A DNA stretch of 62,878 bases, from assembly GCA_026392115.1 (NCBI GenBank), contig JAPLCQ010000039.1, forward strand, positions 1 to 62,878, given 5' to 3'. Both the position numbers and the translations under genes were made by a program. Origin of the DNA: Armatimonadota bacterium (lineage in GTDB: Bacteria; Armatimonadota; Chthonomonadetes; Chthonomonadales; CAJBBX01). Below are positions 1 to 62,878 of the stretch, in pieces (the first letter of the stretch is position 1; each line of letters starts with the position of its first letter). The notes under the pieces were generated by a model. That model did no database searches. It was not told the origin of the DNA and was given only the letters and a program-made list of their open reading frames with translations.

Positions 1-130
1 TCGGTCTATTCGCCGCTCACCAAGGCCCTTCCTCCGTGTCTCGGTGCAGATCGCACAAATCGCCGGCTCGTTCGGCGGGCGCGGGTACCATACAGGCAGA
101 GTCACACCGGCCAATGGAGGGCATCCCAAC

Positions 131-1165
131 TTGAAGCGATACGCAGCACTCGGCGCCCTGGCGCTGTTGGCGGCTCTGGCGGGATGCCAGAGCGGCCCGA
201 AGGTCGTCGCGACCATCAACGGCGACAAGATCACCGAGGAGGAGTTCATCGGGCGCGTGCAGGAAGTTGACGCCATTGAGCTCTACGGCTCCGCCCGCTC
301 CGGCGGCTCTGCCAAGGCCGGCGAGTACGTCATGCAGCAGCTCATCACAGAGCGTGTGATGGAGAAGCTCGCCGCGGAGAAGAGCGTCAAGGTGACCGAT
401 GCCCAGGTGTACGGCTTCATCGCGTTCACCAAGAAGTTCCCCGAGGCCGGCGGCGTCACGGGCGCGAACCCCATGCGGAGCGATGCCGCGGCCAAGCGCG
501 AAGCCAGGATGCAGCTGATCATTCGCTCACTCGCCATGCAGCCGCTGAACATCGGCGCAGCCGACCTGCAGGCGATGTATAACCAGTTGAAACCCCGCCT
601 CATGGAGCCCGCGCAGGTTCGCGCCCGCATCATCGCGGTCAGCTCCAAGAGCGTCGCGGCCGAGGTGATGAAGAGCCTCAAGGCCGGCGTCTCATTCGAG
701 ACCCTGGCCCTGACCAAGTCCGAGGACTCCTCCACCAAGTCCAAGGGCGGCGACACGGGCTTCGTGCCCGAGCCTGCCCTCCCGCCTGCCCTGATGGCTG
801 CCATCAAGAAGCTCACGCCCAACCAGACGGCGCCCGACTTCGTCGCGGTGACCTTCCCAGGCCAGCAGGGCCAGCCACCGGCGACCCGCTACTTCTTGCC
901 GCGCCTCCTGGAGACCAAGCCGGGCCGCCAGATGCCCATGGACGAGGTGAAGCCGCTGATCGAGGGCATGGTGCTCCAGCAGAAGGATGCCAATGCCCCG
1001 CTCCGCGTGCGCGAACTGGTCCGCGAGTTCACAAACAAGGCCGATATCAAGGTCGAGCTGCCGCAGTACAGCGATCTGGTCAAGAAGATTCGCGACTCCC
1101 TGACGCCTACGGGGTCCGGCGGTCCCGCGCCCGCCGGCGTCCCTGCTCCCGCGCCGGGCCGGTAA
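131..1165 (+). CDS. PpiC-type peptidyl-prolyl isomerase lipoprotein
   Basis: Parvulin-family prolyl isomerase, probably a SurA/PrsA-like foldase for exported proteins. The start is the TTG at 131, because GGAGG lies at 116-120 and the product then opens with a textbook lipoprotein signal: charged KRY, a hydrophobic Ala/Leu run and lipobox LAGC ending at Cys19. A helical N-terminal segment (VVATINGDKITEEEF) is the usual SurA-N entry. The parvulin domain covers about residues 157-260 and includes the characteristic KSKGGDTGFV stretch. The C-terminus is a short Pro/Gly/Ala tail. Length about 344 residues fits the family. Alternative upstream starts would bury the signal peptide. Client proteins cannot be told from sequence. 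Confidence 0.88.
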   Translation: MKRYAALGALALLAALAGCQSGPKVVATINGDKITEEEFIGRVQEVDAIELYGSARSGGSAKAGEYVMQQLITERVMEKLAAEKSVKVTDAQVYGFIAFTKKFPEAGGVTGANPMRSDAAAKREARMQLIIRSLAMQPLNIGAADLQAMYNQLKPRLMEPAQVRARIIAVSSKSVAAEVMKSLKAGVSFETLALTKSEDSSTKSKGGDTGFVPEPALPPALMAAIKKLTPNQTAPDFVAVTFPGQQGQPPATRYFLPRLLETKPGRQMPMDEVKPLIEGMVLQQKDANAPLRVRELVREFTNKADIKVELPQYSDLVKKIRDSLTPTGSGGPAPAGVPAPAPGR

Positions 1166-1178
1166 GCCGCGCCGGGAT

Positions 1179-2565
1179 ATGATCACTCTTGTCGGGCTCG
1201 GGCCGGCGCCGCCACCCCGCCGCCGAAGAGCTGGCCGGGGAAGGCCTCCGCTTCGAGACCTTCGACGCCCTGTACGAAGCCGGTGAGTCCTTCGCCGAGG
1301 TCTATGCCGAGATCGCCCGCCGCGTCCTGGAGGCAGGCCGCGCGGGCGATGTGGTCTACGGTGTGCCGGGCCACCCGCTCGTGGGCGAAGAGGCCGCTCG
1401 TCAGATCATCGCCGCGGCCCGCGAAGAGGGCCTGCCCGTCCGCGTGGTCGGCTCCGCCAGCTTCGTCGAGCCCGCGCTGGCCGCCGCCGGGGCTTCGCTG
1501 GGCGAGGGGCTCTGCATCGTCGATGCGCTGGCAATGGATCGCCTGCAAATCCGCACCGACCTGGCCACGCTGATCTATCAGGTCTACGACCGCCGGACGG
1601 CCTCCGACGTGAAGCTGGCTCTCATGCGCCGCTTCCCCGACGAATGGGAGGTCACCGTGGTCCGCTCCGCCGGCGTGGCGGGGCGGGAGAGCGTCGAGCG
1701 GTTGCCCCTGCACCGGCTGGACCGCGTGGACCACGACCACCTCACCAGCGTCTACGTGCCGCCCATGCCCGAAGGGCTCCGCGTCGGCATGGACGACCTG
1801 GTGGCCGTCATGGCCCGCCTCCGCGCCGAGGACGGCTGTCCCTGGGACCGCGAGCAGGACCACCTCACGCTGCGCCACTACCTCTTCGAGGAGTGCTGCG
1901 AGGCCATCGACGCCATCGACGCCGGCGACATGGACCACCTCTGCGAGGAGCTGGGCGACATCCTGCTCCAGATCGTCTTCCACGCGCAGATCGAGGACGA
2001 GGCGGGCGGCTTCACCACCGACGACGTGATCCGGGGCATCGTGGAGAAGCTCATCCGCCGCCATCCCCACGTTTTCGCCGACGCCACCGCCGACGACCCC
2101 GACGCCGTCGTCCGCACCTGGGAGCGTATCAAGCAGGATGAGCGAGCCGGCGCCGCGCCCGAGTCCGCGCTGCATGGTGTGCCCGCCGCCCTGCCGGCCC
2201 TCATGCGCGCTATGGCCGTGAGCAAGAAGGCCGTCCGCGTGGGCTTCGAGTGGAACTGCCTTGAGGATGTGCTGCAAAAGGTCGAGGAGGAGTTGCGTGA
2301 GCTTCGGGCGGCCATCGCCGAGGAGGACGCCGCCCACGTCCGCGACGAGATTGGAGACCTCCTCTTCGCCATCGTGAACGTCGCGCGTTGGCGCAAGGTC
2401 GATCCCGAAGAGGCCCTCCGGGCCATGCTCGCGCGCTTCACCGCCCGGTTCGCCTACATCGAGGCCGGGGCCGCCCGGCAGGGCCGCAAACTGGAGACGC
2501 TGACGCTGGCCGAGATGGACGCCCTCTGGGACGAGGCCAAGGCCAAGGGGATCGGGGCGTCATAG
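1179..2565 (+). CDS. mazG: YabN-type MazG pyrophosphohydrolase, N-terminus disrupted
   Basis: Nucleoside triphosphate pyrophosphohydrolase with a tetrapyrrole-methylase-like N-terminal domain, as in Bacillus YabN. The C-terminal half is complete: two MazG repeats with EEC/EELGD and EEELRE/DEIGDLL metal-binding motifs and the EDGCPWDREQ lead-in. The methylase half retains VPGHPLV and TDLATLIYQVYD. The beginning is broken. An ATG at 1179 reads MITLVGLGP, the expected family start, but that frame is lost after about ten codons. The rest is read from the frame of a TTG at 1189, joining near RRHPAAEEL. About 25 family residues between these blocks are absent and the frame changes, so some 70-80 bases are missing, either in the genome or in the assembly. 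The MazG activity could survive if translation begins at 1189. Confidence 0.85.
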
Positions 2566-2578
2566 GAGGACCGTGCGC

Positions 2579-3448
2579 ATGATCCGACGCTTCCTCTGCC
2601 TCGCCGCCGGCCTCGCCGCGTTGGGCGCCGGCGCACAGACGGCCCCCGCGCCGCCGTCCGAACCGCTGTCCGGCGTCAGCCTCGGCGCGTGGCGGCCCTG
2701 CTTCGTCGGCGTCGATCACGCACTGGTCCGCTGCGCGGGCCCCGTCGCCATGCAGGGGCAGGCGCTCCGCATCGACCTCCGGGCCAAGGGCCTCCGCTTC
2801 ATGGCCACCCCTCCTGCGCGTCACGGCAAGAAGGAGGTGTTGGGCCTTCGCACCAGCTCCTTCGTGGCCCGCTACCGAATGCAGGGCGCCATCAACGCGG
2901 CGCCCTTCGGTCCCGTGGTGGACGACGAGGGCAAGGACCAGGACGTCGTGGGACTGATGGTCTCCAACAGCCGCCTCGTCTCCAAGCCCGAGGCGAGCCC
3001 CGCGCTGCTCCTCACCGGACGGAACAAGGCCGTCATCGCCGAGGCGCCGTTCATCCTGCGCGGCATCCGCAATGCCGTGGCGGGCTTCGGCCTGGTGCTG
3101 AAGGCCGGCGTGAACGTGGGTGCCGGCGGCGTCCGCCATCCGCGCACCGCGGCGGGCATCAGCCCCGACGGCCGCACCCTCTACCTGCTGGCGCTGGACG
3201 GCCGGCAGACAGGCTACAGCCTCGGCGCCACCACGCAAGAGGTGGGCCAGTGGCTGGCCCTGCTCGGCGCCTCCGAGGGGATCAACCTCGACGGCGGAGG
3301 CACCACCGCGATGGTGATCCAGGGCGCCGACGGCAAGCCGCACCTGCTCAACCGGCCCATCCATGGCGGCGTCCCCGGGGCCGAGCGCGTCTCGGCAAGC
3401 CACCTCGGATTCCGCGCACGGCGTCTGCGGGCAAGCTCACAGCCCTGA
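2579..3448 (+). CDS. Phosphodiester glycosidase (NAGPA-domain) family protein
   Basis: Exported protein with the NAGPA/phosphodiester glycosidase fold, a family that cleaves sugar-phosphodiester links on glycans or wall polymers. A signal peptide is followed by a likely cleavage near GAGAQ. The family core lies in the second half: RTAAGISPDGRTLYLLALDG, then LLGASEGINLDGGGTTAMV, the typical NLDGGGS/T motif, and NRPIHGG near the end. The ATG at 2579 is preferred over the GTG at 2573 because AGGAGGA at 2564-2570 is then eight bases away. It follows mazG after 13 bases and may be co-transcribed. The natural substrate cannot be assigned. Confidence 0.85.
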   Translation: MIRRFLCLAAGLAALGAGAQTAPAPPSEPLSGVSLGAWRPCFVGVDHALVRCAGPVAMQGQALRIDLRAKGLRFMATPPARHGKKEVLGLRTSSFVARYRMQGAINAAPFGPVVDDEGKDQDVVGLMVSNSRLVSKPEASPALLLTGRNKAVIAEAPFILRGIRNAVAGFGLVLKAGVNVGAGGVRHPRTAAGISPDGRTLYLLALDGRQTGYSLGATTQEVGQWLALLGASEGINLDGGGTTAMVIQGADGKPHLLNRPIHGGVPGAERVSASHLGFRARRLRASSQP

Positions 3449-3462
3449 TCAGGAGGGGAACC

Positions 3463-5616
3463 ATGTCCGTACTACAGGAGCGCCCATATGCCGACTGGAT
3501 CGAGGCCCTGCGCCTAACCAAAGCCGAACACACCAGCGCCAAGCTGGCCCGCGACGGTTACCACGACGTCGATGATCACGGCTGCATCCCGTGGCCCGAG
3601 CCGATCCCGTTCGTGCGCGAGGTGAGCCATCCTGACGGCGGAACCTACGGCTTCGGGGCCTGCGGTCGTAGTTTGGGCGCCTGGCTCGCCGGCCACCCCG
3701 TCTACATCCACCCGCTCAGCGCCTTGGCGGGCGCGTGGACCACCCATCCGCCGGGCGTCGGCGGCTGGCGGCCGGAGGACCGCGCCCACCACCTGTCTGA
3801 GCGCCAGGCCAAGTACAACATCATCCAGCCCGGCATCGGCGCTATGAACCACAGCGGCCCCGACATGCGCATCGGGCTGGACCTGGGCTGGCCCGGCCTG
3901 CTGGCCAAGCTGCGCCGCTACCGCTCCCTCAACGACCCCGCCGACGCCTCGTTCTACGACGGCGAGGAGGCCGTGGTCGAGGGCGCTCTGGCCTGGATCG
4001 CCCGCCACGTCACCGAGGCCCGCGCCCTGGCCGCCGCCCATCCGGACCCAGCCGCCGCCGCGAACCTGCGCGAGATCGCCGACATGAACGAGCGGCTCTG
4101 CTCCGGCCCGCCGGCCACACTCCGCGAGGCCTGCCAGTTCCTTGCCTGGTTCCAAGCCATCGACCGCATGTGGTTCTGCGGCGGCGCCCTGAGCCAGTTG
4201 GACGAGCTGCTCCGACCCTACTACGAAGCCGATCTCGCCGCGGGCCGCACGAGCCCCGAGCACGCAACTTGGTGCTTCGCGGCCCTCTTCTTCAACGACA
4301 CCCACTACTCTCAGATCGGCGGTCCGCATCCCATCGACGGCCGCGACGTGACCAGCGAGGTCTCCTTCCTGCTCCTCGAGGCCGCCCACCGCCTGCGCAT
4401 TCCCAGCAACCTCGGCGTGCGGGTGCATCCGGGCCTGGACCCCGCACTCCTGCGCCGGTCCGTGGAGCAGAACTTCGAGGCCGGCACCGGCGCCTGCTAC
4501 CCCTGCTCCGACGGCCTCGACCCCGGCTACGCCCGCAATGGCGTGCCCATGTCCCTGGCTCGCATGCGCGCCAAGGTCGGCTGCAACTGGACCGCCCTGC
4601 CCGGCATCGAGTACTGCCTCCAGGACATCTGCCGCATCTGCCTCGTCTCGCCGCTCCTCCACGCCATGGACGACCTCCGCGACGATGCCGCGCCCGGCAT
4701 GGAGCGCCTCTGGGCTTCCTACGACGGTCACCTGGCCGCCGCCGTGGAGACCCTCAAGGAAGGGCTCGATTGGCACATGGCGCACCATGCGGCCAACTGC
4801 CCGGAACTTGTGCTCAACCTCTTCGCCCACGGCCCCGTGGAGCGTGGCCTCGACATGGCGGGCGGCGGCGTGGACATCTACCGCCTGACCACCGACGGCG
4901 TGGGACTCGCCACCGTGGCCGACTCGCTGGCCGCCGTGGAGCGCCGCGTCTTCACCGAGGGGCGCATCGGTTGGCAGGAGCTGCTGCAGGCTCTGGACGC
5001 CGACTTCGAGGGCTTCGAGCGAGTTCACTCCCTGTTGCGCGGCGGACCCCGCTACGGCGCCGGCGGAACCCGGGCCGACGAGTGGGCGGCGCGGGTCTCG
5101 GCTCTCTTCACCAAGCTGGTCCGCGAGACGCCCACGCCCGGCGGCTACACCGTCCTGCCGGGCCTCTTCTCGCATGGCGTCGTCCGTGAGCTGGGCCGGA
5201 ACCTGGGCGCCACGCCCAACGGCCGGCGCGCCGGCGGTCCCATCTCGCACAGCGCCGACCCCGATCCCGGGTTCATGGCCGGCGGCGCCGCGCCTACGGC
5301 CAAGGCGGCCGCGGTTGCCCTGGTGCAGCCCGGCTGGGGGAACACCACCCCGCTGCAGCTCGACGTTGATCTGGGCACAGCGCGCGCCGCCGGAGGAATC
5401 GAGGCTGTGGAGGCGCTCATTCGAGCACACAACCAGATGGGCGGAACGCTCGTCAATCTCAACGTGCTGTCCATGGAGCAACTGCTGGCAGCCCACGCCG
5501 ACCCGAGCCTCTACCCGGACCTCGTCGTGCGCGTCACCGGCTACAGCGCCTACTTCCGCTCGCTGTCGCCCGAGTACCGGCAGCAGGTGGTGGATCGCAT
5601 CCTGGCGGAAGCCTAG
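3463..5616 (+). CDS. Glycyl radical enzyme of the pyruvate formate-lyase superfamily
   Basis: Large (717-residue) glycyl radical enzyme. The C-terminal radical domain carries RVTGYSAYF with Gly693 as the predicted radical site, followed by the usual [13 protein letters not shown] helix. The likely catalytic cysteine is Cys374 in [11 protein letters not shown]. It is a single Cys, unlike the Cys-Cys pair of true pyruvate formate-lyase, and it lacks the GCxE signature of the glycyl radical dehydratases. A further motif, [14 protein letters not shown], matches the family's phosphate/substrate region. The start ATG at 3463 has AGGAGGGG at 3451-3458. No radical-SAM activating enzyme is encoded in the window, so activation must come from elsewhere. 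The substrate is unknown; the motif suggests a poorly characterised subfamily. Confidence 0.85.
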
Positions 5617-5641
5617 GCCGGCGCGACCGGAGGAGCGGGCG

Positions 5642-7690
<2,049 letters not shown>

Positions 7691-7718
7691 TGGGCCTCGC
7701 AACGCGATCGGAGGAGAC

Positions 7719-8153
7719 ATGCCGCGCATTCTGGCGTTGGACCCCGGCTCGAAGACCATCGGGACGGCCCTGAGCGACGAGACGTTCACCCTGGCCTCGC
7801 CGGGCCGCACCATCTTGCGGCAGCCGGAGGGCTACCGGAAGGACATGGCCGCCGTGCGCGACCTGGCCGAAGCCAACGAGGTCTGCGAGGTGATCGTCGG
7901 CCTCCCGCTGATGATGGACGGCTCCCGCGGCGAGCAGGCCCTCCGCGCCGAGGAGTTCGCCGAGCAGTTGCGCCGGTTCGTAACCGTGCCTGTGGTCATG
8001 CAGGACGAGCGCCTGACCACCGCCGGCGCCGCCCGCGCGCTGCATGAGGCCGACATGACCCACTCGCGCCGCAAGAAGGTGGTCGACTCTGTGGCCGCCT
8101 GCCTGCTCCTGCAGACCTACCTGGAGGTAAGGCGACGCCCCGCCGCCCCGTAG
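7719..8153 (+). CDS. ruvX: RuvX/YqgF Holliday junction resolvase
   Basis: RNase H-fold nuclease of the YqgF family, implicated in pre-16S rRNA 5' processing and Holliday junction resolution. The opening RILALDPGSKTIGTALSD holds the first catalytic Asp. VIVGLPLMMDGSRG and MQDERLTTAGA follow, and the last acidic residue is in KVVDSVAACLLL. Length 144 residues is standard. GGAGGAGA lies immediately upstream of the ATG. A TATAAT sequence at 7686-7691 overlaps the uvrB stop, but no good -35 hexamer accompanies it. The ruvX-mltG neighbourhood is conserved in many bacteria. Confidence 0.95.
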   Translation: MPRILALDPGSKTIGTALSDETFTLASPGRTILRQPEGYRKDMAAVRDLAEANEVCEVIVGLPLMMDGSRGEQALRAEEFAEQLRRFVTVPVVMQDERLTTAGAARALHEADMTHSRRKKVVDSVAACLLLQTYLEVRRRPAAP

Positions 8154-9202
8154 CCCGGCGGAAGAAGCGTGGCCCCCTGGGCGGTTGCTTCTTTGCGCTG
8201 CTCCTGCCGGCACTCGCCGCGGCCGCATGGGGGGCGTGGCAACTCACGCCTGCGTCGACCACGCGTCCGCGCCGCCTCGTCACGGTCCGTCAGGGCCGCA
8301 CGCTCGCATCGGTGGGTCGAAGCCTGGAGGGTCTGGGGCTCATCCGCAGCGCGCGCGTCTTCGTGCTCTATGCGCGCATTCGGGGCATGGACGCCCGCGT
8401 CATCCCCGGTCGCTATCGCATCTCGCCCAGCCTCTCGGCGCCCGAGATCATGCGCAGGCTCAACACGGGTTTCCGCGACGACGAGGGCGTCGTCACGATC
8501 TGGGCCGGCTCCACCGTGGCGCAGATCGCCTCGGCCCTCCAGTCGGCGGGCTCCATCCGCGACGCCGACGCCTTCGAGGAGTTGGCCCGCAGGCCCGCGG
8601 GTCGCGTCCGGTGCCCCTTCCCGCTGCCGTCCACGGGCTTGGAGGGCTACCTGGCGCCGGACACGTATGACTTCGACCCCGGCTCCCAGCCTGCCGCGGT
8701 GACCCAGGCGATGCTGGACACCTTCGTCCGGAGCTTCTATGAGCCCAACCGGGGCGACATTGCCCGATCGGGCCGGAGCATCTACCAGATCGTCACCATG
8801 GCCGCCATGGTGGAGCGCGAGGCGGGCATCCAGCAGGACCGCCCGCGCATCGCCGGTGTCATGGTTAACCGGCTGAGGAAGGGGATGCGGCTGCAGATCG
8901 ACGCCACCGTGCTCTACGCCCTCGGTCGCCACAAGACGCGCGTCATGTACACCGAACTCCGCACGCCGTCTCCGTACAACACCTACCTGCACGCCGGGTT
9001 GCCGCCGGGCCCCATCGCCAATCCCAGCCTGGAGTGCCTGGAAGCCTCCCTGCATCCCGAGGAGCACGACTACTTGTACTATGTCCTTGGCCCCACGCCG
9101 GGCGCCCACGTCTTCGCCGCCACTCCCGAGCAGCACCAGCGCAACGTCGCCGCCTACCGCGCCCGCCGCCGCGCCCGAGAGGCGGGCCGTCGTGGCGCCT
9201 GA
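8135..9202 (+). CDS. mltG: MltG, endolytic murein transglycosylase
   Basis: Inner-membrane lytic transglycosylase that terminates nascent glycan strands. The reading frame encodes a basic N-terminus (ARRKKR), one transmembrane helix, a LysM-like segment and the YceG catalytic core, with the active-site Glu in AAMVEREAGI and downstream LQIDATVLYAL and HAGLPPGPIANP. No ATG, GTG or TTG precedes the membrane helix in this frame; the first is a GTG at 8312, which would remove it. A strong GGAGGT at 8123-8128 stands six bases before an ACG at 8135. Starting there gives 355 residues, normal for the family. I place the start at this ACG with moderate confidence. An ATG-to-ACG sequence error is possible. 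It overlaps the end of ruvX. Confidence 0.88.
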   Translation, partial: TPRRPVARRKKRGPLGGCFFALLLPALAAAAWGAWQLTPASTTRPRRLVTVRQGRTLASVGRSLEGLGLIRSARVFVLYARIRGMDARVIPGRYRISPSLSAPEIMRRLNTGFRDDEGVVTIWAGSTVAQIASALQSAGSIRDADAFEELARRPAGRVRCPFPLPSTGLEGYLAPDTYDFDPGSQPAAVTQAMLDTFVRSFYEPNRGDIARSGRSIYQIVTMAAMVEREAGIQQDRPRIAGVMVNRLRKGMRLQIDATVLYALGRHKTRVMYTELRTPSPYNTYLHAGLPPGPIANPSLECLEASLHPEEHDYLYYVLGPTPGAHVFAATPEQHQRNVAAYRARRRAREAGRRGA

Positions 9203-9728
9203 GGCCCGGCCCGCCGGTCGGCTGCGCAGGCTCTGTCCCGACCGCTACTGCCCCCTGGGCGTCACGGAGATCGACCCGGGCGGCCTCGTCGGCCTCGGGA
9301 TCCGCGCGGTACTGCTCGATGTGGACAACACGCTGGTGGGCTGGCAACGCGAGGACGTGCCCGATGGCGTGCTGCAGTGGGTCGCCGCGCTGAAGGCCGC
9401 GGGCCTCCGCCTTTACCTCGTCTCCAACACGCGCTTTCCGCGCCGGTTGGGCCGTCTGGCCGCACGGCTCGACGTGCCCTACGTACGCAAGGCGGCCAAG
9501 CCCCGGAGCGCCGGCTTCCTTGAGGCCCTGTCCGACCTGCAGGTCAGCCCCTCGGAAGCCGTTATGGTTGGCGACCAGATCCTGACGGATATTCTAGGCG
9601 GCAACCGTGTGGGCATGCGCACCATCTTGGTGGCGCCCATGGCGAGGCGCGAGTTCGTGGGAACCAAGCTGACCCGCGTGGCCGAGGCGGCCGTGCTCGT
9701 CTGGCTTCGCCGGACCGGCAGGCTCTGA
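9192..9728 (+). CDS. YqeG-family HAD-type phosphatase
   Basis: Haloacid dehalogenase hydrolase of the YqeG (IIIA) type. The nucleophile motif is DVDNTLV, motif II is in YLVSNT, the conserved Lys is in RKAAKPRSAGF, and motif III is VMVGDQILTDILGGNRVG. Length about 178 residues. The GTG at 9192 overlaps the mltG stop, consistent with translational coupling. In Bacillus, yqeG lies close to aroE, and the same pairing is seen here with aroE immediately downstream. Substrate not assignable; phosphatidylglycerophosphate phosphatase activity is known for some distant relatives. Confidence 0.88.
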   Translation: MAPEARPAGRLRRLCPDRYCPLGVTEIDPGGLVGLGIRAVLLDVDNTLVGWQREDVPDGVLQWVAALKAAGLRLYLVSNTRFPRRLGRLAARLDVPYVRKAAKPRSAGFLEALSDLQVSPSEAVMVGDQILTDILGGNRVGMRTILVAPMARREFVGTKLTRVAEAAVLVWLRRTGRL

Positions 9729-9816
9729 TCATGCGACCATTTTGCCGCGTCGGGGAACAGGCCGGGCGCGGCCGTCGTCGAACGTTCAACCCTCGGTGTG
9801 CGGGAGTGAGAGCCAG

Positions 9817-10695
9817 GTGATTCAGCACGTCGTCAGCGGTCGCACGCAGGTGCTGGGTGTTTTCGGCCATCCCGTCGAGCACTCGGTCTCACCATGCATG
9901 CACAATGCCGCTGCCGCCGCGCTGGGCCTGGACTGGGTGTATGTTCCGTTCCCTGTCCGGCCGGAGGCGCTGTGCCGGGCCCTCAAGGCCCTGCCTGCGC
10001 TGGGAGTACGGGGCGTGAACCTCACCATTCCTCATAAGCTCGCCGCTGTGGATGCCATGGATCGTCTGGCGCCGTCGGCCGCGGCGCTTGGGGCTGTAAA
10101 CACCGTGCGCGTGATCGACGGCCTGCTGGAGGGTCATAACACCGACCCGGCGGGCTTCATGGCGCCGCTGGAAGCCATCGGCTTCACCGCCGGCGGAGCA
10201 TCCGCGGTGATCTTGGGAGCCGGTGGGGCGGCGCGATCGGTGGCCTGGGCGCTTGCCTCGGCGGGCGCTTCGGTGATCGTGGCGAACCGAACCATCGATC
10301 GGGCGGCATCATTGGCGGCGGACATCAATGCCGCAGTGGCCATGCCCGTGGTAAGCTCCATGGGCGTGTCTGACGAATCGGCGCTGGGCGCCGTCGTTGC
10401 CGGGGCATCACTGCTGGTAAACACCACGCCGATGGGTATGCACCCGGACGTTCAGGGCCTTCCGCCGGCGCCGCTTTCGGCGCTGCATGGCGATCTGCTC
10501 GTGTACGATCTGGTATACCGGCCTCGCCGGACGCGGTTACTGGCCGCGGCGGAGGCTGCGGGATGTGCTGTGCTTGACGGCTTGCCCATGCTCGCGTATC
10601 AGGGCGCCGAGTCGTTTCGCATCTGGACGGACGTGGCGCCGCCGGTTGGCGTCATGCTCTCAGCGGCCGAATCGTTCCTTCAGGCCGCCGGTTAG
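9817..10695 (+). CDS. aroE: Shikimate dehydrogenase
   Basis: NADPH-dependent reduction of 3-dehydroshikimate to shikimate in aromatic amino acid synthesis. Substrate-site motifs GHPVEHSVSPCMHN and NLTIPHK (catalytic Lys) are intact, with AVNTVR and the Asp of GHNTDPAGF next. The dinucleotide loop is VILGAGGAARSV and the NADP-binding basic patch is NRT. YDLVYRP and LAYQGAESF close the protein. The GTG at 9817 is chosen because it begins just ahead of the family core and has GGGAG at 9802-9806; an upstream ATG at 9742 adds 25 unrelated residues. Its pathway partners aroC, aroK and aroB lie about 34 kb downstream. Confidence 0.95.
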   Translation: MIQHVVSGRTQVLGVFGHPVEHSVSPCMHNAAAAALGLDWVYVPFPVRPEALCRALKALPALGVRGVNLTIPHKLAAVDAMDRLAPSAAALGAVNTVRVIDGLLEGHNTDPAGFMAPLEAIGFTAGGASAVILGAGGAARSVAWALASAGASVIVANRTIDRAASLAADINAAVAMPVVSSMGVSDESALGAVVAGASLLVNTTPMGMHPDVQGLPPAPLSALHGDLLVYDLVYRPRRTRLLAAAEAAGCAVLDGLPMLAYQGAESFRIWTDVAPPVGVMLSAAESFLQAAG

Positions 10696-10721
10696 TCGGT
10701 TCCTTGCAGCGCATCCGCTGG

Positions 10722-10750
10722 TTGCGGGCGCCTACGGGGTATGTTATAAT
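10722..10750 (+). promoter_or_regulatory. Sigma70-type promoter upstream of pilB
   Basis: TTGCGG at 10722-10727 and a perfect TATAAT at 10745-10750 are separated by 17 bases. They lie in the 110-base gap between aroE and pilB, with transcription toward pilB and about 50 bases of leader. This probably starts the pilus operon. Confidence 0.65.
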
Positions 10751-10805
10751 CGACGCGCTCTGGCGGCGACATGCCCGCCATGGTCACTAGACGAGGTGGC
10801 GCACG

Positions 10806-12617
10806 ATGGCAACGGCACGTAAGAGCATGGGTGACTATCTGGTCGAGCGTGGTTACATCACCGCCGACCAGTTGACGGAAGCCCTCGACATGCAGCGGCA
10901 GTCCAAAGGTGATCTAGCCAAGATTCTGGTCGAGAGCAATATCGCCAGTGAACGCGACGTCACCGAGGCCCGTGCATACGAGTTGGGCGTTCCGTTTGTG
11001 GATCTCAACAAGTTCGCGCCCGAGTCCGGGGCCGTGAACGTCGTGCCGGAGCACGTTGCCAAGCGGCATAACGTGGTTCCGATCAAGAAGGACAACGCCA
11101 CCAACACGCTCATCGTGGCCATGTCCGACATCAATAACCCCTATGCCGCGGACGACCTGCGCATGGTCTCCCGATGCACCGTGCGGGCCGCACTGGCCGC
11201 GCCCGGCGCCATCGAGGACGCCTTGGCTCGCGTCTACGGCAACTCGGCTCCCTCCGCCCCCACGACTGCCGTGGCCGTCGCGGCCACGCAGCCCGGCATG
11301 AACCCGCTCAAACCCGGCGCGGCTCCCGCCGCCACCGGCATGGGCGACCTCATGGCCGTCATGCGCGAGAACGTGGCCAAGGTGGGTTCCAGCGGCGAGG
11401 AGGCCCTTGAGGACGACGCGGAGTCGGCCGCCCTCATGGCCGAAGAGGCGCCGGTCATCCGGGTGGCCAACGCGCTGATCCAGCAGGCGATCAAAGAGGG
11501 TTCGTCGGACATCCACATCGAGCCGGACCGCCGCGGCCTTCGCGTGCGGTACCGCGTGGACGGCGTCCTGCACGAGACGATGATGATGCCGAAGTACATC
11601 CAGGCGCCACTCCTCTCGCGCTTCAAGATCATGGCCGAGATGAACATCGCCGAGCGGCGCATCCCGCAGGACGGACGTATCCCGATCTCTTACGAGAAGA
11701 AGGACTTCGACCTCCGCGTCTCCTGCCTGCCAAGCCTCCACGGCGAGAAGATCGTCTGCCGAATTCTCGACAAGTCCAGCGTGATGATCGGTCTGGCCAA
11801 GCTCGGATTCTCCGGCGAGAACCAGTCGCAGCTCGAGGAGCTCATCAGCCAGCCGAACGGCATGGTGCTCTCCACCGGCCCGACCGGATCCGGCAAGACC
11901 ACGACCCAGTACTCGGTTCTCAACAAGCTGAACTCGATCGAGAAGAACATCCTCACCATCGAGGACCCGGTCGAGTACCAGCTCTCCGGCATCACCCAGG
12001 TGCAGGTGAACAAGAAGGCGGGCCTGACGTTCGCATCGGCCCTCCGATCCTTCCTCCGGCAGGACCCCGACATCATCATGGTCGGTGAAATGCGCGACCT
12101 GGAAACCGCCGAAATCGCCATTGAATCGGCCCTTACCGGCCACCTCGTGCTCTCCACCCTGCACACCAACGACGCCCCGTCCGCCGTCATCCGAATGGTC
12201 GACATGGGCGTGGAGCCGTACCTGATCTCCGCCACCGTCATCGGTGTTATGGCCCAGCGCCTCGGTCGAAAGGTCTGCCAGTCCTGCAAGGAGCCGTACG
12301 AGGAAGATGCTCAGCTCCTGCGCCGGTTCGGCTTCAAGCCGGAGAGCGAGGACCAGAAGATCACGCTCTGGCGCGGCAAGGGCTGCGAGGCCTGCCGGCA
12401 CACGGGGTACAAGGGCCGCCTCGGCATCTACTCGCTCCTGCGGATGAACGACGAGATCGCCGAACTCATTGTCCGCCGGGCCCCGCTGGCCGACGTGCGC
12501 GACGCATCCAAGGCGAACGGCATGCTCGAGTTGCGCGAGGACGGTCTGCAGAAGGTGCTCGAGGGCATCACGACGCCGGATGAAGTGATGCGCGTCGTCT
12601 TCACGGCGGGCCACTAG
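10806..12617 (+). CDS. pilB: PilB, type IV pilus extension ATPase
   Basis: Cytoplasmic hexameric motor that drives pilin polymerisation. It has an N-terminal MshEN/GspE-N domain (MGDYLVERGYITADQL), a linker rich in Ala and Pro, and the GspE ATPase core: Walker A GPTGSGKTTT near residue 360, the Asp box LTIEDPVEYQ, Walker B in DIIMVGEMRDLETA, and the His box. A zinc-binding four-cysteine module (CQSCKEPYE and CEACRHTGY) marks it as the extension-type ATPase. Length 603 residues. It opens the long pilus cluster behind a sigma70-like promoter. Confidence 0.96.
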   Translation: MATARKSMGDYLVERGYITADQLTEALDMQRQSKGDLAKILVESNIASERDVTEARAYELGVPFVDLNKFAPESGAVNVVPEHVAKRHNVVPIKKDNATNTLIVAMSDINNPYAADDLRMVSRCTVRAALAAPGAIEDALARVYGNSAPSAPTTAVAVAATQPGMNPLKPGAAPAATGMGDLMAVMRENVAKVGSSGEEALEDDAESAALMAEEAPVIRVANALIQQAIKEGSSDIHIEPDRRGLRVRYRVDGVLHETMMMPKYIQAPLLSRFKIMAEMNIAERRIPQDGRIPISYEKKDFDLRVSCLPSLHGEKIVCRILDKSSVMIGLAKLGFSGENQSQLEELISQPNGMVLSTGPTGSGKTTTQYSVLNKLNSIEKNILTIEDPVEYQLSGITQVQVNKKAGLTFASALRSFLRQDPDIIMVGEMRDLETAEIAIESALTGHLVLSTLHTNDAPSAVIRMVDMGVEPYLISATVIGVMAQRLGRKVCQSCKEPYEEDAQLLRRFGFKPESEDQKITLWRGKGCEACRHTGYKGRLGIYSLLRMNDEIAELIVRRAPLADVRDASKANGMLELREDGLQKVLEGITTPDEVMRVVFTAGH

Positions 12618-12646
12618 TCGCCGCGCCGGCACGGGCGCTGATTATG

Positions 12647-12670
12647 GGGCGGGGCCGAAAGGCTCCGCCC
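12647..12670 (+). other. Stable GNRA-type hairpin between pilB and pilT
   Basis: GGGCGGGGCC and GGCTCCGCCC form a 10-bp stem (one G-U pair) closed by a GAAA tetraloop. No U-tract follows, so it is not a classic terminator. It could act as an RNA-stability or processing element between two motor genes needed at different levels. Confidence 0.6.
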
Positions 12671-12706
12671 TGAAGGTCTTAGAAATGCAGTCTGGAGGTA
12701 GTCGGT

Positions 12707-13900
12707 TTGACTGAGCAAACTCAGGTTGTGAACACCCAACCTGCGGCGTTTCCCACGATGCCCACCACGGCGCCCGCCGCCCCCGTGCGCGTTCCCATCG
12801 AGGACGCGCATATCGACGACCTGCTGAAGATCGTCGTCGAAAAGGGCGGATCGGACCTGCATCTGGCGGTCGGCATACCTCCCATTCTGCGCGTCGACGG
12901 GCAGCTCGTGCCCACCAACTTCACGATCGTCAGTCCGCAGGACTCCCAGCGCCTGATCTACGACATCCTGACAGACGACCAGATCCAGCGCTTCGAGACC
13001 TCGCTTGAGCTGGACTTCTCGTACCAGGTGCCCAACATGTCCCGGTTCCGCGTCAACGTCTATCGCGACCGGGGCAACGTGGCCACCGCCTTCCGAGTGA
13101 TCCCTTCCCGCATCCCCACCATGCAGGACCTCGGCCTGCCGCGCGTGCTGGAGGACCTCACCAAGCTGCCCCGAGGTCTGGTGCTTGTTACGGGCCCCAC
13201 CGGCTCCGGCAAGTCGACCTCGCTGGCGGCGATGATCAACCGGATCAACAACGAGAGCAGCGTCCACATCCTCACGATCGAGGACCCGATCGAGTACCTG
13301 CACACCCACCGCCTCAGCGTGGTGAACCAGCGCGAGGTGGGCGGCGATACCAAGGCGTTCGCCAACGCCCTGCGCGCCGCCTTGCGCGAAGACCCTGATG
13401 TCATCCTCGTCGGCGAAATGCGCGACCTCGAGACGATGCAGATGGCGGTCTCCGCGGCTGAGACCGGTCACCTTGTGTTCGCTACGCTCCACACCAACTC
13501 CGCGGCAACCTCGGTCGAGCGCATCGTGGACTCATTCCCGCCGGGCCAGCAGGAGCAGGTGAGGCTTCAGCTCTCCAACAACCTGCAGGCCATCGTCTGC
13601 CAGCAGTTGCTGCCCCGCGCCAACCAGCCGGGACGCGTCTGCTGCATGGAAATCATGACCGCCAGCCCGGCCATCCGGAACCTGATCCGAGAGAACAAGG
13701 CGCACCAGATCACCTCCATGATCCAGACTAGCGCCAACCTCGGCATGCAGACCATGGACCAGGCGCTTCGTGACCTCTACCTTCGCGGCGTCATCACGTT
13801 CGAGCTCGCCATGGAGCGCGCTATGAACCCGGTGGAGCTGGAGAAGATGATCCGTACCGCAACCATGCCGATGACCGGCCAGGGCGGGCGCGGCATGTAA
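12707..13900 (+). CDS. pilT: PilT, type IV pilus retraction ATPase
   Basis: Hexameric ATPase that depolymerises the pilus. The PilT-type N-domain begins at HIDDLLKIVVEKGGSDLHL and is preceded by an unusual Pro/Ala/Thr-rich extension of about 30 residues. Walker A is GPTGSGKSTS near residue 163, followed by LTIEDPIEYLH, DVILVGEMRDLETM and a His box. The C-terminal AIRNLIRENK helix (AIRNLIRE) is the retraction-specific PilT signature. The TTG at 12707 has GGAGGT shortly upstream. It lacks the PilB zinc module, confirming the assignment. Confidence 0.95.
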   Translation: MTEQTQVVNTQPAAFPTMPTTAPAAPVRVPIEDAHIDDLLKIVVEKGGSDLHLAVGIPPILRVDGQLVPTNFTIVSPQDSQRLIYDILTDDQIQRFETSLELDFSYQVPNMSRFRVNVYRDRGNVATAFRVIPSRIPTMQDLGLPRVLEDLTKLPRGLVLVTGPTGSGKSTSLAAMINRINNESSVHILTIEDPIEYLHTHRLSVVNQREVGGDTKAFANALRAALREDPDVILVGEMRDLETMQMAVSAAETGHLVFATLHTNSAATSVERIVDSFPPGQQEQVRLQLSNNLQAIVCQQLLPRANQPGRVCCMEIMTASPAIRNLIRENKAHQITSMIQTSANLGMQTMDQALRDLYLRGVITFELAMERAMNPVELEKMIRTATMPMTGQGGRGM

Positions 13901-13942
13901 CCGTCCCGCAAAGGGCGGCACTGAGTATCAGGGGGCACTCCC

Positions 13943-15208
13943 ATGGCAACATTCAGCTATACAGTCCGGGACTCGGCGGGGCAGACGCGCTCCGGCACCA
14001 CCGAGGCCGAGAACGCCGAAATCCTGCGGCGTCGCTTGCAGGAGCAGGGCTTCACCGTCGCTGATGTGCAGCAGACTGCCGCCGCCAAGAAGAAGCAGGC
14101 GGGGCAGGGCTGGGGGCGCGTCAAACTCGCCGACCTCTCCGTCTTCTGCCGCCAGTTCTCGACCATGATCGACGCAGGCGTCTCGTTGGTTCGGGCGCTG
14201 GACGTCCTCGGCGAGCAGACGCAGAACCCGAAGCTCCGCCGCATCCTGCTGGATATCCAGCAAGAGGTGGAATCCGGGCAGACGCTCTCCAAGTCCATGG
14301 CCAAGTATCCCAAGACGTTCAGCAACCTCTTCCTCGGCCTCGTGAAGGCTGGAGAAGTCGGCGGCGTCCTGGAGGAGTCGCTGCAAAGGCTCTCGGGCTT
14401 CCTTGAGTCGGACATGGAGCTGCGCCGCAAGGTGAAGGCGGCCATGACCTACCCGACGCTGGTCGTCGTGGTGGCCGTCGGCATCGTGGTCGGCCTCTGC
14501 ACCTTCATCGTCCCCAAGTTCATCGAGCTTTTCCGCGACCTGGGCGTGAAGGAACTGCCGCCCATGACGCAGGTCCTCGTGGACTTCAGCGACTTCCTCA
14601 AGACGAAGTGGTACATCGGGATCACGATCGTCGTGGTCTCCTGGGTGGCCATCAAGTACTTCGGCACCACGCGCATCGGTCGTCGCGTGATCGACAGGAT
14701 CAAGCTCAAAGTGCCGGTCTTCGGGCCGCTGCATCACAAGATCGCCCTGGCGCGCTTTGCCCGTACGCTCTCGACCCTGCTGGTTTCCGGCGTGCCGATC
14801 CTACAGGCGCTTGAGACCGTGGCCGGAACGGTGGGCAACGGCATCATCGCCGAGGCCATCATGCAGGCCCGAGCCCGCATTCGTGAAGGAGACCGGATCA
14901 ACGATCCGCTGGAGAAGAGCGGCATGTTCCCGCCCATGGTCGTCCACATGGTCTCCATCGGTGAGGAGTCTGGAGCTCTCGACACGATGTTGTCGAAGAT
15001 CGCGGAGTTCTACGAGCAGGAGGTCGAGGCTACCCTCCAGAGCCTCACCGCCGCCATTGAACCGATCCTCATCGTGGTGTTGGGCTTCTGTGTCGGCTTC
15101 ATCGTCATCGCCATGTTCCAGCCGCTCATCGCCGTCATCCAGAACCTGACATCGGGCGGCGGAGACGACAAGAGCTCGAGTGGCGGCGGCGGCAGCGGCG
15201 GCGAGTAG
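13943..15208 (+). CDS. pilC: PilC, type IV pilus inner-membrane platform protein
   Basis: Polytopic platform protein that couples the cytoplasmic motors to pilin assembly. It starts with the usual MATFSYTVRDSAGQ segment, followed by two GspF domains (about residues 65-190 and 270-395). Membrane helices are visible near VVVVAVGIVVGLCTF, WYIGITIVVVSWVAI and the C-terminal ILIVVLGFCVGFIVIAMF. GEESGALDTML is the conserved second-domain motif. It ends with a short Gly/Ser-rich tail. Length 421 residues is typical. It lies 42 bases after pilT. Confidence 0.95.
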   Translation: MATFSYTVRDSAGQTRSGTTEAENAEILRRRLQEQGFTVADVQQTAAAKKKQAGQGWGRVKLADLSVFCRQFSTMIDAGVSLVRALDVLGEQTQNPKLRRILLDIQQEVESGQTLSKSMAKYPKTFSNLFLGLVKAGEVGGVLEESLQRLSGFLESDMELRRKVKAAMTYPTLVVVVAVGIVVGLCTFIVPKFIELFRDLGVKELPPMTQVLVDFSDFLKTKWYIGITIVVVSWVAIKYFGTTRIGRRVIDRIKLKVPVFGPLHHKIALARFARTLSTLLVSGVPILQALETVAGTVGNGIIAEAIMQARARIREGDRINDPLEKSGMFPPMVVHMVSIGEESGALDTMLSKIAEFYEQEVEATLQSLTAAIEPILIVVLGFCVGFIVIAMFQPLIAVIQNLTSGGGDDKSSSGGGGSGGE

Positions 15209-15252
15209 CGCGCACCGGCTACCGTCGGGCGTCTGATGTCTGCGTGACTTTC

Positions 15253-15293
15253 GGTGGGGTGTGCGGTCGGTCTGCTGTGCCGCACACCCCACC
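15253..15293 (+). other. 14-bp perfect hairpin between pilC and pilD
   Basis: GGTGGGGTGTGCGG (15253-15266) is exactly complementary to 15280-15293, with a 13-base loop. There is no downstream T-run in either direction. It occupies the gap between pilC and the prepilin peptidase and may insulate or modulate read-through. A rho-independent terminator is unlikely without the U-tract. Confidence 0.65.
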
Positions 15294-15332
15294 CATCACG
15301 GTTCCTGGTTGGACCCGGGGAAGGGTGGCGGC

Positions 15333-16343
15333 GTGCCGGACGTTCCTGGCGAAGTGTGGCGGGTGCTGGCGGGGCTCTTCGGCGCTGTGGTTGGGAGCTT
15401 CCTCAACGTCGTCATATGGCGCATGCCGCGAAACGAGTCCATCGCGTTCCCAGGCTCCCATTGCCCGCGGTGCAACCACGAGCTGTCCGCTTGGGAGAAC
15501 GTGCCGGTCCTGAGCTGGCTGCTCCTTCGCGCGAAGTGCCGGAAGTGCCGCATGCCGATCTCGGTGCGGTACCCGGCCGTGGAGTTGCTGAACGCGATCC
15601 TCTGGGTTGCGGTCGTGGCGCACTTTGGTCCGGGGCCTGACGCGGTCGCCTACTGCCTGTTCGGCTCGGCGATGATTGCCGCGTTCGCCATCGACTGGGA
15701 GCACTACATCATCCCGGACGAGGTGAACGCCTTCGCGCTGTTCGTGGGCATCGGGCGCGACCTGTACGGCGCGTGGGCGGGTGAGCCGGCGCATGCGCTC
15801 TTGATGGGCTGGATGCCCCGGTCCGTGGCCGCGGGCATTCTCTGCGCGTCGGCCTTCGTGGGGATTCAGATACTGGGCAGGGGCCTGTTCCGGCAGGACG
15901 CCATGGGTGACGGTGACGTGAAGCTGGCGCGCGCCATCGGGGCGGTGCTGCCGGTTCACCTTGCCGGTGTATCGTTCCTGTTCGCCATCGGGGTGGGCGC
16001 GGTGGTCGGTTCGGTGATGCTGGCGGTGGCGTCGTGTTGTGGGAAGAAGCAACCCGTCGGCGAACCGGTTGAGGCGGCTGCGCTTGAGCCAACGCCTTGG
16101 CCCGTGTTGTTGCGGTGCGGCCTGCTCTATATGACCTACCTGGACATGGCGCCGCGCCGTGCCCACGCCGTATTGCTCCGCTGGTCGGGCGCCGATACGC
16201 TGGTGGACGGCGAAGATGACGATTTCCAGCCGGGTCCGACGCACATACCATTCGGGCCCTACATGGTTCTGGGCGCCGGCCTCGCCGTGGTGTTCGGTCA
16301 GGCCGCGGTGGACTGGTACCTGACGACGGTCGGATGGAAGTGA
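15333..16343 (+). CDS. pilD: Prepilin peptidase
   Basis: Membrane aspartyl protease and N-methylase that cleaves prepilin leaders. The N-terminal domain carries GSFLNVVIWRMPR and a tetracysteine zinc site (CPRC, then CRKC about 22 residues later). The two catalytic Asp residues are in AFAIDWEHYIIPD and GDGDVKLARAIG. Several hydrophobic helices follow. A loop of about 70 residues before the last helix is longer than in model enzymes. The GTG at 15333 is preferred because the membrane domain starts directly after it; its ribosome site is weak. Placement between pilC and the prepilin genes fits its role. Confidence 0.93.
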   Translation: MPDVPGEVWRVLAGLFGAVVGSFLNVVIWRMPRNESIAFPGSHCPRCNHELSAWENVPVLSWLLLRAKCRKCRMPISVRYPAVELLNAILWVAVVAHFGPGPDAVAYCLFGSAMIAAFAIDWEHYIIPDEVNAFALFVGIGRDLYGAWAGEPAHALLMGWMPRSVAAGILCASAFVGIQILGRGLFRQDAMGDGDVKLARAIGAVLPVHLAGVSFLFAIGVGAVVGSVMLAVASCCGKKQPVGEPVEAAALEPTPWPVLLRCGLLYMTYLDMAPRRAHAVLLRWSGADTLVDGEDDDFQPGPTHIPFGPYMVLGAGLAVVFGQAAVDWYLTTVGWK

Positions 16344-16404
16344 ACGGCGCCGCGTCTACGGGGCGCATGTAAGGTATCGGCCGGGGAGGGAACACCGCCC
16401 GCCC

Positions 16405-16461
16405 GTCGGTCGTCAGTTTGTGGGTAACCGACGCGGGAGAAGGCGTTCTCAGACGTCCCGC
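16405..16461 (+). other. Two adjacent hairpins in the leader of the first prepilin gene
   Basis: GTCGGT (16405-16410) pairs with ACCGAC (16427-16432). Directly after it, GCGGGA (16433-16438) pairs with TCCCGC (16456-16461), enclosing an inner GAA/TTC arm. They lie in the 163-base gap before the prepilin gene at 16507. The element is a candidate structured 5' leader; it does not match a riboswitch class I recognise. Confidence 0.4.
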
Positions 16462-16506
16462 CGCTTATACGCGCCTCGCATCGCGTAAGGGGCTTGGTGA
16501 ACCGTC

Positions 16507-17427
16507 ATGCATAGACGACAATCTGTCCGGGCGTTCACGCTCATCGAGTTGCTGACAGTGATCGCGATCATCGCGGTCCTGGCGGCGATTCTCTTCCCCA
16601 TGGTCGGTTCGCTGCAGGAACAGGCCCGCGCGTCCTCATGCATGTCCCAGTTGCATCAGGTCTACGTGGCCGCCATGGTGTACCGCGAGGACGAGGGCGG
16701 CTTCCCGCCGGCCCTCCTCGGCTACGTCGAGGTTCAGGATGCCGGCGCAGGCTGCACGGCCGACCCGACCATGCCCCGCGGCATCCCCTACGGCGGCAGC
16801 GGTTCTCCCTCGCCCGTGGGCCGGGTCAGCAACGGCTTCCTCTACCCGGAGCAGGTCAAGGCGGCCTCCACGTTCACGTGTCCCGACATTCCCGTCACGG
16901 AGCGCGACAAGATCACGGTCGCCTACTTCCCCAACACGCAGACCGGCGATCCCCTGGCCGCGGGCTACTGGGACCGGAGCTGGATCGGCGACTCGCTGAA
17001 GGCCAAGGGATGCCCCTCGGACGCGGCGGGGACGGTCGACTGCTTCTGGGACATCGATCCCAACGATCCGTGTCTGGGTCATCTGCACATGCAGCCGCGG
17101 TACTTCTACGTTTCCGACGCGTTCGACGTGAGTCCGCGAGTCGGCTCCGACGGCAAGTCGGTTCGCGACGCCAACGGTCAGATCATCTACGACCGCCACT
17201 ATAGCCCGGACTGGACCGGCGTGCGCGGGGCCACAGACTGGGTGAACCAGCTGAAGTACTCGGCGCCGCCCACCGCCACGACGCTGCTCACGCTCTGCAC
17301 CTGGCATACCGCCGGCGCACGGTCGGATAGCGCCACGGCGATCAACCTGGCCGGCACAGCCAAGAAGATATCGATTCGCGATGCCATGTCCAAGGGACCT
17401 GCCGTCTTCGTCGGCAGTGACGGCTAG
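16507..17427 (+). CDS. FimU/GspH-like prepilin with type III signal
   Basis: Prepilin-type protein: basic leader, then AFTLIELLTVIAIIAVLAAIL with the conserved Glu5 and a long hydrophobic helix. The residue before the predicted cleavage is Ala, not the canonical Gly. The rest (about 270 residues) is a secreted domain with paired cysteines. It ends in a FVGSDG motif resembling the H-X9-DG tail of large prepilin-like proteins of Planctomycetes and Armatimonadetes. First in a row of prepilin-like genes, it holds the FimU position of the minor-pilin cluster. It could alternatively be the major pilin, since no other obvious one is present. Confidence 0.8.
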   Translation: MHRRQSVRAFTLIELLTVIAIIAVLAAILFPMVGSLQEQARASSCMSQLHQVYVAAMVYREDEGGFPPALLGYVEVQDAGAGCTADPTMPRGIPYGGSGSPSPVGRVSNGFLYPEQVKAASTFTCPDIPVTERDKITVAYFPNTQTGDPLAAGYWDRSWIGDSLKAKGCPSDAAGTVDCFWDIDPNDPCLGHLHMQPRYFYVSDAFDVSPRVGSDGKSVRDANGQIIYDRHYSPDWTGVRGATDWVNQLKYSAPPTATTLLTLCTWHTAGARSDSATAINLAGTAKKISIRDAMSKGPAVFVGSDG

Positions 17428-17451
17428 CTGGAGCTCCGAGAGGGCTGTGAC

Positions 17452-19266
17452 ATGAAGACGCGACAGCGTGGCGCCTCACTCATAGAAGTGCTGGTCGTGA
17501 TGGTGCTCCTCACCGTGGGCATCCTCTCGCTGGTGCGCCTGTTCCCGGGCGGCTTCTATGTGAACAAGACCACCGAAGCCGCAACCCTGGCCGCCCGCTT
17601 GGCGAAGCAGGAGTTGAACCGGTACGCCACCAGTTCAGCCACGCTGATGGATGGCGTCATCCCGGCCGTCATCGTGCAGGACGCCAACTCGCCCGTGGGC
17701 TACTACATCCGGGCGGACCTGGGCGTGACGCCCGACGATCTGAGCGCGGTCCCGCAGGGGACGGTGCCGGGCATCGATTCTTACTATCTATCGGATATCA
17801 ACAAGTACCGATGGATCAAGGGCGAGACGGTGCGTATCCCGCCGCCGTCTCCGCTGGGTCCGGGCGTCCGCGGCTCAGTCTACATGCTGAGCGCCGGTCC
17901 CGCGTTCGACTATCCGGGCATCGACGTATCCGGCGCGGTCGTGGAGAGCATCGCCGTCTACGGTTCGCCGCTGATCCGGCGCATCCAGCAAGTGGAGGAC
18001 GAATCGACGCCGATCCTGGGCGGCCCGTCACAGTACGCCATTGACTACGACGACGGCGCCATCGCCTTCTATCCGGCGACGTTTCAGCGGACCTTCCAGA
18101 TCAGCTACTCGTACAATGACAGCGCCGGGCAGTTGCAGAGCGTTTTGTCTCAGCCCATCGTCGTGCCCGCAGCCGGCTATGCCGTCTGGCAGCCCATCTA
18201 TGTTGCCGGCGGCCGGGACGTCGTGCCAGGCACCGATGTGGTCTCGCGCCGCTTCAGTCGGCTGTCGTTCCCGCCGTCGTTCAGCAACGATCCGTACGAG
18301 TACGCAGTCGTCCCGCGCACCAGCAGCATCGCCGACTTTGCGACTATGGGCGTGATGATCTTCAACCCGCTGGGCCGCGATTACGTGGAGACCGGCGCGT
18401 ACGGCTCCATCCCGTTCTCGGCCAAGATCGACTACAACGTGCTCGACTGGCGCATCATCCGGGATGACCGGCCGATGCCCGCCCTGCCGCCGTACTCGAT
18501 CCGGCTGAGCTTGAAGAACGTGATGGCCGCCGGGGACATGCAGGACGACAATCGGGTCTACCGCGGCCTCTGGCGGGCCGACAACGCGCCCAGCGCCGAT
18601 CTGCTGGTCTACAACCTGGCCAACGGCGCTGAAGTGCCCCGAGACCAGTACACCGTGGACTACCACGAGGGCGTGGTCTACTTCACGAACGCCTACGGCG
18701 ATGCCAACGCCTCGGGCAACTACCGCATCCTCTACAAGGCGCGCGGCGGCTGGGGCGTACAGGTGCAGAAGGCCGCGTCGAGCTATCGTCGCGCCTCCGG
18801 CTACGGCGCCAATCTGGGCTACGCCGAGTTCTACCTCGGCGGCGGCTCGGCGGGCGGCGTGGCGACGAAGATGTACTTCCCGCCCATGGACGCCGGGCGC
18901 ACGATCACGATCCGCGATGTCTGGTACCTCTCCCGCAACACGATCACGGGAACAGAAACGGTCCGGCACGCGACCAATGAAACGTACAAGATCAACTCCT
19001 CTGTGACAGCCTTCGAGCCGGTCGGGCCGAGCCGCCTGACGTGGATCGACCTGCGCGACAACCATGACTCGGTCACGGACCGCGCCATGGGCTGGGCGCT
19101 CAGCGAGCCCGTCCAGCCGGCGCAAGGCGTCCAGGGGATATCGTTCAAAGCTCGTACCGTCTGGAGCGACGGCGGCCAGGTAACGGCGACGGCAAACGGC
19201 AACGTGCCCCGCATCCGCTGGCGCAAGATCGATCTGGACACATTCCTGACCCGTAGCCCCTATTGA
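17452..19266 (+). CDS. PilV-like large minor prepilin
   Basis: Prepilin with cleavage context RGASLIEVLVVMVLL (Gly at -1, Glu5 present), then a 570-residue extracellular region, several times longer than Proteobacterial PilV (about 170-200 residues). The opening TVGILSLVRLFPGG is typical of PilV N-termini. The distal region is Tyr/Asp/Gly-rich and contains repeated strand-turn segments such as YDDGAIAFYP, DYHEGVVYFTNAYG and ILYKARGG, suggesting beta-sandwich modules. It ends next to the following gene in a compact operon. Function inferred from position and N-terminus only. Confidence 0.72.
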   Translation: MKTRQRGASLIEVLVVMVLLTVGILSLVRLFPGGFYVNKTTEAATLAARLAKQELNRYATSSATLMDGVIPAVIVQDANSPVGYYIRADLGVTPDDLSAVPQGTVPGIDSYYLSDINKYRWIKGETVRIPPPSPLGPGVRGSVYMLSAGPAFDYPGIDVSGAVVESIAVYGSPLIRRIQQVEDESTPILGGPSQYAIDYDDGAIAFYPATFQRTFQISYSYNDSAGQLQSVLSQPIVVPAAGYAVWQPIYVAGGRDVVPGTDVVSRRFSRLSFPPSFSNDPYEYAVVPRTSSIADFATMGVMIFNPLGRDYVETGAYGSIPFSAKIDYNVLDWRIIRDDRPMPALPPYSIRLSLKNVMAAGDMQDDNRVYRGLWRADNAPSADLLVYNLANGAEVPRDQYTVDYHEGVVYFTNAYGDANASGNYRILYKARGGWGVQVQKAASSYRRASGYGANLGYAEFYLGGGSAGGVATKMYFPPMDAGRTITIRDVWYLSRNTITGTETVRHATNETYKINSSVTAFEPVGPSRLTWIDLRDNHDSVTDRAMGWALSEPVQPAQGVQGISFKARTVWSDGGQVTATANGNVPRIRWRKIDLDTFLTRSPY

Positions 19267-19280
19267 GGCGAGATGGCGCA

Positions 19281-21281
19281 ATGAGAACCCGGAATAGCCA
19301 GGGGACAAGAAGGCAAGCCTTCACGCTCATCGAGGTCCTGGTAGTGATGGCCATCACGGCCATCCTGCTAGGGCTGATCCTTGGGCCGCTTATGCAGGGC
19401 TTCGACCTCACCCAGCGCGCCCAGGTGCAGGTGCAGGCACAGGCCACCGCGCGCTCTGTGATGGAGCATCTCGAGCGCGACCTTGCCAACGCCGTCTATG
19501 TCTTCGATAACTCAAATCGCCCGGTGAACCTCTGGGTTCGCGACGGCGCAGGGGCGCCGATGATGAGCCGGTTGGACTACGCGCTCGTCGACTACGTCCC
19601 GCCAGCCTATGCCAACGACCAGAACCCCGGCTACACCGGCTCGGTCGATCCCACCACGGGGTTGCCGTCGGACCGGAGCACGCTGGCCCTGCCCGTCGCG
19701 CCCGGCCGCATCATCGTTCGTTGCTGGCTGGGCCTGAAGGACAACAGCACCGTCAGCGCGGGGGGCGCCTCGGGCCGGCCCATCAAGCCCTACTTCAACT
19801 TCTTCGATGATCCCAAGGGCGCCAGCTTCGAGCAGCACAACCCGGTGATCCTCTACCAGGCCACGGTGTCGCCGTACACGCCGAGCGGTCAGGTGGACAC
19901 GCGGTTGCTCAACGTCAGCCGGTTCGGCAACCTGTCCGCCGCGCTGGCGGACCCGAACTTCTACTATGATAACGACCAGGCCACCGGAGCGATGCCCGGC
20001 TGGAAGGACTGGAACAAAGACGGTCGCGTGAACTACTCGGAGAACTGGCGCGCCGTGGCTCGGGCGCTGGTGCCCACCGACAAGGCGGACATGGTCATCG
20101 CCACGCGGGATCGGAACAAGAAGCCCGTCTTCGATACCGACCCTGCGACCGGCGTCGTCACCATGCGCCTCAACACGCTGGCGCGCTTCCAGCCGACCTA
20201 CGTAGGCAACGATCCGGGCGCGCCCAGCGCCGTGACCGATGCAGCCAACGAGCAGCCCTACGGCCTGGCGCCGAGCACCAGCGTGGAGTCCTATGGCCAC
20301 TGGGCCTGGCCCTACCGTGTCTATGTCTACCGTAGCGCCCTGAACTCGGCGGTCCTCAGTTACTTCACGTGGTCGGGTTCGGGCAACGTTCGCTACATGC
20401 TGTTCGACACGTCGTCCGGGGCCATCACGAACGGCGGCGGCGCGGGTGAGGATACGGGGTTCAACCCGTTGAATCCGACCAACCTGCCCATGAACCCGGT
20501 GGCGGGACGCTTCCTGATGGTCTCGGTGGATGATCGGCGGGGTACTGTAGGCTTCGCCTTCCCGCACTGGATCACGCAGGGCGGCAGGCAGGAGCCCACC
20601 GTCCTTTCGCCCGGCTCGGTGAATGCGGAGTTCGATTACGCGCGCAGCCAGGCTTCGGGCCAGCTGAGCGCGATCCGGTACGCCAGCCTTCAGGTCGCCT
20701 CCGACGAGAACCCGACGGGCGTCACGCCGGCCCTGAACCCGTCAGACGCGAATCCCGTGCTGTCCCGTATCCCCGACGCGCGTATCGTGCCGGGCTCCGA
20801 GACGGTGACCGGACCGGACCAGCGCCCGGGGCCCAACTACGGTCGACCCATCGCCTACACGCGAGTGGCGCGCCGGCAGGACCCCAAGTCGCTGGGGCTC
20901 AATGAGTACATGATCAACTACGGCGATGTGAGCAACGCCAACCTGGCCATTGCGGACCCGGATGCCCGGATTCAGGCCATGCGCCGTGCTGTGCAGCGTG
21001 TAGGCACGATCATCTTCAACAGCCAGGAAGACGCATCAGGTTCCATCAACTCGCTGCCCACGCAGTATGTCGACAGCGCCGGGGCGATCCGCGACGCCGC
21101 CGATATCACTGTGACGTTCCAGGTGCAGAACAATCGATCATCGGATGTCGTCAAAGCCGACTACCTGACCCGCCAGTTGATGACCTTCGCACTGGGCGTC
21201 AGATTGTATGAGAAGCACTCGGGGCAGCCCCAGCAGGTCTCGCTGACGCAGAAGATTCGCGTCCGCAATCTGCAGCGCTGA
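19281..21281 (+). CDS. PilW-like large minor prepilin
   Basis: Prepilin with AFTLIEVLVVMAITAILLGLILG (Ala at -1) followed by a helix resembling PilW/PulJ (TARSVMEHLERDLANAVY). Total about 666 residues, far above the usual 200-350. The ATG at 19281 is selected because GAGGCGAG lies just upstream and the TTG at 19263 overlaps the preceding stop. The extracellular region has no motif I can name beyond Tyr/Gly/Asn-rich beta-like segments. PilW position in the FimU-PilV-PilW-PilX order supports a minor pilin role. Confidence 0.72.
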   Translation: MRTRNSQGTRRQAFTLIEVLVVMAITAILLGLILGPLMQGFDLTQRAQVQVQAQATARSVMEHLERDLANAVYVFDNSNRPVNLWVRDGAGAPMMSRLDYALVDYVPPAYANDQNPGYTGSVDPTTGLPSDRSTLALPVAPGRIIVRCWLGLKDNSTVSAGGASGRPIKPYFNFFDDPKGASFEQHNPVILYQATVSPYTPSGQVDTRLLNVSRFGNLSAALADPNFYYDNDQATGAMPGWKDWNKDGRVNYSENWRAVARALVPTDKADMVIATRDRNKKPVFDTDPATGVVTMRLNTLARFQPTYVGNDPGAPSAVTDAANEQPYGLAPSTSVESYGHWAWPYRVYVYRSALNSAVLSYFTWSGSGNVRYMLFDTSSGAITNGGGAGEDTGFNPLNPTNLPMNPVAGRFLMVSVDDRRGTVGFAFPHWITQGGRQEPTVLSPGSVNAEFDYARSQASGQLSAIRYASLQVASDENPTGVTPALNPSDANPVLSRIPDARIVPGSETVTGPDQRPGPNYGRPIAYTRVARRQDPKSLGLNEYMINYGDVSNANLAIADPDARIQAMRRAVQRVGTIIFNSQEDASGSINSLPTQYVDSAGAIRDAADITVTFQVQNNRSSDVVKADYLTRQLMTFALGVRLYEKHSGQPQQVSLTQKIRVRNLQR

Positions 21282-21326
21282 TGGCTGGGCTGATCACCGC
21301 CTTTGCATAATGGGAGCCGGACAGGC

Positions 21327-24281
21327 ATGAAATCCACCTCAGGAGTGCGTATCGCGCAGCGCCGGCGCAGCCGGAGCGGCCAGTCGCTGATCGTGGCCGT
21401 GATCGCGCTGTTCGTGCTGCTGTTTCTGGGCGGCGTGTTTGTCGGGATGATCTCCAGCAACCTGCTCAACACGGGTAGGGCGCGGGACACCGTCTCGGCC
21501 TACGCGTTGGCCGAGGCCGGCGCCCGCTACGCCTCGGAGTTCCTTGAGAACAGCCCCGAGGGTGCGGACTGGCGCCCGGCGCCCACGCCGCTGCTCGACA
21601 GCCGCGATCCCGACCGGCGCTGGCTGGAGACGGGCGAATACACCCGCCTGATGCTGGATAAGGGCCGAGCCCTTATCCGCGTCAGTATGAAGCCCAACCC
21701 GGCCGATCCCAACGGCAAGTACATCGACATCGAGTCCGTGGGCCGATCCGGGGTCCTTGATCCCACCGACCCGACGACCTACGTCAGCTCGCCGGCGCCG
21801 CGCCTGAACCGCACCATTCGAGCGAAGAAGGCCATCGGCATCACGGACTACCTGCTGTACGTGACGAACCGGGACCGCGAGAGCAAGTTCGAGGCGACCC
21901 TGGGCGTTCCACCCATCGGCGTGCCGCTCTGGATGCAGCTTGGCGGCTTGCCGGTGCGCAGCCTGGGTGGAAGCCCGAGCTTCCCGACGCCCGGCGCCCC
22001 GATCCGCGTGAACGGCGACTTGCGGCTCCTGCCCAACGTGACGCTGGCGGTGAACCCGGCCAACAACGAATCGATCCTGGTGGCCGGCAAGGTGAAGGTG
22101 GCGTCCGAGGTTCCGGGCGACCCGGCGCAGCAGGCTCCGCGGTTCCGAAACCTGGCCGCTGCGGCGGGCGTTGTGGACCCGTCGGGCCTGCCGGCGATCA
22201 TCCCGAGCGAGAGCAGCCAGTACAGCACCTTCGGTGGCCTCCTTCGCGACGATAACGCGGCTCCCGACAACAGCGATAATTCACGCGGCTATACCCGGAG
22301 CATCTCCGCGCTGCCTCCGCCCAGCCTGGAGGCGGTTGACCAGTCCACCGGTGTGAACCGATACCGCCTCTCTACGCGGGATTCGGGCCTCTGGATTCGC
22401 CGCAAGCGCGACAACCGGTACGTCAATACTGGTCGCTACGGCCTGGGCGCGGGCCTGTACGTGGACAACACTTCCAGCATCGAGAACCAGACCCAGGCCA
22501 TCGACGGCGGCCAGTCTCTCCGGTCGCTCTGGCTGAAGCCTGGCAGCAACTACTGGACCGGTCCCTACTATATCCCGCCCGGCGCATACATTGAACTCGG
22601 CTACCAGGTCGTGCAGGAGCAGGCCGCAGACGGGACGCCGCTGGCGGGCAAGTACGTCAGCCAGCCCGGTTTCCGCGTCGTGCGTGACGCGGCCGACCGA
22701 CTGTGGCGCGATCCCAACGGCGTGGTAAGCACTCGCGAGCAGGCGTTCACCTACTTCATCTACAAGCCGGTCGGCCAGAAGCCCGTGGTGAAGCTGGACA
22801 ACGCATTCTTCCGTGCGTTCCTGCGCACCGACCAGGGAATGACCGACGCCGAGATCGACCGCTTCCTGCCGGCCTTCAACGGCGTGGTGTATGCCGAAGG
22901 CAACGTGCGGGTCCGCGGCTTGCTGCCGAACCTGGCCAACCTGCCGGTTCGTGTGCAGAACGGCGATATCGACAACCTGACCGTGGCCGAGATCCGCGCC
23001 AGGGTGAACGCCCCGGCGCTGACCATCGTCTCCGGCGCCTGCATCTACATTGAGGGAAGCATCGTGCGCGAGCGTGGCGGGACCGAATCCGGCTCGGCGG
23101 GCTCCATGCTGGCGCTGCTCGCGAAGGACTATGTGGTGGTCAACACCACGATGTTCGTAGCCGCGAACAAGGGGACGATGCCCTTCGTCGCCAGCAACGA
23201 CGACGAGGCGGCTCCGTTCCATACGAACATCACCGTGGAGGAGGCCGGCCAGGCGCCGCCCTTCTCGCTGAGCTTCCAGTTCGGCGACGATCCCACGTCC
23301 TACACCTCGGATGGTGGCTACAACGGTCTGCAGTTGCTCACGCGGCATGGCGCGCCGGTCGGCGTCACCTATATGAACCTGCTGATCAATGAGGCGTTCC
23401 CGATGCCGGGACAATCGCCCATGTACGAGTTCAATCTGGTGACCAACGCGCCGTATGTCTACCCGATGACGAACGGCAGCCTTCAGGGCGCCGACCTCTT
23501 CGAGCAGCGGGCCTTCTCGCTGGCCGGAGGCGGCTCCTACCGGCTGATCACGACGCCGGGCGCCGTGAACACCCTTCGACCCAGCGTCGATTCGAACTAC
23601 ACGGCGGGGCAGGGGACGCAGGACTACCTCTTCAGCCGAATGGCCGTGGCGCCGCTGGACGTTCGGATCGAGGCCGTCCTGTACGCGCAGAACGGGTCCT
23701 TCTTCATCATTCCGGGCTATCCGCTGAACACGAACCCGGCGGACACCGCCCTGGCGGCGCGGCGCAACGCCGAGGCAAACGGCGGCGCGGTGGGCTCGAT
23801 GCTGCGGCCGGCGGGCACGGCGGACGTGTTCCCGTTCTACGCGCAGCCGACGGATGTCCGTATCACCGTGGTGGGCGCCGTATCGGAGAACCGGACGGCA
23901 TCGGTGGCCGACCAGGCCGCATGGATGCAGCTCTGGGGCTACATCCCGGCGGTCAACGGCTCCACGGATGCGGAGGGGCAGACCGCGGCGACGCCGCCTC
24001 GGGAGCACCTGTTCGTCACGGAGACCGGCATGTCGGTCGATTACCGCGCCAACGTCGAACGGAGCGCGAAGATAACGCGCGGGCTCAGGTTCCTGTATGA
24101 TCCCGCGCTGATGGCCCCCTATGTCGGCTACAGCCCCGGCGGCGGATCATTCAACAGGGCGCCCGGCGGCTGGGTGAACTATACCGGCGGCGCCTTCAGG
24201 CAGGATGAGCACGGGCGCACGCTGCCTCCGCTACCCAGATTGCCGGTCTGTCCGGGGTTCGTCTTCTTTGGTGAGGCGTAG
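21327..24281 (+). CDS. PilX-like pilus assembly protein, very large
   Basis: N-terminus resembles PilX: basic segment (RRRSRSGQSL), a single hydrophobic helix (IVAVIALFVLLFLGGVFVGM) and the amphipathic YALAEAGARYASEF that follows in PilX_N proteins. The remaining 900 residues form a large exported domain with no motif I recognise; PilX is normally under 200 residues. The ATG at 21327 is preferred; a TTG at 21303 would add eight residues. Fourth in the minor-pilin order. It may extend the tip complex or anchor the two larger downstream proteins. Confidence 0.7.
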   Translation: MKSTSGVRIAQRRRSRSGQSLIVAVIALFVLLFLGGVFVGMISSNLLNTGRARDTVSAYALAEAGARYASEFLENSPEGADWRPAPTPLLDSRDPDRRWLETGEYTRLMLDKGRALIRVSMKPNPADPNGKYIDIESVGRSGVLDPTDPTTYVSSPAPRLNRTIRAKKAIGITDYLLYVTNRDRESKFEATLGVPPIGVPLWMQLGGLPVRSLGGSPSFPTPGAPIRVNGDLRLLPNVTLAVNPANNESILVAGKVKVASEVPGDPAQQAPRFRNLAAAAGVVDPSGLPAIIPSESSQYSTFGGLLRDDNAAPDNSDNSRGYTRSISALPPPSLEAVDQSTGVNRYRLSTRDSGLWIRRKRDNRYVNTGRYGLGAGLYVDNTSSIENQTQAIDGGQSLRSLWLKPGSNYWTGPYYIPPGAYIELGYQVVQEQAADGTPLAGKYVSQPGFRVVRDAADRLWRDPNGVVSTREQAFTYFIYKPVGQKPVVKLDNAFFRAFLRTDQGMTDAEIDRFLPAFNGVVYAEGNVRVRGLLPNLANLPVRVQNGDIDNLTVAEIRARVNAPALTIVSGACIYIEGSIVRERGGTESGSAGSMLALLAKDYVVVNTTMFVAANKGTMPFVASNDDEAAPFHTNITVEEAGQAPPFSLSFQFGDDPTSYTSDGGYNGLQLLTRHGAPVGVTYMNLLINEAFPMPGQSPMYEFNLVTNAPYVYPMTNGSLQGADLFEQRAFSLAGGGSYRLITTPGAVNTLRPSVDSNYTAGQGTQDYLFSRMAVAPLDVRIEAVLYAQNGSFFIIPGYPLNTNPADTALAARRNAEANGGAVGSMLRPAGTADVFPFYAQPTDVRITVVGAVSENRTASVADQAAWMQLWGYIPAVNGSTDAEGQTAATPPREHLFVTETGMSVDYRANVERSAKITRGLRFLYDPALMAPYVGYSPGGGSFNRAPGGWVNYTGGAFRQDEHGRTLPPLPRLPVCPGFVFFGEA

Positions 24282-24329
24282 GGGCCAAGTGGCATCCATG
24301 CAGGCTTTGAACGGTCAGGTGATCCGACC

Positions 24330-27300
24330 ATGAGAATACCAAGATGGCTTCTGGGCGTGGGACTGGCCGCGTCGGCGCTGATGTCGTTTCAGGCGCCGGC
24401 CGCGGCGGACGCGGTCACGTATGCCTCCACGCGCCAGATCGTGCGCGCGGGCATCATCGCCTCCAGTGCGCTCAACATCGGATCCACGGGAAGTGAGAAC
24501 CCGGACCCGCATGTCTTCTACGTGCTCGAGAGCCGCGCCGACCTGAAGCCCAGCGGCCTCGAGTTCGTGAACCCCCTGGCTCCGGCCGCCATCACGGGCG
24601 ACATCTATGCCCGATGGAAGCGCCGAGATCGGACCGGGAGCGATCCCGCGTTCGTGGCTGGCTCCGCGCTGGCCGACGTTTTCCGCGTGGGCGCGCGGGT
24701 CACGAAGGACATGGGCGCCTACTGGGAAGTCAACGTGGATACGGTGGCGTCCCAAGACCTGCAGCAGTTCGATGTGCTCTTCCTCCACTCGCACAAGGCC
24801 AACATCGCCTTCCCTGCCGAGATTCGCGAGAAGCTCCGGCGCTACGTCGACAGCGGCGGCACGCTCTGGATCGAGCAGTGCGGGAACATGACCTTTGCCA
24901 ACGGCTCGCCGTTCATGCTGGACGTGCAGTTCAACGCTGCCGCGTCCGGCGGCGGCCCCGGCACCCCGGGCGGCGTCATCGCGGCGCCCAATCACCCGTT
25001 GCTGAACCAGCCCTATGCGCTCTCGGCGAACGAGGTGCAGTCGCTGGGCGACAAGAATATCCGGTTCTGGTACCTCTACTATCCGTTCGACGCGAACCTG
25101 AATCCGAGCGCCGCACCGGGCGTCGACGACCTGAACCCGCCGGCGTCGCATACGCTGGTGCCGGTGGTCTGGAACAGCCGCGGCTATGCTCCGATCGACG
25201 ACGTGCGCCCGAACCCCGGCTGGCGGCCCTACGTGTTGGCGGGTCAGGTCGGCGCGGGCCGCGTCGTCTATACCGCCCAGGACACGGGCTGCGCCATCAA
25301 CGACTATGTCGGCGGTGTGAACGTGGGCTTCGGCGGCAACAGCGGGGCGATCAGCGGCGGCGCCGTGCTCGGGTCCAAGGCGTCGGACGTGAAGTTCGCG
25401 TACAACCTGAGCGTATGGGCGACCTCTCACCGCACGGTCGGTTCCGATGTGCGACGCGTTGGTAGTTCGCCCGCCCGCACGGCCGCCGTACTGGAGGAGA
25501 AGTGGACCTCTCCGGCGAGCGGTGCGCTGGACCGTCAGGTGGGCGGCGCCGTCTTCTTCAAGGGCTGCGTCTACGCAGTGGGCGGCGACCTGGTGCTTCG
25601 ATGCTTTGCAGCCAAGCCCGGGGCGGATATCGACGGAGACGGCAATCCGGATCAGGGCATCCCGGACTTCATCGCCGGCGCCCCGTACGATCTCATCTGG
25701 CAGGTCGACCTGAACCGCTACGGTTCGGGCAACGTGAAGGGCGCGTCGGCTCCCACCGTCATCGAGTTCTACGATCCCTCTTTCACCGGCGCCAGCAACG
25801 GCTTGGTGAACCAGCAGCTGCGCGAGCTCGTCGTCGTGACGCTTTCGGACGGCGCCGTGGTCGCCTGCCGTGCGTTGCCGCGTGCGGCTGATGCGTCGGG
25901 TCGCCTTGTCCTGGCCGGTGTGCAGAACGGCGAGAACGTGGACTGGGTGGTGCCGGCGTCGCAGACCGGCGCGGTGGACTTCGGCGCGCCGACGGTGGAC
26001 CTTGCCGCCGCCGAGCGGTTCTATTGGCCCATCCCGGCTCCCGCCTGGTCCGAGGGCGCGCTCTTTGTGGCGCTGAACACGAACAAGGGCGGGGTGGTGG
26101 CGGCGATTGATCCGCGGCGGGGCTCCAGCCTCTTCCGCGTCCGGAAGCCGGTGGGGGTGGGCGAGGCGATGGTGCCAGACCAGGCGGCCTTCCCGCTGAC
26201 GTCCATCTGTGGTTCTCCGGCCGTCGGCTACGTGCGCGACAGCGCGACCGGCGCAGTCGACAAGGTGATCTACGTCTCCACATCGCCGGGAGGCGGCCGC
26301 GCGGCACAGGTTCTCGGTATCCCGTTCATGACGCGCGGCGAGCCGCTCACCGTCGTCTCCTCGGCGACCAGCGTCTTCAGGTCGCGTGCCCGTGTGCCCT
26401 GGTTTGTCCCCAACACCGCCGGCGCGGACGGCGACAACCTGATGCTTCGGCCCCGTGTCTACTGCACCTACCGGGATGCGGCGACCACGGCCTACGGTTC
26501 AAAGGAGCTGACCTACACCTCGGCGGCTTCTCCGGGCGCCAACGAGTTCACTGCCAAGTTCGACATGGGCGAGGCCCGCGTCATCATCGGTTCCAGCGTC
26601 AGCGTGCCCTTCGAGCGGGCGGACGGCAGCACGGGCTCCGTTGGCGTTTCGCAGCCTTATGACGAGCGGTTCACCTTCTGCGCCGACTATGTCTACAACT
26701 GGTCGCCGCTGGTGTCCGACCCGCCGGTGAAGGTCAATGCACGGTCGGCGTTCATCGCGCCGGACCCCACGAGCACCAACTTCACGTTCAGCCAGGGCGT
26801 GACGTTGACGCCCGACGACCTCATCCTATTCCAGTCCTATACGCAGGCTGGCATGCCCGGTCGGTCGACGCTGTTCGCCGCCAACGAGCAGGGCTCGGCG
26901 CAGTCCAAGCTGAAGTGGACCTACGTGTTGAACCAGCCGTTCCAGATGCGGGTCAACGGTGAGTTGATGACCATCGCGCCCCGGTTCGCCAATCCCTCAG
27001 GCCATCCGATGGACAATGCGGTCTTTGTCGGCCAGCCGGCGTACAACGACGATACCGTCTACGCCGTGGCCCGCGTTGGGTCCGGGCAGTTCCGAACATC
27101 GGTCCTGTGCGCGTTCAGGGCGAAGCCGGACTTCGTCCTGCATCTGGGCAGGCCCATCGACCAGGGCGTTCGCATCCGCGTTCGGCAACCAAACCCGTAC
27201 ACGACCACGGCCGATCCCGACGCCTTCATCGAGATGGCCTCGACCCAGTACACGGTGGATTACACGGCGCAGACCATCCGCATCTCGGCCATGGCGCCGC

Positions 27301-29345
27301 CGGGGGCGGTCTCGACGAACTACGTGTCCGCATCCCTGCCGTTTGTCGTGCAGATCGGTACGGCCGCGGAGCAGGTGATCTGGGGTTCCCGCGTGGATGC
27401 CGACGGCGCCCGGCGCGGCGGGTCGGACGGAGTCGACAACCTGCTCTGGTACACCTTCCTGCCTGGGATCGCCAGCACGTCGCCGATGGTTCAGGGCGAC
27501 GTCGTCTGGATCGGTCTGACCGACGGGCGATTGGTGAGCTACGACGCCGACCCGGCCACGACGAACCCGGCCTTCCAGGCCAACGGCGACCGCGTCGACG
27601 TCACGCCACGCTGGGTGGTCACCACAGGCGCCGCCGGATTGGCGAACCCGCCCGCCATGGTTGACAACGTTATGGCCGTGGCCACCGCAGGCGGCCTTGT
27701 GGCCTATGAAGACAACATCACCGTTGTGGCGGACAGCCAGCGCATCCTCGAGGTGAACGCCGCGGGCGATGCGGTCTGGTCCTGCGACGGCACCCGGGCC
27801 TACAGCGTGGCGGGCGGCAGCCTGACGGACTATACCGATCCGCTCAATCCGATCGTCGGATCAGGCGTCCCCGCGGCGCAGATGGTGCCGTTCGCGAAGC
27901 CGGCCGTCGTCCGGCGTATGGGTTCGAATGGCTTCCTGGTGGTGGACACCGGCAACAACCGCGTCGTGCATATGGACCGAGGCGGCTCCGTGATCTGGGA
28001 AGTCAACCGGCTCTTCGACGACTACCGCGGCCTGCTGCGGCCCGGCGATCCGCTGACGCTGAACCAGCCCACGGACTGCTCGTACTGGACCGAGTTTGAG
28101 AGCAACCTGAGGATCTCGGGCGGCGGCTTCTCTTACGCGGGCGCCGGCTACATCACGCACTACCTGATCGCCGACACCGGCAACTTCAGGGTGATCGAGC
28201 TGATCGACGTCCACAGGCTGGACGGCACGGTGGTGATGCTCCGCCGGGTGAACTTCGTCAGCAGCACTCTGGCCAGCCAGGGCAAGCGTTACAAGTACCG
28301 GTCGGTCCAGCGCGTGGTCCTGCGGAACTCGGACCTGCCGGCGGATCCGCCGAGCTGGCGCCAGAACCCGTACGACCCGAACCTGGCCCCGCTGCCCATG
28401 CGCTACCTGACGCTGGCCGCGGTGCAGAACGCGCGGATGGTGGACCCGTCCACTCCGCAGTTCGCCACTCAGGGTCTCGTGGACACGTCGGAGTCCGGCG
28501 GCGGCTCGCTGGCCGTGCTGAAGGAGTCCGGCGATCCGCTGGCCGTCATCAGCAACCTGCGCATTCCGAATGGTTCGGGCGGGGTGGTCGTGCAGCCCAT
28601 CTCGGGTCCGGTGTACATCTCCATGTTCACAGAGGCGGCGGCGGGCGGCATGGCGGTCCGGTTCCTCATCGTGGACGCCAACGGCTGCTACCAGGCCCGA
28701 CTGAGCTTCGTGCAGCACGCCGGCGCGCCAGCCTACACGGAGCCGGTAATGGACGTGGAGTGGATGCTGACGGCGGACGACTACCACCGGATGACCGGCA
28801 AGCAGCTGCAGGCGACCAGTCTGGTGCGCCTGACGGCCTCGGCAAACAACCCGCAGTTCCCGTCCCTCCGGCAGTTCCTTATCTCCAATCGCTTCAGCGG
28901 CTCCGACGATCCGAGCGTCTTCAACGGGGGCACGTCGTTCTACAACTCGAACGTGGCGAACCCGGCGGCCGGCAACATCACCGGGCCTTCGGACTTCCAC
29001 GGCGAGGTATTCGTTGTGAACCCCTCGACGTTCTCCTTCGGGGGAACGCACGGGTACGTCCCGGACTACAGCGTGATTGCCGGGTCCTTCCTGTGGCCGA
29101 ACGACGGCCAGCCGTACATGGTCCAGGGCTCTGCGGTGAACATGCCGCGCGCCAGCATCGTCCGCCGCATCCCGGTGGAATCGGTGCCTCGGCCGCCGGA
29201 CAGCGTGATCCGCAATGCGGACGGCAGCGTACTCAACATCGGCTCGGCCGCCGTGGGAACACTCATCCGCAGCGTCGGGTCGAACGATAGGGGATCGAAC
29301 ACGGCGATTCTGGAACAGCCGGGTTTCGCCGACCGACCCAACTAG
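24330..29345 (+). CDS. Giant exported PilY1-like protein with DUF4159-like and propeller segments
   Basis: A 1671-residue exported protein with a cleavable signal peptide (cleavage near PAAADA). The N-terminal part contains a GATase-like segment resembling DUF4159 (FLHSHKAN, then LRRYVDSGGTLWIEQCGN). The middle and C-terminal parts hold beta-propeller-like repeats (VVWIGLTDGRLVSYD) and NHL-like strands (GFLVVDTGNNRVVHMDRGG and YLIADTGNFRVIELID). It occupies the PilY1 position behind PilX-like, and PilY1 is also a large propeller protein at the pilus tip. Assignment rests on position and propeller content. An alternative is a surface sugar- or matrix-binding protein unrelated to pili. Confidence 0.65.
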   Translation: MRIPRWLLGVGLAASALMSFQAPAAADAVTYASTRQIVRAGIIASSALNIGSTGSENPDPHVFYVLESRADLKPSGLEFVNPLAPAAITGDIYARWKRRDRTGSDPAFVAGSALADVFRVGARVTKDMGAYWEVNVDTVASQDLQQFDVLFLHSHKANIAFPAEIREKLRRYVDSGGTLWIEQCGNMTFANGSPFMLDVQFNAAASGGGPGTPGGVIAAPNHPLLNQPYALSANEVQSLGDKNIRFWYLYYPFDANLNPSAAPGVDDLNPPASHTLVPVVWNSRGYAPIDDVRPNPGWRPYVLAGQVGAGRVVYTAQDTGCAINDYVGGVNVGFGGNSGAISGGAVLGSKASDVKFAYNLSVWATSHRTVGSDVRRVGSSPARTAAVLEEKWTSPASGALDRQVGGAVFFKGCVYAVGGDLVLRCFAAKPGADIDGDGNPDQGIPDFIAGAPYDLIWQVDLNRYGSGNVKGASAPTVIEFYDPSFTGASNGLVNQQLRELVVVTLSDGAVVACRALPRAADASGRLVLAGVQNGENVDWVVPASQTGAVDFGAPTVDLAAAERFYWPIPAPAWSEGALFVALNTNKGGVVAAIDPRRGSSLFRVRKPVGVGEAMVPDQAAFPLTSICGSPAVGYVRDSATGAVDKVIYVSTSPGGGRAAQVLGIPFMTRGEPLTVVSSATSVFRSRARVPWFVPNTAGADGDNLMLRPRVYCTYRDAATTAYGSKELTYTSAASPGANEFTAKFDMGEARVIIGSSVSVPFERADGSTGSVGVSQPYDERFTFCADYVYNWSPLVSDPPVKVNARSAFIAPDPTSTNFTFSQGVTLTPDDLILFQSYTQAGMPGRSTLFAANEQGSAQSKLKWTYVLNQPFQMRVNGELMTIAPRFANPSGHPMDNAVFVGQPAYNDDTVYAVARVGSGQFRTSVLCAFRAKPDFVLHLGRPIDQGVRIRVRQPNPYTTTADPDAFIEMASTQYTVDYTAQTIRISAMAPPGAVSTNYVSASLPFVVQIGTAAEQVIWGSRVDADGARRGGSDGVDNLLWYTFLPGIASTSPMVQGDVVWIGLTDGRLVSYDADPATTNPAFQANGDRVDVTPRWVVTTGAAGLANPPAMVDNVMAVATAGGLVAYEDNITVVADSQRILEVNAAGDAVWSCDGTRAYSVAGGSLTDYTDPLNPIVGSGVPAAQMVPFAKPAVVRRMGSNGFLVVDTGNNRVVHMDRGGSVIWEVNRLFDDYRGLLRPGDPLTLNQPTDCSYWTEFESNLRISGGGFSYAGAGYITHYLIADTGNFRVIELIDVHRLDGTVVMLRRVNFVSSTLASQGKRYKYRSVQRVVLRNSDLPADPPSWRQNPYDPNLAPLPMRYLTLAAVQNARMVDPSTPQFATQGLVDTSESGGGSLAVLKESGDPLAVISNLRIPNGSGGVVVQPISGPVYISMFTEAAAGGMAVRFLIVDANGCYQARLSFVQHAGAPAYTEPVMDVEWMLTADDYHRMTGKQLQATSLVRLTASANNPQFPSLRQFLISNRFSGSDDPSVFNGGTSFYNSNVANPAAGNITGPSDFHGEVFVVNPSTFSFGGTHGYVPDYSVIAGSFLWPNDGQPYMVQGSAVNMPRASIVRRIPVESVPRPPDSVIRNADGSVLNIGSAAVGTLIRSVGSNDRGSNTAILEQPGFADRPN

Positions 29346-29486
29346 CCCGGCTCAGTCGGACAATCGGGGCGGGGTAGGGTCCGGAACGCAGTACGTCGCT
29401 CCGGGCCTTGCCGCAAGGCGCCCTCCCGGGCCATCAAATGTGTTAGGTGGGGCCACAATGGCCGTACGGATAGGGTGGATCGTTCC
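29346..29486 (+). other. Intergenic leader before the largest pilus-cluster gene
   Basis: A 141-base gap. It contains a small hairpin (GCCTTG and CAAGGC around 29405-29420, CCG loop) and a GGATAGGGTGGA purine-rich stretch that probably serves as ribosome site. I see no convincing promoter or terminator. Confidence 0.4.
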
Positions 29487-32400
29487 ATGAAGCACACTCG
29501 AATGAGTTCCCTTGCCGGGCTGGCGGCGCTGCTGACGGCGACGGTCGTCGGGCCGGGAGCTTGTCAGACGTTCACGGGCAGCGACTGGCTTCACGGGCGT
29601 GGCGGCCCCCAACGGCGCGGCTCCAACTCAGACCCCGGCCTCGACTCCGCGACCAGGCAGCTCGGTCGCGTCTGGGTCTATCCGGCCACGCGCGACCTTC
29701 CGGCCGAGATCGTGGTGGACAACACCGCCCTGCCGCCCGACGCCGCCAATGCTACCGGCCAGGCGTTTGAAGTCTCAGGCGCATGGACCTACCCGGTCGT
29801 TGCAGATCGAGCCTACGGAGCCTGGCCGCCCAGCGACAAGACGACGAGCAAACTGGGCGACTATGTCTATGCGCCCGCCATCCATAGCGCGGAACTCGGT
29901 ACGTTGGGCGCCGACATACTTGCAGGCCTGCCCGTCCTGGGCACTGACGCCGCCAGCACCACCGCGTACCGGACGATCCAGAACGCCCTGAAGGCGAGCA
30001 CCACTTATGCCCGCTGGACCTTCGGGACCGCGTACCCGGCTTCCACCAAGCAGGGCCTGGTGGACGTGGGGAGCCGGGCCCTGCAGCCCAACCAGCGGTA
30101 CGCGGTCTACATTCGGTTCCCGTCCAGCGGCACCACCATCGGCGCCAACGCCCACCCCAATATCGACCATGCCATGGTGCGGGTCAGTTGGGGATCGGAC
30201 CCGGACGACCCGATCAAGAGCCGCATCTTCATGGCGGACTTTGGGCAGACCGGCGGAGCTTGGATACGCATCCGCGCCGGGTCGGGCGACGACCGCTACT
30301 TCCCGTACGACGGGACGAACCCGATCCGGGTCACGCTCTATGCAGAGACCCCGGATGCGGTCACGGACACGTCGGCGTTCCCATATTCGCCCATCGTCGC
30401 GGCCGACGCCGTGCGGCTGGTGCCTGAGGCCCTTCGCGGCGATATCCATGCTCCTGCCGTGAGCGCCGTCTTCCCGGCAGGGGATGCCACGAGCCATACC
30501 GCCTACACGCAACTGACCTACTTCGGCCGCGATGAGACCACCGGTCCGGCATACCTCTTCCCGACCACCGCCAAGTACACCAACGCGTCAGGGTTCGGAG
30601 CCGTCACCCTGGACCCGTCCGTCGCCTACGACGCGACGACCAATCCGATCATCGCCGATCCCACCTCCAGCATCCGATCGGCGGTGTTCTACTGCATGCA
30701 GGATGATGTGGACACGGTCACCCCGGCGAACGGCAAGTACGGCAAGCTCCGTTGGCGGTATGTGGCCAAGACGCTTCAGACCAAGAACTACACTATTGAC
30801 GATGCGGACGCGGGCTTCACCACGGGCGCGACGCCACTGGACTTCCCGCTCATGAGTCCGGTCCCTGCGGCGACGGATGACTTCTACGGCGTCAACTACC
30901 GCGCCGTGGCCGCGCAGGCGAGTTCGGTCGCTCCGCGCACCGCCACATGGTCGGCCAGCCTCCCCGAGGGAACCTATTCGGTCTACGCGTGGATCCCGGG
31001 CGCCGCCTCGCTGACACCCACGCAGGTGGCGCGCAAGGCGCACTACGCCATCGCCACGCTGGCGGGGACTGTGGACGTGTGGCTGGACCAGCGCAACACA
31101 TCGGACACCGCGGCGGTAAAGTACGGCACCTGGCGGCTCCTGACATCCGGCGTCCACTTCATCCCGGCAACGGCAGGCGCCACGGTCGACGCGACCGTCG
31201 TGCTTGACAACGTGTCCGCCGAGGATGCGGCATCGGCTCGCGCCGTCGTGGCCGACGCCGTGCAGTTTGTACAGGAGTCGCAGACGTCCAACAGCGTCGT
31301 CGCCTCGCCGCTCGTGGCCGACGTGGCGTGGCCGTCCGGCGTTAAGCGCAAGGTGGTCTACTTCGGCACCACCGACGGGCACCTCTGGGCGCTGGACGCC
31401 CTGGGCGTCGGCGGGCAGAGCACGCTGACCACACCCTACTGGGTCTACCCTTCAGTGGCCAGCCCAGACCCGACTACGGATCTCAACGGCGACGGCGCGT
31501 TCAACTTCCCACAGGACGATCCGAACTTTATCTCGGACCCGATGAGCGGGCGGCCGAATCAGGCCATTGACGGCGATCTCACTTCGTCGCGCCGGGCCGG
31601 GATTTCGACGTATTCGACGAAAAACGTGTTGCCAGACCTGGGCGCCTTCACCTCCTCGCCGGTCTATGTGGAGACCGAGAAGGGCCTTGCGCCCAACATC
31701 GTCCGAACGCCGCTCATCGTGGTGGGCAACGCGAACGGTCGGCTTTACGCGTTCGATCCGGTCGGTCGAGTCAATGCCGCCAATGAGCCCTATGCGACAA
31801 CGATCTCCGCGGGCGACGTGCCGGGCGTGCCGGGCACGACCCGCCGGCTGATGACCTGGCCGTCGACGGCGCGGGACAAGTGGATGGACGCGGGCGGCAC
31901 CGTCAGCCCGAAGCCGTTCAGCGCGTTCAGCGATGATGCCAACGTGGTCTCCATCGGGGCGGCCCCGGCGGCTCCCAAGGTCGATGCGGCCTACCGGACC
32001 GACCGCGTGGTGGTCGGAGCCGGCGACGGCCACGTATATGCCGTGGACCTGCAGGGGCTCGACACCAAGAAGCGCATCTCGAACCCGACCAAGGACGGTG
32101 CGGCGATCCCACTGACGACAACAGCGGGCGGTTCGTCTTCTCGGCGGGAGGCCGCGTCTACTGCATACAGGCGCCTGATACCGCCACAGGCCAGCCGAAG
32201 GACGCCAACGGCTATCTGCGTCCGGACTGGGTCTACCCGTATGCGGCCGCGCCGGGCAATCCGTCCAAGGGCAACGACGTCGATGTGGAGGAGACCGACT
32301 TCACGGCTCCGGCCTACAAGGCGACCGTCCATGCGGACCTGAACAGCGGCAACGCCGTCGCCTTCGTGGCGAACAAGGACGGACGCGTCTTCGCTCTGGA

Positions 32401-35400
32401 TGCCACGCCTACCACCAATCCGTCGGTGGGCCCAACGGTCCTCTGGCAAAGCGCCAGCCGGGGCAGCACCCGGGCATCGGCTGTCTATCTCGATTCGCTG
32501 CCGCCGCAGATTCGCTACGGGCTGGCCACGGTCCACCGGAACCCCGCCATTGTGCTGCCGCTGGAGACGGGCGGCATCGTTGGCTTCTCGGCCGTTACCA
32601 TCGGGACGGCCGACGCCGGAACCCCGGTCTGGAGTCTGGGAGACGCGTCGGTGGGCAGCGTGCCGCTGACGGCCCTCGGCGCCAACAACATTCCGTTGAC
32701 CAACCCGGTTGCCTATCCGACCAGTTCCGCCGGTCGCGGCGCCGACGTCATCACCGGCAACACCTGGGCCTACAGCGGAGACGACGGCAACCCGCAGACC
32801 GGCGAGCCGCACGGCCAGATGCGCGCCTACTGGCGGACCGCATGGGCCAACGACATGCTCGGCCTCGACATGCAGACGCCGGACGAGCCCCTGGTTTCGG
32901 ACGGTGACGGCGAGTCCACGGTCAGCCTGCGCGGCGTCGAGGTCTGGAACGCCGAGAAGGACAAGCCGGTCCTGCCGAACCCGGTCTGGGAGCACTTCGG
33001 CGACACCGTTGCCGCTACCGCCAAATCCGGTTTCACCGAATGGGCGGCGGGACACCACAAGGCCGACAGCGTGGGCGACCCGGACAACATGGTCGTCTAT
33101 GAGTGGGGCGATACGATCTACACCGCGGCGTGGGGCATCATCCGCTCAACGGTGGCCAACCCTCCGCTGCCGACCGTCACATTCCGCCTCTTCGGCTCGG
33201 GCCAAAGCCGGCCGTCTCTCACCGTGGGCTCCCAACGCGACGTAACGCTGGACGCATTCGACTATGGCGATGGCTCCAAGGCCTACGCTTGGGTGGCGAA
33301 GATCGCCTTCCCGCTGGGGCGCGGCTCGGAGGCCGATGCCCAGACGCCGGGACGCCGCTACACGGTCTACGCCCAGGCCCAGCTGAACAGCAACGGCATC
33401 AACATCCCGTCGCTGCAGCTGGCCGCGGGGCAATCGCTGATCAAGAAGTCGGACACCTGGCACCTGGAGCTGAGCGCGACCAACGAGAACAAGCTGGCCA
33501 TAACCGACAAGAGGACCATGGCCATCGCGCATCCGTTGGCCGTGAGCACTCGCGGCGCGCCGGGCGGAGCAGGGGTCGGTCCGACGGTGCCCAACGTGAT
33601 GGGCTGGACCGTGGCGCCTTCCGGCGGCGCGGCGATCCAGGAGCTACTTGCCAACGGTAACCACCGCTATAACCCGCCGGTCGGGCAAGGCGCGCAGAAG
33701 GACATGGTTGCTCCGCTGGGCCTCGTGGGGCACGGCGGCAGCGCCACGTATGTGGGCGTGGACGGTGCGGGGAACCGCCGCGACTCGTTCCTCGTGGCCG
33801 ACCGCAGCAACCTCTACAAGCTTGGCCAGGCACTGAACAACATCCGCGTCGAGCGACGCGGCCTCGGCTGGGCGTACAACAAGGAGTTGGGTGGGGTCCG
33901 AGCCGCCACCGGCGACGTGATGAACCCGTTGCCCTGGGAATCCTTCCCGACGCGTGTGCCCAACGTCTCCAAGGACTACCCGGATATGGACGCCTCACAC
34001 GTCACGCTGCGGGTGGGCTCCATCGACATCGGGACCAAGGCCGCCACGCTGCCGACGGCATGGGATAGCGCGACCTCGACCAAGCGGCTGAACTACGTGC
34101 CCGTCGACCTGTCCGTGCAGGTGCCCAAGTTCCAGCCTGCGAACGTGTCGGCGGCCAACGCCTACGAGGATATCAACGGCAACGTGCGGGCGCTGTACGG
34201 CCCCATGCGGACCGATACCGGGGTCCCGGCCTCCTCGGGCCTCTTCTCGCCGAGCGCGGGCTATGTGGGCCGGATCGTGGTCTTCGTCGACAACAACGGC
34301 GACGGCAAGTACCAGGGCGCGGCGATTCAGACCTCGGCGCAGCAGGCGCAGACCCAGGCGCGCGAGGAGGTCTACCGCTCCGTGGGCGTGGGGCTGGCGG
34401 TGTCGCCGGACCTGAACATGCGGACCGAGGAGGAGACGATCGACCTGGGGCGGGCGCCGCACGGGGCAGGTCTCACGCCGACGATCCCGTTCCTGCCCTC
34501 GGGCATTGGGCCATACGTGAATACGCCGTCGCCGTTCGACTCATCCAACGGCTTCCGGCTCTTCGCGCCGTTCACGGTCCGCAACCAGGGCAATGTTAAC
34601 CTCACCAACCTGCGCGTGGCGAAGGCCGTCGGCAATGCGGCTACCGCCGCCAACCCGTTGTTGTGGCCGAGGCTCAACAGCGATCAGGTGTCGTCCCTGC
34701 AGTCCACCTACCTGAGCTCCGGCGCGCCGATCCTGCTGGGCGGGCTCGACCCGTTGGCCAACTGGCGGCTGAACACGCCGCTGGTGGCGCGCGCCTACCC
34801 GTTGCCCATCGGCGCGGCGGGCGGAGCGGCCAACCTGGGCATCGTCTCCTCGCTGGATCATGCGCGCGGAAACGGCCAGTACGATATCGAGATCGACTGG
34901 AGCCTGGCGCCGTACAGCGCAGCCGCGCCCTGGCCGTTCAGCCTGGCGGCACTGGGGGTGGTTGGCGGCAATCCCTACATTCCGGCGTCGAACCCGCTGG
35001 GTTGGACCGAAGGAGTCAATGCCGTTCCGACGCTCCACAAGGCGCGCCCAGGCGACGGAACGGGCACGACGCTCTCGATCCCCGACGTCTCCTACGGCGA
35101 TCCTCTGGGCGTCCTGGCGACGTTGCGGGCTTCCGGCCGCGACGTTCGACCGCGCATCGGCATCGCGCCGCCGGTCGGTGCGCCGGTCGGCACCTATACG
35201 GGCGTCGTGAACGTGTTCGAGGACGCCCTTCCGGTGCAGTGGCGTGAATGGACTGCCACCTACGCTTCGGTGAACGGCGGCGTCAATCCGTTGGTCACGG
35301 CCGCCGACAATGACGGCATCCTGAACCTGAAGATCGACCCATCCACCGGTGCCATGGTCGGATCGGCGGTTGAACCCACCGTGCAGAACCCGTTCCAGCT

Positions 35401-37537
35401 CCGGCTGATGGTGTCTGAGGCCAGGCTTACCAACGCGCCGCTCTTCCCGACGGTCGGCGGGTCGATCATGCAGACCGACGGCACCTTCCCGCAGATCGAC
35501 CTGCGGGCGCCCAGCGCCAACAACCGCAACGCCGCGGCCTTCGGCGCGAACGTCTCTCCATCGGTCGTCCGGGATCGCGTCAGCGGCGCCATGGTGCTCG
35601 TCTGGTCGAGCAACCGGCCCAACAACGCGGGATCGGCGCCCGAGCGGGCCGATGTGCCGTGGAACCTCTTCACCTCGCAGCTGACGGGCGTGTCGGGCGC
35701 GCTGGGCGCCTTCGGCCCGCTGTACGGTTGGCGCTACGAGCAGACCAACGCCCAGCCCACGCGCTGGTGGCAGCCGCTTGCGGCCTCGGCGCAGTTCCCG
35801 GGCCTGGCGCTGGCCAGCGCGCTCTTCCCATCGGAGACCGCCGACATCAAGGGCAGCGCGCAGACGCCCGTGGTCGCCGGCGCCATCGTCACCAACCCGG
35901 TGGGCGATCCGCTGACGGTCCACGCGGCCCCGGCGCTGATCCAGACCGAGGGTGTACCCAATCCGGCTCAGCCACTCTGGCTCTTCTGGCAGGGCGCTGT
36001 GAACAAGACGGCCGGCGCCTCGGTTTCCATGGACAGCCGGACGTTCTATGCGCCTGTTCGCAACCAGGGCGGCGTCCTCTCGCCGGACCTGACGGTCAAC
36101 AACGGTGTACCCTACTCGTTCCTGAACGATCCGGCGCTGCCCAAGTACTCGCCCAGGCCGCTCATGGCCGGAGGGACCACGTTCCTCTTCTGGCATGGCG
36201 GCGCAAGCGGGCGCACGCGCCTCTACTACAACGTGAATACCGCCAACATCAGCACGCCGACGGCATGGTCCGCCGACGCGGCGCTGCCCGTGCCGGGCGG
36301 CCTGCAGATGGTGGCGGATCCCGTGCCCATTCCCAGACGGCGGATCGACGGATCGACCATCACCGAGATCGACGTTGTCTTCACAGGCCAGTTCGCTGGC
36401 AAGCGGACGCCTGAGCTCTTCCTTACCCGGTACAACGTGGGCGACCTGCTCAACCGGCGTCCGGGGCAGGCGGTGCGGGCGCAAGCCCGGGTCAGCGGCG
36501 AGTTGCTCGTGCGGCAAGGGGCGACGCAGACGTGGCAGTCTCGCGATGTGGCCTGGATCTTCCGCGATCCCACTACCGGCGCCTGGGTCGACGGTACGGG
36601 CAACAGCCCGCAGGTCGTCGTCTACGTCAACGGGTCTCGCGTCAACATCGGCACGCCCACCTATGACAGCGTGTCGGGCAAGCTCTACTTCAACTCGGCG
36701 CTGGGCGGTCGGCTCGTGGTGAACCCGCAGTCCGGCGCAGTAACCTTTACCGACGTTGCGCCAGGCGCCCGGGACGCGGTGACCGCCGACTACACGCCGC
36801 GCACGTTGCGGCTCAACGTCACTCGATCCGACAGCGGCGTCGTAACGGCGCCCAGCGGTTGGGCGGGCGATCCCGGGTACGCGGCGCAGCCCCACGTGGT
36901 GTCGGCGGGGGCCAACACCGTGCCGGTGGCCTTCATCGACCGCGCCATCAATCCTGTGGCCTCTGCGGATCCATCCGGCGACCTGGTGCGCGGCGGACAG
37001 GTCGGGAATGCGCCTGCCACCGTATCCCGCATGTGGGTCATCTACCGCAAGACCGGCGGATCGGAGTCCGGCGGTTCGGGCTCGCTCTATTACAAGACGA
37101 TGCGCCTGGCCGTTCGACTTCCCAGGCCCATCCTTCGGAGCACGGTCGGCAACTCGCTGAAGGTGGCGAACAACGTCGCGGTGGCGGGCAACCGCGGCCC
37201 GGTGGAGATTGACTGGATTCGCGGCCGGCTCTACTTCACGGAGATCGACGAGGGCCAGCGCATCACGGTGACCTTCAACCACAGCGGCGGCTCGCTGACG
37301 GCGGACTACACCGTGGGTTGGGTCGATGAACTGAGCGTGGCCAGCACCCCGGCCGATCAGACGGCGGGCGAGGCGTTGCTTCCCACGCAGTCCGTGGTGA
37401 ACGAGGGGCAGGTGTCGGCGTTCAAGGATCCGTTCCAGGATAAGGTCTGGGTCTTCTGGTCCAGCACCAGGGCGGGCACGACGGACCTCTACTATATGGC
37501 CGTGAGCCCGTCGTTCTATCCCCGGTCCGCCTACTGA
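29487..37537 (+). CDS. Giant exported PQQ-propeller/golvesin-like protein, frameshifted
   Basis: One gene of about 2,680 codons interrupted by a single frameshift near 32095-32125. The upstream frame ends coherent sequence at SNPTKDGA; the -1 frame resumes with DDNSGRFVFSAGGRVYCIQ and stays open to 37537. The protein has a signal peptide and two golvesin-like beta-sandwich segments (one ends VAADAVRLV, the other begins LPEGTYSVYAW and ends VVADAVQFV). PQQ-type propeller repeats VVYFGTTDGHLWALD, VVGNANGRLYAFD, VVGAGDGHVYAVD and FVANKDGRVFALD lie across the break, so the two halves belong together. The C-terminal part repeats a W-x-FW motif next to Tyr-rich strands. The ATG at 29487 is chosen over the GTG at 29475. 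Probably a second PilY1-like tip or adhesin protein. Confidence 0.72.
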
Positions 37538-37638
37538 GATTCGGGGTTCCTAGTGCCGGCGCCGGCGTGGGATTGCTCGCGGCGGCCCGGGCTTCTGTTA
37601 GCCGATGAGCGGGTCACGTCGGGGGGCAACCCTCGTCC

Positions 37639-37667
37639 TTGACTCTTCGGGGAGAAGTTGCTACAAT
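37639..37667 (+). promoter_or_regulatory. Sigma70-type promoter upstream of pilM
   Basis: TTGACT at 37639-37644 and TACAAT at 37662-37667 have a 17-base spacer, close to consensus at both boxes. They lie in the 202-base gap after the giant gene, about 70 bases ahead of pilM, so the pilMNOPQ block can be transcribed separately from the minor-pilin block. The same gap contains a 12-base GCCGGCGCCGGC palindrome near 37558. Confidence 0.75.
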
Positions 37668-37739
37668 CTAAGGTCTTCGTCGGCTCTCACTGCGCCGACG
37701 GGGTCGTTCTCGCTCACATAGAATCGCGGAGGACCGGGC

Positions 37740-39017
37740 ATGGCGAGGTCGGGAGGACCGACGGTAGGGCTGGACATCGGCTCCAAGTACATCAAGGTAG
37801 CCGAAGTAGTCCCGAGCCGAAACGGCGTTGCCGTGCGGGCTCTCGGGATGGCTCCCACGCCTCCAGGCGCCCTGGAAGCGGGGGTCATCGTCGATGCGAA
37901 GCTACTGGGCGACGCGATCAAGAAGTTGCTCAAGGAGGCCGGGGTGGGCACGCGCAGTTGCGTGAGCTCCGTATCCGGCTCCGGCGCTCTTGTCGTCCGT
38001 GTGATCGAAGTACCGAAGATGTCTGACTCTGAGTTGGCGGAGACGATGAAGTGGGAAGTGGAGCGCCACGTACCCTTTGCCGCCAATGAAGTGATCATGG
38101 ACTTCCAAGCCATACAGCGCACCGACGACGATCCGGACGCCCAGAACATGGAAGTCTTGCTCGCCGTCGCGCAGCAGGATATGGTCGATAAGCACGTCGA
38201 GGCGCTGTTCGCGGCTGGCCTCCAGCCTCGGAGTATCGATGTCGAGCCGCTGGCGGCCTCGCGTTGCCTGGTGGAACTCGGCCCCGATCCGTGGGGCAAG
38301 AAGACCGTCGTCGTAGTGAACATCGGCGCATCGATCACCGACATCGGCATCTTCAGGGATGGTGTGCTCTCCTTCCCGCGAACCCTGCCGCTGGCGGGGG
38401 ACGCGATGACGAGTTCCATCATGTCCCAGACGGGGCTTGAAGCCGATGCAGCCGAGGACCTGAAGCTCCAGCACGCCGCTGTCCTGATGGGACGGGCCCC
38501 GGCGGCCCCGGCTCCCCAAGCGTCTGTGGCCGGCGCGTCCGACTTCGGCTTCGTGGACTTCTCCTCTGGAGATGACAGCGGGCTTGACCTTGCGGCGCCG
38601 ACCCTGGGCGAACCCGAGCCGGCCCCTGTTCCGGTGGCAACGCCCATGGGCGACCCGACCACCGTCCAGGTCTTCGGAGCGATTGCGCCCACGCTGGGCG
38701 ATCTGCTCTCGGAGATACGCCGCTCCATCGAGTACTACCGGGGGCGATCGTCCGACGGTCACATCGATCAGGTGCTCCTCTGCGGAGGAAGCGCCCGCAT
38801 CAAGGATCTCGACAAGTTCCTCGCCGGCGAGCTGGGCGTACCCACCCAGATTGCCGATGTCTTCAAGTTCGCGCCTGTGTCAGCGAAGAGCGTCACTCCG
38901 GACTACCTGGAGACCATCGGCCCGTCGTTCGCCGTAGCCGTGGGCCTTGGCGCTCGAGATATGGTCGCTGCACCTGCCTCAGCCGCACCAAGCGGCCGCG
39001 GCAAGCGCAAGAAGTAG
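37740..39017 (+). CDS. pilM: PilM, cytoplasmic actin-like pilus assembly protein
   Basis: ATPase-fold, FtsA-like protein that binds the PilN N-terminus on the cytoplasmic face. It starts with VGLDIGSKYIKVAEV (phosphate 1), continues with EVERHVPFAANEVIMDFQ, VVVNIGASITDIGIF (phosphate 2) and VLLCGGSARIKDLDKFL (adenosine region). An inserted Ala/Pro-rich linker of about 70 residues before the EIRRSIEYYR helix makes it longer (425 residues) than usual PilM (about 350). AGGA lies upstream of the ATG. Confidence 0.95.
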   Translation: MARSGGPTVGLDIGSKYIKVAEVVPSRNGVAVRALGMAPTPPGALEAGVIVDAKLLGDAIKKLLKEAGVGTRSCVSSVSGSGALVVRVIEVPKMSDSELAETMKWEVERHVPFAANEVIMDFQAIQRTDDDPDAQNMEVLLAVAQQDMVDKHVEALFAAGLQPRSIDVEPLAASRCLVELGPDPWGKKTVVVVNIGASITDIGIFRDGVLSFPRTLPLAGDAMTSSIMSQTGLEADAAEDLKLQHAAVLMGRAPAAPAPQASVAGASDFGFVDFSSGDDSGLDLAAPTLGEPEPAPVPVATPMGDPTTVQVFGAIAPTLGDLLSEIRRSIEYYRGRSSDGHIDQVLLCGGSARIKDLDKFLAGELGVPTQIADVFKFAPVSAKSVTPDYLETIGPSFAVAVGLGARDMVAAPASAAPSGRGKRKK

Positions 39018-39036
39018 GGGAGGGAAGGAGCCGCTC

Positions 39037-39840
39037 ATGGTCCGTATCAACCTCCTGCCGCCGTATATCTACGCAGGCGCCAAACGTCGCAATGTGAGCA
39101 TCCTCTGGGTGGTCATGGTGCTGGCCGTCGTTGGCGGTTTCATGTTCTGGAAGGTGACGATCGATACGCAGACCGCGAAGATCGTGGCCGACAAGGAAGC
39201 GCTCCAGCCGCAGATGGACGCGGCCAAGCGGCTGCAGTCCGAGGCTGATCGCATCCTTGCGGAATCTGCAGAGATCACCAAGAAGCGCGACTTCGTCGCT
39301 GATGCCCGCAAGCATCTCGCGACCACGTACCCGCCGCTGATCGACAACGTGCGCAAGTACACGATGAAGAACGTGCTCTACAGCCAGTTGACGCCGGCTG
39401 GGCAGACCGTCAGCCTCTCGGGTTACGCGACCAGCTTGGCCCAAGTCGGTCACTACATGATGTGGATGGAGCGGAACCCTGAGATCAACAGCTTCGACAT
39501 CGGGCTGAGCGGGATTCCGAGTTTCCCCGTAACGCCGGGCCTGAACGGGAACGGCGGCGGAGGCCTTCGACCGCCTGGCGCCGGCGGCTACGACTTCACC
39601 GTGACGCTCAATCTTGTCAAGCCCGTGGCAGGCGCCCCGAGCTATGCAGGCGGCGGCGGAGGAGGAGCCCAGCAGGCCGGTGGCGGTATGATGGGCGGAG
39701 CCCCGATGGGGATGAGTGGCGCCCCGATGATGGGCGGCGGGGCCATGGGCAGCGGCTTCGGCCCTGGGACCGGTGGCGGGATGATGGGGCCTGGCGGGGC
39801 GCCCAGCGTGGGCGGCAAGTCAAGCAAAGAGGACAATTAG
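39037..39840 (+). CDS. pilN: PilN, inner-membrane alignment protein with Gly/Met-rich tail
   Basis: Bitopic protein of the alignment subcomplex. The first residues MVRINLLPPY are the conserved cytoplasmic motif that inserts into PilM. One membrane helix follows (ILWVVMVLAVVGGFMF), then a coiled segment and a ferredoxin-like periplasmic domain. The last 80 residues or so are an unusual Gly/Met/Pro-rich tract (MMGGAPMGMSGAPMMGG) not found in model PilN proteins. The ATG at 39037 has GGAAGGAG just upstream, and family alignment at INLLP fixes this start. Confidence 0.92.
   Translation: MVRINLLPPYIYAGAKRRNVSILWVVMVLAVVGGFMFWKVTIDTQTAKIVADKEALQPQMDAAKRLQSEADRILAESAEITKKRDFVADARKHLATTYPPLIDNVRKYTMKNVLYSQLTPAGQTVSLSGYATSLAQVGHYMMWMERNPEINSFDIGLSGIPSFPVTPGLNGNGGGGLRPPGAGGYDFTVTLNLVKPVAGAPSYAGGGGGGAQQAGGGMMGGAPMGMSGAPMMGGGAMGSGFGPGTGGGMMGPGGAPSVGGKSSKEDN
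39541..39830 (+). repeat. Gly/Met-rich coding repeat in pilN
   Basis: GGC/GGT and ATG-dense low-complexity DNA encoding the pilN tail. Similar tracts recur in pilO, pilP, the stand-alone N-domain gene and pilQ. Confidence 0.8.
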
Positions 39841-39844
39841 TCAT

Positions 39845-40768
39845 ATGTCAAAACTAACAGTCCTGCATATCAACATCATCGGCATCGCCATCGCGCTGAT
39901 CGTCGGCGCGGCGCTCTACTTCACGGTGATCACCAAGGCGACCGACGCTCAAAAGGTGGCCCAGGGCGAGTACGACGCGGTTAAGACCGAGGCGGACAAG
40001 TTGCCGACCGCCAAGCGGAACCTTGCCAACGCCACGACCGGTCGCGCAGCAGCCATCGCCCAGTACAGCGCGTTTGAAGGGCAGTACATGCCCGTCATCG
40101 GCTACGACAAGGACGTCCTGCGCAACATGATGCGCAATTTCTGGCCCAACGGCGGAAAGTCCTGGCCGGAGCGCTACATCAAGGTGTTTCGGGCGTACAT
40201 GACTGCCGAGCGCAAGCGCAACGGGATCGTCTGGGAGAACCCGGGCGTGTTGGTGCTCCCGAGCTTCGGCCCCGATCCCAACAGGATCGACGCGGCAGGC
40301 GCGGGCGAAGGGCTCGGTCCGGTCCTGCACTATGCCTACCAGATGAACGTCCGTGCGAAGAGCCTACCCGCCCTTGTCCGGCATATCCAGAGTTGGTCTA
40401 CCGCCAGAGGCTTCGGCGTACCGACGGTTGATGGTCTCCAGATCACGGGCAACTCGCCCAACCTGACGGCCTCGTACAATCTGTCTCTCACCATCATTTT
40501 GCGCGACGCCGACACAAAAGCCATGCCACAGCCCAATGGCCGCATGAGCGGTAGCGGCGGCGGCGGCGGCGCAGGCGGTATGGGTGGCGGTGACCGCGGC
40601 CGCGGCATGATGGGCGGCATGGGTATGCCCGGTATGGGCGGACCTCCGGGCATGTCTCCCACCGGCATGGGTAGCGGCGGTGCGCCGAGCGGGATGATGT
40701 CCGGTGGCGGCGCGCCTCCGGCTCCGATGCAGTCCGGCGGCGGTTTCGCTGCCATGGGCGCGAACTAG
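39845..40768 (+). CDS. pilO: PilO, inner-membrane alignment protein with Gly/Met-rich tail
   Basis: Partner of PilN. A membrane helix near residues 8-28 (LHINIIGIAIALIVGAALYF) is followed by a helical coiled region and a periplasmic domain of PilO type. The final 80 residues or so are Gly/Met/Ser/Pro-rich (GGAGGMGGGDRGRGMMGGMG). Identification leans on position between pilN and pilP and on architecture, since PilO is poorly conserved. It begins four bases after pilN ends. Confidence 0.85.
   Translation: MSKLTVLHINIIGIAIALIVGAALYFTVITKATDAQKVAQGEYDAVKTEADKLPTAKRNLANATTGRAAAIAQYSAFEGQYMPVIGYDKDVLRNMMRNFWPNGGKSWPERYIKVFRAYMTAERKRNGIVWENPGVLVLPSFGPDPNRIDAAGAGEGLGPVLHYAYQMNVRAKSLPALVRHIQSWSTARGFGVPTVDGLQITGNSPNLTASYNLSLTIILRDADTKAMPQPNGRMSGSGGGGGAGGMGGGDRGRGMMGGMGMPGMGGPPGMSPTGMGSGGAPSGMMSGGGAPPAPMQSGGGFAAMGAN
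40545..40765 (+). repeat. Gly/Met-rich coding repeat in pilO
   Basis: Low-complexity DNA built from GGCGG and ATGGG units, encoding the PilO tail. Confidence 0.8.
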
Positions 40769-40838
40769 CCGTGACCATTGCGGCACGGCAGGTAACCGGC
40801 GGGGATCCGCACACGTCGCATAGACGAGGTGATAGAAC

Positions 40839-41693
40839 GTGACCAAGCAGAGGATATGGCTCACCGCTACACTGGCAGCCGTCATCGGCGTCGGATCGCT
40901 GGCCCTGGTTGGTTGCGGGGGCGGCGACTCAGGCGAGTCCGCTCCGGCTCCTGACGCATCGGGCGGCGGCAGTCCCTCGGGTGGGATGGCTTCAGGCGGC
41001 GGACCTCCCGGCGGCGGCTCGCCGATGATGCCGGGCGGCGGTAGTATGGCGATGATGGGTGGGCCTCCCGGAATGGGCGGCGGCGGCATGATGGGTGGCG
41101 GCGCGCAGGCAGCAGCCCCCGTAGCGACTGCGGCGCCTAAGGTGAAGACGCCTCCGCCTGGCAGCCGGGTAGACCCGTTTGCACCGTGGTGGAACTCCAC
41201 CCCGCCGCCTCCGCCGGCGATCGGCCTCGTGCCGCAGATTCGCCTTGCGGCCTTCGGCACGGCAAAGAGGCCCGTGGAGGAGAAGGTCGTTGTACAGGAA
41301 GTGCCGACGCGACGTGTGGCAGGTATCGGCAATGGCCCAGGCGTCTATGCGCTGATCGAAGGACCCGAGGGCCAGAGCGTGGTGCGGCCGGGCGACTCGG
41401 TCGGCGAGTACAGGGTTGACTCGATTACCGCGTCGGCAGTGGTGCTGAAGCGCGTCGTCGGCAATGAGACCTACATCCAGACCGTGCCTCTCACCGACGT
41501 GGGCGCGCAGGCTGCTGCGGGCTTCATGGGCAGTCCGGGAGCGCCCGGTGGCCCGGCGATGGGGTCCGGCGGAGGTATGCGCGGTCGGCGGCCCGGTGGC
41601 ATGGGCATGATGGGTATGCCCGGCATGGGCGCCATGGGTGGCAAAGGTGGTGGCGGCGCGTTCGGTGGCGCCGGGATGAACTCGATCGACTGA
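40839..41693 (+). CDS. pilP: PilP-like pilotin/alignment lipoprotein with Gly/Met-rich segments
   Basis: Lipoprotein with lipobox LVGC (Cys near residue 26). A Gly/Met/Pro-rich linker is followed by an HR-type beta domain: RRVAGIGNGPGVYALIEGPE, then VVRPGDSVGEYRVDSIT, the strand pattern of PilP/GspC that contacts the secretin N0 domain. A second Gly/Met-rich tract ends the protein. The GTG at 40839 is supported by GAGGTGA upstream. The tracts resemble those in pilN, pilO and pilQ. Confidence 0.87.
   Translation: MTKQRIWLTATLAAVIGVGSLALVGCGGGDSGESAPAPDASGGGSPSGGMASGGGPPGGGSPMMPGGGSMAMMGGPPGMGGGGMMGGGAQAAAPVATAAPKVKTPPPGSRVDPFAPWWNSTPPPPPAIGLVPQIRLAAFGTAKRPVEEKVVVQEVPTRRVAGIGNGPGVYALIEGPEGQSVVRPGDSVGEYRVDSITASAVVLKRVVGNETYIQTVPLTDVGAQAAAGFMGSPGAPGGPAMGSGGGMRGRRPGGMGMMGMPGMGAMGGKGGGGAFGGAGMNSID
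40970..41110 (+). repeat. Gly/Met-rich coding repeat in pilP (linker)
   Basis: First of two pilP tracts; encodes the linker between the lipid anchor and the HR-like domain. Confidence 0.75.
41517..41690 (+). repeat. Gly/Met-rich coding repeat in pilP (tail)
   Basis: Second pilP tract, at the very C-terminus, with alternating GGMGMMGM-like units. Confidence 0.75.
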
Positions 41694-41778
41694 AATCTGA
41701 CCGCGGCCGAGGCGGCGCACAGATTAGGGCGCTGCGGGTCGCTGAGACATGTTGCAACGAACCAGGAGGAAGGCTTCG

Positions 41779-42549
41779 ATGGCAAGCGCATTCCGGCGTG
41801 CGGTGGGCACGGTTAGTCTTGTAGCACTGGCTGTCGTGCTTGGTACGGTGGCGGCTCCGGTCGTCGCCCAGGACGGTGGCAGCACCGAGGTGAACACGAA
41901 GAAGGTCACGCTCAACCTGGAGAACGCCAACATCCAGTACGCGCTGAAGATGCTCTTCCAGATGGTGAACGTGAACTACAACATCGATACGAATGTGCAG
42001 GGATCGGTGACCATCTCGCTCAACGAGGTGGGCTTCCGCATCGCCCTTGAGCAGATACTCAAGTCGAGCCAGTCTCAGCTTCCGCTCACCTACCGGGTAG
42101 AGGACGGCATCTACCATGTGTCGGTGAAGCAGGAGGTGATTGAAGAACAGCCTACTGATCCGACCACTGAGACCGACACCACGCCGGTGAAGAAGGCGCG
42201 CACCCAGAAGATTCAGATCAACTTTGCCGACTCGATGGACATCGCCATGGTCTTCGGCGGTGGCGCCATTCAGTCCAACCAGAGCCGGTCCGGCATGGGT
42301 GGCGGCGGCTACGGCGGCGGCATGGGCGGCTTCGGTGGCGGTGGTATGGGTGGCATGGGCGGCGGCGGCTTTGGCGGCGGCGGCTTCGGCGGTCAGGGCG
42401 GCGGCGGCTTCGGCGGCGGCGGCTTCGGTGGTCAAGGCGGCGGCGGCTTCGGCGGCAACCGTGGCGGCGGCGGCTTCGGTGGCGGCGGCGGTTTCGGTGG
42501 CGGCGGATTTGGCGGCGGCGGCTTCGGCGGCAATCGCGGCTCATTCTAG
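41779..42549 (+). CDS. Stand-alone secretin N-domain protein with polyglycine tail
   Basis: Exported protein (signal peptide, cleavage near PVVAQ) with a single STN/N0-like domain (LNLENANIQYALKMLFQMV, then VTISLNEVGFRIALEQIL), as at the start of PilQ. A short charged linker leads to a 90-residue Gly/Phe-rich tail (units of GGGGFGG). It lacks the secretin pore domain, which is complete in the next gene. It is probably an accessory to the PilQ ring or a partial duplication of pilQ. AGGAGGAAGG precedes the ATG at 41779; a TTG at 41749 adds ten residues and has no site. Confidence 0.75.
   Translation: MASAFRRAVGTVSLVALAVVLGTVAAPVVAQDGGSTEVNTKKVTLNLENANIQYALKMLFQMVNVNYNIDTNVQGSVTISLNEVGFRIALEQILKSSQSQLPLTYRVEDGIYHVSVKQEVIEEQPTDPTTETDTTPVKKARTQKIQINFADSMDIAMVFGGGAIQSNQSRSGMGGGGYGGGMGGFGGGGMGGMGGGGFGGGGFGGQGGGGFGGGGFGGQGGGGFGGNRGGGGFGGGGGFGGGGFGGGGFGGNRGSF
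42293..42546 (+). repeat. Polyglycine-Phe coding repeat
   Basis: Tandem GGCGGCGGCTTCGG-type units encode the tail of the stand-alone secretin N-domain protein. It is the most regular of the tracts and prone to slippage or assembly collapse. Confidence 0.85.
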
Positions 42550-42610
42550 GCGGTCGGCGAGCGGCAAGTCCGACGCTGGCGTAATGGAACTCCGAGGGAG
42601 GACACAGACC

Positions 42611-44341
42611 ATGGGCTTCGGGAGGCGTTCGACCGGCCTTCTATCTCTTAGCTTGGTTGCCGGGCTGGTGCTCAGCGGTCCCATCAGGGCAGCTGTAGCG
42701 CAGGAAGCCTCAACGGCTGCCCCGGTGATGGTCAATCGCGTCGATCTGGTCGACGCGGACCTTCAAGCCGCTGTGCGCATGCTGATGGCGCAGACCGGCG
42801 TCGAGATTGTGATCGAGTCCAGCGACAAGCCGTATGGCCGCGTCAACCTGACGCTGGAGAAGAAGTCGCTGAGTTCGGTGCTGAACATGATCTGCCTGGC
42901 TGCCGGCGCATCGGTGCGGCAGGAGGGCGGGGTCTATGTGATTGGCCCGAAGGGCGCGGCGAAGCCCGAGCCCGAGCCGGCAAAGGTTGTGGACACCGCT
43001 CCGGCCCCAGCCTCAGATGCGGCGCCGGCCAAGAAGATGCGCGTCGAGCGCATCCGGTGCCAAAACGCCCGACCATCTGAACTGCTCTCCTTCCTGGGGC
43101 GCGACGCCGGCCCGCTGCCGGACATGATGCGCAAGCTCATGTTCGACCAGATGCCGGACCGCAACGCATATTCGAAGGTTGAGCCGGTCAACGTGAACCA
43201 GATGTCGCGCAACATCGTTCCGCCGGCCGTGACGACGTCATCGCAGGCTCCCAACACCGGCGCAGAGGCCCAGCAGTTTGGTGGCCGCGGCGGCGGTATG
43301 GGCGGCGGCATGATGGGCGGCATGGGCGGCATGCAGGGCGGCATGGGTGGCATGCAGGGCGGCATGGGCGGTATGGGCGGAATGGGCGGCATGCAGGGCG
43401 GTCGTGGCGGCGGCATGGGCGGCATGGGCCAGGGCGGTATGGGTCAAGGCGGCCAGGGCCTGCTACCCGAAGGCATCCTTTCGGTTCTCGCCTACGATAT
43501 CGACAATACGCTCATCGTTCGTTCGCAAGATGAGGACGCCCTTCGCGAGTTGAAGGAGATCATCCGCCTCCTGGATATCGCTCCCCGGCAGCTCATGATC
43601 AAGGCGGAGCTCGTTGAGGTTTCGCAGAACGAGCTGCGGCAGTTCGGCATCGACTGGCAGTTGGCTCGCGGCACGCTGTCCGCCGGCGCGACGGGCCTTG
43701 CGCCCGCAGCTCCGTCGGCCGTATTCATGAACTACGCCACAGGCAACATCGCAGCGCAGCTACGGTCGTCGCTTTCGACCTCCGGTCGCGGTCGGCAGGT
43801 CAGCGCTCCCATGGTCACGACGCTGAACAACCTTCCGGTGAGCGTCTTCATCCAGCAGAGCATTCCGGTCTTCTCCAGCAGCTCGACCAGTGGCAACGGC
43901 TTCAGCAACTCGGGTTCCGGCGTTGCAGGAGTGGTTGATGTTTCGTCCGGTATGTTCGTGGTACCGCGCATCAACGGTGACGAGTCGGTGACGCTGACAG
44001 TCATGCCCATGGTGCAGACGGTCTCGGGTGTCGTAACCGGCCCGGACGGCACCACGGCTCCGATTGTGCACAGCCAGCAAGTAGGCCCGATCACCCGGCG
44101 CGTACGCAACGGTGAGACCATCGTCATTGCAGGTATGGTGACGAAGGCAGACACCACGAGCCGGAAGAGCGTGCCGCTGTTCGGCGACCTTCCGCTGATC
44201 GGCAAGCTGTTCCAGGGCCGAGAGGCCACGGTTGCGGACAACGAGTTACTCGTCTTCGTGACGCCGACGATCCTTCGGGACAGCAGCAGCACGGAGCCTG
44301 AGGTTACGCTGTCGGGTGGTTCGCCGCGCGTTAGCCCGTAG
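42611..44341 (+). CDS. pilQ: PilQ, type IV pilus outer-membrane secretin
   Basis: Outer-membrane channel for the pilus. After a signal peptide there is an STN/N0 domain (VDLVDADLQAAVRMLMAQTG), a second N domain (MRVERIRCQNARPSELLSFL), a Gly/Met-rich insert of about 55 residues, and an N1/N3-like KH domain (IDNTLIVRSQDEDALRELKE). The secretin pore follows, with NGETIVIAGMV and the signature VPLFGDLPLIGKLFQ. The short C-terminal tail is Ser/Pro-rich. Length 576 residues. The ATG at 42611 has GGGAGG at a good distance. The insert interrupts the N-domains, unlike typical PilQ. Confidence 0.93.
   Translation: MGFGRRSTGLLSLSLVAGLVLSGPIRAAVAQEASTAAPVMVNRVDLVDADLQAAVRMLMAQTGVEIVIESSDKPYGRVNLTLEKKSLSSVLNMICLAAGASVRQEGGVYVIGPKGAAKPEPEPAKVVDTAPAPASDAAPAKKMRVERIRCQNARPSELLSFLGRDAGPLPDMMRKLMFDQMPDRNAYSKVEPVNVNQMSRNIVPPAVTTSSQAPNTGAEAQQFGGRGGGMGGGMMGGMGGMQGGMGGMQGGMGGMGGMGGMQGGRGGGMGGMGQGGMGQGGQGLLPEGILSVLAYDIDNTLIVRSQDEDALRELKEIIRLLDIAPRQLMIKAELVEVSQNELRQFGIDWQLARGTLSAGATGLAPAAPSAVFMNYATGNIAAQLRSSLSTSGRGRQVSAPMVTTLNNLPVSVFIQQSIPVFSSSSTSGNGFSNSGSGVAGVVDVSSGMFVVPRINGDESVTLTVMPMVQTVSGVVTGPDGTTAPIVHSQQVGPITRRVRNGETIVIAGMVTKADTTSRKSVPLFGDLPLIGKLFQGREATVADNELLVFVTPTILRDSSSTEPEVTLSGGSPRVSP
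43286..43455 (+). repeat. Gly/Met/Gln coding repeat inside pilQ
   Basis: Tandem GGCATGCAGGGC-like units encode an insert between the N-domains and the secretin pore. Confidence 0.82.
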
Positions 44342-44360
44342 CCTAGCCGTACCAATCACA

Positions 44361-44401
44361 ACGGAGCGGCGCCGCGATCTCGCGGGCCGCTCCGTTTGTT
44401 T
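44361..44401 (+). terminator. Rho-independent terminator after pilQ
   Basis: ACGGAGCGGC (44361-44370) pairs perfectly with 44386-44395. Inside it CCGCG-ATCT-CGCGG forms a further 5-bp arm, giving a near-continuous 15-bp stem. TTTGTTT follows directly. This is a convincing end to the pilus cluster, separating it from aroC. Confidence 0.88.
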
Positions 44402-44421
44402 ATGTATGGGCGGACAGCAAT

Positions 44422-45603
44422 ATGGCCAGCGCTTTGCAGGTACTCACATCAGGGGAATCCCACGGACCAGGGCTCACGGCGATCGTTCAGGGCCTTCCGG
44501 CCGGGCTGCCGGTCGATCTCGATGCGATTGACGCACAGCTGCGCCGCCGGCAAGGCGGGTATGGGCGGGGCGCCAGGCAGCTCATCGAGACGGACCGCGT
44601 GGATATCCTGTCCGGCGTTCGATTTGGCCGAACCTTGGGTTCACCGGTTACGTTGCAGGTGCCGAACAAGGACTTCGCCAACTGGGGCGACCGGATGTCG
44701 GTTGGGCCGGTTGGATCGGAGCCGCCTCCGATCGTTGAGGCGCGTCCGGGCCACGCGGACTTCGCCGGGATGCTCAAGTACGGCACAGGTGACTTGCGCG
44801 ACATTCTAGAGCGGTCCAGCGCTCGAAACACGGTGGCGCTCGTGGCGGCCGGAGCGCTGTGCCGCCAGTACCTCGCTCAACTGGGCGTCACGGTTCTGAG
44901 CCACGTGGTAGTGCTCGGCGGCGTTCATGGCCGCGCAGGTGAAGTAGACGACTACGCCGAGCTGGCGCACGCGGCCGAGGCGTCGCCTGTTCGGTGCGCC
45001 GATGCCGTGGCAGAGGCTGCGATGCTTGCCGCCATCGATGCTGCCGGGGCCCGGGGAGACACCCTTGGCGGTGTCTTCGAGGTGGTCGCTGTCGGTTGCC
45101 CGCCGGGCTTGGGTTCGCACATTCAGTGGGACAGCCGCCTGGACAGCCGGCTGGCTGCAGCCATCATGGGGATCCAGGCCATTAAGGGTGTAGAGATCGG
45201 CATGGGCTTCGGCGTTGCCGAAGCGCCGGGCTCCCAAGTTCACGACGAGCTCTTCCACGATGCGGGCTCGGGCTACACGCGTGGCTCGAACCGGGCCGGC
45301 GGCCTGGAAGGCGGTATGACTAACGGAGAGCCCGTGGTGGTGCGCGGGGCAATGAAGCCGATCTCAACCATGAAGGCGCCTCTCCGATCGGTCAACATGG
45401 CCAGCCTTGAGCCGTCCGTGGCGCACTTCGAGCGCTCGGACGTGTGCGCCGTACCTGCGGCGGGAGTGATCGCGGAGGCCATGGTGTCGATCGTCCTCGC
45501 GGAAGCGTGCGTTGCCAAGTTCGCGGGCGACGGCATGCGGGAGTGTCTGCGCAACCATGCGGGGTACCTCGCGGAGATTGCCGAGAGAGGCTACGTACGC
45601 TGA
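44422..45603 (+). CDS. aroC: Chorismate synthase
   Basis: Converts EPSP to chorismate with reduced FMN, the last step of the shikimate route. Signatures include TSGESHGPGL near the N-terminus, RRQGGYGRGARQ, HADFAGMLKYGTGDLRDILERSS and the C-terminal GGMTNGEPVVVRGAMKPIST. Length 393 residues. It starts 21 bases after the pilQ terminator and leads an aroC-aroK-aroB string. pilMNOPQ next to aroK-aroB is a long-conserved neighbourhood in Gram-negative bacteria. Confidence 0.97.
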   Translation: MASALQVLTSGESHGPGLTAIVQGLPAGLPVDLDAIDAQLRRRQGGYGRGARQLIETDRVDILSGVRFGRTLGSPVTLQVPNKDFANWGDRMSVGPVGSEPPPIVEARPGHADFAGMLKYGTGDLRDILERSSARNTVALVAAGALCRQYLAQLGVTVLSHVVVLGGVHGRAGEVDDYAELAHAAEASPVRCADAVAEAAMLAAIDAAGARGDTLGGVFEVVAVGCPPGLGSHIQWDSRLDSRLAAAIMGIQAIKGVEIGMGFGVAEAPGSQVHDELFHDAGSGYTRGSNRAGGLEGGMTNGEPVVVRGAMKPISTMKAPLRSVNMASLEPSVAHFERSDVCAVPAAGVIAEAMVSIVLAEACVAKFAGDGMRECLRNHAGYLAEIAERGYVR

Positions 45604-46151
45604 ACGTTAGGCAACCGAGCTTGGTTCTGGTTGGCTTCATGGGGAGCGGCAAGTCGACGCTGGCACGGAGGCTGGGGCGGAGGCTGGGCCTACCGGCGAT
45701 CGACCTTGACGCTGAAGTCGAGGCCTGGGCCGCGGCGTCGATTCCGACGCTCTTCAGCGACTTCGGGGAGCCGGTGTTCCGTTCCCTGGAGGCTGCTGTG
45801 GTGCAGAGCGTGACGCACGGACCTGCGGCTGTGGTAGCGACGGGCGGGGGCGTTCTAGGCCGGCCCGCGTCGCGGTCGGCGTTGCGGGCCTCAGGGTTTG
45901 TGGTCTACCTGTCCGCGCCGATCGATGTTCTGGCGGACCGCGTGGCGGAGGGGAAGGGCCGGCCCATGGTCATCCCCGGAGAGGATCGGTTGGCCAAGAT
46001 GAGGCAGCTTCTTGCCGAGCGTGACGCGGTCTACCGGGCGGCAGCCGACCTTGAGGTCGACACCTCCGCAGGCACGGTGGCTGGAGCGGCGGCTCTGGTG
46101 GCTGAGCGCTACCGGCGCGCATGCGTCGAGTGGGAGCGCGGTCATGGATGA
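45600..46151 (+). CDS. aroK: Shikimate kinase
   Basis: ATP-dependent phosphorylation of shikimate. Walker A is GFMGSGKST, the shikimate-binding Asp is in AIDLDAEVE, the GGG motif is VATGGGVLG, and the lid region is KGRPMVIPGED. The start is uncertain. There is no ATG before the P-loop. A CTG at 45600 forms a CTGA overlap with the aroC stop and has GAGAGAGG nine bases upstream, giving 183 residues. A TTG at 45621 would be shorter but still keep the domain; a GTG at 45543 lies inside aroC. The domain assignment is secure. Confidence 0.92.
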   Translation: MNVRQPSLVLVGFMGSGKSTLARRLGRRLGLPAIDLDAEVEAWAAASIPTLFSDFGEPVFRSLEAAVVQSVTHGPAAVVATGGGVLGRPASRSALRASGFVVYLSAPIDVLADRVAEGKGRPMVIPGEDRLAKMRQLLAERDAVYRAAADLEVDTSAGTVAGAAALVAERYRRACVEWERGHG

Positions 46152-47244
46152 CGTTCGCGTGGAGCTGGGTGATCGGTCCTATTCGATCGCGGTAGGTAGC
46201 GGCAACCTGGCCACCTCGCTGGATGCGGCCCTCGGCGCGCTCTCGCCCACGTCGGTGCATGTGGTGACCCACCCCATGCTGTGGCGTCGGTACCGCGGCT
46301 CGCTGGGGTCGTGCGCGGCCTGCGCCGAGCCGATCCTGATCCCGTCCGGCGAGCGGCACAAGACCCTTCGGACGGTCGCGTCGGTGTTGGGCGCCCTTGC
46401 CGAGCGAAAGGCGGACCGCCGGTGCGTCGTTGTGGCGCTGGGTGGCGGCGTGGTCGGCGATATGGCGGGTTTTGCCGCGGCGTGCTACCTGCGGGGAGTT
46501 CGGTTCGTGCAAGTACCGACGACGCTGCTCGCGCAGGTTGATGCATCGGTCGGGGGCAAGACCGGCGTCGACCTGCCGCAGGGCAAGAACCTGGTGGGCT
46601 CCTTCCATCAGCCATCGGCGGTGGTCATCGATACACAGACGTTGGCGACGCTTCCGACCCGGTGCATGCGATCGGGAATCGCCGAGATTCTGAAGCATGG
46701 TATAATCGCCGATGCGGCCTATTTCGAGTTCGTGGCGGCCCGTGGCCGGCGGGCTTGGCGTCCATTGCCGGATTGGCTGGAGCCCACCGTGGCGCAATCG
46801 TGCCGCATGAAGGCGCACGTGGTGAGCCAGGATGAGCGTGAGGGCGGATTGCGCGCCGTGCTGAACTTCGGGCATACCGTAGGCCACGCCATCGAGACGT
46901 TGACGGGGTATCGTCGGTTGAGTCACGGCGAGGCTGTGGCTGTCGGGATGGTTACGGCGGCCCTGGTTGGCGAAAGTGTCTGCGGCTCCTCGGGTGTGCT
47001 GGTGGAGCGCATCATCGCAGGCGTCTCGGCGTATGGGTTGCCCTGGTCGCTGCCCCAGTGCTGCGGCGACGATGAGATTGTGCGCGTAGCCATGCATGAC
47101 AAGAAGACCTCTGGGGGAGTGTTGCGGATGGCCCTGGCGCCTTGCCTTGGGCGGGCCATCATCGCGCCGGTCGACGCCCCCGTCCTCCTCGATGCGCTGC
47201 GCAGACACCGATCGCTCGGCTCTTCGGAGGTTGGGCATGGGTAG
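46144..47244 (+). CDS. aroB: 3-Dehydroquinate synthase
   Basis: NAD- and metal-dependent cyclisation of DAHP. Motifs include SGERHKTLRTV, VALGGGVVGDMAGFAAA, TTLLAQVDASVGGKTGVD, the metal-ligand segment IAEILKHGII, and NFGHTVGHAIE. Length 366 residues. Its ATG overlaps the end of aroK by eight bases, so the two are likely translated together. Confidence 0.97.
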   Translation: MDDVRVELGDRSYSIAVGSGNLATSLDAALGALSPTSVHVVTHPMLWRRYRGSLGSCAACAEPILIPSGERHKTLRTVASVLGALAERKADRRCVVVALGGGVVGDMAGFAAACYLRGVRFVQVPTTLLAQVDASVGGKTGVDLPQGKNLVGSFHQPSAVVIDTQTLATLPTRCMRSGIAEILKHGIIADAAYFEFVAARGRRAWRPLPDWLEPTVAQSCRMKAHVVSQDEREGGLRAVLNFGHTVGHAIETLTGYRRLSHGEAVAVGMVTAALVGESVCGSSGVLVERIIAGVSAYGLPWSLPQCCGDDEIVRVAMHDKKTSGGVLRMALAPCLGRAIIAPVDAPVLLDALRRHRSLGSSEVGHG

Positions 47245-47503
47245 CCGCTCGGAACCGGGTGGGGCGATGGGCGAGCCTGACCGACTAGGGGTCGCTCTGG
47301 CGGGCGCATGGCTCCTTGTCCCGGCGCTGCAGTACTTTGGAACGCTGCAACGGACCTCGCTGGTGACGACCGGCTCCGCGCCCGTGGCGTCTCTGAGCGG
47401 ACTGGACCTGACGCCGATCTACGCCCTAGTGCTGGTCGTCACGATCCTGAGGGCCACTCTGACCGCCATGAGGCGGCCCGTCGCCAGGGAGGGCGCCCAA
47501 TGA
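47237..47503 (+). CDS. Small two-helix membrane protein, unknown
   Basis: An 88-residue protein I do not recognise. Two hydrophobic stretches (GVALAGAWLLVPALQYF and LTPIYALVLVVTILRATL) suggest a hairpin membrane protein. It overlaps aroB at its start and the downstream kinase-like gene at its end by ATGA, so it is translated inside the same unit. A partner role for the adjacent PASTA protein is possible but unproven. Confidence 0.7.
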   Translation: MGSRSEPGGAMGEPDRLGVALAGAWLLVPALQYFGTLQRTSLVTTGSAPVASLSGLDLTPIYALVLVVTILRATLTAMRRPVAREGAQ

Positions 47504-49326
47504 TCGGTCGTACGGTTGGCGGACGCTACGACATCCTGGAGCGCGCAGGCGAGGGGCCCGTCTACGAGGCTTTCAAGGGGCGCGACCGCACGTTGGACCG
47601 GGTGGTTGCGCTTCGGTCGCTGCGGCAGGAGTTGGCAGCCGACGCCGGCGTTACGCAGACCCTCTTGAGATCGGCGGCCGCCGCCCAGTCGCTGGCGCAC
47701 CCCAACATCGCGCGGGTCCTGGATGTGGTGCAAGGCCCCGGATCGGTGGTGGTGATCGAGGAGCATGTTCGCGGGATCGACCTGAAGGAGCGAATCCGGC
47801 GCATCGCCCCGCTTCAGCCCGCACTGGCCACCGATACCGCCCTTGCCGTGGCCGAGGCGTTGCACTGCGCCCACGCCGCGGGCATCGCCCATGGCGACGT
47901 GCGGCCGCACCACGTGGTCTTGGGAACCGACGGTGCGTGCAAGATCGTCGGATTCGGCTTTGCCGCCCTGGCGCTGCTGCCGGCCGTGGAGGCGACCGCG
48001 CTCGGCGATGACGCCGCCCCGTATCGAGGGCCGGAGTACTGGACGGCAGGCGCGATCACGGCGGCGTCGGACATCTATGCCCTTGGCGTGACGCTCTATG
48101 AGATGCTCACCGGCGCGTTGCCTTTCCCCGGCGATTCGCGCGATGCCATCGGCAGGCGGCATCTGGGCGAGATGGCCCCTTCCCCTCGGACCCGGAACGC
48201 GGGCGTCCCACGAGCATTGGAAACTGTGGTGGCCCGCGCGATGGCCAAGCGGCCCGAGGAGCGGTACGCCACCATGGCCGAGATGGCCGCGGACCTGAAG
48301 CTTATTCGTGACGCGCTGCGCTTCGGCCGCCCGGCTCCGGAGTTGGCTCCGGTGCGCCAGACGCCGCTGACGCCGCCGGCCGCTCCGGTGTCCGCATCGA
48401 GGCCCGCCGCGACCCCGGCCAGACGGACGCTGGAGCCGCTCATCGACGTGAAGCCGATCCCGGCGTCCGAGCCTTCGGCGGAGGTATCGCGCATGCGTGT
48501 TGTCGTCAATGAGGATGATCGCGTGCCTGCGTTCCTCCGTTACGCCATCGGTTCTGTGGTGGCCATCATCGTCATCGGCCTGGTCCTTGGCGCCGCTCTC
48601 TGGCTGACATCGTACAGCAAGCCGCAGGAGAAGCCGTTCCCCGATCTGGTAGGCACCTCCCTTGCCGATGCCCAGAAGATGGCCACCGGTCTGGGCGTGC
48701 GCCTGACGACGCGCGAGGAGTACAACGACCGCTACGAACCGGGCGCCATCTACCGGGTCGATTACGAGGGGCGGACCATCAAGGCGGGCCGCACCGTGGC
48801 GGTCTGGGTGAGCAAGGGTACGCGGACGGTCTGGGTGCCCGACCTGTCGGGACTGCCGGCCGTGGAGGCCGAGGCCAAGCTGAAGGATGCGGGGCTCCTA
48901 CTGGGCAAGGTGGACCGACGGGCGTCAAGGCGCGTGACTGCGGGCTCGGTCATCGAGCAGGATCCGGCGAGCGGAAGGCGAGTGGACCGCGACTCGGCTG
49001 TGGCAGTCGTCGTGAGCGACGGCTCCGATGACCCCGTCATCGACGGCGGCGCGCCATCCGACACGCCGGTGTCGGACGATCCCGAGACGCGCCGGTACAC
49101 CATTCGCTTCGAGGTTCCGACCGATGGCGCCGGTTCGCGCCTGGTGCGCGTGGAGTACACCGATCTGAACGGCTCCCACGAGGCGCTGAACGAGACGCAC
49201 AATGAAGGCGACCGCATCCGTGAGACGGTGGATGTGGCCGGCGAGGAGTTGACCTTGAACATCTACTTCGGCGACGACGCGTCTCCAGCGCACACGCAGA
49301 CCATTCGCCTGAGGCCGCGGCGATGA
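47500..49326 (+). CDS. PASTA-domain serine/threonine kinase homologue, probable pseudokinase
   Basis: PknB/PrkC-like membrane protein: cytoplasmic kinase fold (about residues 10-280), a Pro/Ala linker, a membrane helix (YAIGSVVAIIVIGLVLGAALWL), then two PASTA domains (PFPDLVGTSLADAQ and VWVPDLSGLPAVEAE) that usually bind muropeptides. Key catalytic residues are altered. The beta3 Lys is Arg39 in VVALR. The glycine loop is shortened (AGEGPVYEA). The catalytic-loop Asn is His138 in HGDVRPHHV. The DFG Asp is Gly151 in VGFGF. SDIYALGVTLYEMLTG and other fold motifs remain. I infer loss of phosphotransfer and retention of sensing. The kinase-rpe pairing matches the prkC-rpe order of other phyla, but no phosphatase or rsgA is present. 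Confidence 0.88.
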   Translation: MIGRTVGGRYDILERAGEGPVYEAFKGRDRTLDRVVALRSLRQELAADAGVTQTLLRSAAAAQSLAHPNIARVLDVVQGPGSVVVIEEHVRGIDLKERIRRIAPLQPALATDTALAVAEALHCAHAAGIAHGDVRPHHVVLGTDGACKIVGFGFAALALLPAVEATALGDDAAPYRGPEYWTAGAITAASDIYALGVTLYEMLTGALPFPGDSRDAIGRRHLGEMAPSPRTRNAGVPRALETVVARAMAKRPEERYATMAEMAADLKLIRDALRFGRPAPELAPVRQTPLTPPAAPVSASRPAATPARRTLEPLIDVKPIPASEPSAEVSRMRVVVNEDDRVPAFLRYAIGSVVAIIVIGLVLGAALWLTSYSKPQEKPFPDLVGTSLADAQKMATGLGVRLTTREEYNDRYEPGAIYRVDYEGRTIKAGRTVAVWVSKGTRTVWVPDLSGLPAVEAEAKLKDAGLLLGKVDRRASRRVTAGSVIEQDPASGRRVDRDSAVAVVVSDGSDDPVIDGGAPSDTPVSDDPETRRYTIRFEVPTDGAGSRLVRVEYTDLNGSHEALNETHNEGDRIRETVDVAGEELTLNIYFGDDASPAHTQTIRLRPRR

Positions 49327-50003
49327 CGGTCCGGCTGGCGCCATCACTACTGTCGGCGGACTTCGGCGCGCTCAATGAAGGTGCGCGGGCATGCGCCGCG
49401 GCCGGCGCCGAGACGCTCCATTTCGACGTGATGGACGGCTCGTTCGTGCCCAATATCACGTTTGGCTGGCATGTGGTTCGCGCCCTGCGGCCGCACTCGC
49501 AGGCTGTCTATGATGTGCATCTGATGATCGAACGGCCGGAGCGGTACGTGGCCCAGTTTGTGGAGGCCGGCGCCGACGTCCTGACCCTGCACGTTGAGGC
49601 TTGCACCCACCTGCAGCGCGCGCTGGCGGAGATCCGCAGGTGCGGGGCCAAGGCGGGGCTGGCGCTGAACCCGGCCACGCCGGTGGACGTACTCGACTAC
49701 GTGATGGACGACTTAGACCAGATTCTGGTGATGACCGTGAACCCCGGGTTCGGTGGCCAGTCGTTCATTCCCGCCATGTTCGCCAAGATCGAGGCGGTAC
49801 GCGCCCGGATCAGTGCGACAGGCCGTAAGATTGCGCTGCAGACGGATGGCGGCATCGGCCCGGCCAATGCGGCCGCCGTGGCGCGCGCCGGATGCGACAC
49901 GATGGTGGTGGGCGCCGCTGTATTCGGCCACCCGCAGGGGCTTGCGGCGGGCATCCAGGCCATGCGGCAGGCCCTGACAGCGCCGGACGCCGCCACGGCA
50001 TAG
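49323..50003 (+). CDS. rpe: Ribulose-phosphate 3-epimerase
   Basis: Interconverts ribulose 5-phosphate and xylulose 5-phosphate. TIM-barrel motifs are intact: LAPSLLSADFGAL, FDVMDGSFVPNITFG with catalytic Asp and metal His, DVHLMIERPE, MTVNPGFGGQSF and LQTDGGIGPANA. Length 226 residues. Its ATG overlaps the stop of the upstream PASTA gene (ATGA), so expression is coupled. Confidence 0.97.
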   Translation: MTVRLAPSLLSADFGALNEGARACAAAGAETLHFDVMDGSFVPNITFGWHVVRALRPHSQAVYDVHLMIERPERYVAQFVEAGADVLTLHVEACTHLQRALAEIRRCGAKAGLALNPATPVDVLDYVMDDLDQILVMTVNPGFGGQSFIPAMFAKIEAVRARISATGRKIALQTDGGIGPANAAAVARAGCDTMVVGAAVFGHPQGLAAGIQAMRQALTAPDAATA

Positions 50004-50025
50004 CCGCGGGGGCAAGGAGGGAGCC

Positions 50026-50445
50026 ATGGGCGAAGCGCCCAGCCGATTCGCGCCGTTCGGCATGAGCCGTCGGCAGCGGCGCCTGCGCACCACCGGCGCG
50101 GCCTTGCTCCTGCTGGTGGCCGGAATGGCGCTGTTCGGCGCAAGGAGCCCATACTTCAGGTCTGTCGCGTCGCCGCAGGTCACGGCGCTGGCGCGCGAGG
50201 CCATCGTGGCCCGACGTTCGGGCGCCGCGGCGTCTCCCCGTGCGGAGGCGGCGCGGCGGGCCGTGCAGAGCAAGCTGATCACCATCTACGGCTACTGGGT
50301 GGCATGCTTTCTGCTCACGACCGGCGTTGTGGCCGTCGCCCTGCTGGACGTGCGCGAGATACGCAACGAGTTGCTGCTGGCGCGCAAGGCGATCTGGCAG
50401 CGCATCGAAGAGGAGGCTCGCGCCAAGAAAGAGCGCGCGCCCTGA
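50026..50445 (+). CDS. Small bitopic/two-helix membrane protein, unknown
   Basis: A 139-residue protein I do not recognise. It has a basic N-terminus, a first helix (AALLLLVAGMALFGA), a middle Ala/Arg-rich region, a second helix (YWVACFLLTTGVVAVALL) and a charged, probably coiled C-terminus (ELLLARKAIWQRIEEEARAKK). Good GGAGG precedes the ATG. It sits between rpe and ribD, so a role in this operon is likely but unknown. Confidence 0.72.
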   Translation: MGEAPSRFAPFGMSRRQRRLRTTGAALLLLVAGMALFGARSPYFRSVASPQVTALAREAIVARRSGAAASPRAEAARRAVQSKLITIYGYWVACFLLTTGVVAVALLDVREIRNELLLARKAIWQRIEEEARAKKERAP

Positions 50446-51538
50446 TCGCCGATGCCCCGCACATGCGGCCTGCACCACGCCGAACCCGATGGTGGGTTGC
50501 GTCGTCGTGCGCGATGGCGAGGTGGTTGGCGAGGGGTTCCACCGGCTGGCCGGTACGCCCCACGCCGAACCGGTGGCGCTTGCCCAGGCTGGCGGAGCGG
50601 CCCATGGCGCCACGGTCTACGTCACATTGGAGCCCTGCTCTCACTTCGGCCGCACGCCGCCATGCGCGCCCGCGGTGGCGGCGGCGCGGCCCGCACGCGT
50701 GGTGGTGGCCACGCTCGATCCAAACCCCGCGGTCTCCGGTCGCGGCATCGCAATGCTCCGCGACGCCGGTATCGCGGTGGATGTGGGCCTGCTGGGTGAG
50801 GCCTCGCGCCGGTTGAACGAGGCCTACTTCCACTTCCGAAGCCGTCATCGTCCGCTGGTAACGCTGAAGTGGGCCGCCACGCTGGACGGGAAGATCGCGA
50901 CGCGCACCGGCGATTCCCGATGGATCAGCGGCGAGCAGTCGCGGGCGCTGGTGCATCGGTTGCGCGCGAGGAGCGGGGCGGTCATTGTGGGCGTCGGCAC
51001 GGCGCTGGCCGACGATCCGTTGCTGACAGCCCGGTACCGAGGCGCACCACGGCAGCCGCTGCGAGTGGTCCTGGACAGCGGCCTCAGGTTGCCCGCGACT
51101 TCGGCATTGGCGGCATCCGCGGGCCAGGCGCCGCTGCTGGTCTGCTGCGGCCCGATGGCTTCCGATGCGAACGCGCGTCGGCTTGCCGAATGCGGCGTGG
51201 AGGTGTTGCGGTTGCCGGCTGCGGCGAGGGGCGGTTTGGACCTGAACGCGCTGATGGCGGCAATGGCGGCGCGGCAGGTCGACAGCCTCCTGGTGGAGGG
51301 CGGCGGCGCCACCCACGCGGCCTTCATGGCCGCCGGATTGGCGGATCGGGCGCTGGTCTTTGTGGCGCCCAAGATCGTCGGCGGCGCCGACGCACCCACG
51401 GCTTTTGAGGGAACCGGCTGCGCCCTCATGCGCGAGGCCGCAGCCGGTTCGGTGCGTCTGGTGCGCCGTATCGGCGACGACGTGTTGCTTGACGTGGCCT
51501 TTACGCCGCGCGAGGCGGAGGCCGCTACTCCACTGTGA
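50442..51538 (+). CDS. ribD: RibD, bifunctional riboflavin deaminase-reductase, N-terminus disrupted
   Basis: Deaminates and reduces the riboflavin precursor pyrimidine. The deaminase zinc site is complete (TPHAEPVAL and TLEPCSHFGRTPPCAPA) and the reductase domain is complete (VTLKWAATLDGKIAT, VGVGTALADDP, DSLLVEGGGATHAA). The first helix is damaged. A CTG at 50442 (CTGA overlap with the previous stop) reads IADAPHMR, which fits the family opening, but that frame then leaves the protein. The remainder, from ACTTPNPMVGC, is one frame away. About ten residues between the two are missing, so roughly 28-31 bases are absent in the genome or the assembly. In the present sequence no canonical start precedes PNPMVGC outside the upstream gene. 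Confidence 0.85.
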
Positions 51539-53360
51539 CGCTCTTGGCGAGGTTGCGCGGCTGGTCGATGTCGCATCCCCGCGCCAGCGCTACGTGGTAG
51601 GCAAGCAGTTGCAGCGTGCAGAGCGCGGGGATCGCGGTCAGCGCCGGGTGGGTCTCCGGGATGCGGAGGAGGAAGTCCACCTCGGGCGGCGCCTCGCGTC
51701 CGTCGTGGATCAGCGCCACGACGGTGCCCTCCCGGGCCTTCACTTCCCGCAGGTTGCTCAGCATCTTCTCGTGCGTCGCCGATTGCGTGCAGAGCCCCAC
51801 CACCGCCACTCCGGGCTCCACAAGGGCCAATGGGCCGTGCTTCATCTCGCCCGCGGCGTAGGCCTCGGCGTGGATGTAGGAGATCTCCTTCAGCTTCAGC
51901 GCGGCCTCGGTGGCGGCGGCGAAGTCGTAGCCGCGCCCCAGGTAGAAGAAGCAGGAGTGGGCGCCCAGGGCCCGCGCCACGGTGGCGACCTCGCCTGAGC
52001 GATCCAGGCATATCGCCAGCGCCTCGGGCAGGGCGGCCAGTGAGCGTGCAAGCGCCATGCGGGCGTCCGCGGCTGCCTCGGCGTTGCGGCCCAGGAAGAG
52101 CGCGAGACAGGCCAGTGCGGCCACCTGGGCCAGGTAGGCCTTGGTGGACGCCACACCGATCTCGGGCCCGGCCCGGGTGTAGAGGACGGCGTCGGCCTCG
52201 CGGGAGAGGGTGCTGCCCACGGCGTTGACCACGGCCAGCGTGAGCGCTCCCCTGCGCTTGGCCTCTCGCAGGGCGGCAAGCGTATCGGCCGTCTCGCCGC
52301 TCTGGCTTATGAAGAGGGCCAGGTCGCCGGCGCCGACGATGGGGTCGCTGTAGCGGAACTCGGAGGCGAATGCGGCATCCACCGGTCGGCGCAGCAGCTG
52401 CTCCATGAGGCGCTTGGCGACCAGTCCGGCGTGGTAGGCGGTGCCACACCCCACGATGATGACACGCCGCACGTGGCTCCACTGCTCGGGCGTGATGGCC
52501 ACGTCGGATAGCTCCACGGCGCCGTCGGGCATGAGGCGGCCGCGAAGGGTCTCACGGACGGCGGTGGGCCCCTCGTGGATCTCCTTCAGCATGAAGTGGG
52601 CGAAGCCGCCCTTCTCGGCGGCCGAGGCGTCCCAGGTCACCTGCATGGGCTTCCTCTCGACGTCTCGCCCGGCGGCATCGGTGATGCGGACCCGGTTGGA
52701 GCCGATCTCCGCCACATCACCGTCCTCCAGCACCAGCACGCTGCGGGTGTAGGGCAGAAGAGCGGGGATGTCCGACGCCAGGAAGTTCTCGCCCTCGCCC
52801 AGGCCGATCACGAGCGGCGAGTCCTGCCGGGCCACGACGATAGTGTCGGGCAGGTCGCGGCAGACGACCGCCATGGCGTAGGAGCCGGTCACCTCGGCGG
52901 CCGCGCCGCGAACGGCGGCGAGCAGGTCGTCGGCCGTGGGGGAGGCCTTCAGCCGCTCCTCGAGGAGGTGGGCGAGGACCTCGGTATCCGTCTCGGAGGC
53001 GAACTCGTGGCCGCGCCGGCGCAAGGCGTGGCGCAGCTCGGCGTAGTTCTCAATGATGCCATTGTGGACCACCGCCAGGCGGCCCAAGCAGTCCTGGTGC
53101 GGATGGGCGTTGGCCTCGTTGGGGCGTCCGTGCGTGGCCCATCGCGTATGCGCCACGGCCGCGCCCGACGTGACGGCCGCACCCTCGATCAGGGCGTCCA
53201 GGGCGGCTATCTTGCCAGTGGCCTTCAGTACGCGGATGCTGCCTCCAGCCGCGGAGGCCACGCCTGCGGAGTCGTAGCCTCGGTACTCAAGCTGGTGAAG
53301 GCTCTGCACGGCCGTTCGCACGGCGTCGCGGCTGCCGATATATCCTGTGATTCCACACAC
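51525..53360 (-). CDS. glmS: Glucosamine-6-phosphate synthase
   Basis: Glutamine:fructose-6-phosphate aminotransferase, the entry step to UDP-GlcNAc for murein and LPS. The GTG start is followed by CGITGYIG, whose Cys becomes the catalytic N-terminal nucleophile. HTRWATHGRPNEANAHPH and NGIIENYAEL complete the glutaminase, and two SIS domains hold SQSGETADTLAAL and CDIDQPRNLAKSVTVE. Length 611 residues. Its AGGAG site overlaps the stop of the DeoR gene upstream, indicating coupling. The 3' end overlaps that of ribD tail to tail by 14 bases. Confidence 0.97.
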   Translation of the reverse strand: MCGITGYIGSRDAVRTAVQSLHQLEYRGYDSAGVASAAGGSIRVLKATGKIAALDALIEGAAVTSGAAVAHTRWATHGRPNEANAHPHQDCLGRLAVVHNGIIENYAELRHALRRRGHEFASETDTEVLAHLLEERLKASPTADDLLAAVRGAAAEVTGSYAMAVVCRDLPDTIVVARQDSPLVIGLGEGENFLASDIPALLPYTRSVLVLEDGDVAEIGSNRVRITDAAGRDVERKPMQVTWDASAAEKGGFAHFMLKEIHEGPTAVRETLRGRLMPDGAVELSDVAITPEQWSHVRRVIIVGCGTAYHAGLVAKRLMEQLLRRPVDAAFASEFRYSDPIVGAGDLALFISQSGETADTLAALREAKRRGALTLAVVNAVGSTLSREADAVLYTRAGPEIGVASTKAYLAQVAALACLALFLGRNAEAAADARMALARSLAALPEALAICLDRSGEVATVARALGAHSCFFYLGRGYDFAAATEAALKLKEISYIHAEAYAAGEMKHGPLALVEPGVAVVGLCTQSATHEKMLSNLREVKAREGTVVALIHDGREAPPEVDFLLRIPETHPALTAIPALCTLQLLAYHVALARGCDIDQPRNLAKSVTVE

Positions 53361-53372
53361 GATGGTTTTCTC

Positions 53373-54233
53373 CTACTCGACCCGAGGGTCGGCTGTGTCG
53401 GTCCAGACGAGGCGGCATCCCCACGCGGCCGCCCCTATGGCCGCCGCATGGAGTTGCTCGCGCTGCTCGGCGTTGAGGCCGTGGGATACCAGGTGAACGG
53501 TCTTGCCGGCCATCGCGGGTTTGCCCGCAAAGCACCAGGGGTGGCGGCGGCCCACTTTGCTGCTGTCGGCCACGATGATCCACTCCGGCGCGGGGGCGAG
53601 GAGCTGCTTGAGAAAGGCGGCCTCCTCGGCGCGGTGGCAGAAGAGCTGGAGCCCGCCGCCCACGGTGTCCATGGCGACGCCGCTTGCGCCGATGATGGCC
53701 GCGGTGGCCTGGAACTCGCTACGCATCTCGTGGGAATGGAAGGCGCAGTCGTCGGCATTGTAGATCTCGCCCAGCACGCCGACGGAGATGCCTGCCGCGG
53801 TCATGTCCTCCAGCACGGGGAGGCTGTTGGTGAAGACGATGAGGCCCGCGGGCTCGCCCTCCTCGATGTAGCGGCGGCGAATCTCCCGCGCGGTGTGATA
53901 GGCGGTGCTGCCGGCCGTCACGGCCACGGCGGGATCGGACCCGAGCAGCCTGGCGGCGTAGGCGGCGATGGCCTGCTTGGCATCGGCATTGGCGCCCAGG
54001 TGCCGGGTGAAGTAGCCCGCCGGGCGCCCCTGGGTGAGGGGTGCCACACGACCGTTTCGGATGGCCACGCCGCTGATGTCGGCCAGCAGGTCCTGTAGGT
54101 AGGCCACATCGCGCCGCACGGAGCGCGGGTCGACTTGCAGCGCGTCGGCGCACTCCTCGAGGCTTAACCCGTCGGGTTGGCCCTGCAGCATCTCCAGTAG
54201 CCGCATCCGGCGGGCGTCGGTTGAGTCGGGCAT
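53373..54233 (-). CDS. DeoR-family transcriptional regulator
   Basis: Sugar-responsive repressor. The N-terminal helix-turn-helix runs from RMRLLEMLQGQPDGLSLEECADAL through VDPRSVRRDVAYLQ, the DeoR/GlpR signature. The C-terminal sensor has VAVTAGSTAYHTAREI, IVFTNSLPVLEDM and VADSSKVGR, the phosphosugar-binding fold. The start on the minus strand at 54233 is preferred because GGGGAG lies upstream; an alternative extends to 54275. It directly precedes glmS and a TGTCA repeat array lies just upstream, suggesting autoregulation and control of glmS by amino-sugar phosphate. Confidence 0.9.
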   Translation of the reverse strand: MPDSTDARRMRLLEMLQGQPDGLSLEECADALQVDPRSVRRDVAYLQDLLADISGVAIRNGRVAPLTQGRPAGYFTRHLGANADAKQAIAAYAARLLGSDPAVAVTAGSTAYHTAREIRRRYIEEGEPAGLIVFTNSLPVLEDMTAAGISVGVLGEIYNADDCAFHSHEMRSEFQATAAIIGASGVAMDTVGGGLQLFCHRAEEAAFLKQLLAPAPEWIIVADSSKVGRRHPWCFAGKPAMAGKTVHLVSHGLNAEQREQLHAAAIGAAAWGCRLVWTDTADPRVE

Positions 54234-54267
54234 TTGCGGCGTGTCTCCCCGGGTGGGCGGCGGCCTG

Positions 54268-54341
54268 GCTGTCACCTGTAGGTCGGAATGTTGTCAGAAG
54301 TATGGCACAAGTGTGTCAGAAACGGCGATCTGGGTGACAGC
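54268..54341 (-). promoter_or_regulatory. TGTCA operator array upstream of the DeoR gene
   Basis: TGTCA occurs at 54270, 54292 and 54314, exactly 22 bases apart; the last two extend to TGTCAGAA. A reversed copy, TGACA, sits at 54335. The outer members are part of a 9-base inverted repeat, GCTGTCACC at 54268-54276 and GGTGACAGC at 54333-54341. The array ends about 35 bases before the DeoR start. TGTCAGAA is close to the TGTTAGAA half-site known for DeoR, so this is probably its operator. Confidence 0.68.
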
Positions 54342-54432
54342 GTTGACGGGGTTTGCGGTGTTGGCGGGGTTGGGGGAGGGCGCAGAGACGCCTTGCCGCG
54401 GCTCTGCGGAGGCGGGTTGTTGGTCGGTGCGG

Positions 54433-55035
54433 TTAGCCCAGGAAGTAGGGGGCCAGGCGGCGGTGGAGGGCTCGGCGGGCTCGGCTGAGGCGGGACTTCA
54501 CCGTGCCGGACGGAATCTGGAGCTCTTCGGCGATCTCATCGACGCGCCGGTCTTCCAGGTGGTGGAGGGTGATGACGTCGCGGTAGTCCTCGGGCAGTGC
54601 GTTGATTGCGTCGAGCAGTACCTGGACGCGCTCGGAGGTCTGCAGCAGGCGGAGCGGGTCGCCGGAGGTGTCAATGGCGTCGGTTGTTCCGGCGTCGTCG
54701 GTTCCGGTGTCGAGCGATACTGGCTGGAGGATCGCGACGCGGCACTTGCGGCGACGCAGGTGGTCCAGGCAGAGGTTCGTAGCGATGCGGCGCAGCCAGG
54801 CGATCTGTGCCGCATCGGCGCGCAGGCGGGGCAACGCGTGCCATACCCTCAGGAAGGTCTCCTGCGTCAGATCGGCCGCGTCGCTCTCGCTACGGACGAT
54901 GCGGTAGGCGAGGGCATAGATTCGGCGGTACTGCGTGTCCACCAGTGACTGAAAGAACGCGATGCGCTCCTCGTCGGTGGGTTCGCTGGCCAACAATCGG
55001 CCCGCCCAGCCTCCGATCTGCTGGAAGCCCAACAT
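54433..55035 (-). CDS. ECF (RpoE-like) sigma factor
   Basis: Alternative sigma factor of 200 residues. Region 2 holds ALAYRIVRSESDAADLTQETFLRVW and region 4 holds ALPEDYRDVITLHHLEDRRVDEIAEEL followed by a helix-turn-helix in PSGTVKSRLSRARRAL. Strong AAAGGAGGGT precedes the ATG. No anti-sigma gene is adjacent, so the signal that frees it is unclear. It is divergent from the proteasome operon across a 176-base region that carries ECF-like promoter motifs for both strands. Confidence 0.94.
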   Translation of the reverse strand: MLGFQQIGGWAGRLLASEPTDEERIAFFQSLVDTQYRRIYALAYRIVRSESDAADLTQETFLRVWHALPRLRADAAQIAWLRRIATNLCLDHLRRRKCRVAILQPVSLDTGTDDAGTTDAIDTSGDPLRLLQTSERVQVLLDAINALPEDYRDVITLHHLEDRRVDEIAEELQIPSGTVKSRLSRARRALHRRLAPYFLG

Positions 55036-55085
55036 GCCGGGTACCCTCCTTTGCGGCCCAAGCCAGTCCGGGCTGCCAGTATGTA

Positions 55086-55111
55086 GGACGCTGGACGGCC
55101 CCGTTTGTTAC
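55086..55111 (-). promoter_or_regulatory. ECF-type promoter motif for the sigma gene
   Basis: On the minus strand GTAAC (55111-55107) and CGTCC (55090-55086) are separated by 16 bases, the AAC / CGT arrangement of ECF sigma promoters. It lies about 50 bases before the sigma start, consistent with autoregulation. Not verified experimentally. Confidence 0.5.
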
Positions 55112-55134
55112 GCCGATCACCGCGAAATCGCAGC

Positions 55135-55161
55135 GGAAACTACGCGCTGAGCCGAAGCGTA
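55135..55161 (+). promoter_or_regulatory. ECF-type promoter motif for the proteasome operon
   Basis: GGAAACT (55135-55141) and CGTA (55158-55161) are 16 bases apart, resembling the GGAAC / CGTC pattern of ECF promoters and facing arc at 55212. Together with the opposite-facing motif it suggests the neighbouring sigma factor controls both units. The match is imperfect, so confidence is limited. Confidence 0.42.
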
Positions 55162-55211
55162 CCAAGACATAGCCGGTGAGGCGGCGCCAGACCGGGCGAA
55201 AGGTGCAATGC

Positions 55212-56927
55212 ATGCGACGTAACCGCTCCGACTCATCCTACGACCCGTTCAGCGACGATGCCGAGCCGCAGCCCGAGGAGACCCGTGCGCGCTCCGTCGC
55301 GGTGATCGATGAGATTCTTCGCGTCACGCCGCGAACCGACCCCCGGTTGGACCACCTCCTCTACCTCCGTCACCAGCTTCTGTCTGATGAGAAGCAGCTT
55401 GAGGAGGCCCGCACGGCGCTTGGCGAGTTCGAGGACGCCTACAACAAGCTGACCGCTCCCGCCAACCGGTTGGGCGTGCTCATGGAGTTGCTCGACGAGG
55501 GTGAGAGGGCCCTGATCGCGCTGGGCGACCAGGAGTACCTGGTGGCCGTGGACGGGTCGGTGGAGCGTGATCGGCTCGTCACGGGCGCGGCGGTTCTGCT
55601 GAACGAGGCATACAACGTGGTGGGCGTGCGGGGGTTCAGCTCCGACGGCGGATACGCGCGCGTCTCCGAGGTGCTGGACGACGGCCGTCTGCGTGTGACC
55701 TACGACGGCCAGGGCTCGTCGGGGCATGTGGCCTTCCGGGCGGCGTCGCTGGCGAACGAGACCATCAGGACAGGCGACGAAGTGCGGCTGGAGCCCAACC
55801 ACAAGGTGGCCGTCGAGCTCGCAAAGCCCGCGGACCACAAGGAGTTCTACCTCGAGGACGTGCCGGAGATTCCCTGGTCGCAGGTGGGCGGCCAGGAGCA
55901 GGCCATCGAGGTGATCAAGGATGCCATTGAGCTTCCCATGCTGCACCCGGAGCTCTTCGCGAGGTTCGAGAAGCGGCCGCTGAAGGGCATCCTGCTCTAC
56001 GGTCCGCCGGGATGCGGCAAGACGCTGATCGGCAAGGCTACGGCTTACAACCTCACGAAGGAGTACGGCAAGCACGCGGGCCGCGACGTGCAGCACTGCT
56101 TTATGGTGTTGAGCGGACCGAAGATTCTGAACATGTGGCTGGGCGAGACCGAGCGGATGGTGCGCGAGATTTTCAGCACGGCTCGTCAGAAGGCCAAGGA
56201 CGGCTACCTGGTCTTCCTATTCATCGACGAGGCGGAGTCGATCCTGCGCACGCGCTCGTCGGGCAAGTGGCTCAACATCTCCAACACCGTCGTGCCGCAG
56301 TTCTGCGCGGAGATGGACGGGCTGGTGTCGCTGGACAACGTGGTGGTAATCCTCACGTCGAACCGGCCGGACTACATCGATCCGGCGATCCTGCGGCCCG
56401 AGCGCATCGACCGGAAGGTGAAGGTAGCCCGACCCGGCCAGAAGGCGAGCCGCGACATCTTGGGCATCTACCTCCACGCGGGGATCCCCGTAGACCCGGA
56501 CCTGGTGCGGCAGCACAAGGGCGATGCGGCCGCGGCGCGCGAGGAGTTGCTGGACGAGGCCATAGCCTGCCTGTGGCAGCGGACCGACGAGACCAAGTTC
56601 CTGGAGGTCTACCTGCGGAGCGGGTCCGTGGAGGCCCTCCACTGGCACGACCTGGTGAGCGGGGCCCTGCTGAAGTCGGTGATCGAGCGCGCCAAAGACA
56701 GCGCCATCAAGCGGAGCATCGCGCTGCGCTCGGATGCCGAGGGCATCACCGCGGACGACCTGCGGTCCGCCATCCGCACGGAGTACAAGGAGAACGAGAT
56801 CTTCCCGAAGAGCGACACTCTGGAGGATTGGCTGAAGCTGCTGGACCATGAGCCGGAGAACGTGGCCACCGTGAAACCTGTCGGGGCCAGCCGCCGCGAG
56901 GCTCCCACGCGCCGGAACATCATCTGA
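55212..56927 (+). CDS. arc: ARC/Mpa proteasome-associated AAA ATPase
   Basis: Unfoldase ring that threads Pup-tagged proteins into the proteasome. An N-terminal coiled segment (QLEEARTALGEFEDAYNKL) is the expected Pup-docking region. OB-type domains follow (LVAVDGSVERDRLVTGAAVL and VRLEPNHKVAVEL), then one AAA module: Walker A GPPGCGKT near residue 264, Walker B FLFIDEAESI, sensor LTSNRPD and Arg fingers in RPERIDRK. Length 571 residues. The C-terminus ends PTRRNII, lacking the GQYL-type tail with penultimate Tyr that opens actinobacterial proteasomes. The ATG at 55212 has AAAGGTG upstream. First gene of the arc-dop-pup-prcB-prcA-pafA unit. Confidence 0.93.
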   Translation: MRRNRSDSSYDPFSDDAEPQPEETRARSVAVIDEILRVTPRTDPRLDHLLYLRHQLLSDEKQLEEARTALGEFEDAYNKLTAPANRLGVLMELLDEGERALIALGDQEYLVAVDGSVERDRLVTGAAVLLNEAYNVVGVRGFSSDGGYARVSEVLDDGRLRVTYDGQGSSGHVAFRAASLANETIRTGDEVRLEPNHKVAVELAKPADHKEFYLEDVPEIPWSQVGGQEQAIEVIKDAIELPMLHPELFARFEKRPLKGILLYGPPGCGKTLIGKATAYNLTKEYGKHAGRDVQHCFMVLSGPKILNMWLGETERMVREIFSTARQKAKDGYLVFLFIDEAESILRTRSSGKWLNISNTVVPQFCAEMDGLVSLDNVVVILTSNRPDYIDPAILRPERIDRKVKVARPGQKASRDILGIYLHAGIPVDPDLVRQHKGDAAAAREELLDEAIACLWQRTDETKFLEVYLRSGSVEALHWHDLVSGALLKSVIERAKDSAIKRSIALRSDAEGITADDLRSAIRTEYKENEIFPKSDTLEDWLKLLDHEPENVATVKPVGASRREAPTRRNII

Positions 56928-56944
56928 GTGGTCGGCTATCCGCC

Positions 56945-58447
56945 ATGCGCATGATGGGCTTGGAGACCGAGTACGGTATCGCCGTCGAGGGATGCCCGGT
57001 GGAGGAACTGCTGGATGCCGGCATGGAGATCGTACGGGCGTATCCGGGGCCACACGTCGCGCTTTGGGACTACGGTCCCGAGAGCCCGCGGAGGGACCTG
57101 CGCGGCTTCACGGCGCCCATGCTCGCCCAGGATCCCGAGGACGCCCGGTACGACCGCGCCGATCGCCCCCGCACCCCCGTCGAGGTGGAGCGGAGCGACC
57201 GCGTTCTGGCCAACGGGGCGCGGTTCTACAACGACCACGGCCACCCCGAGTACGCCACCCCCGAGTGTCGCACAGTGGACGATCTGGTGGCGCACGACCG
57301 GGCAGGGGAGGGCGTGGTTCTGGCGGCCGCCGAGGCGTATGAGTCCGCGACGGGCAAGCACGTGCGCGTCTACCGCAACAACACAGATTTCCACGGAGCC
57401 ACCTACGGGTGCCACGAGAGCTACCTAACCAGACGGTGCGTTCCCCTGGCGGCGTTGGTGGAGGGTCTGACGCCCTTCCTGGTCACACGGCAGGCCTTTT
57501 GCGGTGCGGGCAAGGCGGGGATCGAGGATGGCGGCGCGGCGCGGCCGGGGTTCCAGATGTCGCAGCGGGCCGACTTCGTGGTGGTGCCGTTGAGCGTCGA
57601 TACGCTCTACAACCGGCCCCTATTCAACACGCGCGACGAGCCCCACGCTCCGGCTGCGGAGTTGGTGCGGCTGCACGTAATCCTGGGCGACGCGAACATG
57701 AGCGAGTGGGCCACCGCGATGAAGGCGGGAACCACCTCGCTGGCGCTGGAGCTAGTCGAGCAAGGGTGGCGACCGCCTGTAGCGCCGCCGGACCCGGTGG
57801 CAGCTGTGAAGGCCGTGTCGCGCGAGATCGGCCTGGGCCCACTGGGAGCGCTGAGCGCTACGGGGCGGTGGTCTGCCGTTGACGTGCAGCGGAGTTACCT
57901 GGACGCGGCGGCCAGGGCCTTCGGCGGCCGCGATGCCGGGACGGATCGGGTTCTGCGTGAGTGGACCGATGTGCTGGACGATCTGCGGGCCGATCCCGAG
58001 AGCGCGTTCGACCGCGTCGATTGGGTGGCCAAGCGTTCCCTGTTGCGCCAGTTCGCCGACGAAGAGGGGCTGGATTCCGTCGATCCTGCGATGCAGAGCC
58101 TCGATCTGGCGTACCATGACTTGCACCCAGAGCACGGGTTGCAGGTCGGGTTACGGCAGGCCGGGGCCGTTTGCCAGTGGGTCACCGAAGAGGCCGTCAC
58201 CCAGGCGCTGGCCGCACCGCCGGCCGACACACGGGCGGCGATCCGGGGGCACTTCGTGAGGCGGCACCCGGCCGAGTTGTTGAGCGTCTGCTGGTCGGGG
58301 CTGGAGGTGGGCTATCGCGGAGGCCGGGAGCGGATCGACCTCGGGCGGCTGGCCCAGGCCGACCTGACGCGTTGGCGCGAGCGGCTGGCCCGGGCCGTGG
58401 ACCTGGACGAGACGATGACGATCATGTCACAGCTAGAGGGACGCTGA
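56945..58447 (+). CDS. dop: Dop, Pup deamidase/depupylase
   Basis: Glutamine-synthetase-like enzyme that converts the C-terminal Gln of the modifier to Glu and removes it from substrates. Starts MRMMGLETEYGI. The insertion between residues about 46 and 86 (the Dop loop) separates it from PafA. The catalytic Asp is expected at residue 97 in FYNDHGHPEYATPEC. Downstream blocks include YRNNTDFHGATYGCHESYL, TRQAFCGAGK and ILGDANMSEWATAMK. A Dop is required here because the modifier ends in Gln. It lies 17 bases after arc and ahead of pup. Confidence 0.93.
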   Translation: MRMMGLETEYGIAVEGCPVEELLDAGMEIVRAYPGPHVALWDYGPESPRRDLRGFTAPMLAQDPEDARYDRADRPRTPVEVERSDRVLANGARFYNDHGHPEYATPECRTVDDLVAHDRAGEGVVLAAAEAYESATGKHVRVYRNNTDFHGATYGCHESYLTRRCVPLAALVEGLTPFLVTRQAFCGAGKAGIEDGGAARPGFQMSQRADFVVVPLSVDTLYNRPLFNTRDEPHAPAAELVRLHVILGDANMSEWATAMKAGTTSLALELVEQGWRPPVAPPDPVAAVKAVSREIGLGPLGALSATGRWSAVDVQRSYLDAAARAFGGRDAGTDRVLREWTDVLDDLRADPESAFDRVDWVAKRSLLRQFADEEGLDSVDPAMQSLDLAYHDLHPEHGLQVGLRQAGAVCQWVTEEAVTQALAAPPADTRAAIRGHFVRRHPAELLSVCWSGLEVGYRGGRERIDLGRLAQADLTRWRERLARAVDLDETMTIMSQLEGR

Positions 58448-58491
58448 CGGGCGCGACCGCGCTCGACGTGCGTCCTAGCAGGGAGGAAGCC

Positions 58492-58674
58492 ATGCATATC
58501 CGGCTCGAAGATCGAACCCCGCGGCCCGCGCCACCCACACCGCAGCGCAAAGAAGAGGGCGAAGGGCCCACGCGGCCCGACGTGAAACGGCCTGACAACA
58601 GCGACCTGCTGCGACGGATGCGCCGCGTCGACCCCGACGCCGCACGACGCTACCGGCAGAGGAGCGGCCAGTGA
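58492..58674 (+). CDS. pup: Pup/UBact-type protein modifier
   Basis: Small, charged, probably disordered 60-residue protein ending in RQRSGQ, with the C-terminal Gln that Dop must deamidate before PafA ligation. The C-terminal half (RRMRRVDPDAARRYRQR) matches the UBact variant of Pup found outside Actinobacteria; the final dipeptide Gly-Gly of Pup is Ser-Gly here. Lysines are Lys20 and Lys32. Good GGGAGGAA at 58481-58488 precedes the ATG. It lies between dop and prcB, the same position as pup in Mycobacterium, and its TGA overlaps the GTG of prcB. Confidence 0.93.
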   Translation: MHIRLEDRTPRPAPPTPQRKEEGEGPTRPDVKRPDNSDLLRRMRRVDPDAARRYRQRSGQ

Positions 58675-59480
58675 GGGGCGAATCGACAGATCTTCACTCA
58701 GCCATCGCCGGGCCCGACCCGGTTCTGGCGTTGCCGGTGCATCCGGGGCTCGGCGCAGGCGCGCCCGAGGCCTCACATGGTCAGGTTGCCCACGGCACCA
58801 CGGTCATCGCCGTGAAGTGCGTCGACGGCGTCATCAACGTGGGCGACCGCCGCGCCACGGCCAGCTACTCGGTCATGTACGACCAGGCCGAGAAGGTGCT
58901 GGCGCTGGATGACTTCACGCTGCTGGCGATCTCGGGGTCGTACGCGCGCTCCATCGAGGTGGTGCGCTACCTGCGCCACGCGTTCCGCTACTTCGAGCGG
59001 TCGCAACTCCAGCCCATGAGCCTGGACGGCAAGCTCTCCGAGGTGGCTCGCGCCGTGGCCGCCGGTTTGCCCATGGCCATGCAGGGGCTGGGCGGCTTCA
59101 TTCCGATCCTGAGCACGTGGGACCCGTCCGCCGGGGAGCCGCGCATCTTCTTCTACGACGCCATGGGCGCCCGGTTCGAGAGCGCGGAATACGGCGCGGC
59201 CGGGTCCGGCTCGGTCCAGATCCGCGGCGCGTTCGAGTATGTGGTTCGCACCAAGAGCCCTTTCCGCCAAATGCCCCGTGCCGACGCCCTTCGCGAGGCG
59301 CTGCGGCTGCTGGATATCGCCGCCGACCTGGATGCGGCGACGGGCGGCTGGGCCAAGGTGCTGCCGCTGGCGCGTGTGATCACGGCCGAAGGCATTCAGG
59401 ACGTGGGCGAGGCTGAACTGCGCGCGGCCGTGGCGGGTCTGGCGCAGGGCGAGGCGACCTTCGTCGCCGATAGGGGATAG
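58671..59480 (+). CDS. prcB: Proteasome beta subunit
   Basis: Catalytic subunit of the 20S core. A 42-residue propeptide ends in HG, and autocleavage exposes Thr43 as the N-terminal nucleophile (GTTVIAVKC). In mature numbering Asp17, Arg19 and Lys33 are all present (VGDRRAT and DQAEKV), so the active site is complete. SGSYARSIEV and YGAAGSGSVQ are conserved structural turns. The GTG start overlaps the pup stop. Length 269 residues. Confidence 0.95.
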   Translation: MRGESTDLHSAIAGPDPVLALPVHPGLGAGAPEASHGQVAHGTTVIAVKCVDGVINVGDRRATASYSVMYDQAEKVLALDDFTLLAISGSYARSIEVVRYLRHAFRYFERSQLQPMSLDGKLSEVARAVAAGLPMAMQGLGGFIPILSTWDPSAGEPRIFFYDAMGARFESAEYGAAGSGSVQIRGAFEYVVRTKSPFRQMPRADALREALRLLDIAADLDAATGGWAKVLPLARVITAEGIQDVGEAELRAAVAGLAQGEATFVADRG

Positions 59481-59487
59481 CGGCGAA

Positions 59488-60279
59488 ATGATGCTCAGTC
59501 CTTACGACTTCAACGAGGCCTTCAACCAGCGGCGCGACCACGCCGAGGAGGGCTTGCGTCAGGGGAGCCCCGTGGCGGGCCTCAGCCTCGACCTGGGGGT
59601 GCTGCTCATCACGGTGCGCCGCACCCAGCGCAAAGTATACGAAGTCTACGACCGCATGATGCTCTCGGCCGTGGGCAACCAGTCCGACATCGAGGCCGTG
59701 CGCATCGGCGCCGTTGACGTGGCGCATCGCGAGGGCTACCAGCGGAGCCCGGACGACGTGACGGCCCAGCGGCTGGTGGGCTTCTCGCTGAGCCCGGTTC
59801 TGAAGGAGCTCTTCCGCGACCAGTGGCGGTCGCCAGCCGTGGTTCGCGCGCTCTTTGCCGAGATGGGCAAGCTGCCGGCAGACGACGCCTTCTTCGCGCT
59901 GAACTACGACGGTGAGTTCGTCCGCTCCAGCCGGTGCGCCGCGGTCGCAGGCACGCCGCAGGCCGAGGCGCGCATGGTGGAAGAGCTAGCCACCGTAAGC
60001 ACGGACGCATCGCTGGGCGACGCGGTGCGGGCCGGTCTGCTGGCCTGGGCCGGCGCGTGGCGGGCCGTCACAGCGGACCCCGGCGGCCGCGGCCAGGCGA
60101 GCGAGGCGCCGGCCGGTCCGGACGCCGCCCTCGGCACGCTGGCCGAGCAACTGAAAGACGGCCGCGTCGAGGTGGGGCTGTTGGACCGAGCCAGCCGCCG
60201 CGAGAGCCGCTTCCGCAGGCTGGGCGAGGATGATCTGGCCGAGGTCGTAGCGCCGCTCCGGAGGGGGAGCGGGGAGTAG
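59488..60279 (+). CDS. prcA: Proteasome alpha subunit
   Basis: Gate-forming subunit of the 20S core. It opens MMLSPYDFNEAFNQRRDHAEEGL, matching the bacterial alpha N-terminus (SPYDF..Q.R), and continues LITVRRTQRKVYEVYDRMMLSAVGNQSDIEAVR. The fold lacks a catalytic Thr, as expected. The C-terminal 80 residues are Ala/Gly-rich and diverge. Length 263 residues. Seven bases separate it from prcB. Confidence 0.93.
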   Translation: MMLSPYDFNEAFNQRRDHAEEGLRQGSPVAGLSLDLGVLLITVRRTQRKVYEVYDRMMLSAVGNQSDIEAVRIGAVDVAHREGYQRSPDDVTAQRLVGFSLSPVLKELFRDQWRSPAVVRALFAEMGKLPADDAFFALNYDGEFVRSSRCAAVAGTPQAEARMVEELATVSTDASLGDAVRAGLLAWAGAWRAVTADPGGRGQASEAPAGPDAALGTLAEQLKDGRVEVGLLDRASRRESRFRRLGEDDLAEVVAPLRRGSGE

Positions 60280-60280
60280 C

Positions 60281-61780
60281 ATGGCGCCCATCCCGCTGGC
60301 CGGGAGACGGGTCTTCGGCCTGGAGACCGAGTTCGGGTGCCTGGTTCGCGACCCCGCGGCCGGCGACGCCGAGGGCATCGTCCACCTGGTGAAAGACCAT
60401 GCGTTCCTGAAGCGGCGGCTGGGCCTGCTGGATCTGCACGCCAGGGACATCGCGTTCGAGCCGCCCCGCACAGGCGGCTTCCTGACCAATGGCGGCCGGC
60501 TCTACATCGACATGGTGGGGAGCCACGAGGAGTACGCCACGCCGGAGTGCATGGATCTGGAGGACCTGCTGGCCTACGACCGCGCCGGGCGGGCGTTGCT
60601 GGTGGACCTGCTGGACGACCTGGGTCTCACCGGCGCGGCCAGTTTCCACTGCAACTCCGTGGACCACTTCGGCGGCCATACCTTCGGGTGCCACGAGAAC
60701 TACCTCGTACGCATTGAGGAGAGCTCGTTCGTCGAGGCCCTTACGGCCCTGCTGCCCTTCCTCATCACGCGGCAGGTCTATGCGGGCGTCGGGCGGGTGG
60801 GCGGCCATCGGCTCACGCGGCCCAGCAGCAAGGACAACGTGCTACAGGTGGGCGAGCATGAGATCGACACCGTCTGGGTGAGCAACTTCTACGGGGTCGA
60901 GATCGACCCGACGGTGGATTTCCAGCTCTCGCAGCGGGCCGACCACATTGTGCGGGCCATCTCCTCGCGGGTGCGGTTCAACCGGGCCATCATCAACCCC
61001 AAGTGGGACAGCTACTACGACTACGAGGAGACACACCGGCTCCACATCCTCTTCGGCGAGGCCAACATGAGCGAGTATGCGGCCAAGCTCAAGGTGGGGG
61101 CCACCGTGCTGGTGCTCGACCTGTTGGAGATGCATGAAGCGCCCGACGACCTGGGCCTGCGCGAGCCGCTCATCGCGCTGCGCCAAATCTCGAGAGATCC
61201 GTCGCTCCGCTGGCTCGTGCGCCTGGAGGACGGTCGCATCCTCTCGGCGCTGGATATCCAGAGGAGGTACCTCACGGCCGCCGACCGTCTGTTGGCCGGG
61301 CGCGATGCGCAGACCGACTGGGTGTTGCGGGAGTGGCGGCGAACACTGGACGACCTGCAGGTGAACCCGCTCGCCACCGCGGACCGGCTCGACTGGGCGG
61401 CCAAGCGGTCGGCCCTGTCGCGCTTCATGGAGGCCGATGGTGGCTCGTGGCAGGACGATGTGATGCAGAGCCTCGATCTGGAGTACCACAACGTCGACCC
61501 GCGCGACAGCCTCCACGCCGCGCTGGAGGATGCAGGCGAGATGCCGCGCCTCACGTCGCCCGTGGCCGTGCATCGGGCGCTGACCGGCCCGCCGCAGAAC
61601 ACGCGGGCCATGGGACGATCCATGGTGATCGAGGAGCTGCTGCGGCATCCCGACGCCCTCTACGTCATCGATTGGGACGCGGTGTACGTCGAGGACCAGC
61701 CCGCGCTCCCGCTCCGCAACCCCTTCCACACCTACGAGCGCGAGGCTGCGCGCTTCACGCAGCGCCTACGGCGCGGCTGA
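60281..61780 (+). CDS. pafA: PafA, Pup--protein ligase
   Basis: Attaches the Glu-ended modifier to substrate lysines using ATP. It opens RRVFGLETEFGC and lacks the Dop loop. The predicted catalytic Asp77 is in RLYIDMVGSHEEYATPEC, where one extra residue separates Asp from GSH and the usual Pro is Glu, compared with the mycobacterial DVGSHPEYATAEC. Later blocks include NSVDHFGGHTFGCHENYL, FQLSQRADHI and LFGEANMSEYAAKL. It begins two bases after prcA, closing the operon. Length 499 residues. Confidence 0.93.
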   Translation: MAPIPLAGRRVFGLETEFGCLVRDPAAGDAEGIVHLVKDHAFLKRRLGLLDLHARDIAFEPPRTGGFLTNGGRLYIDMVGSHEEYATPECMDLEDLLAYDRAGRALLVDLLDDLGLTGAASFHCNSVDHFGGHTFGCHENYLVRIEESSFVEALTALLPFLITRQVYAGVGRVGGHRLTRPSSKDNVLQVGEHEIDTVWVSNFYGVEIDPTVDFQLSQRADHIVRAISSRVRFNRAIINPKWDSYYDYEETHRLHILFGEANMSEYAAKLKVGATVLVLDLLEMHEAPDDLGLREPLIALRQISRDPSLRWLVRLEDGRILSALDIQRRYLTAADRLLAGRDAQTDWVLREWRRTLDDLQVNPLATADRLDWAAKRSALSRFMEADGGSWQDDVMQSLDLEYHNVDPRDSLHAALEDAGEMPRLTSPVAVHRALTGPPQNTRAMGRSMVIEELLRHPDALYVIDWDAVYVEDQPALPLRNPFHTYEREAARFTQRLRRG

Positions 61781-61818
61781 TCCTCGGAAGGTAAGCCCCG
61801 AGGCGACGGCGAACCTAA

Positions 61819-61837
61819 CTCCAGTCACTTCTGGAGG
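61819..61837 (+). promoter_or_regulatory. Hairpin masking the ribosome site of the oxidoreductase gene
   Basis: CTCCAG (61819-61824) pairs with CTGGAG (61831-61836) around a six-base loop. The Shine-Dalgarno GGAGG is at 61833-61837, so four of its five bases are in the stem, eight bases before the ATG. This may limit or tune translation. The gap between pafA and this gene is 64 bases. Confidence 0.5.
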
Positions 61838-61844
61838 TGCAAGC

Positions 61845-62867
61845 ATGTCGCGCAAGTACCGTTTGGGCATCGCGTCGCTGGTCCATGACCACGTCTGGGG
61901 CGAGCTGAACCACTGGGCCAAAGAGGCCGACGTCGAGATCGTCGCAGCCGGCGATGTGAATCAGGAGCTTCGGGACCGGGTGAGGGCCGACTACGGCGTT
62001 CCCCGGCTCTATGGATCCTGGCAGGCAATGCTGGAGGCCGAGGAACTGGACCTCGTGCAGGCCGCGGCTGAGAACAGCGCCGGGGCGGACATCGTGGAGG
62101 CATGCGCGGCACGGGGCATCCACGTCGTCAGCGAGAAGCCCATGGCAGCCACGCTGGCACAGGCGAACCGCATGGTGGCCGCCGCCCGGTCGGCAGGCAC
62201 GCTGCTGCTGGTCAACTGGCCCACGGCATGGCAACCGGCGATTCAGGAGATGGAGCGGCGCATTCTGGGCGGCGAGATCGGCCGGGTCTTCTACTTCAAG
62301 CAGCGGTCGGCGCACAACGGCCCCATGGAGATCGGCTGCAGCCCCTACTTCTGGAAGTGGCTCTACGACGAGCAACTCAACGGCGCAGGCGCCCTGATGG
62401 ACTACTGCTGCTACTCGGCCGACATGTGCGCCCGGTTCCTCGGCCTGCCCGAAAGCGTCACGGGCTTCCGGGCCACGCTGGTCAAGGACTATGCCATCCC
62501 CGACGACAACGCGATCATCGTCATGAAGTATCCCGGCGCGTTCGGCATCGCCGAGGCCTGCTGGACGCAGACGGTGCCCTACGCCACGCCCAATCCCGTG
62601 GCCTACGGCACGGGCGGCAGTCTGGCCGTCCATGGCGACGAGGTCGTGATCGAGACGCCGGAAGGGCGTCGCGAGATCGAGCCCGCACCGCCGGTCGCGC
62701 CGATGCAGAGCGCGGCGCAGTACCTGCTGCACTGCCTGCGGACCGGCGAGCCGGTCCGGGGCTTCTGCAGCATGGAGGTGAGCCGCGACGCCCAGGAGAT
62801 CCTGGAGGCGGGCAAGCGGGCGGCCGACACCGGGGTGGCGCAGTCCTTGCCGTTGGCTTCTGCGTAG
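61845..62867 (+). CDS. Gfo/Idh/MocA-family oxidoreductase
   Basis: NAD(P)-dependent oxidoreductase of the glucose-fructose/inositol dehydrogenase family. The Rossmann start is unusual (LGIASLVHDHVWGEL rather than a plain GxGxxG), but the hallmark VVSEKPMAATLAQAN with the catalytic Lys is present, followed by GALMDYCCYSADM in the C-terminal domain, where the family often has a conserved Asp-His pair. Length 340 residues. It follows the proteasome operon on the same strand and may be co-transcribed, though no functional link is evident. Substrate unknown. Confidence 0.88.
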   Translation: MSRKYRLGIASLVHDHVWGELNHWAKEADVEIVAAGDVNQELRDRVRADYGVPRLYGSWQAMLEAEELDLVQAAAENSAGADIVEACAARGIHVVSEKPMAATLAQANRMVAAARSAGTLLLVNWPTAWQPAIQEMERRILGGEIGRVFYFKQRSAHNGPMEIGCSPYFWKWLYDEQLNGAGALMDYCCYSADMCARFLGLPESVTGFRATLVKDYAIPDDNAIIVMKYPGAFGIAEACWTQTVPYATPNPVAYGTGGSLAVHGDEVVIETPEGRREIEPAPPVAPMQSAAQYLLHCLRTGEPVRGFCSMEVSRDAQEILEAGKRAADTGVAQSLPLASA

Positions 62868-62878
62868 GGCTGCCTCTA

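Follow-up and report, generated by a model that had tools for sequence, protein, structure and literature searches.

A putative priming and tip complex of enlarged minor pilins and giant propeller-type proteins in a type IVa pilus locus of Armatimonadota

Six consecutive genes, referred to here as P1 to P6, in the genome of an Armatimonadota bacterium (contig JAPLCQ010000039.1) probably encode a complex that primes the main type IVa pilus (T4aP) of this phylum and forms its tip. The complex would be of the GspI-J-K type, with domain-enlarged pilins and two propeller-type proteins in the role of PilY1. An enlarged pilus-tip complex had been proposed in an earlier note on this DNA, and it stands as the best-supported reading of the genes, with the location at the tip being presumed. 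In the accessible parts of the open literature, subscription journals lying outside the search, no description of the six-gene set was met. The Fimbriimonas genome paper reports PilB, C, D, Q, M and PilT as well as 79 genes of PulG type, and annotates a type II secretion system (T2SS) (PMC4072686).

The pilus locus

The analysis covered a stretch of 62,878 nucleotides, called the window below. Positions 16507–37537 are occupied by P1–P6, six co-directional genes on the + strand, as read from the list of open reading frames (ORFs) and their translations. They sit between pilB-pilT-pilC-pilD upstream and pilM-N-O-pilQ downstream, and the features run as follows:

10806–12617, + strand: pilB, T4aP extension ATPase (TIGR02538, 636 bits against a cut-off of 676, best of 23 families; syntenic)
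12707–13900, + strand: pilT, retraction ATPase (TIGR01420, 503 bits, above the cut-off of 319)
13943–15208, + strand: pilC, inner-membrane platform (NF052607, 430 bits, and TIGR02120, 394.5 bits, both under cut-off)
15261–16343, + strand: pilD, prepilin peptidase (PF06750, 125 bits, and PF01478, 46.6 bits, both above cut-off)
16507–17427, + strand: P1, 306 aa, pilin with a GspG-like N-terminus that is not FimU-specific
17452–19266, + strand: P2, 604 aa, large minor pilin fitting the PilV/GspI slot
19281–21281, + strand: P3, 666 aa from the ATG at 19281, large minor pilin of the PilW/GspJ class
21327–24281, + strand: P4, 984 aa from the ATG at 21327, large ComZ-like pilin fitting the GspK/PilX slot
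24330–29345, + strand: P5, 1671 aa, predicted secreted protein with a signal peptide, DUF4159 and propeller-type repeats
about 29487–37537, + strand: P6, predicted giant secreted propeller-type protein with a frameshift near 32110
37740–39017, + strand: pilM (TIGR01175, 233.5 bits, above the cut-off of 133)
39031–40768, + strand: pilN and pilO, named by position, with syntenic blast matches in relatives
41749–44341, + strand: pilQ region, with a PilQ N-domain ORF carrying a Gly-rich tail (41749–42549), then a secretin ORF listed at 42224–44341

The position of the set inside the core pil locus was absent from the earlier note. The pilB product carries a c-di-GMP-binding MshE-type N-terminal domain (50.9 bits, cut-off 38). 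The genes in the pilN and pilO places (39031–40768) gave zero profile matches, and both ORFs of the pilQ region match TIGR02515, with PF00263 found at 43772–44278 (110 bits). The gene 3' of pilQ is aroC, named from its sequence and syntenic in relatives. A scan for sigma-70 promoters and terminators returned nothing over background.

Four more large GspE/PilB-type ATPases are encoded elsewhere in the genome, and on contigs C24 and C68 such ATPases share the contig with pilin-like genes and secretins. Since PilT and PilM exceed curated cut-offs and other ATPases lie on C24 and C68, the P1–P6 locus is identified as a type IVa pilus locus. The set is encoded together with PilT and PilM, and the same locus recurs in relatives. 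A T2SS of this genome, if there is one, more likely sits on C24 or C68.

Enlarged pilins P1 to P4

P1–P4 all begin with a class III prepilin N-terminus: Gly or Ala before position +1, a hydrophobic helix, and Glu5 in all except the protein of the PilX slot. The Pfam N_methyl model (PF07963, cut-off 21.2 bits) recognises P1–P3 at 23.8–29.7 bits, including P1 at 27.2 bits. The classical minor-pilin N-termini claimed in the earlier note are thereby upheld for these three, while P4 is prepilin-like and recognised by no profile. For P1, GspG is the top-scoring model in all 27 orthologues, GspH being clearly weaker (best E over the 27 members 7.9e-14 versus 2.5e-7), and both F+1 and E+5 are present throughout. 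FimU/GspH is not the best class of this protein. The preference for GspG makes a major-type role conceivable, and P1 could be a major-type pilin.

For P2, TIGR02523 (PilV) is the sole consistent model, matched under its cut-off by 22 of 22 orthologues with a best E of 7.9e-9. P2 of the window reaches 28.7 bits, short of the 52.2-bit cut-off for PilV, over profile positions 1–59 of 139, the N-terminal helix. E+5 is found in all 22 orthologues. Taken by slot, P2, P3 and P4 fit PilV/GspI, PilW/GspJ and PilX/GspK. The FimU-PilV-PilW-PilX-PilY1 order first proposed therefore holds in its three middle places, and the FimU and PilY1 identities are not supported. ORF translations reproduce the lengths given for P1–P5 (306, 604, 666, 984 and 1671 aa); the enlargement had been put at three- to tenfold, and comes to 2.1, 4.8, 3.4 and 3.0-fold for P1–P4 against E. 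coli GspG, GspI, GspJ and GspK.

AlphaFold models were built for P3 (29 sequences, pLDDT 85.1, pTM 0.75) and P4 (23 sequences, pLDDT 79.8, pTM 0.85). A pilin fold past the N-terminal helix is present in both, as the earlier reading of the genes expected. In Foldseek searches with the two models no E-value fell below 0.001, and none was significant for P3; because these values are weak, the folds are assigned from VIA-align, where the top rows score well above those that follow. The top four rows for P3 are all GspJ-class pilins, and all reach residue 666. They are Thermus Tt1219/TTHA1219 (Z 8.5, rmsd 3.8, 151 residues), XcpW (Z 7.1, rmsd 3.5, 129 residues), 9a1f_S, a 198-residue chain of the XcpGHIJK model taken to be XcpW (Z 6.8, rmsd 6.1, 173 residues), and E. 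coli GspJ 3ci0_J (Z 5.6, rmsd 4.2, 133 residues), followed by a row at 3.8. The model thus supports placing P3 in the PilW/GspJ class, as a pilin fold with a big insertion. The alignment spans residues 41–666, which places the extra mass inside the pilin fold: about 150 of the 666 modelled residues align, and roughly 475 would lie within the fold. E+5 is present in 29 of 29 orthologues.

The N-terminus of P3 also matches HpsC in 22 of 29 orthologues and Verru_Chthon cassette protein C in 27 of 29. For the window copy the scores are 33.4 bits (cut-off 200) and 24.1 bits (cut-off 256.5), confined to the helix. Assignment of P3 to the Verru_Chthon cassette or Hps proteins is not supported, as the NCBIfam cut-offs are far from reached and the likeness covers the N-terminal helix only.

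The P4 N-terminus is prepilin-like (RSG/QSLIVAV...), with Gln at +1 invariant and E+5 lacking in 23 of 23 orthologues. Absence of Glu5 is a mark of GspK and PilX (PMC7541494), and it was seen likewise in the E. coli GspK sequence inspected here. The PilX_N (PF14341) and GspK models find no match in the 23 orthologues, and membership of the PilX family was rejected on the absence of PF14341. In VIA-align, the top structure for the P4 model is Thermus ComZ (6qvi_B; Z 10.4, rmsd 6.5, 322 residues, spanning 38–984), and the next row (Z 7.3) consists of carbohydrate-binding modules on residues within 412–886. ComZ also takes Foldseek rank 1 (E 2e-3, probability 0.54), and residues 19–169 match a pseudopilin chain of 9a1f, the XcpGHIJK model (Z 6.1). 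The rmsd of 6.5 indicates that domain placement is loosely matched. In sequence, the family profile of P4 found no ComZ match at E up to 1. The P4 model has a pilin core with a large inserted beta domain and aligns over the whole protein in the manner of ComZ, so that by predicted fold Thermus ComZ, not PilX, is the closest characterised relative. ComZ is described as a GspK-like pilin in which a beta-solenoid is inserted ahead of the final strand, between it and the one before; the same paper argues that ComZ is located at the pilus tip and binds DNA (PMC6561018). In Thermus, GspI-like Tt1218, GspJ-like Tt1219 and the larger TTHA1220 lie side by side (PMC5131608).

This resemblance makes DNA capture a fair alternative function, and it raises the possibility, which we hold to be real but rather unlikely, that the locus primarily encodes a competence tip in which P2-P3-P4 are the counterparts of the competence pilins and ComZ of Thermus, and the propeller proteins are accessory. 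ComZ and Tt1219 being the best structural matches of P4 and P3, a gene order as in Thermus (PMC5131608, PMC6561018), the presence of PilT and a ComEC-family gene in the same genome are all consistent with such a tip. On the other hand, the ComEC family is also matched in E. coli and other control genomes, P4 is not basic (pI 7.6 in the window copy, family median 5.4), a shared fold is no proof of DNA binding, and the sequence search found no ComZ. The competence tip is itself a more specific form of the tip-complex reading.

Propeller-type proteins and conservation of the locus

Both P5 and P6 carry N-terminal signal peptides, as judged by inspection, and profile searches with each gave matches to propeller structures in the PDB. 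P5 has DUF4159 (PF13709) near the N-terminus in 12 of 15 orthologues, followed by NHL in 6 of 15 and PQQ_2 in 4 of 15. It also has an Asp/Gly calcium-type loop, DIDGDGNPDQGIPD, and the pattern DxDxDGxxDxG recurs near residues 360–500 in about 25 of 31 orthologues. In P6, Golvesin_C is found in 7 of 14 orthologues, and propeller matches of the ACSF4 and PQQ_2 types in 3 of 14 each. A beta-hairpin pattern, VDYxxGxIxF, appeared to be shared by P2, P3, P5 and P6; the strict pattern finds almost nothing beyond P6. Profiles of this hairpin gave only weak matches, the best being about 4e-4 in P3, and the hairpin is retained only as a lead.

The signal peptides are also what a T2SS-like locus would predict, in which P2–P4 would sit on the end of a pseudopilus, and P5 and P6 would be secreted as its substrates instead of being tip parts. 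P1 and P3 are indeed most like GspG and GspJ, and a T2SS has been assigned to Armatimonadetes by Denise et al. 2019 (PMC6668835). This reading is nevertheless judged unlikely, given that pilT and pilM lie within the locus, that the GspE-type ATPases, pilin-like genes and secretins of C24 and C68 suit a T2SS better, and that the linkage of P5 and P6 to the pilin genes is kept across the phylum. We know of no T2SS with PilT.

PilY1 carries an Asp-rich calcium loop, which the Asp-rich loop of P5 resembles. Together with the identical place in the gene order and the propeller signatures, this likeness would suit P5 and P6 as true but very diverged PilY1 proteins, the set being FimU-PilV-PilW-PilX-PilY1 with sequence drift. 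Such descent appears distinctly unlikely. The PilY1 family (PF05567) is unmatched in all P5 and P6 orthologues scanned, and a PF05567 search of 151 genomes was also empty, with its controls likewise silent, so that this second search gives no proof of absence. The domains recognised are DUF4159 and Golvesin_C, with no vWA match, and no PilY1 structure occurs among the profile matches. An assignment to PilY1 was accordingly rejected for want of PF05567 and for the different N-terminal domains. Judged from sequence, P5 and P6 look like proteins of beta-propeller type, and no homology to PilY1 was detected in them. Of the earlier claim that two propeller proteins hold the PilY1 place, the position and the propeller signatures are retained, and homology to PilY1 is not.

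P6 is interrupted in the window. The single product of 2687 residues described at first has no continuous frame there: two overlapping ORFs in different frames (29475–32342 and 32285–37537) are present, the frame being shifted by the absence of about 58 bases near 32.11 kb, as seen in alignment with same-genus genomes. In two of these genomes, G096 and G136, P6 is a single uninterrupted ORF of 2707 and 2706 aa, respectively. Every relative that yielded P6 has it in an unbroken frame, apart from one contig that stops within the gene. Both halves in the window are still under purifying selection (omega 0.078 and 0.058), which points to a recent lesion or an assembly gap and not to long pseudogene drift. 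The window genome has either an assembly error at this place or an incomplete complex.

A relative of P3 is present in 173 of 201 genomes of the phylum, and locus DNA for synteny was fetched from 31 genomes of 16 families. P1–P5 are complete and in order in 29 of the 31, and the other two keep the order with one detectable gene fewer: the G144 contig begins at P2, and G009 has a divergent prepilin-like ORF in the P2 place. At least two of pilB, pilT, pilC and pilD lie upstream in 28 of the 31 genomes, and pilM or other PilMNOQ genes were seen downstream in 16; in the remainder, the stretch or contig ends early or these genes lie elsewhere. P6 was recovered by similarity in 24 of the 31. In G132 and G009 its slot holds a giant ORF (1989 or 2108 aa) without detectable similarity to P6, in G089, G144, G005 and G075 the region is cut by contig ends or by the fetched stretch, and in G135 no giant ORF was seen in the slot. 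Median orthologue sizes for P1–P6 are 291, 610, 666, 984, 1604 and 2689 aa, and omega among same-genus genomes is 0.03–0.11, a sign of purifying selection. A scan of 84,980 species with P4 found 129 relatives. Among the 79 P4 loci listed, most titles that name a phylum give Armatimonadota or its subgroups, and some read just "bacterium". Two of the 79 are titled Abditibacteriota, which GTDB counts inside Armatimonadota, and two others (L120, Propionibacteriaceae, and L149, Actinomycetota) are suspected to be mislabelled metagenome-assembled genomes.

The gene order noted in the window is thus conserved among relatives, and phylum-wide conservation of content and order excludes chance. A fortuitous neighbourhood of large surface proteins with unrelated functions, which nothing favours save the unusual sizes, is scarcely credible: gene order and protein sizes persist through 16 families, and prepilin motifs and pilin folds recur among the products.

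Proposed complex and relation to known systems

As a tip complex, P1–P6 would work in the following manner. P2, P3 and P4 would be the equivalents of GspI/PilV, GspJ/PilW and GspK/PilX, their prepilin helices being cleaved by PilD and their pilin cores packing together at the pilus tip, with hundreds of extra residues inserted into or added to these cores. P4, which has no Glu5 and a ComZ-like architecture, may be the outermost pilin, with P3 and P2 beneath it and P1 next below, unless P1 is a shaft-type subunit. Exported P5 and P6 would be carried on the P2-P3-P4 cap as PilY1 is on PilX, and may do the work of PilY1, that is, contact with surfaces or polymers, perhaps through calcium-binding loops. 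PilB would extend the pilus and PilT retract it, and whatever the tip binds, whether surface, polymer or DNA, could then be drawn in. The function may accordingly be adhesion or DNA capture.

The location of the genes between pilBTCD and pilMNOQ, with PilT above its cut-off and unlike a T2SS, counts for a tip complex. Against it count the 285 kDa size of P6, which would need a way through or around the secretin, the weak Foldseek E-values, the failure of sequence searches to find ComZ, and the interruption of P6 in the window genome. A bolder proposal, which is put forward only tentatively, is that an ancestral Armatimonadota pilus bears a tip complex of about 0.7 MDa (the sum of P2–P6), in which three minor pilins are domain-expanded and two giant propeller proteins, not homologous to PilY1, have taken its place, so that evolution would have arrived a second time at a propeller on the tip. 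Should the six proteins assemble into a single complex, its size would, to our knowledge, be several times that of the tip complexes studied so far, and it would occur throughout a poorly studied phylum. It would also mean that all three cap pilins, not the outermost alone, can be enlarged, and that unrelated propeller proteins can do the job of PilY1. The likeness to ComZ links Armatimonadota to the Thermus design and makes DNA capture by the pilus directly testable.

Pilins with extra functional modules are also known from PilB and PilC of Streptococcus sanguinis (PMC8179133, PMC9934059); there the modules are different, the phylum is another and the proteins are smaller, and no set of giant propeller partners was met in the accessible literature. 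With the T2SS pseudopilins GspG/H-I-J-K, the set shares the G-I-J-K order and class of P1–P4, the GspJ fold of P3 and the lack of Glu5 in P4 as in GspK. It differs in the PilT/PilM machine, in having no protein that is best matched by GspH, in pilins that are 2–5 times larger, and in the addition of P5 and P6. The likeness to cyanobacterial HpsB/C/D and the Verru_Chthon cassette (TIGR02596/98/99) is that of the P3 N-terminus. The gene contexts of the Hps and Verru_Chthon systems differ from the P1–P6 locus.

The FimU-PilV-PilW-PilX-PilY1 priming complex of P. aeruginosa and M. xanthus shares the minor-pilin order, a PilX slot without Glu5, the T4aP machine and a non-pilin propeller-type protein encoded beside the minor pilins. 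In contrast to that complex, PF14341 and PF05567 are not found here, the first pilin is GspG-like, the pilins are several-fold larger, and there are two propeller-type proteins with other N-terminal domains.

In Thermus, PilA1-PilA2-PilA3-ComZ (Tt1218, Tt1219 and TTHA1220 in HB8) resembles P2–P4 in having a GspI-like, a GspJ-like and an oversized pilin in this order. The Armatimonadota set differs from the Thermus competence pilins in that two giant propeller-type proteins follow P4, and no sequence similarity was detected. The prepilin motif of the oversized protein is missed by usual tools in both cases, that of ComZ by PilFind (PMC6561018) and that of P4 by Pfam. Like P4, ComZ carries an oversize domain inserted in the pilin fold; the Thermus proteins have 554 (ComZ), 193 (PilA2) and 233 (PilA3) residues, compared with 984, 604 and 666 here, where all three are enlarged.

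Assembly and secretion genes

The PilB extension ATPase gene (window 10806-12617) encodes at its N-terminus an MshE-type cyclic di-GMP-binding domain, which scores 50.9 bits against a cut-off of 38. Its presence suggests that extension of the pilus by PilB is under cyclic di-GMP control. At window 41749-44341, PilQ appears to be divided between two ORFs, an N-domain protein and a separate secretin ORF. The N-domain protein carries a long glycine-rich C-terminal tail of the GGGFGG type, and the secretin ORF is similar in length to that of a sister genome (706 aa).

The genome containing the window is rich in such genes, contigs C24, C68, C25, C55 and C178 among them: 51 of its proteins are of the N_methyl type, five are large ATPases of the GspE/PilB type, and secretin domains are matched seven times, with three of the seven secretins lying inside 4 kb on C178. 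Three consecutive PilT-like ATPase-family matches occur on a single contig of this genome (C137, 7839-10394).

A bacterial proteasome/pupylation cluster is also present at window 55176-61780, comprising:
a proteasomal AAA ATPase (PF16450 and PF17758 matches)
two Pup-ligase/deamidase-type proteins (PF03136, 489 and 412 bits)
two proteasome subunits, the second a weak match (17.7 bits)

Order and a weak recurring motif of the large probable tip genes

Tight adjacency of the giant propeller-type genes P5 and P6 has an exception in one relative, G125 (loci L031/L032), where they lie about 10 kb apart with other ORFs in between. A beta-hairpin motif with the pattern VDYxxGxIxF recurs, weakly, in the large minor pilins P2 and P3 and the propeller-type proteins:
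P2, about 195-210 and 398-428
P3, about 530-550
P5, about 970-1000
P6, close to the C-terminus

Relatives and mature N-terminus of P4

Two relatives of P4, the large minor pilin in the GspK/PilX slot, come from records titled Propionibacteriaceae (L120) and Actinomycetota (L149); both records are probably mislabelled MAGs. The +1 residue of the predicted mature P4 (window 21327-24281) is Gln, invariant in all 23 of 23 orthologues; the usual +1 residue of type IV pilins is Phe.
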